64,000 nucleotides of DNA. Source: Sphaerosporella brunnea (Eukaryota > Ascomycota > Pezizomycetes > Pezizales > Pyronemataceae). Both the position numbers and the translations under genes were made by a program. Each line of letters opens with the position of its first letter. Within the stretch, counting starts at the first letter, position 1. Shown here one piece after another: positions 1-64,000 of this stretch. The DNA is taken from contig VXIS01000192.1 in the NCBI GenBank assembly GCA_008704415.1, forward strand, positions 1 through 64,000, given 5' to 3'. The notes below the pieces were generated by a model. It saw only the letters and a program-made list of their open reading frames with translations. It was not told where the DNA came from and ran no database searches.

Positions 1-960
1 CTAAGCAGGAGAATGCAGTGCATGGTGCTTATGTCGCGTGACATGAAAGACGCCGCCGCTGGTCTACTTTGGGGCTGTGCGCCCAAACAAACAACTGGAA
101 GTTGCAGGTCACGTCAGTTTAATATTATCCCACAAGTCAAGCGTCGCAAGGAATTATGCGCACTAATGAGAATAAGGTAAATTAGCGGTTGCGGGTGGGG
201 GGGGGCCTGTTCCCACTCCGTGAACTGCAAGGCCTTTGGTAGGTGACATGGGGCAGCGGGCAAAGCATGCGGAGCAGGCGGAGCAGACCCTGCCGTCACC
301 AAGGACAAGCTCCACAGCACTCGCCAAAAGTAATCAAGGGCAGTCGCAGAGTGCTCTATAACGGGCGGTACCTCACAGGAATGATCTGGACAATGCCCGC
401 CGAGGAGAATACCAAGAAAGATAAAGGGCAAGACAGAGCAGCGAGAAGTCAGATTCCCAGGGCAAAAAGAGGCGGCACCTGTCTCTAATCACCAGAGGTG
501 TTGCGCTAAGGACTAAGATGTTATTGGGCAGTCGATAGTGAGGGAAGCGGGAGTGAAAGTCATCATGGCAGCAGATCTAGAGGACGAGAAGTGCGAGCAG
601 GAAACAATTGGCAAGGTGAGGAAAGAGGAAGAGGGGGTGTGACTCGAGAGTTCTGTAGAGGTTATGCGAAGGGGTACCAAACAGCACGCTGTAGGGAGGA
701 CTCCGGTGCAATGGGTGACGTGACGGGCCGGCGGGGAAGTGTGCGGTAAGGGTGTTAGACCGCATCATAAAGGCATCATCCGCTTCTCTATCCATAGAAA
801 AAGAAACCACACTTCTGGTGGTACATGTTGTTCCTTCGTGTGGCTGCACCGGTTGCCATGGAGGATGGCCAACAGCTCACCGCCATCACCAGTGCCGCGA
901 CTACTATGGTTGGGTGACACCTAAAGACGGAGGGTTTGGGTACCCTGACTTGGACAGTGA
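1..960. repeat. Diverged outer segment of left arm
   Basis: This segment matches 34750-35657 in reverse complement, but with a mismatch or single-base indel every ten or so bases. Inward of about 970 the arms become essentially identical. An ORF equivalent to the right-arm ORF at 35198-35476 is broken here by 1-nt deletions. I see no recognisable gene. It may be a diverged dispersed repeat or uncorrected sequence at a contig end. Confidence 0.75.
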
Positions 961-1386
961 GCATCCTCCACCAAAAAAAAGTTATTTTAAAAAAATAACA
1001 CTATCAGGGGCCTAGTTTTCGCTCGCTCTATCGACTGATTAACTCAGAATTTCCGAATTCTGCCTGGTTGTTGAGAAAATAGGACCCTCCCCGGGGACAA
1101 ATGTCAGTTATATGGTCAAAAAAGGAAGATTCACGCTCATCACTCGGCACTTTTGTATGTGTTACTAAGCGAAATGAATGTCAGAAATCCCACAACTAGA
1201 AGTCCCCAACCATAGGCAGAGTATTTCCTGTTACTTACAATAGGTACCTTAGCGGGATTTGGAAACTGGTTATGTAAGCGCTGTGTGCGAAAACATGGTT
1301 TTTCGCAAGCCCTACCATGCTTTCAAAGTGCTACATTAGATATGTACCAGTACCTTTGAAAACACCTTGATCAGTTTTCCTTGGTA

Positions 1387-1635
1387 CCGTATTATCTCAC
1401 TTAAGAGTCACACTTTTAAGCGGTCTTGGCGCGTGCCAGCGAGTCTTCAACTCACTCCAAAATGTATGAAATATTTTCTATGTGCGATTCTGAGGCGCTT
1501 TAAGTAATCTTTTTTGCTGGCGAAAATTAAAGATGGCCTGATTTCGAGCTTTTGGAGCCTTAAAAGTCGAAAAAATTCCGGATTAGTGTGAAAATTGCCT
1601 GATTAGGGGTGTGGCTCTTAAGTGAGATAATACGG
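1387..1635. mobile_element. TA-flanked MITE, family A (left arm)
   Basis: A 249-bp element with terminal inverted repeats beginning CCGTATTATCTCACTTAA. The repeats run about 28 bp with one mismatch. TA dinucleotides flank both ends (1385-1386 and 1636-1637). There is no internal ORF. TA duplication plus short TIRs is typical of non-autonomous Tc1/mariner-type elements; the superfamily call is inferred from the TSD only. Confidence 0.85.
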
Positions 1636-2474
1636 TATTACTCACATGACCATGGACCAGCAGGTAATGGCGAGTTACTTCAGGTGTTTCACGAGTGACA
1701 TCACGTGTTTGGATGATTCATCACGCCATCGCAGCAATGGTGTTGACTGTTGCAACAAGCTGTCCAGCTTTGGCATCGTCACAGCTCCCCATTACTTTTT
1801 CATCATGTATTTATTGTTGGTGTCGCCTAGGGTGTGGGAAGCGAGGCAACAGTCGGGTGCACGCTTCGACGTTGATGGTGAAGAAGATGATGATGATGAT
1901 GGGGATGGAGATGACCAGTGCCTGGCGGGTACTATCGCCGCGGCGGCGCGGCGGGGTTGGGCGGCGATGCGCGGATTCCTGCGTATAGTCGATTTTCGGC
2001 TTCGAAACATAAAAGCTCAAGCATCGTCAGCGACAGATTTCGGTAAAAACGAGTATCATCAGAACGACTTGCCGCCGCTTTCCCGGTCGCCCTCGAAAGC
2101 TACGGATAAAATAATGAAGGGTTTAGAAGTCAGAAAAAGTGTCTGAAAGGGTCCCCCCATTCCCGTTGGGCTGATTTTCAAAAGTAAAGCGATCATTGCC
2201 TTCACACCACCACCGGTCGAGGGCGATGTACTCGTGGCGACCACCGCCCCAATCACCTTGCGCGACCCAGAATTTTGGACGTCTGGAAGTCTGAATAGAC
2301 CCCTCCCCTCTATTCAGACTTTTCGTCTGGAACGCCGGTTTTCCAGAAAATAAGGTTTCAAAACTTTCAGATACCTTCTAAACCCTTCCAGAAGTCTTCC
2401 AATACAAACCACTCGCTAGCACTCGGAATCGTGTGATCGTATCACAGCCAATCACTCATGCTTATTAATTATTG

Positions 2475-2503
2475 AGGGTTAGGGTCATAGGGTTAGGGTT
2501 CGC
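2475..2503. promoter_or_regulatory. Telomere-like / telobox motif upstream of PDS5 (left arm)
   Basis: Three GGGTTAGGGT-type blocks lie within about 30 bp, roughly 260 bp upstream of the PDS5 start. The block is too short and imperfect to be a telomere remnant with confidence. Telobox-like AACCCTAA motifs also occur in fungal promoters, and a single one lies near 8405 upstream of the RBR gene. Confidence 0.35.
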
Positions 2504-2758
2504 TCCTGCAGTGAGTGATGGAGACAGCATCGCAAAGAGTGGGAAAGTTATTGTGCTCCCGCTTGAACCTTCAGCGCTTCCTCTTGTCCCCATTCTTTCC
2601 GTCAATTTCCCCGCTATTTTAACTGTCTTCGAAAAGGTGCTTGACGCGTCCAGCACTTATTCTCTCCTCCGGACGCGACGCGTCGTGCAATTTCTCTCTT
2701 CCCAACGCCTCATTGTTAACCGCGACCACTGCCGACTGGCCGGGCTCCCCTCTACGCA

Positions 2759-5700
2759 ATGGTCCCCCAGTCGCGTACGCCGCAAGGCGACAGTCTCACG
2801 GATGTCGAAGACGCTCCTTCCAGTACTCTCACGTTTAACGAACCACTTTCATGGAAGGCTGGAAAGCCCATCGCCCTCAACATTTTGCTTGCTCGTCTGG
2901 GGACGCTCAGCAAACAGTTAGCTTCACTGGGCCAGGAAGGTGTCGATCGGGATAGTCTCGCGATACCGGCCAAGGAGTTGGCTCACGTTTCCTTGATGCA
3001 GCACCGAGATGAGGGTGTGAGGGCGCTCGTTGCTTGCTGCTTGGCAGACATGCTACGGCTACACGCGCCAGATGCGCCTTATACTGCGAACCAGCTCAAG
3101 GTAAGGTTCGGTGCGCGTAGGCGGCTGCATCTCTTCGCATGGATCATTGTGCTGATGATGCGACATCATAGGACATCTTCGCATGCTTTGTCAAGTGTCT
3201 GCAAGGCTTCGAAGACCCAGAAAGCAAAAATCACGGTCACTATCTCTATCTGCTGGAGTCTCTCTCGACTGTCAAATCAATAGTGTTGATATCAGACATT
3301 CCGGAAAGTGAGGAAATCACGCTTTCGCTGTTCACCACATTCTTCGACCTCGCAAATCCTGATGCAGGAGTAAGAAATATCGAATATCATATGACCGACA
3401 TTCTCACCCAGCTCATCGAGGAGTGCAACTCGCTGCCATCAGAAGTGGTGGATATTATCATGGCCCAGTTTTTACGGATGGCCCCAGCCCCAGTGCAAAT
3501 CAACAAGAAGGGTGGTCCCGCTCGTGGAGAGGTCGACGAAAAGCAGACGAAGCTGACCAGTGTGGTGCCTCCTCCGGCATATAACATGGCAAAGTCGATC
3601 TGTAATGCATGCGTTGACAAGATGGCGCGACATATCTGTCAGTACTTTTCGGAGGTGGTCCTCGACGCCGCGCCTTCGCGACGACTAGGATCTCCCGAGG
3701 GAGAAGGTGAAGAAGATGTGAAGCATCATGAGCCAACTCACGAGGATCTACATGACCTCAGAAAAGCCCACCTGCTCGCAAAGGAGCTCTGGAAAGCCTG
3801 CCCGCAAGTTCTCCAGAACGTCATTCCGCAACTCGAACAAGAGCTTCTGGCAGACAACGGCGAGATCCGCAAGCTTGCATGCGAGACGATTGGCGAGATG
3901 GCGCTTACTGGAAACCTTTTATCTTCTGCGCCTGCAACTTGGAAGGAATGGGTTAAGAGGGCAAACGACAAATCTCCAGGTGTGCGTGCAAAATGGGTCC
4001 AGGCCGCCGTGCGCATTCTTAAAGAAAGGACCGACAACATGGCGGTACAACTTGTGGACTTGATTGCTCTCAAGCTCAACGATCTGGACGAACAAGTCCG
4101 CTTCACCGTCTGCCAGGCGATGAGGTCTCTCGATTACCTGACTATCACAACCAAGCTCGCAGCTGATCAGTCTCCTTTCAACTTGTACAACTCTTCCAAT
4201 TCCATTGCTGCAACCAATATCAACCGTAAAGTGAAAACCGAGGGCGAAACCAAGGGATGGGGAAAGAAGATTCTATTGACGTTGGCTGAGCGAGTGCGAG
4301 ATAAGAAGATACACGTTCGTCTGGAGGGTATGCGATGTCTCGCTAGAATGTGGGACATGGCCTATAAAGACATTGCCGACGGTAACGAGGTTGTTTTTGC
4401 TCAACTGGGCTGGATTCCTAGCAAGATTCTGGACACATTTTACATCAACGACCCGGAGGTCAATGTTTTGCTTGACCACGTTCTCCATGAAATTCTGATT
4501 CCCGTCAACTATCCTCCCATAGAAAAGGAACGGTATGGCGCGGAGTTGGACAAAGCAGCCGGTACGAAGGGCAAAAGTAAAGAAGTCGACAGCAAGGAGC
4601 GAGAACGAGAGATCATGGAGGGTGACAAGAAGCGGGTGCGCCGATTGCTCGTTCTGGTCAAGGGTCTTGACCAAAAGGCCAAGAGGGCCCTTTTTGCTGT
4701 GCCGCTCAGGCAGATTTCATATGCAAAGGTCATGGAGGTATTCTTGAAGGCCTGCGAAGACAACAACGTGAGTATTTTTGAATCCAGCCTTCGATGCACG
4801 GTATCTGACCATTTCAGAGCGGAGTTATTGAAGAAGGTGTCGACGAGGCTGCGGTTCAGACGACTCTGGAAAAATTCTCATTTTGGTTGTCTCAGAAACT
4901 TCCCGAGCCACTGAAGGCCAAGGAAAATTTGCAAAAATTTGCAAAGCTCCATGACCGGCGTTGCTATCAACTCATTCGCTTTTGCTTTAACCCGGACAGT
5001 GACTATCGCACTGTGGTTAAGGCTCTTAAGGAGATCAAGAAGAGGATTGGTGAAACTGCGCAGCAGGGCATCCTCGACTCACTCACACCCCTGCTCTATC
5101 GTGTTTCACAACTCATCTACAACAAGTCCCATGTCGCACCAATCATCGAGTTCTCTCGCTCTAACGAGCTTGCGCTTGGTAGCACCGCACATGAAGTCTT
5201 AAAGGAAATGTCCAGCTCCAGCCCGGCTGTCTTCAAGGCTAATGTGAAAGCTCTGTCCGACCTTCTCCAGGAGTGTTCTCCGACTTCGGGTTCTCCTGAC
5301 CGTGGCGCAGTGGATACTCTCAAGGCTTGCGCTGGCTTCGCCAAGAGCTATCCGAATGACATGCCCCGGGAGCGTAACCTTCTTCAATCCCTTGTGTCGT
5401 TTGCCCTCACCGGCTCACCTCCGGCGGCAGCGAAGCACGCTGTGACAATATTGATGTATTCTGCCAGCAGAAAGGAGCTTTACGCATCCGACTTGGTGCA
5501 GAGCTGCATCAAGGACTTCAAACTCGGAGGAAAGGACTTCAAATTCGGAGAAAAGCACTTTTTGGCGAAGCTCGCCTGTCTTGGACAATTGGTGCTTCTG
5601 GCACCTGAGCAGTGCGAGGATGAGGCGAAGACGATCAGGGATTTTGCCAGCAATATCCTCCAGACTTCAAAGCCCGCAGATGAGCCAAAGCCCACAGATG

Positions 5701-7551
5701 AGGGCGAGGATGAGGAATCCAATTCGGCATGGGCCGAAGAGGCGGAATTGGACGATGAGATCAAAGCCAAGCTGCTGGCTCTTCGCGTGCTTGTGAACCT
5801 CGTGCGATCACACCCAAATGTCAACAATACCCAGGACATTGCCACTATCAAAACACTGAATAAGATTGTTGCTAATGGGGGTGAACTTTTACAAACTAAG
5901 GGCACCCCAGCTTCTCACCGATCACGTTTGCGGTTGGCTGCTGCTCAGCATCTCTTGAAGCTAGCAACGCCCGGCCATGATGATCTTATCTCACCTGTTG
6001 ATTTCAACAGGCTTGCCGTTGTTGCCCAGGACAGATGCCCTCAAGTTCGTCAAGGCTTCATCAACAAGCTGAAGAAATACCTTGCCAATGGCAGGCTTTC
6101 GCCGCGCTTCTACACCATCGTATTCTTGATGGCATATGAGTCGAACGAGGGCTGGAGGGAGGAGGTAGCGATCTGGATCCGAGGACGTGCCAACACACTC
6201 TCGAAGTCCGCTACAGGCCATAACGTGGTGGAAGCTGTTTTCGCTCGTCTCATGAGTCTGCTGATTCACCACCCAGATTTTGGAAAGCAAGTAAAGGACC
6301 TAACGGACTTTTCCAAGTAAGTACCCCAATGTTATTCCTAAAGTCACCTTTGCTGGCGTGGTGTGCTCGACGTCATTACATGGAGCATCGATGGCGGAGC
6401 TGATTGTTAGCGTACGCGCGTGGTTCTGTAGATACATTTTGTTTTACCTTCGGACCGTGGCAAACGAGGAGAACATTTCTCTCATCTATTACATCGCTCA
6501 ACGAGCGAAGCAATACCGTGACAAGCTGAGTCCCGACAACTCTGATGTATGTCGCTCTCCTTCCTCTAGACAGCGCCTGAACTAAGATCAACAGAACCTA
6601 TATTACCTCTCTGAGCTCTCGCAAGCAGTGATCCGCCACTATGCCGACCACCAGAAATGGGCGATTCTCACGTGGCCTGGAAAATTACGTCTTCCAGCCG
6701 CGTTGTTCGCTCCCATGCAAGACGCGAAAGAATCACAGGAAATCAGCCAAAAAACATTCCTTCCCGAAGGCCTCGACAAGAAACTCGGTAATCTGGTTCG
6801 CACCAGCAAGCACAACGCTATTCCTTCCACCTCGTCAAACGCTGCTGTCGCCACTACCGGGAGGAAGCGAAAGAACGAAACCGGCACCGCTTCGGCCGCT
6901 GCAAACCCAGCACCGAAGTCCAAGAAAGCCAAAGCAGAGTCAACTTCGACCAGGTCCAAAAAGTCAACCACGAAAAAGAAAACTCGGAAGGAAAGCACAC
7001 CACCACCTCCGGAGAAGGGCCGTCGTCGTAGCGGACGCCACGCGAACAAGGTCACAAATTACACTGTGGATACGCCGAGCGACGACGAAGAATTCGAGGA
7101 GGAAGAAAGCGACGTTGATGAGGAGATGGCCGATGCTTCCAGCGAACAGCAAAGTGAGAGTGAGCCTGAGGTTCGGAGCAGGAGAGCCAGTGGCCGTTCC
7201 AGAACCAGTACTGGTGGTGGACGTAGGAAGTCCTCGGTCTCGATCAAGGCCGCAGAGTCTATTCCTGCCGAGGGAGAAAGCATGGATGTTGATGAACCTG
7301 AGCCTGCGACTGAGAAGGAGCCGGAAAAGGCTGCTGCCCCTGTGGCACCCATGGCTGCCGCGACCACTGCCACGGTGGCAGTCCGCAAGAGGCCAACGCG
7401 CGCTCAAGCCCAGGTTGCCAGTAAAGGCAAGGCGCCTGAGAAGAAGCAGCCCGTGACTAGCCCGCGCCGGAGTTCTCGGAGCAAACCCAAGGAACAGCAG
7501 GAGAAAATCGACTGGAACAGCAGCGAGTTGAGTGATGTTCCCGACGAGTAA
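2759..7551 (+). CDS. PDS5: Sister chromatid cohesion protein Pds5 (left-arm copy)
   Basis: Cohesin-associated HEAT-repeat protein (Pds5/BimD/Spo76) that regulates cohesin loading, maintenance and release on chromatin in the nucleus. Predicted exons are 2759-3100, 3172-4767, 4818-6316, 6432-6546 and 6595-7551, giving 1502 residues. Each intron has GT-AG ends and all phases join cleanly. The first ~1230 residues are helical HEAT-type sequence, including the typical region around RRCYQLIRF. The last ~260 residues are Lys/Arg- and Ser/Glu-rich and look disordered, with basic RRRSGR-like patches, as in other fungal Pds5 tails. The length fits the family (about 1200-1500). The start at 2759 is the first ATG of the conserved frame. 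An apparently identical copy lies at 28165-32957. Confidence 0.93.
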
Positions 7552-8510
7552 TCTAACGGCCTCATGATGAGAGCGAGCTATGATGTGTGGTTGTTGGGAA
7601 TCTGTTAATGAGTATCGTTGGCTGGGCTTTGAATTGTTTTTTTCTCTCTCTGTCTCTTTTTTGTTTGCTGCGTCAACTTGGGGTTTTATTTGCTTGCCTG
7701 AGCTCAATTGCGCCTTTCTTGCGTTGATTTGTGGCGGTCTCATATGTATTGTGTATTCTCTCCCTCTCTTTGTTGCTCTCTCGAGCCCCCATTTCTTCTC
7801 TGGCTTTCGTGGGCTCTCTTTCTTGGTGGTCTGCGGTTTTGGAATGCATGGCCTACCTATCTCCTCCGGTTTGTACTTGCGAAGAGAGGTTGATTTGAGA
7901 AAAAAATCTGATACTTGTTTCTTGCTATTCTATAGCTTAACTACGGTTTGCCAATGATTATGTGCATTTCAGCCATTTCAGCAGCTGTCACTCGGTCTGG
8001 AATATCACTTCTGTGACTTCGGGAAGTCCTAAGGCCAGCCCATTTTTCGCGATTATTTTTCCGGCTAGACGTCTAAAGACGGTCAGAGTGAAACTAACTC
8101 AAGTCCTGCTAAACGCGCGCCTACTCCTTTGTGTGTACTAGAACGTTTAGTGGTCTTGGAAATGACCCTTTGGAAAATGTATCTTTGAGTCTATGCCAGA
8201 AACAGCAGGCCTCAGGTTTCATATAAGATTGTCCAGCTCTCTCAAGAGCCCTCACGTTCTATGTGCCAAGAAGCAAATCCTACAACTCCCTCAGACTCTG
8301 TAGGCATCTCCTCTCTTCTCCTCACCGCTCGAGCAAACATCATGTTCAAAACGAACCCCAAGAAGCTCGAGTTCTTAAACTCGCCTCTCCACTGGCAAAG
8401 GCAAGAACCCTAACTTTCTCTTCACCCTTTCTTGCTTCTGTTCAGAAACCCCACGTCTCTTCGCACGTCAATTTTACGGTCTAGGAGACATCATCCCTCG
8501 CGAGTACCCG
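7552..8510. other. Intergenic, PDS5 to RBR gene (left arm)
   Basis: About 960 bp without a convincing gene. It holds the PDS5 3' flank, T-rich stretches including the short T4 at 7684-7687 that is 21 long in the other arm, and a telobox-like AACCCTAA near 8405 about 100 bp upstream of the RBR start. Mirror region 27189-28164. Confidence 0.6.
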
Positions 8511-9639
8511 ATGTCGCCCCCTCAAAAACGAAAGCACGTCAAGGAAGAGGGAGATTCAGTTTGGCGGTCTCCGCAAAAGAAGGTTAAAACCCGTCAAGGT
8601 CCTGCAGGAGCAGCTATCAAACCCCAACCTGCGGAGACGAAGAGGCCGGGGAAGAAGAATAAAAGAAGTAGCTGTCCCTGCAAGGACAAGAGCACCCACG
8701 TTACGGGAATAAAAGGCACCCACGAAGACTGTGGCCCCATCTGCGTCCCAACACTTCTCCTGCGCATCCCAGACTTAAAGTACGGAGAGCGCCTCTACTG
8801 CGTATGCAAGAAACCCTTTCACTACTGGACCCTTCGGAAGATCCTTCCCAGTGATGCTTATTACCAGTTGGCCTCCTCTGTCCCCACAAGTCCCCTTCCC
8901 CCACCTAAAACTTCACAGGTACATCGAGGCCATCAACGCCTCCCGCAAGTGCTGCGTCTGCCTCTACACACTCAGTACCAGCGCTTTCCCTTCGGGAAAG
9001 CTCACAGCCGCCTGCAACCACCCGGCAGCCGCCTGCACCTCTTGCCTTACAGATCTCTTCACCGACTGCTTCGCTAAGAACGTCGCATCCTTCGAGGCCC
9101 CCAAATGTCCCGAATGCGCAGAAACGCTTTCGGTCACGGACGTCCAGCGGATCGGCGGCCGGTCTCTCGCCAGTGCCTACAACGAGCGCCTCACTCTCTC
9201 GCTGCTGCGTGCCGACCCCGATTTCCGCGAGTGTTTGAACCCCGACTGCAGCGCTGGCATGGGCCGTGGCCAACTCCATGAAGGCGGCGAAGAGGCGCCG
9301 ATAGTGACGTGCAAGTACTGCAGCGCTAAGAGTTGTTTCGCTCATAAACTCCCCTGGCACGAGGGACAGACGTGTGAAGAGTTCGATGAGGCAAATGCTG
9401 AATACCGTGCTGCCCGTGAGAAGGAAAACCAGCTTAGCACAAAGTATATGGAGAAGAAGTATAAGCGGTGTCCTAAGTGCAAGGCTTTTATCGAAAAGTT
9501 TCATGGTTGCAATCATATGACGTGCCGGGCTTGTGAACATGAGTTCTGCTGGCTATGTATGGCGCCGTATAGAGGGCGGCTGGGGATAATGGATTTTGGG
9601 AATCGTGGTCATTATGTGGGCTGTAGGTTTCATGGTTAA
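8511..9639 (+). CDS. RBR-type E3 ubiquitin ligase (left-arm copy)
   Basis: RING-between-RING protein. Predicted exons 8511-8866 and 8919-9639 give 358 residues. The N-terminus is Lys-rich and contains Cys pairs (CPCK, YCVCK). RING1 starts at the CCVC near residue 130 and ends with CPEC. The IBR has a CLNPDC...CKYC...H pattern, and RING2 has CPKC followed by HGCNHMTC. By analogy with HHARI and parkin, Cys316 in HGC would be the catalytic cysteine accepting ubiquitin from the E2, giving a RING/HECT-hybrid mechanism. The intron donor GTTGGC is non-canonical but is the only nearby GT that keeps phase with the CACAG acceptor. Substrates cannot be inferred. A mirror copy lies at 26060-27188. Confidence 0.85.
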
Positions 9640-9927
9640 GAGGACTGGGCTTCCGGTAATTTTGTAGCGTGGACTTATTTTTGAGCTTTCGTTATAGAAG
9701 AGGGAGTAGAAGCTTGGCTACCTTGGAAAAATTACAGCGAAAATCTATTCATATCATAAACAAACAGCTTGGTATTTCTAGAAGATCCCATTATCCATGA
9801 TTTACAAGAAAAAGAAGTTCATCTCCAGTTTTAATAAATAAATATTCGCCACCATCCTCCATCCACTCCACCACTCAGTACTCAGCGATCCTTCTCACCC
9901 TCTCCCCGAGCTCAACAACCTAACCGG

Positions 9928-10156
9928 CAGAGTCGTGAGCACCTCTTTAAGGAGTCTTATAGATGGCTTCCACAGATTCGCGCGCTTTAGCGCTCTGTGG
10001 AGAAAGATCTGGGCTGGAAACACCTCCGGTGGAGGTCTGTTACCGAGTTATTTCAGGAGAAGGCTATCCCGGTTGTCTTGCAGTTTCTGCGGGATATTAG
10101 GGTTGGCCAATTCGTGGCGGTTGCTTGGGAGCAGGGAGATGGAGGAAGAGGAGTAA
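9928..10156 (+). pseudogene. LINE ORF2 C-terminal relic (left arm)
   Basis: One frame reads QSREHLFKE, then WLPQIRAL, a stop, and a further ~50 conserved-looking residues through FLRDIRVGQ. This matches the C-terminal Cys/His tail of Tad-like non-LTR retrotransposon ORF2 (compare the better preserved copy at 45366-45935). The expected zinc-ligand Cys after HLFKE is Ser, and the expected Trp after RAL is a TAG stop, a G-to-A type change. No full element or TSD was found. Confidence 0.65.
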
Positions 10157-10286
10157 CCCGGTCCTGGTGGCTGGCAGTCTATGCGATTTTCGTGCCCGTT
10201 TCTTTCCTTTGATTGTTTTTCTCACACATTTCCCTTTGTCTTGCTCAGATTGGTAATTAGGGTGGCCGCAGTTGATGCATGAGATT

Positions 10287-10492
10287 TCAATAAGGCGGTG
10301 GACAGGATATGAGCAGTGGATCTGCCATAGTCTAGTTAGGCTGCATGCCGGCACTAAATTTGATTACACACACATACCTAGAGTGACAACGATACATCGA
10401 TCGTAGATGTTCCTCCTCGGCTCCCGCGTATGCATCACACCAAACATGTCGGCCAGCTCTTTCTCCGTCGCTAATGGCGGAAGCGAGTTGGC
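10287..10492 (-). CDS. Small unknown spliced ORF (left arm), 3' part only
   Basis: Predicted terminal exons of a small gene. One exon encodes a block around ATEKELADMFGVMHTREPRR and ends at a GTATGT donor. After a ~56-nt intron with a CTAACT branch site, a short last exon ends in CPPPY and a stop. An acceptor precedes the first of these exons, so upstream coding sequence is expected but was not found in a consistent phase. I do not recognise the family. It runs opposite to the UPF0538-like gene. The right-arm equivalent is 25192-25397. Confidence 0.3.
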
Positions 10493-10695
10493 CTGGATAG
10501 TTAATTTGTGGGCAAACCGAAGAAACGAGAACCGCGATGTTTGATAGGGCAGGCGAGAAAGAAAGAAAGCTTGATACTACTCCGCGAAACTCAAACTTAC
10601 TTAACCCACCGACCAAGCAAGCCCGTACGATCGCCCGAGTATGTCGCCGCCGTTCCTTCTCGCCCCAAAATCCAATCACTGAAGAACACGCCGCA

Positions 10696-11185
10696 GTCAC
10701 GGACGCGACGCTCACGATCCTTCCCCTTCAGCACATCCAAGAATGTAGTTCTGCACCTCGACTTGATGACGCTCACGGCGGTGGAGCTGAAGGAGAAAGT
10801 CAAGAACCGTATGTAGCGCACTCCACCTCACACCTGGACCGCGTACTGACTCGAAATCTGCCAGACATCAAGACGCAGCCCGGGTTTAAGGCGTACAAAC
10901 TCTGGAGCCCGATGCTCTGAAGCTGTACACGAAGGCTCACGGCACAAAAACCAACAGCTTGATCATCAGCATGGAGGACGAGAACGACGAGTTGTTTTGG
11001 GACGATAGTGCGACTCTTGCTAGCTACGGATGCGGTCTGTGTACCCCGACCCGCAACCATACAACCTAACTGACTCGTTGTAAACAGAACACGAGACGGA
11101 GATTTCGTTTTTCATCATGAAGGACTACGAGGAGATCAAGAAAAACCGGAGGAGAAGTGGTGATCAGTGCGATACAACTAGATGA
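10696..11185 (+). pseudogene. UPF0538 (C2orf76-like) gene, degenerate (left arm)
   Basis: The exon frames resemble UPF0538, a small conserved eukaryotic family of unknown function. Exon 1 (to 10808) carries KNVVLHLDLMTLTAVELKEK. Exon 2 (10865-11034) carries PDALKLYTKAHGTKTNSLII. Exon 3 (11088-11185) carries HETEISFFIMKDYEE. The middle intron junctions keep phase; the second donor is an atypical GTCTGT. Two lesions break the frame: a deletion between LTI and FPFSTSK near 10718-10724, and an apparent 1-nt loss in the A-run at 10896-10898, since one extra A would restore continuity into PDALK. Both lesions are present in both arms. This is a pseudogene, unless the A-run is a systematic sequencing error. 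Confidence 0.65.
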
Positions 11186-11383
11186 TCGATCATGATCATG
11201 AGATCTTTTCGCGTAACCAAGGATGTATGTTACTGTCTTCGCCTGGCTCAAAATCTTTCGTTCTAATACTTCCTACGGAATCATACATATGTTTATATCT
11301 GTCTTCTAGCTGGATACCGATCGAAAGTATGCAATGCAGTAAATCTGCCCAGGTGAGAAGCTGTGATACCACACCATAGATAC

Positions 11384-11814
11384 CAATGTTCTTAACAGCC
11401 AGCCCGCCTGGCCGGCTGCGTTGGGCGGATGTGGGCTGATCAAAAAGCTCGGCTGGCTGTTTGGGCTGCAGCCCTCGACGGAGACCACAATGACGACAAA
11501 TACGATGATATCAACTATTGCTATGAAATGAAAAGTACATAAAGATGTTCGCCGTGTAAAATGATGACTAGGAGGGGATCACTAGATAGGAGTTCACTAT
11601 AACATTACAGGTCCTGATAAGTTTATCGGCGCCGATTGAACCCCGCCACTCGCAGTGGCCGGTCTTCACCGGAGATCACTCAAAGCCCTGGCAGCCGGGC
11701 TGGCCCGACAGCGGGCTGGGCCGTTTGGGCTGATGCAGAAAGCCCGCCGGGCTGGCTGCTTAAAGCAGCTGGCCAAGGCCGCCCGGCTGTTTCGGCTGGC
11801 TACTGAGAACACTG
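11384..11814. mobile_element. hAT-type MITE with 8-bp TSD (left arm)
   Basis: A 431-bp element. The right end read inward starts CAGTGTTCTCAGTAGCCAGCC and the left end starts CAATGTTCTTAACAGCC. A perfect 8-bp target duplication ATAGATAC flanks it (11376-11383 and 11815-11822). The 8-bp TSD and CAGTG-type ends indicate hAT. There is no transposase ORF. The interior is shared with the copy at 40610-40950. Confidence 0.92.
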
Positions 11815-11900
11815 ATAGATACAACGCGATGTCTTTGTGCAATGAAAGTTACCGTACCCGAAACACTCCTGTGCCACCACCATCACTCCCGAACAATCTA

Positions 11901-12271
11901 CTCGGTACTGGGGTAAAGTATGACAATGCAGGCGCCATGCATTTGGGGCGCCGCTGTGGCGTTGTAACGCAAAAGAAGTATTTGCTCTCAGAGTAGGCTG
12001 GGAAGGAGTGCGGCCTTTCTACAGTTTGAGTCTTAAGAGACTCAGTGCCCAGGCCGGCCACTTTCCAGTGAAGAACTCCGTCAAAAAGAATAACATGGCG
12101 GGGCATTCCCAGCCAAAGTGGCCTTTGTTTTCACTTGGGCGCAGCTTTTCCACTCAAAGCGGTCCTTCCTCTTGTTTTGAGGTCAATAAATCCGGCCTGT
12201 TGCGTGGCTTGAAGCTTTCAATCGACTGCATATGTGGCGCCTGCATTGTCGTACTTTATCACAGTACCGAG
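11901..12271. mobile_element. TA-flanked MITE, family B (left arm)
   Basis: A 371-bp element with ~40-bp imperfect terminal inverted repeats beginning CTCGGTACTG and containing ACAATGCAGGCGCCA at both ends. TA flanks it at 11899-11900 and 12272-12273. There is no coding sequence. Its TIRs are unrelated to those of family A. Confidence 0.8.
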
Positions 12272-15200
12272 TACATAGAGTACTATACTGAAAATAGGGG
12301 CCCCGCCGAAATGGGTAGATGAATCAGGATTAGGGATATTTCTCACGCTTGTTACCTCATGCCATATCACCACCTTCCACTGCCTAGAGTTTGTCGTGTC
12401 GACGTTTGAAAGATACAAAATGTGGGTGAGAAATAAGACATCCTCCTCATGGGTGGGGCCTGTTCTACCTAGTGAAAACCGTTCCCTTCCCCCCCCCCTT
12501 CTTTTTTTCCATATCTATCCCCATCCCTTGAACTCGCGTACAAACACTCCGGATTATTCCAACCAAGGTTCTGGCGCCAGCCGGGTTCGCGCCAGCCCAG
12601 GTTCTTCACCGGCGCGGGGAGCTATGGCGAGGGTCGCGCACAGGTATTGCCAGTGGGACTCCATCGCTTTTGGGGGATGTCAAAAACTGTAGATGGCGGC
12701 TGGATGGTTGGGCTATGGGGGAGGTTTCGCCTTCGGGACGACGCAGTTGCATATGGTGTTGAACGCAGAGGTTGGGAAATTCGATGGAATCTTCAATGTC
12801 TTTTTTTTTTTTTCCCCCGGTGGAAACTGTCGATATGTGTCGGCGTTTCGTTACCGGCTTGTCGGGCTGTCAATACAGGAATTCCAACCGGCCCAACTTG
12901 AGGGAAGTATGTGCGTGGTGGAAGATCCTAACGGCCAACCCAGACTGACGCTGAGAGCTCTCTCTCCGTGTCTTTCTAATTATCTGAGCCTTTCAATGCT
13001 TTATTTCATCGGTAGAGTGATTGCGGATGACATAACCACACAAACGGGCCCAACACTGTCTAAATCCACCTGGACTGAGTGACTATAGGATGTGTGTCGG
13101 TGACAGGTGACGGCGGCGGGAGCGGTGGTCGATAATTTCATAATTTCCAACACTCCCTTTCCAGTACAAAAAAACGCTGGTGGCCCAACGGCTATGGGTA
13201 GGAGTCAGGACCCCTTCACAGCTGGGGCTCGACTCCCGGGAGTTTCTCCTTCCCCTCTTTCTATATCTGGGAGCGGAGGGTTTTTGTTTCTCCGTTGGGT
13301 CACGGTTTTTTTTTTTCTGCTACGTCGTCCATCGTGTGTAGATTTTTATTTATTTATATTGCCCTGGAGAATTAATTATCGTCGCTTAGGAGAGCTTTTC
13401 CTTTTTTTCCTGGGAACGACAAAGGTGGGATAGATCTCGCTAGGTGGTGGTCCCCCACCCATAGGAGTGGGCTGGTTCAGTCGAGTGAGACTGTATGTTC
13501 GCCGTCTTCGTGTGTGAAATCATGACTGGATCACTCGTGTTTCAAAACCGTACCTGGTCTAAGCGGATAACCTTGATGTTGGTCGCAAGCCCTCCGCTCT
13601 GCGCGGGGCGGAAATAGCTCGACAAGTATCGGCTTTCTTTTCTTCAAAAAGAAAAAAACAAAACTGTTTCCCTTGAATACGGTCCAGAATTGGAATCTCA
13701 GGATTAAACTGGTCCATACCGGTAAAACCAAGTCCACTTCACTAATCGCGCGTCGGCCGCGGCTAATTAAGCGCCCACCGCCACCACCCCCCGGCGTTTC
13801 TCATCTGGCATGCAGGAAAAAGAGCTATGCTATATCTCCACCGCAGCGCACCCGCCCTCACCACGTGCACGTGGCGGCGATTCTCTCAGACTGAGCGGTG
13901 ATCTGACGAAGTGAGCTAAGCGCGCTAACTACGGTCTATTCGCCGTAGGGGGGGGTCTGAGCTTGGTAGCCAGCGCCCACCTTTTAATTTGGAGGCGTCG
14001 GAACACAGCACCGAGTGAGTTCCAGTGAATCCGTTCTCTCCCTTCCTTCCTTCCTTCGCTTCGCTTCGATACACACTCCACAGGTTTTCAAGTTAACTTT
14101 GGTTATTTGTTGAACCCATGTCAACTCGGCACCGCCACGCATAAACCATGCTGGCTTGTGAACACTCAACTCGATCCAGGCGGATGTCCCACAAAACGCT
14201 TCAACTTTCCGCGACATCCTCCTCGCTGAACCAACAACAGCCAACATGTATCCTCCTCAGTGGACAAGACTGCTTCCGTTCTCACTGAACCAGCCGTTTT
14301 CAAAGGCAGCGGTGAAAAGGGGTTGCACAGACCACGTCAGCAACTTTACACTCGTTTCCGGCGCAGAAGCTTTCCAAAGTCTACCACCGTTCAAACCTAA
14401 CCGATCAGCATGAACCAGAACCAAGCTCCACCCAACTGGAGCTTGCAATAAGGCAGTGACAGTGAGACTGATGTATGTATCTCATACCATGAATGTTTTC
14501 TTTTGAGGTGTGGCTGTGGCATAACAAAGGTACACAGGGACAAATCGCTGTGCTTTGCTCATCAAAGACGCGAATCTCCTCCGATACAAAGTGCCCGCGC
14601 AAGAACAAGAACTTGACGAAGCGTCAAGGGGGGGCACGTCCTGTTATCAATTGAGTGTTGCCTTTCAAAATGTGCATTAAAGCTCAAGTGGGATACACCC
14701 TAGGGGTAGGAATGTGGCAGAGAAAGGTATGGTGCTCAGTGTTGGGGAGGTAGATTTGTGGCGGTATATGTAGCCACAGTGTGGCATAGGTGCTTGGCGC
14801 CAAGAGGCTTGACGGTACTGTAATCTCACCCGAGGGGGGTTCATTTGGGGCTCGCTCCGCAAAATTTCAAATGCTATCTCCGTCACAGCCAGATGACATA
14901 ATTTATTTTTGACATCGCAGATATGCTTCTCTACAAATCTATGGAGCCATTTTTTTCTCCTCTTTCTTTGTTGCGGTCGCGATGTCCGGGGTCAACACGT
15001 TGGAGCTTGTAGTGCAGCGGTATATAGCGGTAAATTGCAGCTGATATATATGTGAATATTCGCACCAAAAACTCTGCGCATTGATGTTCCGATGCGCAAC
15101 GTAATGAATGAATCATTTAAATACGGCAGTATTCCGTTCAATGCTCAGCCACCACAAAGGGCGGCCGCCGGGGCGGGCATCGATCGCCGCACTATCAACA

Positions 15201-16392
15201 CGATCCCCGACATGATAGCCATCATCCTCATCATCAGATGACACAAAGCGTCTAGCATCGTGAGACCCCCCCCCCCCCCCCAAAAAAAAGCACGCGGTAT
15301 CAAGACAAAAATGTCTTATTCGGGGGGGTCAATAGGCATCAAGTTTTTTTTTTTTTTTTTTTTTGAATGCGCATTCTAGCGGCATTCTCAACGACGAACA
15401 GGCAGTATATGAAAGGAAGGGGGGGGGCATCCGTCCGCCGTACCTTTGTATTTATGTAGACTCCGATAACGACACACCGCGCAAAAGTGTACTACGGCGG
15501 CGATATACAGGGGGAACTGTGCTATAGTATCCTCTGTAAAATTTGGCTTCGCTTTACTTTTGACCTGATGGTTACTTGAGAATTTTGCGTTTTCGACGGA
15601 GGACCGAGTGATCGGTAGTGAATCCCCTGCCCAGAGATCACGACGTTCTCGCGGCCACAGCTTCTCCTATTGACAACGACCATTTCCAGCTTCCTAATTA
15701 CCGCTGGAATGTTGATAAGCATAATCCATCACTCGCCCAAACCCTACCAGAGCGAACGTATCCACGTTTCAAGTTCAACCAATACAATTGTCAATTGTCG
15801 AGTAAAAAAAAAGTAAAAAAAAGACTAGATAATACAATTCCCCTCCAGAATTCTCAAAAAAACTCCTCCCCCGCGAATCCCACTCGGCAATCTGCTCACT
15901 GCCATCAATCAATCAATCCACAAACCAATGTTCAACAAAGTGCAGCAAAGATAAAAGTAAAAAAAAAAAAATGGTAAAGTAACCTAAGTATTCACAAATA
16001 TAAAATTCTCCCATGCATCCCTCACTCCCGTCCATGCCAAGCGAAAACGAAAACCCCTCCATGTACAAATGAAAAAGTTCAGAAGCAAAGTAAACAACCG
16101 CTTAAGCGCGGCAGAAGAAGCGGAAAACCACAAAACACAAAGCAATCCCTCAAACCAACATCCGAGAAAAGGAATAAAAAGAAAAAAGAATCCCATGCAA
16201 CCTAACCTCCCCGTAAACAAAGAACAAATACCTGGACGAAAAGGGAAAATGAGAAAAAGCAACAAGAAAATAGTATATAGAGAGTAAAGTAATTCACACA
16301 CAGTAAAGTAAAAGCGAAAAAAAAGTCATGTCAAGGCTGCGAACGCTGTTTCACGCAGCTGATAAAAAACAAGCAGACGGGTGGGTCAGGGA
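12272..16392. other. Gene-poor inner region of left arm
   Basis: About 4.1 kb with no convincing gene on either strand. It contains several homopolymers (T13 near 12801, C14 near 15270, T20 near 15345), a CCTT/TTCG microsatellite near 14041-14070 and a pair of tRNA-like promoter boxes (13181-13191 and 13226-13236) without a foldable tRNA. The last ~800 bp is A-rich on the plus strand and probably includes the NudE 3' flank. Mirror region 19292-23412. Confidence 0.6.
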
Positions 16393-17824
16393 TTATTTCT
16401 CCCCCACTCGCTTCGAGCTCCCAGTGAGTCGTCTTCCGATACCATTGGTGCTGGAGCTCTGCGTGCTGTTACCCCCTTCCTCGAATCCATGGAGACCAAC
16501 CGAACTCAATCTGCCACCATAGGTTTTCTTCGGCAACGGGATGGCGCTGCCACCATTGTTCAGTGTGTTTCGCCTGTTTCCTCCGAATCCAAACGGTCCA
16601 TCCCCTCCTCCGATGCTCTTCCTGCCCGCGGATATCTCGTACTCTCCAAAGTGTCCTCCGTTTCCTCCCATCAATGCCATGCGGCTGGACATGCTCGTTC
16701 GGCTCTGTGGCCTCTGAGGTATCGCCGAAGGTCGTTCCGGTCCTCCAGAGAGCGATGATCGAGAAGTGGATCCAGATGCGCGAGAGTCAGGACGGGAAAG
16801 GAGGGCAGCTCTCGATTCTGGCCGGGCCAGGCGGGAAGCGGGACGATCGATAGGATTGTAGTTGTTGAAGCCGAGTCCAGCCGGGGTGTCTCTGCCGTTG
16901 CTGAAGCTGCTCGAAGATGTGATTGACGAGCTGACGGAAGGCGCACGTGATTTCCTGGTAGAACGCAGGGGAACTGAAGCAATGTTAATCGGCACCGGCA
17001 TTTGAGAGGTGAGATGCGAAGCTCGTGGGGGAGTCGGGGCCGGTCCGGGGAGCTTGCTTCGTGCACTCTGCACCCGCTGTTCCAGACGTTGCATCTGCCC
17101 TATCAACCCGCGAATCTGGTGCAGCGATCGAGACGACGGTATCGTCGGTATCGGCAGCCCAGTACTGCCACCGATGGATGATGTCCTACCATGCCTTCTC
17201 GTCGGCTTCTGGTTGTTGCGGGGGCGCGGGGTGGTGGCGGGATCGTTGAACGGAGTGGTCATGCGAGAGGGCTGCGAGGGTGTCGTGGATGCCTCCGACA
17301 TTGGTGGCGACGGAGGACCAGAGTGCTCCGAATGCGGCGTGGCCGTCGACGCAATGGAGGGAGTCGTCATGGGTGTACCAGGCTCATCCGACAAAACTGT
17401 CGAAGTGTCGGATAGTGGTGACGGGTATTTAGGTGGGGGTACATGATGCAGGCTGCCAGTACCGTACTTGGCCGCGATGGCGAGGGCATTGTTGAGCTTC
17501 TCGACCGTGATCTCCTGCTCCACTTTCATATCCGACATCTCGTCGCGTAGCCGTTGAAACCTCGATCCGCAGCGCTTCCCTCTCCTGCTCGGTTGCCCTG
17601 ACCTCCTCTTCCAGCATGACGCCTCGTTCGAGCGAATGGTTGTACTTCGACTCGATATCTTCCAGTGACGACATCACGATCCGCTCCTGTCGCTCGAAAT
17701 CGTCGTTGGAAACCTCCATGTCGCGAAGTCGAAGCTGCATCGCCCTGTTTTGCTCGCGCAGTGTGGTGATCTCCTTCTGCAAAGCATTCTGGGCCGTGTT
17801 CGCTTCGGTCTTGGACTTGTTGTA
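16393..17824 (-). pseudogene. NudE, 5'-truncated and frameshifted (left arm)
   Basis: Left-arm copy of the NudE gene described at 17855-19291. It begins inside the arm end and has lost even the splice acceptor, which lies in the spacer. An extra base in an A-run at 17557-17559 shifts frame between REALRIEV and QRLRDE, so the coiled coil and the Ser-rich tail are in different frames. Its upstream sequence is the antisense of the other copy, so no native promoter is present. The frameshift may be real decay or a homopolymer error. Confidence 0.85.
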
Positions 17825-17825
17825 C

Positions 17826-17859
17826 GTGCATGCTGACGCGAGTATTCTGCACAGAGCAA
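17826..17859. other. 34-bp spacer at the palindrome axis
   Basis: These are the only bases between the arms. Each arm ends in GTAC, itself self-complementary (17822-17825 and 17860-17863). The spacer reads as the 3' end of a fungal intron followed by the first bases of an exon: a CTGAC branch site at 17833-17837, the acceptor CACAG ending at 17854, then exon bases that continue into the right-arm NudE frame. The spacer is therefore native NudE sequence belonging to the right arm, not a foreign insert. Confidence 0.9.
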
Positions 17860-19291
17860 GTACAACAAGTCCAAGACCGAAGCGAACACGGCCCAGAATG
17901 CTTTGCAGAAGGAGATCACCACACTGCGCGAGCAAAACAGGGCGATGCAGCTTCGACTTCGCGACATGGAGGTTTCCAACGACGATTTCGAGCGACAGGA
18001 GCGGATCGTGATGTCGTCACTGGAAGATATCGAGTCGAAGTACAACCATTCGCTCGAACGAGGCGTCATGCTGGAAGAGGAGGTCAGGGCAACCGAGCAG
18101 GAGAGGGAAGCGCTGCGGATCGAGGTTCAACGGCTACGCGACGAGATGTCGGATATGAAAGTGGAGCAGGAGATCACGGTCGAGAAGCTCAACAATGCCC
18201 TCGCCATCGCGGCCAAGTACGGTACTGGCAGCCTGCATCATGTACCCCCACCTAAATACCCGTCACCACTATCCGACACTTCGACAGTTTTGTCGGATGA
18301 GCCTGGTACACCCATGACGACTCCCTCCATTGCGTCGACGGCCACGCCGCATTCGGAGCACTCTGGTCCTCCGTCGCCACCAATGTCGGAGGCATCCACG
18401 ACACCCTCGCAGCCCTCTCGCATGACCACTCCGTTCAACGATCCCGCCACCACCCCGCGCCCCCGCAACAACCAGAAGCCGACGAGAAGGCATGGTAGGA
18501 CATCATCCATCGGTGGCAGTACTGGGCTGCCGATACCGACGATACCGTCGTCTCGATCGCTGCACCAGATTCGCGGGTTGATAGGGCAGATGCAACGTCT
18601 GGAACAGCGGGTGCAGAGTGCACGAAGCAAGCTCCCCGGACCGGCCCCGACTCCCCCACGAGCTTCGCATCTCACCTCTCAAATGCCGGTGCCGATTAAC
18701 ATTGCTTCAGTTCCCCTGCGTTCTACCAGGAAATCACGTGCGCCTTCCGTCAGCTCGTCAATCACATCTTCGAGCAGCTTCAGCAACGGCAGAGACACCC
18801 CGGCTGGACTCGGCTTCAACAACTACAATCCTATCGATCGTCCCGCTTCCCGCCTGGCCCGGCCAGAATCGAGAGCTGCCCTCCTTTCCCGTCCTGACTC
18901 TCGCGCATCTGGATCCACTTCTCGATCATCGCTCTCTGGAGGACCGGAACGACCTTCGGCGATACCTCAGAGGCCACAGAGCCGAACGAGCATGTCCAGC
19001 CGCATGGCATTGATGGGAGGAAACGGAGGACACTTTGGAGAGTACGAGATATCCGCGGGCAGGAAGAGCATCGGAGGAGGGGATGGACCGTTTGGATTCG
19101 GAGGAAACAGGCGAAACACACTGAACAATGGTGGCAGCGCCATCCCGTTGCCGAAGAAAACCTATGGTGGCAGATTGAGTTCGGTTGGTCTCCATGGATT
19201 CGAGGAAGGGGGTAACAGCACGCAGAGCTCCAGCACCAATGGTATCGGAAGACGACTCACTGGGAGCTCGAAGCGAGTGGGGGAGAAATAA
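17855..19291 (+). CDS. NudE homologue, 5'-truncated at palindrome axis (right arm)
   Basis: A 478-codon terminal exon of a NudE/NDEL1-family protein, the dynein regulator that links Lis1 (NudF) to dynein in nuclear migration and spindle positioning. The first ~100 residues form the coiled coil, with the family-typical NDDFERQ...[10 protein letters not shown] and EVQRLRDE blocks. The rest is Ser/Pro/Arg-rich, as in Aspergillus NudE. The exon follows an intron 3' end (branch CTGAC, acceptor CACAG) in the spacer. Upstream exons, encoding roughly the first 70 residues of the family, are absent because the sequence reverses into the other arm. No ATG for a complete protein exists here, so it is probably non-functional unless an intact copy exists elsewhere. 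Confidence 0.87.
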
Positions 19292-22200
19292 TCCCTGACC
19301 CACCCGTCTGCTTGTTTTTTATCAGCTGCGTGAAACAGCGTTCGCAGCCTTGACATGACTTTTTTTTCGCTTTTACTTTACTGTGTGTGAATTACTTTAC
19401 TCTCTATATACTATTTTCTTGTTGCTTTTTCTCATTTTCCCTTTTCGTCCAGGTATTTGTTCTTTGTTTACGGGGAGGTTAGGTTGCATGGGATTCTTTT
19501 TTTCTTTTTATTCCTTTTCTCGGATGTTGGTTTGAGGGATTGCTTTGTGTTTTGTGGTTTTCCGCTTCTTCTGCCGCGCTTAAGCGGTTGTTTACTTTGC
19601 TTCTGAACTTTTTCATTTGTACATGGAGGGGTTTTCGTTTTCGCTTGGCATGGACGGGAGTGAGGGATGCATGGGAGAATTTTATATTTGTGAATACTTA
19701 GGTTACTTTACCATTTTTTTTTTTTTACTTTTATCTTTGCTGCACTTTGTTGAACATTGGTTTGTGGATTGATTGATTGATGGCAGTGAGCAGATTGCCG
19801 AGTGGGATTCGCGGGGGAGGAGTTTTTTTGAGAATTCTGGAGGGGAATTGTATTATCTAGTCTTTTTTTTTACTTTTTTTTTACTCGACAATTGACAATT
19901 GTATTGGTTGAACTTGAAACGTGGATACGTTCGCTCTGGTAGGGTTTGGGCGAGTGATGGATTATGCTTATCAACATTCCAGCGGTAATTAGGAAGCTGG
20001 AAATGGTCGTTGTCAATAGGAGAAGCTGTGGCCGCGAGAACGTCGTGATCTCTGGGCAGGGGATTCACTACCGATCACTCGGTCCTCCGTCGAAAACGCA
20101 AAATTCTCAAGTAACCATCAGGTCAAAAGTAAAGCGAAGCCAAATTTTACAGAGGATACTATAGCACAGTTCCCCCTGTATATCGCCGCCGTAGTACACT
20201 TTTGCGCGGTGTGTCGTTATCGGAGTCTACATAAATACAAAGGTACGGCGGACGGATGCCCCCCCCCTTCCTTTCATATACTGCCTGTTCGTCGTTGAGA
20301 ATGCCGCTAGAATGCGCATTCAAAAAAAAAAAAAAAAAAAACTTGATGCCTATTGACCCCCCCGAATAAGACATTTTTGTCTTGATACCGCGTGCTTTTT
20401 TTTGGGGGGGGGGGGGGGTCTCACGATGCTAGACGCTTTGTGTCATCTGATGATGAGGATGATGGCTATCATGTCGGGGATCGTGTTGATAGTGCGGCGA
20501 TCGATGCCCGCCCCGGCGGCCGCCCTTTGTGGTGGCTGAGCATTGAACGGAATACTGCCGTATTTAAATGATTCATTCATTACGTTGCGCATCGGAACAT
20601 CAATGCGCAGAGTTTTTGGTGCGAATATTCACATATATATCAGCTGCAATTTACCGCTATATACCGCTGCACTACAAGCTCCAACGTGTTGACCCCGGAC
20701 ATCGCGACCGCAACAAAGAAAGAGGAGAAAAAAATGGCTCCATAGATTTGTAGAGAAGCATATCTGCGATGTCAAAAATAAATTATGTCATCTGGCTGTG
20801 ACGGAGATAGCATTTGAAATTTTGCGGAGCGAGCCCCAAATGAACCCCCCTCGGGTGAGATTACAGTACCGTCAAGCCTCTTGGCGCCAAGCACCTATGC
20901 CACACTGTGGCTACATATACCGCCACAAATCTACCTCCCCAACACTGAGCACCATACCTTTCTCTGCCACATTCCTACCCCTAGGGTGTATCCCACTTGA
21001 GCTTTAATGCACATTTTGAAAGGCAACACTCAATTGATAACAGGACGTGCCCCCCCTTGACGCTTCGTCAAGTTCTTGTTCTTGCGCGGGCACTTTGTAT
21101 CGGAGGAGATTCGCGTCTTTGATGAGCAAAGCACAGCGATTTGTCCCTGTGTACCTTTGTTATGCCACAGCCACACCTCAAAAGAAAACATTCATGGTAT
21201 GAGATACATACATCAGTCTCACTGTCACTGCCTTATTGCAAGCTCCAGTTGGGTGGAGCTTGGTTCTGGTTCATGCTGATCGGTTAGGTTTGAACGGTGG
21301 TAGACTTTGGAAAGCTTCTGCGCCGGAAACGAGTGTAAAGTTGCTGACGTGGTCTGTGCAACCCCTTTTCACCGCTGCCTTTGAAAACGGCTGGTTCAGT
21401 GAGAACGGAAGCAGTCTTGTCCACTGAGGAGGATACATGTTGGCTGTTGTTGGTTCAGCGAGGAGGATGTCGCGGAAAGTTGAAGCGTTTTGTGGGACAT
21501 CCGCCTGGATCGAGTTGAGTGTTCACAAGCCAGCATGGTTTATGCGTGGCGGTGCCGAGTTGACATGGGTTCAACAAATAACCAAAGTTAACTTGAAAAC
21601 CTGTGGAGTGTGTATCGAAGCGAAGCGAAGGAAGGAAGGAAGGGAGAGAACGGATTCACTGGAACTCACTCGGTGCTGTGTTCCGACGCCTCCAAATTAA
21701 AAGGTGGGCGCTGGCTACCAAGCTCAGACCCCCCCCTACGGCGAATAGACCGTAGTTAGCGCGCTTAGCTCACTTCGTCAGATCACCGCTCAGTCTGAGA
21801 GAATCGCCGCCACGTGCACGTGGTGAGGGCGGGTGCGCTGCGGTGGAGATATAGCATAGCTCTTTTTCCTGCATGCCAGATGAGAAACGCCGGGGGGTGG
21901 TGGCGGTGGGCGCTTAATTAGCCGCGGCCGACGCGCGATTAGTGAAGTGGACTTGGTTTTACCGGTATGGACCAGTTTAATCCTGAGATTCCAATTCTGG
22001 ACCGTATTCAAGGGAAACAGTTTTGTTTTTTTCTTTTTGAAGAAAAAGAAAGCCGATACTTGTCGAGCTATTTCCGCCCCGCGCAGAGCGGAGGGCTTGC
22101 GACCAACATCAAGGTTATCCGCTTAGACCAGGTACGGTTTTGAAACACGAGTGATCCAGTCATGATTTCACACACGAAGACGGCGAACATACAGTCTCAC

Positions 22201-23412
22201 TCGACTGAACCAGCCCACTCCTATGGGTGGGGGACCACCACCTAGCGAGATCTATCCCACCTTTGTCGTTCCCAGGAAAAAAAGGAAAAGCTCTCCTAAG
22301 CGACGATAATTAATTCTCCAGGGCAATATAAATAAATAAAAATCTACACACGATGGACGACGTAGCAGAAAAAAAAAAACCGTGACCCAACGGAGAAACA
22401 AAAACCCTCCGCTCCCAGATATAGAAAGAGGGGAAGGAGAAACTCCCGGGAGTCGAGCCCCAGCTGTGAAGGGGTCCTGACTCCTACCCATAGCCGTTGG
22501 GCCACCAGCGTTTTTTTGTACTGGAAAGGGAGTGTTGGAAATTATGAAATTATCGACCACCGCTCCCGCCGCCGTCACCTGTCACCGACACACATCCTAT
22601 AGTCACTCAGTCCAGGTGGATTTAGACAGTGTTGGGCCCGTTTGTGTGGTTATGTCATCCGCAATCACTCTACCGATGAAATAAAGCATTGAAAGGCTCA
22701 GATAATTAGAAAGACACGGAGAGAGAGCTCTCAGCGTCAGTCTGGGTTGGCCGTTAGGATCTTCCACCACGCACATACTTCCCTCAAGTTGGGCCGGTTG
22801 GAATTCCTGTATTGACAGCCCGACAAGCCGGTAACGAAACGCCGACACATATCGACAGTTTCCACCGGGGGAAAAAAAAAAAAGACATTGAAGATTCCAT
22901 CGAATTTCCCAACCTCTGCGTTCAACACCATATGCAACTGCGTCGTCCCGAAGGCGAAACCTCCCCCATAGCCCAACCATCCAGCCGCCATCTACAGTTT
23001 TTGACATCCCCCAAAAGCGATGGAGTCCCACTGGCAATACCTGTGCGCGACCCTCGCCATAGCTCCCCGCGCCGGTGAAGAACCTGGGCTGGCGCGAACC
23101 CGGCTGGCGCCAGAACCTTGGTTGGAATAATCCGGAGTGTTTGTACGCGAGTTCAAGGGATGGGGATAGATATGGAAAAAAAGAAGGGGGGGGGGAAGGG
23201 AACGGTTTTCACTAGGTAGAACAGGCCCCACCCATGAGGAGGATGTCTTATTTCTCACCCACATTTTGTATCTTTCAAACGTCGACACGACAAACTCTAG
23301 GCAGTGGAAGGTGGTGATATGGCATGAGGTAACAAGCGTGAGAAATATCCCTAATCCTGATTCATCTACCCATTTCGGCGGGGCCCCTATTTTCAGTATA
23401 GTACTCTATGTA
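19292..23412. other. Gene-poor inner region of right arm
   Basis: Mirror of 12272-16392. It holds the same homopolymers with 1-2-base length differences, the same microsatellite and the same A/B-box-like pair (22494-22504 and 22449-22459). No gene recognised. Confidence 0.6.
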
Positions 23413-23783
23413 CTCGGTACTGTGATAAAGTACGACAATGCAGGCGCCACATATGCAGTCGATTGAAAGCTTCAAGCCACGCAACAGGCCGGATTTATTG
23501 ACCTCAAAACAAGAGGAAGGACCGCTTTGAGTGGAAAAGCTGCGCCCAAGTGAAAACAAAGGCCACTTTGGCTGGGAATGCCCCGCCATGTTATTCTTTT
23601 TGACGGAGTTCTTCACTGGAAAGTGGCCGGCCTGGGCACTGAGTCTCTTAAGACTCAAACTGTAGAAAGGCCGCACTCCTTCCCAGCCTACTCTGAGAGC
23701 AAATACTTCTTTTGCGTTACAACGCCACAGCGGCGCCCCAAATGCATGGCGCCTGCATTGTCATACTTTACCCCAGTACCGAG
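23413..23783. mobile_element. TA-flanked MITE, family B (right arm)
   Basis: Mirror copy of 11901-12271 with the same TIRs and TA flanks. Confidence 0.8.
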
Positions 23784-23869
23784 TAGATTGTTCGGGAGTG
23801 ATGGTGGTGGCACAGGAGTGTTTCGGGTACGGTAACTTTCATTGCACAAAGACATCGCGTTGTATCTAT

Positions 23870-24300
23870 CAGTGTTCTCAGTAGCCAGCCGAAACAGCCG
23901 GGCGGCCTTGGCCAGCTGCTTTAAGCAGCCAGCCCGGCGGGCTTTCTGCATCAGCCCAAACGGCCCAGCCCGCTGTCGGGCCAGCCCGGCTGCCAGGGCT
24001 TTGAGTGATCTCCGGTGAAGACCGGCCACTGCGAGTGGCGGGGTTCAATCGGCGCCGATAAACTTATCAGGACCTGTAATGTTATAGTGAACTCCTATCT
24101 AGTGATCCCCTCCTAGTCATCATTTTACACGGCGAACATCTTTATGTACTTTTCATTTCATAGCAATAGTTGATATCATCGTATTTGTCGTCATTGTGGT
24201 CTCCGTCGAGGGCTGCAGCCCAAACAGCCAGCCGAGCTTTTTGATCAGCCCACATCCGCCCAACGCAGCCGGCCAGGCGGGCTGGCTGTTAAGAACATTG
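23870..24300. mobile_element. hAT-type MITE with 8-bp TSD (right arm)
   Basis: Mirror copy of 11384-11814, flanked by GTATCTAT at 23862-23869 and 24301-24308. Confidence 0.92.
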
Positions 24301-24498
24301 GTATCTATGGTGTGGTATCACAGCTTCTCACCTGGGCAGATTTACTGCATTGCATACTTTCGATCGGTATCCAGCTAGAAGACAGATATAAACATATGTA
24401 TGATTCCGTAGGAAGTATTAGAACGAAAGATTTTGAGCCAGGCGAAGACAGTAACATACATCCTTGGTTACGCGAAAAGATCTCATGATCATGATCGA

Positions 24499-24988
24499 TC
24501 ATCTAGTTGTATCGCACTGATCACCACTTCTCCTCCGGTTTTTCTTGATCTCCTCGTAGTCCTTCATGATGAAAAACGAAATCTCCGTCTCGTGTTCTGT
24601 TTACAACGAGTCAGTTAGGTTGTATGGTTGCGGGTCGGGGTACACAGACCGCATCCGTAGCTAGCAAGAGTCGCACTATCGTCCCAAAACAACTCGTCGT
24701 TCTCGTCCTCCATGCTGATGATCAAGCTGTTGGTTTTTGTGCCGTGAGCCTTCGTGTACAGCTTCAGAGCATCGGGCTCCAGAGTTTGTACGCCTTAAAC
24801 CCGGGCTGCGTCTTGATGTCTGGCAGATTTCGAGTCAGTACGCGGTCCAGGTGTGAGGTGGAGTGCGCTACATACGGTTCTTGACTTTCTCCTTCAGCTC
24901 CACCGCCGTGAGCGTCATCAAGTCGAGGTGCAGAACTACATTCTTGGATGTGCTGAAGGGGAAGGATCGTGAGCGTCGCGTCCGTGAC
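24499..24988 (-). pseudogene. UPF0538 (C2orf76-like) gene, degenerate (right arm)
   Basis: Mirror copy of 10696-11185, with the same exon blocks and the same two frame-breaking lesions. Shared lesions mean that the decay, or a systematic base-calling error, affects both arms equally. Confidence 0.65.
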
Positions 24989-25191
24989 TGCGGCGTGTTC
25001 TTCAGTGATTGGATTTTGGGGCGAGAAGGAACGGCGGCGACATACTCGGGCGATCGTACGGGCTTGCTTGGTCGGTGGGTTAAGTAAGTTTGAGTTTCGC
25101 GGAGTAGTATCAAGCTTTCTTTCTTTCTCGCCTGCCCTATCAAACATCGCGGTTCTCGTTTCTTCGGTTTGCCCACAAATTAACTATCCAG

Positions 25192-25397
25192 GCCAACTCG
25201 CTTCCGCCATTAGCGACGGAGAAAGAGCTGGCCGACATGTTTGGTGTGATGCATACGCGGGAGCCGAGGAGGAACATCTACGATCGATGTATCGTTGTCA
25301 CTCTAGGTATGTGTGTGTAATCAAATTTAGTGCCGGCATGCAGCCTAACTAGACTATGGCAGATCCACTGCTCATATCCTGTCCACCGCCTTATTGA
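25192..25397 (+). CDS. Small unknown spliced ORF (right arm), 3' part only
   Basis: Mirror of 10287-10492. Exons are 25192-25306 and 25363-25397, with donor GTATGT at 25307 and an acceptor ending at 25362. The 5' end is not resolved and no family is recognised. Confidence 0.3.
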
Positions 25398-25527
25398 AAT
25401 CTCATGCATCAACTGCGGCCACCCTAATTACCAATCTGAGCAAGACAAAGGGAAATGTGTGAGAAAAACAATCAAAGGAAAGAAACGGGCACGAAAATCG
25501 CATAGACTGCCAGCCACCAGGACCGGG

Positions 25528-25756
25528 TTACTCCTCTTCCTCCATCTCCCTGCTCCCAAGCAACCGCCACGAATTGGCCAACCCTAATATCCCGCAGAAA
25601 CTGCAAGACAACCGGGATAGCCTTCTCCTGAAATAACTCGGTAACAGACCTCCACCGGAGGTGTTTCCAGCCCAGATCTTTCTCCACAGAGCGCTAAAGC
25701 GCGCGAATCTGTGGAAGCCATCTATAAGACTCCTTAAAGAGGTGCTCACGACTCTG
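25528..25756 (-). pseudogene. LINE ORF2 C-terminal relic (right arm)
   Basis: Mirror of 9928-10156, carrying the same in-frame stop and the same Cys-to-Ser change. The decay predates the duplication. Confidence 0.65.
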
Positions 25757-26059
25757 CCGGTTAGGTTGTTGAGCTCGGGGAGAGGGTGAGAAGGATCGCT
25801 GAGTACTGAGTGGTGGAGTGGATGGAGGATGGTGGCGAATATTTATTTATTAAAACTGGAGATGAACTTCTTTTTCTTGTAAATCATGGATAATGGGATC
25901 TTCTAGAAATACCAAGCTTTTTTTTTTTTTTTTGTTTGTTTATGATATGAATAGATTTTCGCTGTAATTTTTCCAAGGTAGCCAAGCTTCTACTCCCTCT
26001 TCTATAACGAAAGCTCAAAAATAAGTCCACGCTACAAAATTACCGGAAGCCCAGTCCTC

Positions 26060-27188
26060 TTAACCATGAAACCTACAGCCCACATAATGACCACGATTCC
26101 CAAAATCCATTATCCCCAGCCGCCCTCTATACGGCGCCATACATAGCCAGCAGAACTCATGTTCACAAGCCCGGCACGTCATATGATTGCAACCATGAAA
26201 CTTTTCGATAAAAGCCTTGCACTTAGGACACCGCTTATACTTCTTCTCCATATACTTTGTGCTAAGCTGGTTTTCCTTCTCACGGGCAGCACGGTATTCA
26301 GCATTTGCCTCATCGAACTCTTCACACGTCTGTCCCTCGTGCCAGGGGAGTTTATGAGCGAAACAACTCTTAGCGCTGCAGTACTTGCACGTCACTATCG
26401 GCGCCTCTTCGCCGCCTTCATGGAGTTGGCCACGGCCCATGCCAGCGCTGCAGTCGGGGTTCAAACACTCGCGGAAATCGGGGTCGGCACGCAGCAGCGA
26501 GAGAGTGAGGCGCTCGTTGTAGGCACTGGCGAGAGACCGGCCGCCGATCCGCTGGACGTCCGTGACCGAAAGCGTTTCTGCGCATTCGGGACATTTGGGG
26601 GCCTCGAAGGATGCGACGTTCTTAGCGAAGCAGTCGGTGAAGAGATCTGTAAGGCAAGAGGTGCAGGCGGCTGCCGGGTGGTTGCAGGCGGCTGTGAGCT
26701 TTCCCGAAGGGAAAGCGCTGGTACTGAGTGTGTAGAGGCAGACGCAGCACTTGCGGGAGGCGTTGATGGCCTCGATGTACCTGTGAAGTTTTAGGTGGGG
26801 GAAGGGGACTTGTGGGGACAGAGGAGGCCAACTGGTAATAAGCATCACTGGGAAGGATCTTCCGAAGGGTCCAGTAGTGAAAGGGTTTCTTGCATACGCA
26901 GTAGAGGCGCTCTCCGTACTTTAAGTCTGGGATGCGCAGGAGAAGTGTTGGGACGCAGATGGGGCCACAGTCTTCGTGGGTGCCTTTTATTCCCGTAACG
27001 TGGGTGCTCTTGTCCTTGCAGGGACAGCTACTTCTTTTATTCTTCTTCCCCGGCCTCTTCGTCTCCGCAGGTTGGGGTTTGATAGCTGCTCCTGCAGGAC
27101 CTTGACGGGTTTTAACCTTCTTTTGCGGAGACCGCCAAACTGAATCTCCCTCTTCCTTGACGTGCTTTCGTTTTTGAGGGGGCGACAT
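26060..27188 (-). CDS. RBR-type E3 ubiquitin ligase (right-arm copy)
   Basis: Mirror copy of 8511-9639 on the minus strand, exons 26833-27188 and 26060-26780, 358 residues. The RING1, IBR and RING2 cysteines, the putative catalytic Cys316 and the weak GTTGGC donor are all the same. The 3' flank contains the T16 tract (25918-25933) that is a single T in the left arm. Confidence 0.85.
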
Positions 27189-28164
27189 CGGGTACTCGCG
27201 AGGGATGATGTCTCCTAGACCGTAAAATTGACGTGCGAAGAGACGTGGGGTTTCTGAACAGAAGCAAGAAAGGGTGAAGAGAAAGTTAGGGTTCTTGCCT
27301 TTGCCAGTGGAGAGGCGAGTTTAAGAACTCGAGCTTCTTGGGGTTCGTTTTGAACATGATGTTTGCTCGAGCGGTGAGGAGAAGAGAGGAGATGCCTACA
27401 GAGTCTGAGGGAGTTGTAGGATTTGCTTCTTGGCACATAGAACGTGAGGGCTCTTGAGAGAGCTGGACAATCTTATATGAAACCTGAGGCCTGCTGTTTC
27501 TGGCATAGACTCAAAGATACATTTTCCAAAGGGTCATTTCCAAGACCACTAAACGTTCTAGTACACACAAAGGAGTAGGCGCGCGTTTAGCAGGACTTGA
27601 GTTAGTTTCACTCTGACCGTCTTTAGACGTCTAGCCGGAAAAATAATCGCGAAAAATGGGCTGGCCTTAGGACTTCCCGAAGTCACAGAAGTGATATTCC
27701 AGACCGAGTGACAGCTGCTGAAATGGCTGAAATGCACATAATCATTGGCAAACCGTAGTTAAGCTATAGAATAGCAAGAAACAAGTATCAGATTTTTTTC
27801 TCAAATCAACCTCTCTTCGCAAGTACAAACCGGAGGAGATAGGTAGGCCATGCATTCCAAAACCGCAGACCACCAAGAAAGAGAGCCCACGAAAGCCAGA
27901 GAAGAAATGGGGGCTCGAGAGAGCAACAAAGAGAGGGAGAGAATACACAATACATATGAGACCGCCACAAATCAACGCAAGAAAGGCGCAATTGAGCTCA
28001 GGCAAGCAAATAAAAAAAAAAAAAAAAAAAAACCCCAAGTTGACGCAGCAAACAAAAAAGAGACAGAGAGAGAAAAAAACAATTCAAAGCCCAGCCAACG
28101 ATACTCATTAACAGATTCCCAACAACCACACATCATAGCTCGCTCTCATCATGAGGCCGTTAGA

Positions 28165-31100
28165 TTACTCGTCGGGAACATCACTCAACTCGCTGCTGTT
28201 CCAGTCGATTTTCTCCTGCTGTTCCTTGGGTTTGCTCCGAGAACTCCGGCGCGGGCTAGTCACGGGCTGCTTCTTCTCAGGCGCCTTGCCTTTACTGGCA
28301 ACCTGGGCTTGAGCGCGCGTTGGCCTCTTGCGGACTGCCACCGTGGCAGTGGTCGCGGCAGCCATGGGTGCCACAGGGGCAGCAGCCTTTTCCGGCTCCT
28401 TCTCAGTCGCAGGCTCAGGTTCATCAACATCCATGCTTTCTCCCTCGGCAGGAATAGACTCTGCGGCCTTGATCGAGACCGAGGACTTCCTACGTCCACC
28501 ACCAGTACTGGTTCTGGAACGGCCACTGGCTCTCCTGCTCCGAACCTCAGGCTCACTCTCACTTTGCTGTTCGCTGGAAGCATCGGCCATCTCCTCATCA
28601 ACGTCGCTTTCTTCCTCCTCGAATTCTTCGTCGTCGCTCGGCGTATCCACAGTGTAATTTGTGACCTTGTTCGCGTGGCGTCCGCTACGACGACGGCCCT
28701 TCTCCGGAGGTGGTGGTGTGCTTTCCTTCCGAGTTTTCTTTTTCGTGGTTGACTTTTTGGACCTGGTCGAAGTTGACTCTGCTTTGGCTTTCTTGGACTT
28801 CGGTGCTGGGTTTGCAGCGGCCGAAGCGGTGCCGGTTTCGTTCTTTCGCTTCCTCCCGGTAGTGGCGACAGCAGCGTTTGACGAGGTGGAAGGAATAGCG
28901 TTGTGCTTGCTGGTGCGAACCAGATTACCGAGTTTCTTGTCGAGGCCTTCGGGAAGGAATGTTTTTTGGCTGATTTCCTGTGATTCTTTCGCGTCTTGCA
29001 TGGGAGCGAACAACGCGGCTGGAAGACGTAATTTTCCAGGCCACGTGAGAATCGCCCATTTCTGGTGGTCGGCATAGTGGCGGATCACTGCTTGCGAGAG
29101 CTCAGAGAGGTAATATAGGTTCTGTTGATCTTAGTTCAGGCGCTGTCTAGAGGAAGGAGAGCGACATACATCAGAGTTGTCGGGACTCAGCTTGTCACGG
29201 TATTGCTTCGCTCGTTGAGCGATGTAATAGATGAGAGAAATGTTCTCCTCGTTTGCCACGGTCCGAAGGTAAAACAAAATGTATCTACAGAACCACGCGC
29301 GTACGCTAACAATCAGCTCCGCCATCGATGCTCCATGTAATGACGTCGAGCACACCACGCCAGCAAAGGTGACTTTAGGAATAACATTGGGGTACTTACT
29401 TGGAAAAGTCCGTTAGGTCCTTTACTTGCTTTCCAAAATCTGGGTGGTGAATCAGCAGACTCATGAGACGAGCGAAAACAGCTTCCACCACGTTATGGCC
29501 TGTAGCGGACTTCGAGAGTGTGTTGGCACGTCCTCGGATCCAGATCGCTACCTCCTCCCTCCAGCCCTCGTTCGACTCATATGCCATCAAGAATACGATG
29601 GTGTAGAAGCGCGGCGAAAGCCTGCCATTGGCAAGGTATTTCTTCAGCTTGTTGATGAAGCCTTGACGAACTTGAGGGCATCTGTCCTGGGCAACAACGG
29701 CAAGCCTGTTGAAATCAACAGGTGAGATAAGATCATCATGGCCGGGCGTTGCTAGCTTCAAGAGATGCTGAGCAGCAGCCAACCGCAAACGTGATCGGTG
29801 AGAAGCTGGGGTGCCCTTAGTTTGTAAAAGTTCACCCCCATTAGCAACAATCTTATTCAGTGTTTTGATAGTGGCAATGTCCTGGGTATTGTTGACATTT
29901 GGGTGTGATCGCACGAGGTTCACAAGCACGCGAAGAGCCAGCAGCTTGGCTTTGATCTCATCGTCCAATTCCGCCTCTTCGGCCCATGCCGAATTGGATT
30001 CCTCATCCTCGCCCTCATCTGTGGGCTTTGGCTCATCTGCGGGCTTTGAAGTCTGGAGGATATTGCTGGCAAAATCCCTGATCGTCTTCGCCTCATCCTC
30101 GCACTGCTCAGGTGCCAGAAGCACCAATTGTCCAAGACAGGCGAGCTTCGCCAAAAAGTGCTTTTCTCCGAATTTGAAGTCCTTTCCTCCGAGTTTGAAG
30201 TCCTTGATGCAGCTCTGCACCAAGTCGGATGCGTAAAGCTCCTTTCTGCTGGCAGAATACATCAATATTGTCACAGCGTGCTTCGCTGCCGCCGGAGGTG
30301 AGCCGGTGAGGGCAAACGACACAAGGGATTGAAGAAGGTTACGCTCCCGGGGCATGTCATTCGGATAGCTCTTGGCGAAGCCAGCGCAAGCCTTGAGAGT
30401 ATCCACTGCGCCACGGTCAGGAGAACCCGAAGTCGGAGAACACTCCTGGAGAAGGTCGGACAGAGCTTTCACATTAGCCTTGAAGACAGCCGGGCTGGAG
30501 CTGGACATTTCCTTTAAGACTTCATGTGCGGTGCTACCAAGCGCAAGCTCGTTAGAGCGAGAGAACTCGATGATTGGTGCGACATGGGACTTGTTGTAGA
30601 TGAGTTGTGAAACACGATAGAGCAGGGGTGTGAGTGAGTCGAGGATGCCCTGCTGCGCAGTTTCACCAATCCTCTTCTTGATCTCCTTAAGAGCCTTAAC
30701 CACAGTGCGATAGTCACTGTCCGGGTTAAAGCAAAAGCGAATGAGTTGATAGCAACGCCGGTCATGGAGCTTTGCAAATTTTTGCAAATTTTCCTTGGCC
30801 TTCAGTGGCTCGGGAAGTTTCTGAGACAACCAAAATGAGAATTTTTCCAGAGTCGTCTGAACCGCAGCCTCGTCGACACCTTCTTCAATAACTCCGCTCT
30901 GAAATGGTCAGATACCGTGCATCGAAGGCTGGATTCAAAAATACTCACGTTGTTGTCTTCGCAGGCCTTCAAGAATACCTCCATGACCTTTGCATATGAA
31001 ATCTGCCTGAGCGGCACAGCAAAAAGGGCCCTCTTGGCCTTTTGGTCAAGACCCTTGACCAGAACGAGCAATCGGCGCACCCGCTTCTTGTCACCCTCCA

Positions 31101-32957
31101 TGATCTCTCGTTCTCGCTCCTTGCTGTCGACTTCTTTACTTTTGCCCTTCGTACCGGCTGCTTTGTCCAACTCCGCGCCATACCGTTCCTTTTCTATGGG
31201 AGGATAGTTGACGGGAATCAGAATTTCATGGAGAACGTGGTCAAGCAAAACATTGACCTCCGGGTCGTTGATGTAAAATGTGTCCAGAATCTTGCTAGGA
31301 ATCCAGCCCAGTTGAGCAAAAACAACCTCGTTACCGTCGGCAATGTCTTTATAGGCCATGTCCCACATTCTAGCGAGACATCGCATACCCTCCAGACGAA
31401 CGTGTATCTTCTTATCTCGCACTCGCTCAGCCAACGTCAATAGAATCTTCTTTCCCCATCCCTTGGTTTCGCCCTCGGTTTTCACTTTACGGTTGATATT
31501 GGTTGCAGCAATGGAATTGGAAGAGTTGTACAAGTTGAAAGGAGACTGATCAGCTGCGAGCTTGGTTGTGATAGTCAGGTAATCGAGAGACCTCATCGCC
31601 TGGCAGACGGTGAAGCGGACTTGTTCGTCCAGATCGTTGAGCTTGAGAGCAATCAAGTCCACAAGTTGTACCGCCATGTTGTCGGTCCTTTCTTTAAGAA
31701 TGCGCACGGCGGCCTGGACCCATTTTGCACGCACACCTGGAGATTTGTCGTTTGCCCTCTTAACCCATTCCTTCCAAGTTGCAGGCGCAGAAGATAAAAG
31801 GTTTCCAGTAAGCGCCATCTCGCCAATCGTCTCGCATGCAAGCTTGCGGATCTCGCCGTTGTCTGCCAGAAGCTCTTGTTCGAGTTGCGGAATGACGTTC
31901 TGGAGAACTTGCGGGCAGGCTTTCCAGAGCTCCTTTGCGAGCAGGTGGGCTTTTCTGAGGTCATGTAGATCCTCGTGAGTTGGCTCATGATGCTTCACAT
32001 CTTCTTCACCTTCTCCCTCGGGAGATCCTAGTCGTCGCGAAGGCGCGGCGTCGAGGACCACCTCCGAAAAGTACTGACAGATATGTCGCGCCATCTTGTC
32101 AACGCATGCATTACAGATCGACTTTGCCATGTTATATGCCGGAGGAGGCACCACACTGGTCAGCTTCGTCTGCTTTTCGTCGACCTCTCCACGAGCGGGA
32201 CCACCCTTCTTGTTGATTTGCACTGGGGCTGGGGCCATCCGTAAAAACTGGGCCATGATAATATCCACCACTTCTGATGGCAGCGAGTTGCACTCCTCGA
32301 TGAGCTGGGTGAGAATGTCGGTCATATGATATTCGATATTTCTTACTCCTGCATCAGGATTTGCGAGGTCGAAGAATGTGGTGAACAGCGAAAGCGTGAT
32401 TTCCTCACTTTCCGGAATGTCTGATATCAACACTATTGATTTGACAGTCGAGAGAGACTCCAGCAGATAGAGATAGTGACCGTGATTTTTGCTTTCTGGG
32501 TCTTCGAAGCCTTGCAGACACTTGACAAAGCATGCGAAGATGTCCTATGATGTCGCATCATCAGCACAATGATCCATGCGAAGAGATGCAGCCGCCTACG
32601 CGCACCGAACCTTACCTTGAGCTGGTTCGCAGTATAAGGCGCATCTGGCGCGTGTAGCCGTAGCATGTCTGCCAAGCAGCAAGCAACGAGCGCCCTCACA
32701 CCCTCATCTCGGTGCTGCATCAAGGAAACGTGAGCCAACTCCTTGGCCGGTATCGCGAGACTATCCCGATCGACACCTTCCTGGCCCAGTGAAGCTAACT
32801 GTTTGCTGAGCGTCCCCAGACGAGCAAGCAAAATGTTGAGGGCGATGGGCTTTCCAGCCTTCCATGAAAGTGGTTCGTTAAACGTGAGAGTACTGGAAGG
32901 AGCGTCTTCGACATCCGTGAGACTGTCGCCTTGCGGCGTACGCGACTGGGGGACCAT
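28165..32957 (-). CDS. PDS5: Sister chromatid cohesion protein Pds5 (right-arm copy)
   Basis: Mirror copy of the gene at 2759-7551. Exons on the minus strand are 32616-32957, 30949-32544, 29400-30898, 29170-29284 and 28165-29121, again 1502 residues. I see no coding differences from the left copy, and all splice sites are retained. Two intact copies of a cohesin regulator facing away from the axis would double its dosage if the palindrome is real. The 3' flank differs from the left copy by the A21 tract at 28012-28032. Confidence 0.92.
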
Positions 32958-33212
32958 TGCGTAGAGGGGAGCCCGGCCAGTCGGCAGTGGTCGCGGTTAA
33001 CAATGAGGCGTTGGGAAGAGAGAAATTGCACGACGCGTCGCGTCCGGAGGAGAGAATAAGTGCTGGACGCGTCAAGCACCTTTTCGAAGACAGTTAAAAT
33101 AGCGGGGAAATTGACGGAAAGAATGGGGACAAGAGGAAGCGCTGAAGGTTCAAGCGGGAGCACAATAACTTTCCCACTCTTTGCGATGCTGTCTCCATCA
33201 CTCACTGCAGGA

Positions 33213-33241
33213 GCGAACCCTAACCCTATGACCCTAACCCT
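33213..33241. promoter_or_regulatory. Telomere-like / telobox motif upstream of PDS5 (right arm)
   Basis: Mirror of 2475-2503, here read as CCCTAACCC blocks. It lies the same distance upstream of the right-arm PDS5 start. Confidence 0.35.
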
Positions 33242-34080
33242 CAATAATTAATAAGCATGAGTGATTGGCTGTGATACGATCACACGATTCCGAGTGCTAG
33301 CGAGTGGTTTGTATTGGAAGACTTCTGGAAGGGTTTAGAAGGTATCTGAAAGTTTTGAAACCTTATTTTCTGGAAAACCGGCGTTCCAGACGAAAAGTCT
33401 GAATAGAGGGGAGGGGTCTATTCAGACTTCCAGACGTCCAAAATTCTGGGTCGCGCAAGGTGATTGGGGCGGTGGTCGCCACGAGTACATCGCCCTCGAC
33501 CGGTGGTGGTGTGAAGGCAATGATCGCTTTACTTTTGAAAATCAGCCCAACGGGAATGGGGGGACCCTTTCAGACACTTTTTCTGACTTCTAAACCCTTC
33601 ATTATTTTATCCGTAGCTTTCGAGGGCGACCGGGAAAGCGGCGGCAAGTCGTTCTGATGATACTCGTTTTTACCGAAATCTGTCGCTGACGATGCTTGAG
33701 CTTTTATGTTTCGAAGCCGAAAATCGACTATACGCAGGAATCCGCGCATCGCCGCCCAACCCCGCCGCGCCGCCGCGGCGATAGTACCCGCCAGGCACTG
33801 GTCATCTCCATCCCCATCATCATCATCATCTTCTTCACCATCAACGTCGAAGCGTGCACCCGACTGTTGCCTCGCTTCCCACACCCTAGGCGACACCAAC
33901 AATAAATACATGATGAAAAAGTAATGGGGAGCTGTGACGATGCCAAAGCTGGACAGCTTGTTGCAACAGTCAACACCATTGCTGCGATGGCGTGATGAAT
34001 CATCCAAACACGTGATGTCACTCGTGAAACACCTGAAGTAACTCGCCATTACCTGCTGGTCCATGGTCATGTGAGTAATA

Positions 34081-34329
34081 CCGTATTATCTCACTTAAGA
34101 GCCACACCCCTAATCAGGCAATTTTCACACTAATCCGGAATTTTTTCGACTTTTAAGGCTCCAAAAGCTCGAAATCAGGCCATCTTTAATTTTCGCCAGC
34201 AAAAAAGATTACTTAAAGCGCCTCAGAATCGCACATAGAAAATATTTCATACATTTTGGAGTGAGTTGAAGACTCGCTGGCACGCGCCAAGACCGCTTAA
34301 AAGTGTGACTCTTAAGTGAGATAATACGG
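34081..34329. mobile_element. TA-flanked MITE, family A (right arm)
   Basis: Mirror copy of 1387-1635 with the same 249-bp length, the same TIRs and flanking TA at 34079-34080 and 34330-34331. The insertion therefore predates the inverted duplication. Confidence 0.85.
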
Positions 34330-34749
34330 TACCAAGGAAAACTGATCAAGGTGTTTTCAAAGGTACTGGTACATATCTAATGTAGCACTTTGAAAGCATG
34401 GTAGGGCTTGCGAAAAACCATGTTTTCGCACACAGCGCTTACATAACCAGTTTCCAAATCCCGCTAAGGTACCTATTGTAAGTAACAGGAAATACTCTGC
34501 CTATGGTTGGGGACTTCTAGTTGTGGGATTTCTGACATTCATTTCGCTTAGTAACACATACAAAAGTGCCGAGTGATGAGCGTGAATCTTCCTTTTTTGA
34601 CCATATAACTGACATTTGTCCCCGGGGAGGGTCCTATTTTCTCAACAACCAGGCAGAATTCGGAAATTCTGAGTTAATCAGTCGATAGAGCGAGCGAAAA
34701 CTAGGCCCCTGATAGTGTTATTTTTTAAAATAACTTTTTTTTGGTGGAG

Positions 34750-35657
34750 GATGCTCTGTCCAAAGTCAGGGTACCCAAACCCCTCCGTCTTTAGGTGTCC
34801 CCAACCATAGTAGGTCCGGTTGCTTATGGGGTGGCTGTTGGGCATCCTCCATGGCAACCGGTTGCAGCCACACGAAGGAACAACATTTTACCACCAGAAG
34901 GTGGTTTCTTTTTCATGGATAGAGAAGCGGATGATCCTTTATGATGCGGTCTTAACACCCTTACCGCAACCTTCCCCGCCGGCCCGTCACGTCACCACCT
35001 TTGCCCGGACTCCTTCCCTTACAGCGCTGTTTGGTACCCCTTCGCATAACCTCTACAGAACTCTCGAGTCACACCCCCTCTTCCTCTTTCCTCACCTTGC
35101 CAATTGTTTCCTGCTCGCACTTCTCGTCCTCTAGATCTGCTGCCATGATGACTTTCACCTCCCGCTTCCCCTCACTATCGACTGCCCCAATAACATCTTA
35201 GTCCTTAGCGCAACACCTCTGGTGATTAGAGACAGGTGCCGCCTTCTTTTTGCCCTGGGAATCTGACTTCTTCGCTGCTCTGTCTTGCCCTTTATCTTTC
35301 TTGGTATTCTCCTCGGCGGGCATTGTCCAGATCATTCCTGTGAGGTACCGCCCGTTATAGAGCACTCTGCGACTGCCCTTGATTACTTTTGGCGAGTGCT
35401 GCTGGAGCTTGTCCTTGGTGACGGCAGGGTCTGCTTCCGCCTGCTCCCGCATGCTTTGCCCGCTGCCCCAGGTCACCTACAAAGGCCTTGCCCAGTTCTA
35501 CGGAGTGGGAACAGCCCCCGCAAGCTTACCAGTCTCAGTCGCATAATCCTTGCGACGCTGACTGATAACTGAGTTGCCTGCAACTCTCAGTGTTTTTGGG
35601 CAAGCCCCAAAGAGTCGCGGCTGTCCGCTCACCCTGCCACTGCATTCTCCTGCTTAG
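34750..35657. repeat. Diverged outer segment of right arm
   Basis: This is the counterpart of 1-960. It contains a minus-strand ORF at 35198-35476 (92 codons from the first ATG) that is longer and better preserved than its left-arm equivalent. The ORF has a Lys/Gln-rich C-terminus and no family I recognise. The right copy keeping the longer frame suggests that the left copy carries more of the errors or decay. Confidence 0.7.
35198..35476 (-). CDS. Unrecognised ORF in outer palindrome segment
   Basis: A 92-codon minus-strand ORF. Its middle part, around YNGRYLTGMIWTMP, and its Lys-rich tail look protein-like, and the frame may continue upstream through an unidentified intron. The left-arm counterpart near 243-488 encodes the same middle block but shifts frame on both sides through 1-nt indels. 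It could be a fragment of a host gene or of a transposon protein. No function is assigned. Confidence 0.25.
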   Translation of the reverse strand: MTWGSGQSMREQAEADPAVTKDKLQQHSPKVIKGSRRVLYNGRYLTGMIWTMPAEENTKKDKGQDRAAKKSDSQGKKKAAPVSNHQRCCAKD

Positions 35658-36753
35658 GGAGGAGTCACATCGGTCCGACATTGGCCTCTCTAGTAGCGTA
35701 GGCCTTCTCGTGCATGTGGTTACCGTAAAAACTCGAGAGCAAGAGAATGGGCTACGTCACTGGCTAAGTCACTGCGCCATGTGGCTCCATGGCCAGCGTG
35801 CTTCGCAGATTCTGCCCTGCACCAGACCCGGATCCCGTGGGTGCGAGTCAGTTCAAGTTGTAGACTTGTGTCGCGCGGTTACTCACCCTAAAGCCCGGGT
35901 GTCCAAACTCTGTGAACTCCTCCTTTGGTTCAGTATTCCGTGTGGGCGACATCGTGGGCGAGGATACGGTAGTGGGCGAGGATGTGAGTGTCGTCATGCT
36001 GATGTCAGAAACTCATCCTCGACACCATCCGCCAATTTCACGGACCATCATGATCTGTCACTGATGATCCATTACGCTGACTCAGCGTCATTTATCGAGC
36101 CCCATGAGCAACCGCCCGGTTGCCGGATCTACGCTACAGTAGCTTCATATATGACTGCGGGATGAGGCGAGACGGAAGCGACTGAACTAGATAGGATATG
36201 TACTCATACCTATTTTAATGCTTGATGGCTGGCATAGGGAGTTTTCGAGTAGGCGTGCGGCGTTAATAGTTCTGCAAGACCGCCACCAGGACCTCGAGGC
36301 CATCCCGCCATTTGTATGTAGTCGCATGTTAGAATAGGATACATGGCTTCGTGAGAGCAGCCGTCAGGAGGTGACACACAGCTCCATCACCGGTAAACAA
36401 CCACAACAATCCATAATGATCCATACTCTTCGCTATACGTAGATATAGTACAGTATATAGTATATGAACGAGATATTGCTTCGTGATAGTTACAGCTTTC
36501 TTGATCTCAATTGCCGTTGCCAACCTAGAGACTCCTTGCTTGGATATGTTGACGTCTTTGGCCGTTGCCGCTCGCCTCGTGGCCTGCACGTCGAACTCAA
36601 ACCAGCCCCACGCGGACAAATTCGAGACCTGCCGGGCGGCAGCCAAACCTCCTCCAGCCCCCACCCATCGCAAGATGTCCTTCTTTCCCGCTTTCATCTG
36701 GACCTTGTCCGCGCCACTCGTCAAGTAATCATCCCAACCGCCACTACCCCAAT
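35658..36753. other. Intergenic between palindrome and POL4-like gene
   Basis: About 1.1 kb of single-copy sequence. A 191-codon plus-strand ORF (35590-36165) crosses the palindrome edge and has no family signature. I see no other gene. The part just before 36754 is open in the POL4 frame back to an ATG at 36565, but that extension is Pro/Ser/Arg-rich and not needed for the BRCT domain. Confidence 0.55.
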
Positions 36754-38556
36754 ATGTTCCGACAGCTTGCGCCGCCGCCGCCGCCGCTAAATCTCGGACA
36801 TCTCCCGCCGACATTTCTGTTCAAGGCTCGACTCACTATGGAGAAGCGGAAGGAGCTGCGGGAGAAGCTTCGGGCTTGCCGCTGCCGAGTCGCTGACGCA
36901 GCCACCGACGCCAGCCTTTTCATTGGCGACATCAACACCCCAAAACGGTGCGAGATGGAGCTGCGCAGGGTGGGGATTATTGTCTCTGCTGCTGCCAGTC
37001 AAGCAACCATAGGCACCAAGAAATGGACTATCCAGGTTGTCAAGCTATCCTGGTTCACGAAGTCGCTTGAAAAGGGCCAGATTGAGCCTCTGGAGCCATA
37101 CACTCTTCTTATCGCGGATGTGCAGCTGGCATCGCAGACGAGAATGAACACGCCTGCATCTTCTCCCACTGCACCACCGTCAGAGCTCGCCCAGGCAACC
37201 GAGAAGAAACGGAAGGAGATTTTGGAACGTGCGAAGGCTGATGCCGAGGAATCACCTGCTCCCAAACGAGCACGGTATGGGGGGCCAAAGGGAGTTGACT
37301 CAATTGTGTCTATCACAAAGAAAGCACCACTGATAAGACAGACCACGCCTACGCCCTCGCCTGAGCGGGATACTGAAGAGCGTCCAGAGCCTCCCGAATG
37401 GGTCAAGACAAAGGTATGCGATTACCGCTTATTCACCGCTCAGACAGCCGCTGACAGCATTTAGAACACCTACTCGTGTTGCCGCTCAACTCCACGCGAA
37501 TCCCCCAATGCTCTTTTCATCTCCCAGCTGAAGGTCATCAAACATTCGCGCATCATCGGTGGTGACCAAATCGGAGTCCGTGCCTACTCCACCGCTATCG
37601 CCGTAATTCAGGCATACCCTTACCCGTTGAGATCGGCCTCGGAGGTTGTGTCTCTTCCTGGCTGCGGTGGCAAGCTCGCTCGTCTTTTCGACGAATGGAA
37701 GTCTTCCGATCCAGAGCCAGAAAAGCGAATGATTTCATCCGTCAAGGAGCTCGAAGAATCGCGGGTCTACCAAACCCTCAAGAACTTCGAGAGCATATGG
37801 GGCATTGGTGCTGACACGGCCGCAAAGCTGTACTACGAGCATGACTACCGAACGTTGGACGACATCATCAAGCAGCACTGGAGCAAACTCTCGAATGTTC
37901 AGAAAATCGGCCTGAAATATCACGAGGACTTCTCGAAGCCTATCCCCCGTCGAGAGGTGGAACAGATCGCTGCGCTCATTCAATCCCACGCAGAAGCAAT
38001 CATTCCGGGCGTGCAGAGCATGATCGTTGGAGGCTACCGTCGAGGAAAGGAGGAATGTGGAGATGTGGACATACTCTTATCTCATCAGGTCGAGGGCACT
38101 ATGGATTCCGATTTCTTGTGGCACCTTCTCAAGTCGTTGGAAAATGCAGAGCTCATCACGAACACACTTTCCATTTCCACGCAGAGGCTACAACAGGAGG
38201 ATCCCAACCGTTCATTCAAGAGCCATTCCGATTCACTGGACAAGGCATTGTTGATCTGGCAGACTGATAAGGGAGGACTTCGTAGACGGGTCGACATAAT
38301 CATTGCGCCCACGATATGTGCTGGCACTGCACTGCTAGGCTGGACGGGAGCGGCAACCTTTGAGCGAGACTTGCGGCTGTATTGCGAGAAAGAGCGGGGA
38401 TGGAAGTTTTCCAGTGAGGGAGTGTGGAAGGGAAACGAGCGTGTGCCGGGAACGTTTGGTTGGAGGGAGGAAGAGAGCTGGGAGGACGTCGAGAAGCGAG
38501 TGATGGAGATCATCGGAGTTGGTTGGAGGCCGCCGACCGAGAGATGCACGGGGTAA
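36754..38556 (+). CDS. POL4: Family X DNA polymerase, Pol4/Pol lambda-like
   Basis: DNA polymerase of the X family, which fills short gaps in non-homologous end joining and base excision repair in the nucleus. Exons 36754-37413 and 37465-38556 give 583 residues. The 51-nt intron has a GCTGAC branch and joins in phase. An N-terminal BRCT-like region (about residues 20-115) is followed by a Ser/Pro/Lys-rich linker, helix-hairpin-helix segments (VSLPGCGGKLARLF, WGIGADTAAKLYYE), and the palm with GDVD (Asp420, Asp422) and RVD (Asp497) as metal ligands. The C-terminus reads LLGWTGAATFERDLR and then WRPPTERC, as expected. The start was chosen just before the BRCT; an in-frame ATG at 36565 is the alternative. 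Confidence 0.92.
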
Positions 38557-38680
38557 CTTTGCGCCGTGTGGATATGTGGCAAGCCTGCTGCGCGTGGGCG
38601 TTCGAGGCACATGCTTCTATCCGTGTACATAGATACACACGAACGCTGTCTCAATTCTGTTGTGCAATCTGAAATACTTA

Positions 38681-38739
38681 CATACGAGTACAATACATAC
38701 GAGTTACAATACATACGAGTACAATACATACGAGTACAT
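38681..38739. repeat. 15-bp minisatellite, about 4 units
   Basis: Head-to-tail units of CATACGAGTACAATA. The second unit has one extra T and the last is partial. It lies about 130 bp after the POL4-like stop codon. Confidence 0.9.
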
Positions 38740-39175
38740 TCCTGTCAGCCTCTGTATCCGTGCAGAGTAAAGCAGAATAAAGTGCGAAGAGGTGAAAGAA
38801 CGCCTTGCGTGAGTAACACTAACTCCAGATTTTCCCCACTATAAACGCGCAATTCCGCTATGGCTGTGTGCCTTGCCATCAAGCAATCACAGGTACTCTA
38901 GCACATACCTCATACAGGTCTGCATCAGTCAGCCTACCAAAGGTCTGCGTGCGCACACACGGTGACACGGCATGTAAGCGGAATGTTCCGCCTAGTTCAC
39001 TGCGCATTCCAGCCCTAGCAAAAGCAACGCAAGAAAAAAAAAGACTTACGTACCTGTAGAGCACAAACGTCCCGTTGTGGAGAACCCCAGCTCACCGAAT
39101 CCGGCCGCAGCAGCAGCCGGCAATGGCATGATCGGCTTCTCTCAGAAGCAAAGAGAGATGGTATCTTCGTTCGCT

Positions 39176-39182
39176 ATATAAA
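39176..39182 (+). promoter_or_regulatory. TATA box of the secreted hydrolase gene
   Basis: TATATAA lies 80 bp upstream of the ATG at 39262 and is followed by a CA-rich leader. The position fits a regulated, TATA-containing promoter. Confidence 0.55.
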
Positions 39183-39261
39183 CTCCCCTACAGCACTCAC
39201 CGGAATTTCCATCATCATCATCACCATCAACAACAACACTTCACAAAGCTGCACTCGCACA

Positions 39262-40404
39262 ATGCAGCTCACTCACTTCCTGACCGTTTTCCTCCTTCCC
39301 TCGCTCGCATTCTCAGCCCCCTCTAAAGTCCCCCAACTCCCGCGTCCCACCGGCCCGCACAAATATATTGGCACGCACAGTGACACCTTGATCGACACCT
39401 CACGACTGGAAACTCTGGGAGGGCCACCAAACACCCACCGCAAAGTAGTAGTCCAAGGCTTCTACCCGATCAGCAAGCCCGACTCCAAATCCACTCCCGT
39501 ACACTATGCGCCTCCCTTGACGCTGTCACTGCTCGAAACGGAATACCAGATCCCCCCGGGCACACTCTCTCCACTACTCACCAACAGCTACTTTCAGAGC
39601 ACCCCCAAGCCAGCAGGCCAGCATCTCACCCCGCTGCTTTTCAGCACCGGCATGGGAATGCCGAGATGTTTGTACACCACCTTCTACGAGCAGCTGGCGT
39701 CAGAGGGGTACTTTGTCGTCGCCATCGACCACCCATACGACGCAGCTATCGTCGAGTTCCCCGGTGGGGAGTTTAAGCCCGTGTACTCTAGCATCCCGAA
39801 CACCACGGAGGCAAACTTCGAGAGTGTGGTCGAGAAATACCTCTCGGTGCGAGTGGCGGACGCAAAATTTGTCGCATCGCAGCTGAAGCTACTGCCAGCG
39901 TCCTACCTGGACCTTTCGCGGCTGGGCATGTTCGGCCACTCCCTTGGCGGGGCGGCGAGCGCAGGCGCAATGGTTTCCCCCTCGCCCATCAAGGCGGGGA
40001 TAAACCTCGACGGCACCATATTCCTCTACAACAAAACCTCTGTCACGGACTACGGGAGAAAGTTTTTGCTGATGGGCACCGGCGTGCACAATTCCACCGG
40101 CGACGAGACCACGTGGGGGGCGTTCGAGAAGGCGCAGAAGGGGTGGATTAGGGAGATTGCGATGCAGGGCTTTACCCATGGGACTTATACCGATATTGGA
40201 AGCGTTGTGCTGGCGCTGGGGTTGGATAAGGTGTTGGATATGAAGGATTTGCAGGGGGAGATCGGCACGGTTAAGATTGACAGGGCGAGGGAGCTTATTA
40301 CGACTTATGTCAAGAGCTTCTTTGAGTTTGCGTTGGACGGCCAGAAGGAGGGGTTGATGGGGGGCCCGAACAAGAAGTACCCGGAGGCGGTGTTTATCAA
40401 GTAA
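39262..40404 (+). CDS. Secreted PAF-acetylhydrolase-like alpha/beta hydrolase
   Basis: Intronless, 380 residues. The first ~18 residues form a signal peptide (hydrophobic LTVFLLPSLAFSA with a likely cleavage just after). The rest is an alpha/beta hydrolase of the platelet-activating-factor acetylhydrolase type. The nucleophile elbow is GHSLGG (Ser227), the acid is probably Asp250 in INLDG, and the base His306 in GFTHG. The oxyanion region is near FSTGMGM, and a strand/loop AIDHPYD sits where this family expects it. N-glycosylation sequons (NTT, NKT, NST) support secretion. It probably hydrolyses a short-chain ester or oxidised lipid; the substrate is not predictable. The TATA-containing promoter suggests inducible expression. 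Confidence 0.85.
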   Translation: MQLTHFLTVFLLPSLAFSAPSKVPQLPRPTGPHKYIGTHSDTLIDTSRLETLGGPPNTHRKVVVQGFYPISKPDSKSTPVHYAPPLTLSLLETEYQIPPGTLSPLLTNSYFQSTPKPAGQHLTPLLFSTGMGMPRCLYTTFYEQLASEGYFVVAIDHPYDAAIVEFPGGEFKPVYSSIPNTTEANFESVVEKYLSVRVADAKFVASQLKLLPASYLDLSRLGMFGHSLGGAASAGAMVSPSPIKAGINLDGTIFLYNKTSVTDYGRKFLLMGTGVHNSTGDETTWGAFEKAQKGWIREIAMQGFTHGTYTDIGSVVLALGLDKVLDMKDLQGEIGTVKIDRARELITTYVKSFFEFALDGQKEGLMGGPNKKYPEAVFIK

Positions 40405-40609
40405 GTGGATAATAATGCGAAGAGAATGAGGAGAAGGATCGATGCCTGGATGATAGTTAGTCACTCGTTTATGTAGTACCTTGCAATTAATCCCCAATTA
40501 AGCCCTTGCTGCCAGCTGTTTGCCCTTGGAGACTAGCACGAGAGCACTTTCTCATGAAAAGGGAGAGAAGTTTATAAGTGTAGTAGGGTTAGGGCAATCA
40601 TCATCTCAG

Positions 40610-40950
40610 CAGTAGTAGCCAGCCGAAACAGCCGGGCGGGCTTAGCCAGCTGCTTTAAGCAGCCAGCCGGCTGCCAGGTGAAGACCGGCCACTGCGAGTG
40701 GCGGGGTTCAATCGGCACCGATAAACTTATCAGGATCTGTAATGATATATAGTAAACTCCTATCTAGTGATTCCCTCCTAGTCATCATTTTACACGGCGA
40801 ACATCTTTATGTACTTTTCATTTCATAGCAGTAGTTGATATCATGGTGGTCTCCGTCGAGGGCTGCAGCCCAAACAGCCAGCCGAGCTTTTTGATCAGCC
40901 CACATCCGCCCAACGCAGCCGGCCAGGCGGGCTGGCTGTTGAGAACAATG
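40610..40950. mobile_element. hAT-type MITE with 8-bp TSD, single-copy region
   Basis: A 341-bp element flanked by a perfect 8-bp duplication CATCTCAG (40602-40609 and 40951-40958). Its interior matches the palindrome copy (11384-11814) in inverse orientation, with internal deletions. The left end CAGTAGTAGCCAGCC is a shortened form of the family TIR. Confidence 0.92.
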
Positions 40951-41297
40951 CATCTCAGTACTCTGTATTTGCACAAAACCCAATGTGATGCATGTAAAAG
41001 AGCTGCAACGTGTCATTTCTGCACTGGACGGGCAAGGACAGTGATAATCATCACAAAATACAATCAAAGGCACACACAATCAGCAACACCCAGAACACAA
41101 CAGTAAGTAAACAATCGCATTGAACGTTTACAACAGAAGTAAAAGCTGCCCTATTGTGAATGTTGTATCGATCGCTCAACACCCAACGAGAAAAAAAGGG
41201 ACAAATGGAAAAGCAAATGAACTCCCCAAGCAACCTGCACAGATTCGATTCGATTGTAGACGACCGAGGTTTGCGATTTTGCTGTGAGGTGAGGTGT

Positions 41298-41891
<594 letters not shown>

Positions 41892-42854
41892 TTTTGCTAA
41901 AGTGTGAGTAGGTTGTTGGAGGGAAAAGTTGTGGTGATGATGATGATGTGTTGGTGGTCGTGAAGCGTGTTGGGAGAAGAAGCGGAGAAGGATGGGAGAA
42001 AAGGAAAAGGAGACAGGTATTTATAGTCGCAGATCGGCTCTCACAATCAACGTTGGCACGGGCTGCTGCCCGCAGATGGCAACCGAACTCAACACCTTTC
42101 GGTCGGCTCGAAATGGGGGTGACTTTTGCGTCAAATCTTTTGCCTGGAAAATCGCCTTGTTGCGGACGTGAAGCGCCGTTGCCGAACACGCGTTCCCGAG
42201 TCTTGGCGGCAACCACCGAAGACACATCAAAACAAAGACAGCTCGTCACAACACATAAACTCTGCAATTAGCTGTCTTGTTGGCAGCAATATCGCCTAGA
42301 ATACTACTCTATTGTAAACTTGTTGAAATAAAAGACTTAATGGAGGAAAAAATGAGTCTGCGATTATTGCACTACCTATCTAAACGATCCTCAGATCCTC
42401 AAAAGACCAGATCCTCAGATCCTCAAAAGACCAGATCCGGTATGATACCATACAGAATCGACCGGGTATCCAAGTGAAATCCAATACGGCCCATCTTCCA
42501 AATGGCTGTTTGCTCCCCGCCCGCAATGCCATATCCTTAAAGATAGCTCCGATGATTTCACATTCAAACTGCCTCCCCATTCGTTATCCGTCTCCACACC
42601 TCCAACCCTCCAAGTAACCCGTCTTAATACCAATCACGGTCGCATATCCGGTAGATATAAATGTGCGTGATATCTACCGGGCATCAAATGCAAGAAAACT
42701 CCACTCTATGTATCTCTATCGCCGAACCACGTTGTCCGTCTAGTTGAGCGGTAGCTTCACCGAAACCTTACTCGCACTCTTCCAGTATCTGGTCCAAACT
42801 CTTGCCCGTTCTCCGGTTTTGCTTTAGGCATAACAGTTTCTCATTCTAGCCTAA
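41892..42854. other. Intergenic upstream of histone H4
   Basis: No divergent histone gene and no other convincing ORF. It contains the 24-bp tandem duplication at 42387-42434. Confidence 0.6.
42387..42434. repeat. 24-bp perfect tandem duplication
   Basis: Two identical 24-bp units, each starting ATCCTCAGATCC and ending AAAGACCAG. Confidence 0.9.
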
Positions 42855-43150
42855 GGGCCAGTTCGGTGGCGCGACCATGGTTTTGGCCCCAATACAAACA
42901 TGAAAAAAGAGCCTCTTGTCAACTTGTAGACTTTGCAGGAGAGTTCGGCAGCGCGACCATGGTTTGTTCACTGGTGGTGGAAAAGACAAAGCCACGGAAA
43001 TTTCAGGTGTGAGGCAGAAAGTTGAAAACCGTGGTTTTTTTGAGCTCAGAATAGTTTTTGGGTTACCGAACGATCTCTGAAATTCAAAAACCACGACTCA
43101 CGACTTTTTATATGGTAACTCCAAAACCAAGGGGGTATCCGAATAGGCCC
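42855..43150. mobile_element. Harbinger/Tourist-like MITE with TAA TSD
   Basis: A 296-bp element with ends GGGCCAGTTCGG and, on the other strand, GGGCCTATTCGG, flanked by TAA on both sides (42852-42854 and 43151-43153). A GGGCC-TTCGG type TIR with a 3-bp TWA duplication is characteristic of PIF/Harbinger MITEs. The block GGCGCGACCATGGTTT near the left end recurs about 90 bp inside the element. No coding capacity. Confidence 0.75.
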
Positions 43151-43153
43151 TAA

Positions 43154-43791
43154 CTATTCCTAAGTGCGGAGTGTCCCGAACATGCTCCCGACCCTCCACA
43201 GTTCCACCTTCACGGCGGAAACGCCCACGGGAAAAATTTACCTGATGTTCCATGATAGTGGATGCTTCCACAGCTTTGCAGAAGAGTGTCACAAAGGAAA
43301 CAACACTGGATATCCTTACGATTTTAGAACGTCTCTGCTCCGGATCAGTACATGAAGTTATGCACCATATACGCAATATGTCACTTGAAAGTATGTTCCA
43401 ACATGTACAGCGATTTGGTCACTCCGGATTCATGTCTGTCCCCGTAGAGTCTAAGGACAAGGACAAGGGTTTACTTGCAGTATTTCCCGAGTGATTGAAT
43501 TACCCTGCCCTAAACCCCATAATAAACACCCGAAACTAACACTCTAAAAATAACTAATATTAAAGTAGAAAGGTACTTTCTTCCCCTACAAAGAAAAGAG
43601 ACTCTCTCTTTTAAATTGCGACAGTGCCCCAATCCCATTTATCTTAAGTTCTTTCCTTGTGTTCTCGACCCAAAGAGAACTCGACGACTCATCCATCTAC
43701 CCACCCCTTTAGCTTTTCGGCCCGCCTTGTGGGTTAGCTCTGCTTTGCCAACCTTCTTCTGTGTGACACAGCGACAGCGAGACGTCTGACC
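43154..43791. other. Intergenic between the Harbinger-like MITE and the GIG1-like gene
   Basis: About 640 bp. A short open stretch at 43252-43494 has no family signature. The last ~150 bp before 43792 is pyrimidine-rich and probably holds the GIG1 promoter and leader. Confidence 0.5.
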
Positions 43792-44650
43792 ATGCCGCAC
43801 ACAACAACCGCCGGCAAGGTCGCCGAAGCTTTGCATGATGGTTACCAGTCCACCGATAAGGATCAAAAGCAACTCTCTTTGAAAGATGAAGAATATCAGT
43901 TGGCGACTTGGGAGGATTTGGAGCTTATAATTCGTAAGTATCCCAGGATCTATGGCAACACGGCGGCGGCGTGCAGTGCTGAATCCGATTGCACCAGAGG
44001 AGAACCGCTTGGAGGATCTCCATCGCGTGCCGTCGGATTTGAAGCGCTACATTGCGTGGTCTCATAAGACTAGACTGGCATACGGCTCTATCCAGGCCTT
44101 CATCCTCAAAGAGCGACTCGGTTGGACCGACCTCAAATGCAAGAACACCACACCTTACGCAGATCCAGGTACGAACAACGACGAAACGTCCGTCCGACGA
44201 CCTTTCAGCTGCTGACGAAGTCGATGCGAAACAGACGATACTAAGATTTTGATTAATGATTGGCCGTACGGAAACGCTCCGGGTATCCTCCATCTCGTTT
44301 GCTGGACCAAGTCGCCGATTCCCACCATGTCCGGAGATGGCGACTTAACCCCTGAGTCCCGCACCATCATCCAGCAGTTTGTCTATGAGACTTTCACAAA
44401 GCATCTCGGAGAGGATAACGTTCTATGGTTTAAGAACTGGGCGAGTATACAGAGCGTGCGGAGCGTGGAGCACTTTCACGTTTTTATTCGCAATCACTCT
44501 GATGATTTCGTCAAGAGAGTCGTCCACGTCGACGCGCGGGACCAGATCAAGAAGCCTATCGGAGAGATCGAAAAGGAGAAAGAACAAATAGAGGAGGCCG
44601 AGCTCGAGGCGGACGGGATCGGGGCAGACAAACTCAACCAGTATTCCTAG
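43792..44650 (+). CDS. GIG1-like DUF3605 protein
   Basis: Predicted exons 43792-43933, 43977-44168 and 44235-44650, 249 residues with clean phase. The motif INDWPYG followed by ILHLVCWTK, and later WFKNWASIQSVRSVEHFHVFI, identifies the DUF3605 / N-acetylglucosamine-induced protein 1 (GIG1) family. The biochemical role is not settled; yeast-form fungi induce a member on GlcNAc. The last three codons and the TAG stop lie inside the terminus of a hAT-type MITE starting at 44639, so the C-terminus is transposon-derived. The ~20 residues before it are Glu-rich. Confidence 0.82.
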
Positions 44651-44760
44651 TAGCCAGCCGTCGGGCTGCAATGGGGCTGGTTGGCCTGCTGAAGAAGACG
44701 CGCGGGCTATTTGGGCTGCAGACATTGACGGGCGGGCGGGGCGGGCTGGCGGGCTACTTC
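44639..44760. mobile_element. hAT-type MITE fragment at GIG1 3' end
   Basis: Starts CAGTATTCCTAGTAGCC, a two-mismatch variant of the family TIR, followed by the GGCTG-rich interior typical of the other copies. No matching right end or target duplication was found, so the right border is approximate. Confidence 0.55.
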
Positions 44761-44892
44761 GCTGGCAAGTTTCGAATACAAATAGAACGATTCCAATTGA
44801 TGTACAGACCATAAATCTCATTGCTCCTTAGAGGAAGTAGATATGTGATGTGAGCGGCCTCTTTTTCGACCCCCGTCCGTCAGTAGGGTCGG

Positions 44893-45159
44893 CAGTGTGT
44901 TGTCAATAGCCAGCTCTAAAAGCCACAGCCCTAACGACTGGCTCTCCTAAGCAGCCAACCGAAGAGTCGAACAATGAAGCCCACAAAGCAGCCGGTTCAG
45001 CCCAGGCTGTGACGAAGCAAGTGATCTCTAATGAAGCAACCACCACTGCCAGCCTGCGCTCACCAGAACGCCTTCATTCCCAGCTGCTCTGTCTACATTA
45101 ATATGTATCAGCCAGCCGAGCTGGCGTTTATAAAAGCCCTAGCCCAGCCAACAACACTA
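44893..45159. mobile_element. Probable hAT-type MITE, degenerate
   Basis: The left end is CAGTGTGTTGTCAATAGCCAGC. The right end, read inward, is TAGTGTTGTTGGCTGG. The flanks share only GGTCG, so the target duplication is degenerate and the pairing uncertain. The interior AAAAGCC blocks resemble the element at 46502-46808. Confidence 0.4.
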
Positions 45160-45365
45160 GCTGGTCGCTGGCACAGACTCGGAACCCGATGCTGAACAGC
45201 TTGCACCGGAGGGTCTGTTATCGCGTTCAGGTCGAGCTGCTGGTAAGGTTTGTTTATTGTGACGATGTTCTTAAAAAACCACGGTTGCAGTGTATCACTC
45301 GCAGCCCAGCCCGTCCGTCGTCGTTTTGGACAGCCCGGCTCAACCAAACAACAGTCCATCTGTTC

Positions 45366-45935
45366 GGATACTACGTCCAACGTGATAGGCCAAACCAGTT
45401 CGCCTACAAGCAGAGAAAGGCGGTGGCATCTCGCTTCTTCCAACTGCGACTTGGAAAAGCCCCGATTGGTCCCTATCTGCGCCGCACCGGTCGCAGGGAG
45501 GATGACAAGTGTTGGTGGTGCGGAAGTGGTGCCGTTCAAACGCGCGACCATCTCTTCAAATTTTGCAAGAGGCGGGAGAATGAGCAGAGAGTCCTTTGAA
45601 AGGCGGTCAAGGACGCAACGAAAGAGAAGCGGCAGAAGCGATGGCCGGTAACCCCGACCTCCACGCTGCAAGCAGATGGTCTGTGCACGGAAGCGGTGAT
45701 GGATTTCCTAAACACCACCAAGGTTAGGGCATGTCCCGAAAAGGGCGTTATGTTGTGACGAATTTGTAACCTTTTCGTAGTGTAAGCTTTCCTTAGTACG
45801 AGTATAGCTACGAGTCTCCTTAGTGCGCATTTAGGCCTGATGCCTTTTCCTCAGCCACATTTCCTTAGAGGGCTAAGGTGTAGCTCTCACATATGTCATA
45901 GCCGCAAGCGGCCGAATACAATATGATTAAAACAA
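45366..45935 (+). mobile_element. 5'-truncated Tad-like LINE with 15-bp TSD
   Basis: A 570-bp insertion flanked by ACAGTCC(A/G)TCTGTTC at 45351-45365 and 45936-45950, one mismatch. It encodes the ORF2 C-terminus: ASRFFQLRLGKAPIG, then CWWCG and TRDHLFKFC, the Cys/His knuckle typical of Tad-clade elements. The frame then hits a TGA where Trp is expected at 45598-45600, and coding resemblance continues in that frame. The 3' UTR ends with GCCGCAAGCGGCCGAATACA and an ATTAAAAC tail. It sits in hAT-like host DNA whose right TIR ends at 46007. Confidence 0.85.
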
Positions 45936-45990
45936 ACAGTCCGTCTGTTCTCTTTATGTACCCCGCCCACCACGCCCGGCTTTTGGGGCC

Positions 45991-46007
45991 CGCTATTAGG
46001 AACACTG
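45991..46007. mobile_element. Isolated hAT-type MITE right terminus
   Basis: Reads CGCTATTAGGAACACTG, the same end as the element finishing at 46981. The flanking 8 bp AGCTCCGC has no partner found on the left, so the rest of the element is unresolved. The LINE at 45366-45935 probably lies inside it. Confidence 0.5.
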
Positions 46008-46118
46008 AGCTCCGCTAGCTGGACTCGAAAAACCTGCAGACTTTGTGATGACCAGCTTTTTTTTTGATTTAACCCAATAGTGAGTGAAGGGGTTTGGCAA
46101 TCAGAACTGTACTGTAAG

Positions 46119-46981
46119 CCGTGTTCTCAACAGCCAGCCGGCCCGGCTTTTTGATGCACCGGCCGGCTGGCTGGCTGCGGGCTTCAAGAATGTATAGTAA
46201 AACATCAATTTCTCGCTGTTCTAATAATTCTAGATATGAAATGACAGCCTCGTCTCTCCCACTATGGACTGAGGCTTCCCTTCTCGAAGCCCTCATCGAG
46301 TCCGCGCTCCGGCCCAGCCTCTGTCTCCCGAATGTTCGATTCCCCGCTGTGATTCCACTGATGCAGGCGCACGCATGCCTCGATAATGTCTCTTCAGGCG
46401 AGTGTGCCCGGTCCGCGATTGTCTGAGATTTCTGCTGTTCATGTCTGTGAGGTGTGGGTGAATGCTGAAGTCAGCGTGGTGGTCAGTCATGTTCCGTCCG
46501 GCAGTGTTGTCAATAGCCAGCCGGCCCGCGGGCTGGGCTGCTGGCTGTTAGGCTATTATAAAAGCCCAGCCCGGGCTTTTTAGAAGCGATAACAGCCCGG
46601 CTGGCTTATGGGCTGTTACCCACTAATTTCTCCGTGCACTGGTGGGTGGGTCGCGGGTTACATCCATTGGCATCATGAGGCGTCGCACATCTGCTTCACC
46701 ATCAATCACTCGCGTGCGTACAGCCGGACTGAACCGGCTGCGAGGCTGGCTTCTAAGTTCGAACTCTGGGATGGCTTCGGCTTTTTGGGATGGCTATTGA
46801 CAACACTGCCGTCCGGCATGTGTCGAAGGTGTCGCACTATTCACTATGGCGCGACCGGGAGTGTGCTTCACCAGTGATCACTCTGGGAAAATTTTAAAGT
46901 TTATATACAAAGACGAAGCCCGCAGCCAGCCAGCCGGCCATTGGCAGCCCGGGATTTTTCGACCGGCTATTAGGAACACTG
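46119..46981. mobile_element. hAT-type MITE (outer element of a nest)
   Basis: Ends CCGTGTTCTCAACAGCC and, inverted, CAGTGTTCCTAATAGCC, with a perfect 8-bp target duplication ACTGTAAG (46111-46118 and 46982-46989). The total is 863 bp, of which 315 bp is the inner insertion plus its duplication, leaving an element of about 548 bp. It has no transposase. Confidence 0.9.
46502..46808. mobile_element. hAT-type MITE nested inside 46119-46981
   Basis: A 307-bp element with identical 18-bp termini CAGTGTTGTCAATAGCCA and a perfect 8-bp target duplication CCGTCCGG (46494-46501 and 46809-46816). Perfect TIRs and TSD suggest it is younger than the element it entered. Confidence 0.95.
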
Positions 46982-46989
46982 ACTGTAAG

Positions 46990-47852
46990 CGCCATTTTGT
47001 AAACCACCACCTTCTATAAGTTTTATATCCACAACAAGACTGGCTGGCATGCTGGCGTAATTACTAAGTACCGAGGGGGGTGTTTTCGGTTGTGGCCTGT
47101 GACTTGCACTTTTGATATCGTTGCGGCGGCTGCTTGTTTTCTCTGGCCACACACGCACAGCCTGCGCGTAGCCCGCAGACCATTCCAATATATGGCAAGC
47201 TCTCAGTCGAGATTGCTCGCACAAAAGGGCCATCATGCAGAATTCCCCGGTGTTTTTTTCTTGCCTGAAGACTTCATATCAAGATCTTGTTTATTTACGG
47301 TGTTTTCTAATTCATTTGTGTTGGAAACCAGCTTCCTAGGCAGGACGAGTGAGATAGTGTGACTAGGGTTTGGATATCACCGAGTGATATCCAGTGAAGC
47401 TATGAGATGCATATAAGACGCAGTTAGATTAGCCTGTAGATAGTAATACAATTGCTTTTCCCACCACCATCCCTCCACTTCGGCTAAGCCTCAATCTCGA
47501 CGCGTCCACAGTTCAACAATTTGCACTCTAACTTGAGATGGCGGAGGGTGTCTTCTCGAGACCTCCGCAATATTCATAAACAATCACTCATGCCAAGCTG
47601 CACCATGCCTTTTTGGTGTCACCAAAAGGGGCAAAGGCAAAAGCAGCTTCCCGGCCGGCTCCGTTGGACTAATCGGTTTTTGGAAGGGCCTGGTTCAACA
47701 GACCCTTCAACCGATTCGTGTCAAAAAGTGCCTGTCGTGTCATTTTCTCAGTCTTCTTCGTTGGCCTACAGAAGATACCTAGTCCCTCACTTCTCTTGCC
47801 ATCTCTCTCTCTTCGTCTCTTGTTTCTTTCCCTCTCTTGACGATTAGACAAA
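46990..47852. other. Intergenic upstream of CBR1
   Basis: About 860 bp with no convincing gene. Pyrimidine-rich stretches shortly before 47853 (CTCTCTCTTCGTCTC) look like a fungal promoter/leader region. Confidence 0.55.
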
Positions 47853-48955
47853 ATGGCGAAGAAATCCATCCTCAGCACGCCACTGCACGGCCTCTATATC
47901 CCCGCCGGTCTGCTCGTTCTCGGTGCCGCGATCATCGACACGAACTACGTGCCGTACGCGATTGGGGCTGCTCTCGTACTGGGTGGATTGAAGGTCTATC
48001 GTGGCAGTAAGTGACATGCCCGTCCGTGCGTTGATATATCCCCGCGAAGCTAATTGCAATATATCTGTAGCCGCCACCAAGGTGCTCAAGCCCGATGAGT
48101 TCCAGGAGTTTGAGCTGGCGGATAAAACTGTCATCTCGCACAACGTCGCTATGTGAGTATTGCATCTGCGGGGGGACCAGCACATCGCTGTAGATCCATG
48201 GCTGACATCTCTTGGCTATTATCTAGCTACAAGTTCGCCCTGCCTCGACCAAACGACATCCTCGGACTCCCCATCGGCCAGCATGTCTCGATCGCCGCCA
48301 ACATCGACGGCAAGGAAATCGTTCGCTCGTACACTCCCACTTCGTCCGACAAGGACTTCGGACACTTCAACCTCCTGATCAAGTCGTACCCCACCGGTAA
48401 CATCTCTAAGTACGTCGCCAACCTGAAGATTGGCCAGACCATCCGCGTCCGTGGACCCAAGGGTCAGTTCGTGTACACCCCTAACATGGTTCGTGCCTTC
48501 GCCATGATTGCCGGAGGAACCGGAATCACGCCCATGCTCCAGATCGTGCGCGCCATCACCGACGACCCCGAGGACAAGACCCAGGTTGATTTGATCTTTG
48601 CCAACGTCAATCAGGAGGACATCCTGTTGAAGGAGGACTTGGACGAGCTTGCTGAGAAGCACCCCAAATTCCGTGTCCACTACGTGCTGAACAACCCTCC
48701 CGAGGGCTGGAAGGGAGGTGTCGGCTTCGTCACCGCCGAAATGATCAAGGTATTCTGCTCACATTCCCGTGCCTTGCCCGCAATTGTGCTGACACAGCAT
48801 TCCAGGAATGGTGCCCTGCCCCCGCGAAGGACGTCAAGGTCCTCATCTGCGGTCCTCCCCCCATGGTCAGCGCGATGAAGAAGGCCACCACCGCGCTCGG
48901 GTTCGAGCCGGCCAAGCCTGTGTCCAAGCTCGACCACCAGGTGTTCTGCTTCTAA
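47853..48955 (+). CDS. CBR1: NADH-cytochrome b5 reductase
   Basis: Membrane-bound FAD enzyme transferring electrons from NADH to cytochrome b5 for sterol and fatty-acid desaturation and related ER/mitochondrial outer-membrane reactions. Exons 47853-48006, 48071-48152, 48227-48749 and 48806-48955 give 302 residues; all junctions keep phase. An N-terminal hydrophobic segment (about residues 14-50) anchors the protein. The FAD motif RSYTPTS is at residues 112-118, GPKGQF near 155, the NADH-binding GGTGITP at 175-181 and CGPPPM at 268-273. The ending FCF fits the family. The length is standard for fungal CBR1. It is followed by an unrelated same-strand carrier gene. Confidence 0.95.
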
Positions 48956-49586
48956 AAGAATGCGAGGGGGGGTTTTTTTTTTGATAATATATCTCGTAGA
49001 TCGTGTTGTTTCATTGCGAACAGTGGCAAGTTGATTTCGTAGAATAATGGCGCAATTTTTTCCCCCCATTGCGCGGTGTTTGTCTGTTTCTTCTCTCCTG
49101 TACCATAGGAGTATCGTGGCATGATTGCTTGCATCGTACTCTAGAAATCGCTCGTAGAAAGCATTATTATCTCTACGACTCCAGCTGCAGGCGGGGCCGC
49201 AGTGGAAGGTTGAATCGATAGATCGCAGTGTTTTGGTTGGTCCAGGCCCGTTGGGCTCAGCTGCTGTTGAGCGCTCTGCCGATCTGCGGGTTGTTTGCGG
49301 GAAGGGAACCTCGGCTGATTGATTGATTTGATTCGATTATTTTTGGAGGAGGCGCCTGCTGCGTTCTCCTGTGCTGGCTGGGGGTGACGTGGGGACCCGC
49401 CATCCTGCGCCTCTCCATTTTTATTTTCTTCTCTCCGCCGCCGCTTGGATTCCTTCGCTTTTCAACGACAGACAGATCTACCCGACGACGGTGTCTCTGG
49501 ATCTGGGGTTGATTAACTCCTTCGCTTCGCCTGCACCCGTAACCACGGAACGACCGTGAGCCGAAAGCTCCACCACCACCATCACG
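48956..49586. other. Intergenic, CBR1 to carrier gene
   Basis: About 630 bp with no gene seen. It includes a T-rich CBR1 3' flank and GATT repeats near 49315-49340. Confidence 0.6.
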
Positions 49587-52385
49587 ATGGTGCGCTACAA
49601 CAACGACCTCGACGAGTACGAGAGCCACTACTACAGCAGCGTCGAAACGTCCGACAATGCTGGTGGTGGGCACGAGCGGCAGTAAGTGTTTTTTCCCCCT
49701 AACGGCCCTCATCTCCTGTCACTCCGACTGAAATTGTAATAAGCTCTCGCCGTGGCGGCAGCGGCAGCGGCGCGCGTTCGCACACATCGATGACGAGCGC
49801 GGAAGAGCACTTCTTCCGCAAAGAAGATCTTCCGACGGCGGGGCACGCGCTCAGCGGGGCGCTCAGCAGTGCGCTCGGAAACCTACTGATTTATCCCCTC
49901 AACACCGTTTCCACGCGATTAAAAGTCCAGCGGCACGCGATGGCGCTGCGGTTCGAGCGCGAGGAGATACTGCGGCGGAAGGGCGGCCAGAAGGAGAAGG
50001 AGAAGGAGAAGCGGAAGCACCGCGCGTCGTCGCCGTCAAGCTCCAGTAGCAGCAGCGATGATGAAGTCAAGGGCATCTTCAATGTCTCCAAGGGCGAGGA
50101 GCAGAGATATAAGATGTTCAAGACTGAGACCAAGGAAGGGACTGTTATCGAGACTTGGGAACATGAGTATGAGAGTAATGATGAGGAACTCTATGAGAGC
50201 CATTTTGATGCTTTCAGGAAGATCTATGAGAGGGAGGGTATTGCCGGGTTTTATCATGGTGCTGGTTGGGATACCGCGGGACATGTCGTCAACGGGTTTT
50301 GGTATTTTATGGCTTGTGAGTTTGCATGTCCCAGTGGTAGTGGTGGTGGTGCTGTTTTGAGGGGGAGTGCTGATGATGCGCGCAGACACTGCTCTCAGGA
50401 AACAGCGATTGTACATTCTTGGACATCGCACCAAGACGGCATTGCCGGTGATGGAAGAACTCACCCTCGGCATTGCGGCAGCGGCGCTATCGGGACTTGC
50501 TTCAGCACCCTTTAGCAACATTGTCACTCGGAAGCAGACTCACGCCATTCTGTACCCTGGCGCCAAACACCCGAGTTTCGCTGACATCTTCCACGACATC
50601 ATGCGTGAGAAGGGTATCACCGGGTTCTGGTCCGGATATGCGGCTTCGCTGTTGCTCACATTTAATCCCAGCATCACCTTCTTGCTGTATGAAGCTGTAA
50701 AGCCGCACGCTGTGCTGCACAAGGGCGCAGACTTGGACAAGTTCGATATTTTCATGCTTGCCGCTGCGTGCAAAGCTGCAGCCACCACCTTGATGTACCC
50801 CTTGAACATCGTCAGGATTCGCTCACAGATGGAAGATGGCTCGGAAGAGTGGGAGGGTATGATTGAGGCCACGACCTCCACGAAGGGGATCCATATATCC
50901 AAGGGCAAACACCATAGTAAAGGATCGAGTTCGCAGTACAGGCGCACAATCCGACAGGCCAGTGGCATCGTTGAAATGATGTCGGAGATTGTGAAGCGTG
51001 AAGGCTTCGGTGCGCTCTATGTCGGCCTTGGGGGTACACTGTTCAAGGGATTCTTTACTCACGGTAATTATTGTCGACCTTCCTGGGGTTACTCTCACTG
51101 ACAGCAATCTGTAGGCGTGAACATGATGATAAAAGAGCAAGTTCATCGTTTCGTCCTGAGACTGTACTTCTTCGTATTAGACGCCTACAACCACAGCGAG
51201 TACGGCTCCTTCCGGGAGAAGGTGCTCGGCGAGACGCTGCATGGGGCGAACAAAGTCAGCCATGCTGTAGAATCTGGCAGACGCAGAATCGACTCCGCGA
51301 AAGAGGGGGTACGCCATGTGGGGGAGGGCGTGCGGCATGTGGGAGAAGGGGTTCGCCACGCAGGCGAGAGAGTGTTAGAGAAGGTCCATCTCGGCCACAA
51401 CAATCATAGCCACCATAATCACAGCCACAGCCAACACAGCCATCGGGACGAGCATAAGCATGAACACCGTGCTTCCTCACGCGAACGCATGATCGAAGGC
51501 CGCCGCGAAGAGGATCGTGTTCGCGGCTGGACCGAGGAAGAGATGTTCGAAGAGCGCTTTGTAGCCCCTCGTGAGCGCGAACGGGAGCGTGATCGAGTTG
51601 AGCGCACCACTATCCGAGAGGAATACATCACCACCGGCGGAGCCCCTAGGCGTAACGATGGCACGTTCCGTGACGAGCGTATCCGCGAGGAGCGCATCAC
51701 AGGCTCGGGCGAGCGCGAGGCCTCATTTCGCGAAGACAGGATCCGCGAAGAACGCATTACCGGTGAACGCGAGGCCTCGCGTCATCGCCACGCCGCCGCC
51801 GCCGCCGCAGAACACAGCCGCACTGCCGTCATCACAAAGACGCAGCAGCAACAACAGCAGAGCAAGATGAATCAATCCACGGCTGTCGCTCTCAGCACCG
51901 GCTCCCTTGTCGGCTCCCCTCCGGTGCCGCTGGCGAAGTCGATGGAGAAGGTTGCGGTGTGGCGCAACAAGGTGGCCGAGGAAACGGCTATGGCTGCTGC
52001 TGCCGCTGCGGCGGTGAACAATAATGATAACGCCCGAGTGACGACTAAACACGACGTTTTCGAGGGACCGCACGGCGAGAGAATCGACCGCACAATCACC
52101 ACGAGAGACACAACGATCGATCACCGCCGCCCCCCGCCAATCCATCGCCGCGTCATGGCGAGCAGGGACCACTCGCAGGCTAGCGGCCAGACTTACCGCA
52201 GCGCAGCGGGGAACACGGGCCGCACATCGTTGATGGTGCACCCGCCGTCGTCGGTGCGGGACCGCATCATCGGCCAGCGAGAGGATTGGGCCGATGACTC
52301 GCGTAGAAGGATGATGGGTGGTGGGGATGTCGGGGTCAATGGTGAGGTCAGGAGGAGTATTGAGGGGAAGTCTTCGTGGAAATAG
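49587..52385 (+). CDS. SLC25-type carrier with long charged C-terminal tail
   Basis: Four exons (49587-49681, 49744-50315, 50386-51063, 51115-52385) give 871 residues in phase. Three carrier repeats are visible, with PLNTVSTRLK, PFSNIVTRKQ and PLNIVRIRSQ at the signature positions. In each, the usual acidic third residue is Asn or Ser, so the matrix salt-bridge network is altered. Repeats 1 and 2 are separated by a Lys/Ser-rich insert. The pattern (YPL.TVSTR) is closest to peroxisomal PMP47/SLC25A17-like carriers, but the substrate and organelle are uncertain. The last ~400 residues are unusual: VRHVGEG repeats, a His-rich block, FREDRIREERITGE repeats, a poly-Gln run and a disordered basic tail. 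It is far longer than a typical ~300-residue carrier. Confidence 0.82.
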
Positions 52386-52764
52386 CCTCCCCCCCCCCCC
52401 CCACTTTTCCTTTTGATTTTGTTGCATTTTTGGGATCTTTTCTTTGGGATGTAGTAATTGATGGTCGGGTTGTGGGTTGTGTTGCAGGTTGCGAGGATAC
52501 CATTTTGTTGCGCGAGATTTTGGCAAAAATGAATGCTTTTTGTATACCTAGGTAGGTACTCTAGTATAAGCAATGACTTTACTTCCCATGTTGTTTTTGT
52601 TGGGAGTTGGAATGAACATCCATTCAAGTGCTGCACTGTGAAGTTGTTTAACTTTGCTTCCAGAGAAAACACCATTATGAGCTGCAGTGGTGGTGGTGGT
52701 GGTGGTGGTGGTGGTGGTGGTGGTGGTGGTGGTGGTGGTGGTGGTGGTATGTAGCATCCGATGA
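52386..52764. other. Carrier 3' flank with GGT microsatellite
   Basis: Contains a C14 run directly after the carrier stop and the (GGT)n tract at 52687-52748. No gene. Confidence 0.6.
52687..52748. repeat. (GGT)n microsatellite, about 20 units
   Basis: An uninterrupted 62-bp GGT run just left of the first LINE 3' tail of the cluster. Confidence 0.95.
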
Positions 52765-53020
52765 TTTTTTGTTTTAATCACATTGTATTCGGCTGCTTGC
52801 GGCCATGACATATGTAAGAGAAGAGACTATGCTACACCTTAGGCCTAAGCCTACTGTTGGTGCCTGTGGCCCTTCTAAGGAAAAGCGGCAAAGGAAAGAG
52901 GAATGTGAAAGAGTGAATCGAAAACCCAAGGCCTCTTCCAACCCTTCAGTGAAAGTAGTCCTTATACCGACTTGACGTGCTCCCTCCCCAACCTACCCAC
53001 TACCATGTGCATTCCTCCGT
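52765..53020 (-). mobile_element. 5'-truncated LINE, 3' UTR only
   Basis: A minus-strand insertion with its A-rich tail at 52765-52779, followed by the family 3'-UTR block (CGGCTGCTTGCGGCCATGACA). It is flanked by TCCGATGA at 52757-52764 and 53021-53028. The 8-bp match is shorter than the other LINE duplications here, so the right border is less sure. No coding sequence remains. Confidence 0.6.
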
Positions 53021-53069
53021 CCGATGAACGCCATGCAGCAGTTACTTCAGCAAAATACTCTAGAGTAGA

Positions 53070-53967
53070 TTTTTTTTTTTTGTTTTAATATTGTATTAGG
53101 CCGCTTGCGGCCATGACATATATACGGGTGGAAGCAATGCTACCCCTCCTACTGTGGGGCCTGCGCTTCCAAAGGAAAAGTGACCAAGGATTGTTTTAAT
53201 TGTTTTAATCATATTGTATTCGGCCGCTTGCGGCCATGACATATATAGAAGAGAAGAGACGATGCTACACCTTAGGTCGGAGCCTACTGTTGGTGCCTGC
53301 GGCCCTTCTAAGGAAATAGAGACAAGGAAATCGCACCGAGTGTGTATGAGTCGCACCAAGGAGATCCGTAATAAGGGGAGAGCACTTAGGGAAAGGACAA
53401 AGGAGAGACCATTTCAATACATCATGCAGCCCCGCTGGGCCATGTCGCCACTTTGGTAGAGCCTAGGAAATCCAACACCGCTTCCGTGCACCTATCGTCG
53501 GCCAGCAGCGCAGTGGTCGTTGCTGTTGGCCATCGCTTTTGTCCACCGTCCTTCGTCGCCTCCTTCACTGCCTTCCAGAGGACTCTCTGCTCCTTCTTCC
53601 ACCTCTTGCAGAATTTGAAAAGGTGGTCTCGGAAAGTGACCAAGGAGAATCGCACTAGATATAAATGCACACTAAGGAAACTCGTGACCAAAAAAACATA
53701 AGGAAGGAGAGAGTCAGGAAACAATTTTTAGGCCTTAACCGGCCGGCCACATTCCAACTTTGGTGCTGTCTAGGAAAGCCATCACCGCCTCCGTACAGCG
53801 TTCGTCAGACAACAGGACCTTAATGGATGTATTTGTCCTCCATGTCTTTTGCCAGTCCGTTGTAGCAGCCTCTACGGCCTTCCACAACACGGCCTGCCTG
53901 CTCTTTGCCCCAACGAACGCAGAACTTAAACAGGTGTTCACTTGTCTGGACTGGTTTGCCTGAGCAG
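53070..53967 (-). mobile_element. 5'-truncated LINE with 13-bp TSD, interrupted by another LINE
   Basis: Minus strand, flanked by ACTCTAGAGTAGA at 53057-53069 and 53968-53980. It begins with a poly(A) tail (T12 on the plus strand) and the family 3' UTR at 53082-53176. After the inserted element it resumes at 53647 with the rest of its 3' UTR and an ORF2 C-terminal frame (53735-53941: CTEAVMAFLDSTKVGMW). The 5' end is truncated inside that frame. Confidence 0.85.
53191..53632 (-). mobile_element. 5'-truncated LINE nested in 53070-53967
   Basis: A 442-bp minus-strand insertion flanked by the 14-bp duplication AAAGTGACCAAGGA (53177-53190 and 53633-53646). The tail reads ATTAAAAC repeated. The coding part starts exactly at RDHLFKFCKRW and runs to the ORF2 end near 53422 (CTEAVLDFLGSTKV), without in-frame stops in that stretch. 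It is apparently the youngest insertion of the cluster. Confidence 0.88.
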
Positions 53968-53980
53968 ACTCTAGAGTAGA

Positions 53981-54114
53981 ATGGGCAATTATTTTATGTA
54001 GTTAGACCTAGATCGCATTCTTCGACATCACAATATGACCGAGCGTGAAGAAAACAGTTCATTATCTCTAACACTATGAATCCCGGACCGCAACAAAAGA
54101 CAAAACAATCCTTT
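53981..54114. other. Short intergenic before midasin 3' end
   Basis: About 130 bp, A/T-rich. It probably holds the MDN1 3' flank on the minus strand. Confidence 0.4.
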
Positions 54115-57100
54115 TTACGCCCCGGCCTCAACACTCTCCACGAACCACTGTCTCAACGCCCCAGCGAGGACACTGGGCAACTCCCTAACATCGCTAACGA
54201 CGAGATAATACCCGAATGGGAAGGAGTCGAGGTACCTCTCGCTCCGGATCTCTCCATCCACAAACTGTATGCGATTGAGTTGGAGGATAGAGTTCTCGCG
54301 GACGCTATCGACGACAACGAAGACGATCATGACGCGCTGCTCCTGGGCACGCCTGACGAGGCGCCGCAGTGTGTCGTGCTCCTCGCAGACGCCATCGGAA
54401 ATGATGATCTCCAACTGCCACAGCTCCGTGGGGGAGGCGGCGGCCTGTGAGCGTGCGGTCGAAAACAGGGACAGCGAAGTCTCGACGAGACGGCGGATGT
54501 CGGTTTTTTGCTGCGCAAAAGTGAAACGGGAGAAGGCTTCTACTCCAGAGTCCGAGGTGAAGGGCTTGTCGAATGGGTGCACCACGTGTGTGTGCTCTCC
54601 GAACGAGAGCACTGAGATCTGGCCGACCTCCAGCGAAGACAGCGCTTTAGCGACTAGGGCTACGGTTTCCAGCGCCAAATCCGACGACGCACCCTCGGCC
54701 ATCGATTTAGAGTCATCGACCGCGAGGATGACCTGGTACTGCCGTTTGCTGGGCTTTGCACGGCGCATCCAGATCTTGTCCTTCTTGTACGAGGAGGCGA
54801 TGTACGGGATGATCCGACGCATGTTGAGTCGTTTTCCGGTGCGGAAGTCGCCGCGCATTTTCGTGGCCTGAGTAGGCTCAAGGATCAGACGGAGCTGCTC
54901 GCAGAGTCCGGCAGAGAGAGTTCGAGTGGCAGATTCGTAGCGTTGCCAGAGCTCGCGGGCTTCTGAGTGAGGTCTGCTGAGGAGAGCGTCGGAGGGAGCA
55001 ACAATCTCAGCGTCAAGGTCAACTGGCTCTTCCGCGGCGTCATCGATTTCCATCTTGTCTTCACTTTGAGCCTGGCGTTCGCGATGGGAGCCGTCCATGC
55101 GCTCTCCTATCATGGCACCCGCTCGAGAAGCCTGGTCTTCGGTCTCTTCACCTGCCTTGGCGCCATCATGCTCGATCGGTTCGGCTGGCTTTTCGGCCTC
55201 AGCCTTTTTGGCCTCGTCGTCGTCCTCAAAGGCCTCCTGGAGCTCTTTGACGCCCGAATCGATTGCCATGGAGTCGTCCAGACCATGAGCTTGTTCTTCC
55301 GTGGCTGCTCCGAGGGCCTGAGTGTCTGCCTCAGTCTCCTCGTTAGGAAGATGCTCGAACTCTGGATCGGCAATTTCCTATAAATCGTCAGCATGTCATT
55401 GATCGTAACTCTGTGAATTAATATCTCTCACCATATTATCAAGCTGAGGCCGGTCTTTATCCTCCTCGCTGGCATCCAGAATTTGCTTCCGCTGGCGATG
55501 CCACATTTCAAGGATATCTCCAACCTTTCGGAACGACTGCTCCTCTTCGGATGGCTCCTCCTGAGGCTTCTGCTGCTCCTGTGCAGGATCGGTGTCCAGT
55601 GCCGAAGCCGCACCAACCTCCTGGTTCTGCGTTGTGGACTCGTTCGTTTCGGTTCCCTGGCCTTGCTGAGGATCATCGGTTTTGGACTCTTCGCCGCTCT
55701 CCTGCTGCGCAAAAGCCTGATCAGCCTTTTCCTGGTTATCAGAGCCACCCTGGACACCCTGGAGCTCGCTGGGAGCGGTCTCATCTGATTCTTTGGCGGT
55801 GTCCTCTGGTTTCTGCGTAAGCATGTTGTCGTCCTGGTCCTCGGGCTTGGGCTCCTCCGGATTTTCGGCATCGTCTTGCGCACCATCGCCCTGCTCTTCG
55901 CCCATGTCCTCATCCTCATCCTCTCCTATCTTCTCCTCTGGCGCACCGAGTTCTGGTTCCTCGGGTGCATCAAGCTCGGGGTACTTCTCTTCCTCGCCCT
56001 TGCCTTCGTCCTTCTCGGGTTCGTTGTCGGGTAGGTCGTCAAGTGCATCTTCCATATCCTCATCGCCACCGTCTTTCTCATCCTCACTCTCCCCGTCTCC
56101 GTCGAGCTGCATCTCCTCTGGCAGATCAAGTGTGTCAACCTCTGGCACATGCTCATCCATCCCCTCTGTCTCCTGCTGGCGCACGTCATCTTCCTGTTCC
56201 GCGCCGCCCTCGTCCTCACTTCCGTCTTCGTCCTCTTCACCTTGATCACCCTGCTCCCCTGTCTCCCCCTGCTTCTGTTTTTGCTCCTCCTCTTTCTTCG
56301 CCTCCAACTCATCACTCTTGTTCTGCTTTCCCTTCCCAGTGTCACCCTCCTTTTCTTTATCGTCGTCATCCGCTTTCTCATCCCACATCTTCTCATCTAC
56401 TGCCGTGGGATCCAGATCATCCACGTCTCCTGTCTCCTCCTCCATGTCTTCGTCCTCGCCTTCCTCATCATTCTCCTTCTCCTCATCACCCTCCTTCTGC
56501 TCCTTATCTCCCATTTCACCCTCCATTCCCTCCTCACCCATATCCACAGCATCCTCCTCATCTTCGATCTCCTTCTCGCGTTGCTCTTTATCCTTCTCCT
56601 GAGCTAGCTCCGAAATATCCTCGTCATCCTTGATGTCCTTGCTGATATCCTCCGCGCCCTCTCCCTCTCCAAGCCCCGTTCCAGCCTCCAGCTTGCCATC
56701 GCTCTGGCCCCCCTGATCTCCCTGCTCCGCTGGCTCGCAGAAGCCCTTCGCCAACAGCGTCGCGGCGGTAGTGCAGAGCACATAGCTCGCCTTTGAAAGT
56801 GCGCGGTGGGCGGTAGCAACTTGCTGCAGCGCGCGCTGGCAGGTGTTGACATACTCCTGGACGACAGGAAGATAAGACGCAAACACAGCCTTGACGCCCC
56901 TGAATTCCGGCTGCAGCTGCGACGCCTGCGTTATCACGCCCGACATCTTATGCGTCACGCTGCGCATATAGAGAGCCTTGAGACTAGATGCAGCCGCGAA
57001 TTGGTAAGTGAGCAGCCAGCCAGCATCGGAAGCCGCGTTCGGGTAGGCCGCCTGCGCTTCCTTGAGTTTTTGCAGGGAGACAAAGATCGAGTCAGAAAGT

Positions 57101-60100
57101 GTCTGCAGGGACTCATCGAGTTCCTGCACCGTAGCCGTAGCAGTAGCAGTAGATTGGCCCAGCGGCAATGACGCGGCGGTGGAAACCCACCCCAGCAGCG
57201 GCGCAAAGGCGTAGCGGATTTCAGCATGCTGCGAAAGCAGCCCCGTAACCCGGGTCTGGATATCATCCAGGAATGCCACCGCCTCTTCCACGAGGATCTT
57301 GGTGGACCCTTTCCAGATGCAACCGTGCACCAATTTTTCCTGTCCCAGCTTGCCAGCGAGTTCCGTGGCGCGTTGCGTCCATTCCGTGAGCGCCCGCTCC
57401 AGCACCGGCTCCACTGCCGCAGCTTCAAACTCCGCACGAACCCGCAGCAGATCCATGGTGAATTCCAAAAGCTTCGGTAGCCAGCGTAGCTTCCTGAGTG
57501 CGTCTGCAAAGCTTGCGGGTGCCGCGCGATGCAAAGGAGCCGTCGGTTCAGTCACATCCGCCAGTTCTCGGTACTCCTCCATGCAGCGGTGTGTCTTCTC
57601 CAGATCCTGCAGAGCGGACGATAATGAAGCGCGCTGTTGCAAGTTGATAGAAAGCAAGTGCTCCATGAAGCCTGTAACCCTGGCCGTATCGTTCCCTTGC
57701 AAATCCGGCGAAGTCTCCTTGATGCCACGCACCTTCATCAGTGCCTCGAGGACCCTAACAAAGTAGTGCTGGACACCATCCACATTTACGACTCCCGTAG
57801 CAGCAGCAGCATCCAAAGAAGCAGCGGAAGCGATGATGCGTTCCAGACTGTCCTGCTTCTGCAGCTGCGCCCGACTAAGGTTAGATTTGAGGCCCATTTG
57901 CCGCAGCTCCTTGAGAGCATCCGTAAAAGCTTTGCGTTTGCGTGTCTTGAGGTGCTTGACGACGTCTTTGACATCCGCACTCAATGTGGCCGGGGTTTCT
58001 GCCTGCAATTCTTTGACTGTGGTAATGATGGAGGTAGAGAAGCGCTCCAGGAAGTGAGCAACGTCTAGTTTGCTCTCTGGGACCTTTGAGACGCGCTGCA
58101 TCATTCCCAATGCACCGGGGAGATCGCGGAGACGCGGGGGACGCGCTTCCCAGGCTTTGACATTGTCCTCGTAGACTTTCTGGACGAGGGCTGTGTCGAT
58201 GTCTGTCTTGCCTAGGGAGACTGCGGCACTAGACACAGCAGCTTTATCTTCGTTCGACATGCCGGCGGAAATAACACCCATGGCGGAAGTGTTCAGCAAC
58301 TGACGATACTTGCGTACTACCTTGTACAGCTTGTGATGGGAGCGCTTAGCACTCTCACGGAGGGCAACAATGTTGGTGTCCTTCCAGCTAGCGAGCAGAA
58401 CCACATCCGCAACAGCCTTCTCGACCGTTTTCCGTTCCCTCTTGAGGGCCTCCTTCGCTGCGGACTCGTACTGCGCATAGTAAAGAATGAACGCGCGCAG
58501 CGAGTCGCGCACGAGTTCCATCTCAACAAAGTCCACGCAGAGGCGAGAAACATGCAGCTCAAACACGCGGATCAGTTGCAGGCGGTGCGGGAACTGTCCC
58601 AACGAGGAGGAAGTGACAAATTCGACCAGACTGGCCACAAGCTGCTGCACATGTTTCTTCAGGTCCTCGGCGAGCAGTTCCAGCGGGTTGGCGATGACGC
58701 TCTCGTACACGAAGAACCACCACGACAGTGCAAGCTCCTTCTGCTTCTCGTCCTCCAAATCGAACAAGCGCGGCCATGTGGTCAGCTCTAGCCTGCGCCA
58801 GCTGATTATCAGCTGTGTCAGAGCATCGTAGTGTTCAGCTGCCGAATACTCGCGGCTGGCAACGCTCTGCCATTCATTCAGGATGCTATGAATTTTCTCC
58901 ACCTTGGACAGGAATTTCGCCACCGGTGTCGCAGCAGGGAACAAGAATAGGCCCTGGCAGGCCTCGACGGCATCCTGAAGGGTCACGTTTTCGGGCCACA
59001 TCTCCAGCAGTCCGGACATACGCTTATGGATCTTCTTGACGATGGAGACCACATGGTGCGCTTGGGCGAGGTTCTCGTCGTTGTAGAAGTCATATTTCTT
59101 GGTCAGGTTCTGCGCACCGCTGACCCAGGATGTAGTGTCTTTGAGGGACAGGAAGATGGCCGGCAAGAACTCTTCGATCTTTTCGGGGGAGAACGTGGAC
59201 GTGTTGTCACCGGCTGCTTTCATCCACACGGATGCACCCTCGCGGATCAGAACAGAGAGACTGTCGGTGGAGGCAGTCAACAGAGCACTCTGAACCTGGG
59301 CCAGGCGTATAGCTGTCTGCTTGTGATCTGATAGTTTGGGTTCCTTGTTCTCTTCGGCCGTATCATCGCCCTGATAGTCTGGAAACATCTGCTTGAACTC
59401 CTGCTCATCGTGATCTTCGGTTTCGCCGCGGTACTGGTAAGTACGGCTTTCGGCGATAGCCTTCTCCTTCTCCTCCTCGGTCTCCGCTTTCCACTTCTTG
59501 AACAGCCGCTGGAAGATGGAATGGATCTTCTCTCTAGTGGATGAATCCAGGTTCTCGTATCCCTCAGTCGTGCTACGGGCAGCATACTGGCGCAGCCAGA
59601 GCATTTGTGCTTCTTGCTCCACCTTGGGCGGCATCTGCGGCAGCTCAGCAGCGCTTTCATGTGGAGCCAGGAAAGATTTTGTGCCCTCGGCACCCAAGGA
59701 TGTCTCTGGGGTCATTGCAGCAAGCGACAAGCCAAGCTTGAGGTAGTAAAGGAATCCAACCACAGGATCAGTCATATCCTTGTACACGGGATGGCCCATT
59801 TCGAGTCTCTCCACGAGCTGCGAAAGGTTTGTCTGGAACAGAGCCGCCTGCTGCTCATAGTTCTCGGAGCGCCGCAGGATCGAGTCGAGGAGGCGATGGT
59901 GCGGTTCGCTGTCCACGACTACGCGAAGGACGTTGGACAGGTCGCCTTGCAGGCTAGACATCTCGGATTTCACGGGTCGAGCAATCAACGAGTTCGGCGG
60001 TTCCTCACCCAGGCCAATCAGGCGATTTTGAAGAGTCTGCACACGCTGACTCGAGGTCTGCCCGGTGAAGTGAAGCTCGAAGAGCTTTTCGGCCTCGATC

Positions 60101-63100
60101 TTGGTGGTTATTTCGAATTTGCGGGCTAGATGCCGCTGGCGTTTGACCATGGGCTTCATGGCGGGGTCAAAAGCAACGTTCGGGACGTAAAGCTTCAGAC
60201 AGGCCAACGCATAGTGGACCCATGCCTTGCCGGAGATGACGATGCTGTCATAATGGGGCAAAGTGGGGATCTCAAGGAGTGAATCGACGACCGGGAGCAG
60301 ATGCTCGTGGACAATAGCCTGGAGATATTCAACGTCCGTCGAAGCAAGGACCTCTCGAAGGGCGTCGAGAGAGCCGTTTTCAAAGCCCTGAATGGCTGAT
60401 CCATACTGAGCCTCTTTGAAGGCATCCTTATGAATGACAAGCAGCTAGCAAAGTTAGTGCATGCCAATGGCAATCAGGACGGAATCTTTACCTGCTTGAC
60501 CTTAGAACGCAATAGAAAATTTAGTTGTTGGACACGGTCACTCGTGATCTCGGGAGTATGCAGGGTAAACTGCTTGGATAGCTCCTTGATTTCAATCTCC
60601 AATGCCTGCAGTTGCGAGATAACAGTTTCTTTCGCAGTATGGCTAGAAGAAAATTAGTAAATATTCCATCCATAGATACAGTAGCAGACAAACCTGGTAC
60701 GCAACATCTCCGCCGCAATCTTTCCAGTCAAAAGGCCATTAGGGCCTCTGGCGGTCGCGTCCATTGTTGGGTAGGTCCAGATGTCGGCCACCACTCTCTC
60801 AAACGAGACATTGAGCGAGACACCAGGAAGGTCATATCCGATGAGGTTCTCGGCAGCCCTCTTAGCAAAATGGGCCATGCGGAGATTATCGCGAGTAAGC
60901 GGCAGGGAGCCGGTGACATTCCGCAGCATCTTGAACTTCAACAGAAGGTCAAAGATTGCGTTGAAAGATCCAGCCATTTGCTCAGAGCCCGCCTTCTCTA
61001 AGGGCCGGATGGAGGCATGGAGATCCTGGACAAGAGTGGATACATCGATGCTATCGGAAAGAACTGCGGTTACGGCCTCCACAAGGGATTCTTTAAGCTT
61101 CAGAACCGTGTCTAGGCTGCCTGGTTGTCCCGTCATGTCAAAGCTGATCAGAAAAGTAAGGAGCACAATGCTTACCTTCTATACCAACCTTGTCGAACCT
61201 AGCCATGATAGCTTTCAAGGCCAGATATTGTTCCCAGGCCGCCAAACTGTTAGGGACTGAGGGCCTGATAACAGACCACATAATCTCCATGGATAGGCCG
61301 GTAACCAGTTGCAATGGTTCCCGGAAGGTGCTCAAAGCTGTTTCCGTGGCCTTCACGTATTGTTGAGGCAAACCCTGCTCGGCATTCCTGATCCAAATCT
61401 CAAAGAGGGCAAGGTAAACATGGAAAACGCTCTCGTTCAGATCCGTTGTACTGCTCAACTGTACCAGGTCCCGCCATAGCTCGATGGCCTCCCGTACAGG
61501 ACCTAGACCGTTCTGGTTCACACCCTGAACGCTGCTGTCGTTAAGCCACTGCTCGAGTATCTTTCTGAGATTAGCCAGAAACTCGAACAACTGAACTCCC
61601 ACGGTGCCACCAAACGCCGGCATCTTCTTTCCTCTCCTTGAAGCGGATCTCTCCAGGAAATTCATCTCTGCGAACTTGACCGCTGTAGATTTTTGCAAAA
61701 TTCCTTCTTCAACTCCATGGATATCGAGGATATCCCTAGCAACATCGTAATATTCCGAGAGAGCAACAAATTCTTGTCGTCCACATGATGCAAAGAGACC
61801 CTCGTTACGCATGGGAATGACAGGCTATCACAATTGAATTGGATTCTATCAGTACACTTCCCTCTTTTCTTAACGCTAAAACAACGAAACATCGATGCAT
61901 AAATCACAGGAAATTCCACACACCAATCACTTACCTGTTCACCAATAAACTCCGGCGCAAGCTGCAATCTACCGCATACGGAACGAATGAGCTCCGTTCC
62001 GACGTTCTGCACGACCGGGTGAGCTGCAAATCGTATCGATTGATCCACGGCATCGGTAATGAGCTGCAACCGCGCAACTTCATCGGCGGAGGAGTCCACA
62101 ACATATGATTTCCACCTGTTCAGGAGAGGCAGGATGTCCCTTGGTATATTTTCAAGCATGGTACGGACAACTTGGGGGTAGGTATCTTGTTGGGCCGGCG
62201 TTTTGAGGACTTGCTCAACCAACTGGAAAACGGAAGTATCAGACTGTACACCAGATGCCTCGACGAAACTCGCAAGATCTTTTCGTTCCAAATCGTCTTG
62301 CGCTGCAACATCATGCAGAGGTGAATGATCAACGAAAACTTCCACACATCGGTTCCTCATAGCTCGCGAAAGCTCTCCATGCTTGGGATCCATGGTGATG
62401 AACAACCTAAACTCCGGATGAGGCTTGACAAGTTTGGGGTCTCCATTGGCCGTACTGTGCTCATTTACGACCAAAAATCCATTGGTCTCGAGCAGCGAGT
62501 TCAGACGATCCAACACCGAAGGACTACACAGGTTAGCATTATCAAGGACTAGCCATTTACCGTCTTCGATGGCTTTGATCAGCATGCCATCGACCCATTC
62601 GAAGCGGGCAGTAGTATCCTGGCGGGCCTCGGCAGCAAGTTCACCGGCTTGCTTTAAGAAGCGCTCGAATGCGCCACCCGAGGGTGTATCAGCAGCTTTC
62701 AGTAGGAGACCATGGAGTGTTTCAATATCAGGAGCCAGCCCACTCGTAGCCAGGAATTCGACAAGCTTCAAAATGTCAATGTCCACAGCGTCGGCCCGCC
62801 TGATAGCATCGATCACACCCATGTACAGGAACTGCCGGATCTCTTTGAACAAGGCCGAAACCTTTCTGGACAGATCAACCTGTTCAAAACCGCCGACGAT
62901 GTCAGTAGTATCAACATCCGCATTGAGGGCGAGCTGGTCCAATTCAGCCCCTGTGATCGCAGCCAGCAACTTGATCATGCTGCTCTTGCCAGTTCCAGAA
63001 GCTCCAACCAAGAGACAAGGTGTATTTTGTTGTACACAAGACATAATGGTTTCCAACACCCGAAGCTGTGATTTCAGGACGGTAATGCCTTCCGCGGGAG

Positions 63101-64000
63101 TGGGCTGGAAAATGGGCCGTCTATCGACCAGAGCATGTCCGACCTGGAACGCGCGAGTCGAGAGGCGGTGGTAAAGGTGTCGGCTGGGAGGCGAATATCC
63201 GAAGACCTCAACAAAGATCTGGTCCACGCGCTTTTGATCATCTGCTGTCCTGAAGCGCTGTTTGACAACCATGTCAAGGAAATCTTCCGGCGGTCTGGAT
63301 GCAAGCAGCCCAGCATTTGTAGCCAGCAGTTGCAACCACCGCAGGGTATCACGGAGATTGAACTCCCATGGCCCACCCAGGGCTCCGAAGCTTCTCTTAA
63401 CCTGCAGTTGCTGATCCAATTTGACGACGAAACTGATCAGCCTATCTACCATATCCTGGGGAATGTTCGAAAACATCTTCCTGGCGATCAGTTGCAAGTC
63501 AAGAAAACTCAATTGGTCAACATAGACAACAGTAAATCTGTTCACAAACGATGTGGGCAAGCCCTTTCGCCCACCGCCTTGATGATGCGGGTTCTGGGCA
63601 GCAAAGACCAGGAAATTGGGGTGGCAGCTGAACGTCCGATCGAGCTCCGAGATGTAAACCTCTCCACGGTGGTCCAAACAAGCATTAAGACCTTCCAGCA
63701 CAGACTGAGAGGCCAGGTTCATCTCATCCAGAAGCACCCAGTCTCCCTTTTGCATGGCGCGCAAAAACGGTGCATCTCGCCAAGCAAACTCTCCTCGCTG
63801 GCCGCCTTCAACCGGAACATCGGACCCAAAAAGATCCATCAGGTCCGTTTGGTCAGATAAGTTGATTCGCGTGAGGGGGTTGCCGGAGGCGTTGGCAAGA
63901 GCTGTAATCAAACTTGTCTTGCCAACTCCCGGGCTTCCTTCCAGAAGGATAGGCTTGCGCAATTGCATGGCCCTGATCACTCGCATGGCGTTCATGGCGG
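54115..64000 (-). CDS. MDN1: Midasin, AAA-ATPase of 60S ribosome maturation (partial; 5' end outside window)
   Basis: Giant dynein-like AAA protein (Mdn1/Rea1) that removes assembly factors from pre-60S particles. Predicted exons in the window, in transcription order, are 64000(partial)-61935, 61824-61176, 61120-60694, 60642-60492, 60444-55432 and 55377-54115. All phases join, giving roughly 3190 residues of an expected ~5000. Two AAA modules are visible: Walker A GSPGVGKTS with Walker B LLDEMN, then GASGTGKSS with VLDNANLCSPSVLDRL. These are probably AAA5 and AAA6 by position. A long helical linker follows, then an Asp/Glu-rich region (exon bases ~56660-55500) and the C-terminal MIDAS domain with VDDSKSM, the DxSxS metal site that binds Rsa4/Ytm1-type UBL domains. 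The N-terminus lies beyond base 64000. Confidence 0.96.

Follow-up and report, generated by a model that had tools for sequence, protein, structure and literature searches.

We found that the giant palindrome opening this window of Sphaerosporella brunnea DNA (the whole stretch analysed, 64,000 nucleotides) is almost certainly not a feature of the fungus, being a false mirror copy and one of several at contig ends. With a probability of about 0.95, it is an assembly-level artefact that arose from fold-back molecules or reads, whichever bench cause produced them, missed adapters included. The result is a caution on the public genome and its proteins, not a discovery about the fungus.

Geometry of the palindrome and differences between its arms

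Self-BLAST and a comparison at the axis bore out the palindrome as it had been claimed, with arms at 1-17825 and 17860-35657, whose innermost ends are 17825 and 17860, around a 34-bp spacer:

1..17825, minus strand: outer arm, almost certainly false, a reverse-complement copy of 17860-35657 that reaches the first base of C104
1..996, minus strand: outermost error-rich stretch of the outer arm, with substitutions and indels relative to the inner arm
17826..17859, no strand: axis spacer, 34 bp
17860..35657, plus strand: inner arm, regarded as the genuine copy and running on without a break into the remainder of the contig (to 91331)

A single long inverted self-match spans 201-35519 at 99.47% identity with 26 mismatches and 94 gap openings, tallies roughly double the true number of differences, as the alignment runs across the axis. 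The drift in mirror sums noted in the preliminary description was reproduced to within a base, from 35685 at the axis to 35716 at 996/34720. GTAC, a self-complementary word, lies where the arms meet the spacer. The right end of the spacer reads CAG, then AGC AA, much as a NudE intron would finish at its 3' side, and judging from these letters at least this part of the spacer is probably genuine single-copy sequence. The first base of the window is the first base of its contig (C104, 91,331 b), and the outer arm therefore runs out exactly where the contig does. Since an assembler would also halt somewhere inside an arm of a real long inverted duplication, this coincidence does not by itself prove an artefact.

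Next, we compared the arms. They are nearly identical across 16.8 kb, with 10 homopolymer-length changes and 0 substitutions over left-arm positions 996-17560, whereas in the outermost ~1 kb they differ by ~8% in a raw-read-like manner; over 965 alignment steps, with every run of gaps scored as one event, the bins covering 1-1000 of the outer arm hold 31 substitutions, 26 insertions and 18 deletions. Unequal A/T tracts had been taken to show that the arms were represented by two separate sequences. This argument fails, since all 10 differences within 996-17560 are homopolymer-length changes, and homopolymer miscalls can be produced twice by long-read consensus of one locus; the tract differences are thus no proof of two genomic copies.

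Genes in the arms and a chimeric public protein

All four pairs of open reading frames (ORFs) compared between the arms (two PDS5, one of 307 aa, one RBR) are letter-for-letter equal, and Pfam places PDS5 and IBR domains on the right-arm copies. In the sequence the PDS5 and RBR ORFs stand twice, as described earlier; NudE is not intact in both arms, being frame-broken in the left one:

3283..6320, plus strand: left-arm PDS5 ORFs of 543 and 477 aa, equal to those of the right arm
8851..9639, plus strand: left-arm RBR-type (IBR domain) ORF, 262 aa, equal to the right-arm ORF
16393..17825, minus strand: left-arm NudE copy, its frame broken by a one-base insertion at ~17560
17616..17795, plus strand: false opening exon of P0001, a public protein, whose 60 residues here match the antisense strand of the NudE copy in the left arm at 100%
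17796..17854, plus strand: false intron implied by P0001, spanning the axis, with residue 61 encoded from 17855
17855..19291, plus strand: NudE, truncated at the axis, frame intact, alignable with its Pezizales orthologues starting at the conserved motif KYNKSK
26060..26848, minus strand: right-arm RBR-type (IBR domain) ORF, 262 aa, equal to the left-arm ORF (Pfam)
29396..32433, minus strand: right-arm PDS5 ORFs, equal to the left-arm ORFs (Pfam)

The palindrome axis cuts NudE, and the conserved N terminus is missing from both copies, of which the outer one is frame-shifted and the right-arm one follows the orthologues. The public NUDE protein of Sphaerosporella brunnea (P0001) opens with 60 residues that are encoded on the wrong strand of the left arm; its exon limits are inferred here from the protein sequence and not from the deposited gene model. 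We also considered whether another contig continues beyond the axis and rejected this, as the DNA of 17000-18700 matches, within the assembly, C104 alone, twice, and no other contig, and the NudE N terminus, queried with the Trichophaea orthologue, has only weak matches elsewhere in the assembly (E 0.10 and 0.44). Used as a stand-in for reads running on into a normal NudE 5' end, a check proposed beforehand, these weak matches point to an assembly break at the axis, though not to the sequence on its far side.

Fold-backs at other contig ends

When sampling 53 other contig ends, picked by contig number and not randomly, we observed a fold-back reaching the terminal base at 10 of them, namely at 9 of 39 contig starts (C1, C3, C30, C180, C215, C290, C610, C625 and C640) and at 1 of 14 right ends (C100). 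These counts are lower bounds, 40 of 1087 and 40 of 594 candidates having been scored; the fold-backs of C180 and C215 were missed in the end screen and surfaced through a mid-contig control. That control, in which 40 of 195 candidates were scored, turned up an inverted copy on the same contig for 2 of 20 pieces, and both pieces, on C180 and C215, lie inside terminal fold-backs. The remaining 43 of 53 ends are without a clear fold-back, including the ambiguous right end of C640, whose match (53 mismatches, 7 gap openings) looks like an ordinary diverged repeat and was rejected. An end-to-end inverted match of 80% on C150 was likewise not counted. C180 was tried as an internal palindrome, its first 1500 b having no match to 42000-44000, and this was discarded on finding a match at 47534-49041: about 5.4 kb of the inner arm is missing from the outer arm, and the fold-back reaches base 1.

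Across the fold-back arms indels exceed substitutions, although in C290 substitutions are nearly equal to gap openings. The outer arm of C3 carries 205 deletions, 29 insertions and 95 substitutions in 7127 steps, and that of C640 carries 0 substitutions and 7 indels in 3076 steps. Given as mismatches/gap openings for the aligned stretches, the values are 0/10 in C610, 6/56 in C100, 3/55 in C1, 62/117 in C215 and 10/24 in C180, as well as 48/68 in C290 and 2/4 in C30, these last two with differences tallied roughly double. In C625 no read-type errors are seen, its outer arm matching at 100% over the 1600 bases aligned. Spacers at the nine located axes measure 34, 33, 32, 4, 0, 0, 0, 69 and 536 nt, a set that leaves out C100 and C625; the axis of the latter was looked for within 22400-23200 and not located.

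If 10 of 53 is representative, a substantial share of contigs may, by extrapolation, carry false mirror copies, which would raise gene counts, yield spurious inverted duplicates and produce chimeric proteins of the kind seen in the public NUDE entry. Before gene family expansions or palindromes are claimed from this assembly, contig ends should be screened against their own reverse complement.

Origin of the mirror copies

Three origins had been offered for the palindrome, a recent duplication, arms kept alike by gene conversion, and a read or assembly artefact; the terminal fold-backs at 10 of 53 other ends and the read-type errors in the outer arm support the last of these, and the first two are very unlikely. 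As we picture the artefact, a strand copied leftward through NudE would have folded back near 17843 and been elongated with its own product as template, giving a hairpin-like molecule whose loop would be 34 nt long. Long reads from molecules of this kind would cross the axis, and an assembler following them would walk outward on reversed reads of the same locus and stop at base 1; the arm would need more than one read if the library is the published 10-kb one. A separate consensus for each arm would then account for the observed pattern of homopolymer-only differences and an uncorrected, raw-like last kilobase, and gene annotation would go on to build the chimeric NudE protein, which is evident in P0001 itself.

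Among bench causes, amplification-type or library snap-back chimeras fit best and missed adapters fit poorly. A missed SMRTbell adapter leads to mirror copies in PacBio reads, and, with an adapter of roughly 45 nt, the spacer should equal the adapter each time. Both strands of an insert would thus stand in one subread and be assembled, a special case of the artefact that we consider improbable. The S. brunnea axes share with it PacBio data and mirror copies, but their spacers vary (0-536 nt at nine axes, against a constant length of ~45 nt), the C104 spacer resembles NudE sequence at its right end, and a search of 17750-17950 for four adapter words found none of them. Missed adapters were therefore rejected as the main cause. 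A literature search on missed adapters and palindromic PacBio assemblies gave no match, and those on contig-end palindromes and on low-input or JGI amplification gave no title about this assembly.

Inverted chimeras are described for multiple displacement amplification (MDA): Lasken and Stockwell 2007 (PMC1855051) report an inverted arrangement for 85% of the chimeras they mapped, in most cases with a deletion in between; inverted chimeras or palindromic reads from this amplification are also treated by Warris et al. 2018 on Pacasus (PMC6218980) and Vecchi et al. 2026 (PMC13265396). The likeness lies in a locus being linked to its own inverted copy by an intervening segment, in the many loci affected and in damaged long-read assemblies, and the fold-backs do have inverted segments around an unpaired segment of variable length (0-536 nt, nine axes). 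The published S. brunnea assembly was made from low-input PacBio data with Falcon and FinisherSC (PMC6908789), and the accessible text of that paper gives a low-input 10-kb library and mentions no amplification. The paper names the project PRJNA554466 with SRP214822 and SRP215074. Unlike MDA chimeras, the arms are contig-level, several exceed the 10-kb insert, and the same text names no amplification step. A junction microhomology of 2-21 nt would be a further mark of MDA chimeras, to be judged from the unrearranged sequence past the axis, so that the GTAC at the C104 axis does not decide for or against it. The assembly analysed here has 50.57 Mb in 640 contigs, compared with the 51.6 Mb and 872 contigs found in the paper's text (PMC6908789).

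The outer arm of C104 carries read-type errors, breaks off where the contig does and has no outer junction with unique DNA, which argues against a real, recent fold-back duplication. Fold-back inverted duplications and giant palindromes arise in vivo at chromosome breaks. Here NudE would have been broken, the break capped by a hairpin and the product replicated, which would leave two PDS5 and two RBR genes on a chromosome end or an isochromosome-like arm; the long, nearly identical inverted arms (16.8 kb) and the short spacer, as fold-back repair can leave, are as expected, and the lack of a convincing match to the 5' end of NudE within the assembly is what a loss of distal DNA would bring about. 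However, many loci of one single-spore strain would be required, given the similar ends at 10 of 53, and the ends of C104 have no telomeric repeat tract (TTAGGG/CCCTAA counts of 3/0 in the first 3 kb and 0/1 in the last 3 kb), which makes this origin very unlikely. It is just as hard to credit that strain Sb_GMNB300 carries many in vivo fold-back duplications at broken chromosome sites in at least a fraction of its nuclei, in which case the recurrent terminal palindromes would reflect in vivo breakage and hairpin repair and not library chemistry. Least probable of all is an old palindrome whose arms were kept alike by gene conversion, as in sex-chromosome palindromes, which would suit the high arm identity but not 0 substitutions beside 10 homopolymer changes in left-arm 996-17560, an axis within a conserved gene, a noise-like outer kilobase and similar copies at other contig ends.

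Inverted arms at the contig start

In the assembly examined (50.57 Mb in 640 contigs), the window corresponds to positions 1-64000 of contig C104, which is 91,331 b long. When the window was compared with itself, we found a single long inverted match, at 201-35519 with 99.47% identity, besides two short ones. The inner limits of the arms are at 17825 and 17860, around a 34-bp spacer, and the giant palindrome of the preliminary description is therefore right in its geometry. All four ORF pairs compared between the arms (two PDS5, one 307-aa ORF and one RBR) are identical.

From left-arm position 996 to 17560, the arms differ at ten places, all of them in homopolymer length and none by substitution; the 15- and 17-base tracts noted earlier are among these ten. 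Over 965 alignment steps, the outermost kilobase, which contains short ORFs only, has 31 substitutions, 26 insertions and 18 deletions, with a run of gaps counted once. We infer that this noise belongs to the outer (left) arm, because that arm is the end of the contig. In addition, a one-base insertion at ~17560 breaks the outer copy of NudE and the inner copy matches the orthologues; judged by the sequence, the outer copy is clearly the broken one.

NudE at the axis and the public protein

The axis lies inside NudE, and the four orthologues aligned have ~70 further upstream residues compared with NudE at the axis. Using the N terminus of Trichophaea NudE as a query against the whole assembly, we obtained only weak matches outside C104 (E 0.10 and 0.44), and both C104 copies match the same query from residue 71 or 73 onward. 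The spacer's right-hand end, CAG and then AGC AAG TAC, resembles the close of an intron with the conserved motif after it.

Our NudE query of 477 aa is identical over its full length to the public NUDE protein of Sphaerosporella brunnea:

17616-19291, public NUDE protein (P0001, 538 aa), whose first 60 residues form a false N terminus from the outer-arm antisense strand

Residues 1-60 of this protein match 17616-17795 at 100%, antisense to the outer NudE copy, and gave no convincing alignment with the four orthologues. The protein fits a gene model in which the spacer acceptor would be used and 17616-17795, with limits deduced from the protein, would be taken as first exon because the upstream sequence is wanting.

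Recurrence at other contig ends

We used the contig number, instead of a random draw, to pick 53 further ends (39 starts and 14 right ends). At least 9 of the 39 starts and 1 of the 14 right ends carry a fold-back that extends to the terminal base; these are lower bounds, as the best 40 candidates per joined query were scored, a limit that hid C180 and C215 until the mid-contig control pieces revealed them. At the remaining 42 sampled ends, no fold-back was found among the best 40 candidates per joined query.

Terminal fold-backs at the sampled contig ends
C1, 1<->19017, start
C3, 1<->14538, start
C640, 1<->6681, start
C610, 1<->14428, start
C625, 1<->45589, start
C290, 1<->2138, start
C30, 1<->3520, start
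C215, 1<->43128, start
C180, 1<->49041, start
C100, 91762<->70857, right end

The arms of C1, C610, C625, C100, C180 and C215 were compared in part only. Among mid-contig control pieces, at least 2 of 20 recurred in inverted orientation within the same contig (best 40 of 195 candidates), and both matches sit in terminal fold-backs. The outer arm of C180 is without ~5.4 kb (38350-43743) of its inner arm, with the gap at C180:5283/5284. C1:549-764 is a ~216-bp repeat, with dozens more copies at 87-95% identity on other contigs among the matches listed.

Gap openings outnumber mismatches in nine of the ten fold-backs, those differing within the stretches compared, a pattern that PacBio errors would give more readily than evolutionary divergence. 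The weakest case is C290 (48 mismatches, 68 gap openings), and C625 shows zero differences in the 1600 b compared. At its right end, C640 has an inverted repeat (133535-136562) with the opposite pattern, unlike the fold-backs, of 53 mismatches and 7 gap openings; it is ambiguous and was left out of the fold-back count.

An assembler could also come to a stop within an arm of a real inverted duplication, and a contig-end position is therefore not decisive alone. Against such a duplication stand the recurrence (10 or more of the 53 further ends) in a single-spore, presumably haploid, culture, the sequencing-error type of the arm differences, the broken outer NudE copy and an outer arm without any outer junction, which jointly make a fold-back artefact far more likely. 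The palindrome is confirmed as an observation; it is almost certainly not a real genomic feature, and the main value of the finding is a warning on the assembly and its derived proteins.

Library, cause and other repeats

The published draft of this ectomycorrhizal ascomycete of the Pezizales is described as 51.6 Mb in 872 contigs, from a PacBio low-input 10-kb library, with Falcon, FinisherSC and Arrow, at 907.91x (PMC6908789). The assembly examined here differs somewhat in version, and it is for this reason that we only infer the published methods to apply to C104. The main text of that paper makes no statement on amplification of the library.

Nine axes could be located, with spacers of 34, 33, 32, 4, 0, 0, 0, 69 and 536 nt; the axis of C625 was not found within 22400-23200, and C100 lies outside this set. 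By visual reading of the sequence letters, the spacers of C215 and C3 would be shorter if one arm indel is allowed. Such variability in loop length agrees better with snap-back or template-switch chimeras than with missed adapters (PacBio SMRTbell adapters unrecognised in a read). Chimeras of this type are described from displacement amplification (PMC1855051, PMC6218980), with hairpin self-priming reported as a minor route (PMC1855051). Where arms exceed 10 kb, the assembler would have extended outward along reversed reads of the same locus after crossing the chimeric junction.

The window also contains a ~285-bp element, probably a short transposable element, with ~92% identity among one copy per arm (11384-11670 and 24014-24297) and an independent copy at 40677-40950. 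Outside the palindrome, 45543-45710 and 53464-53631 form an inverted pair of ~168 bp with 78% identity.
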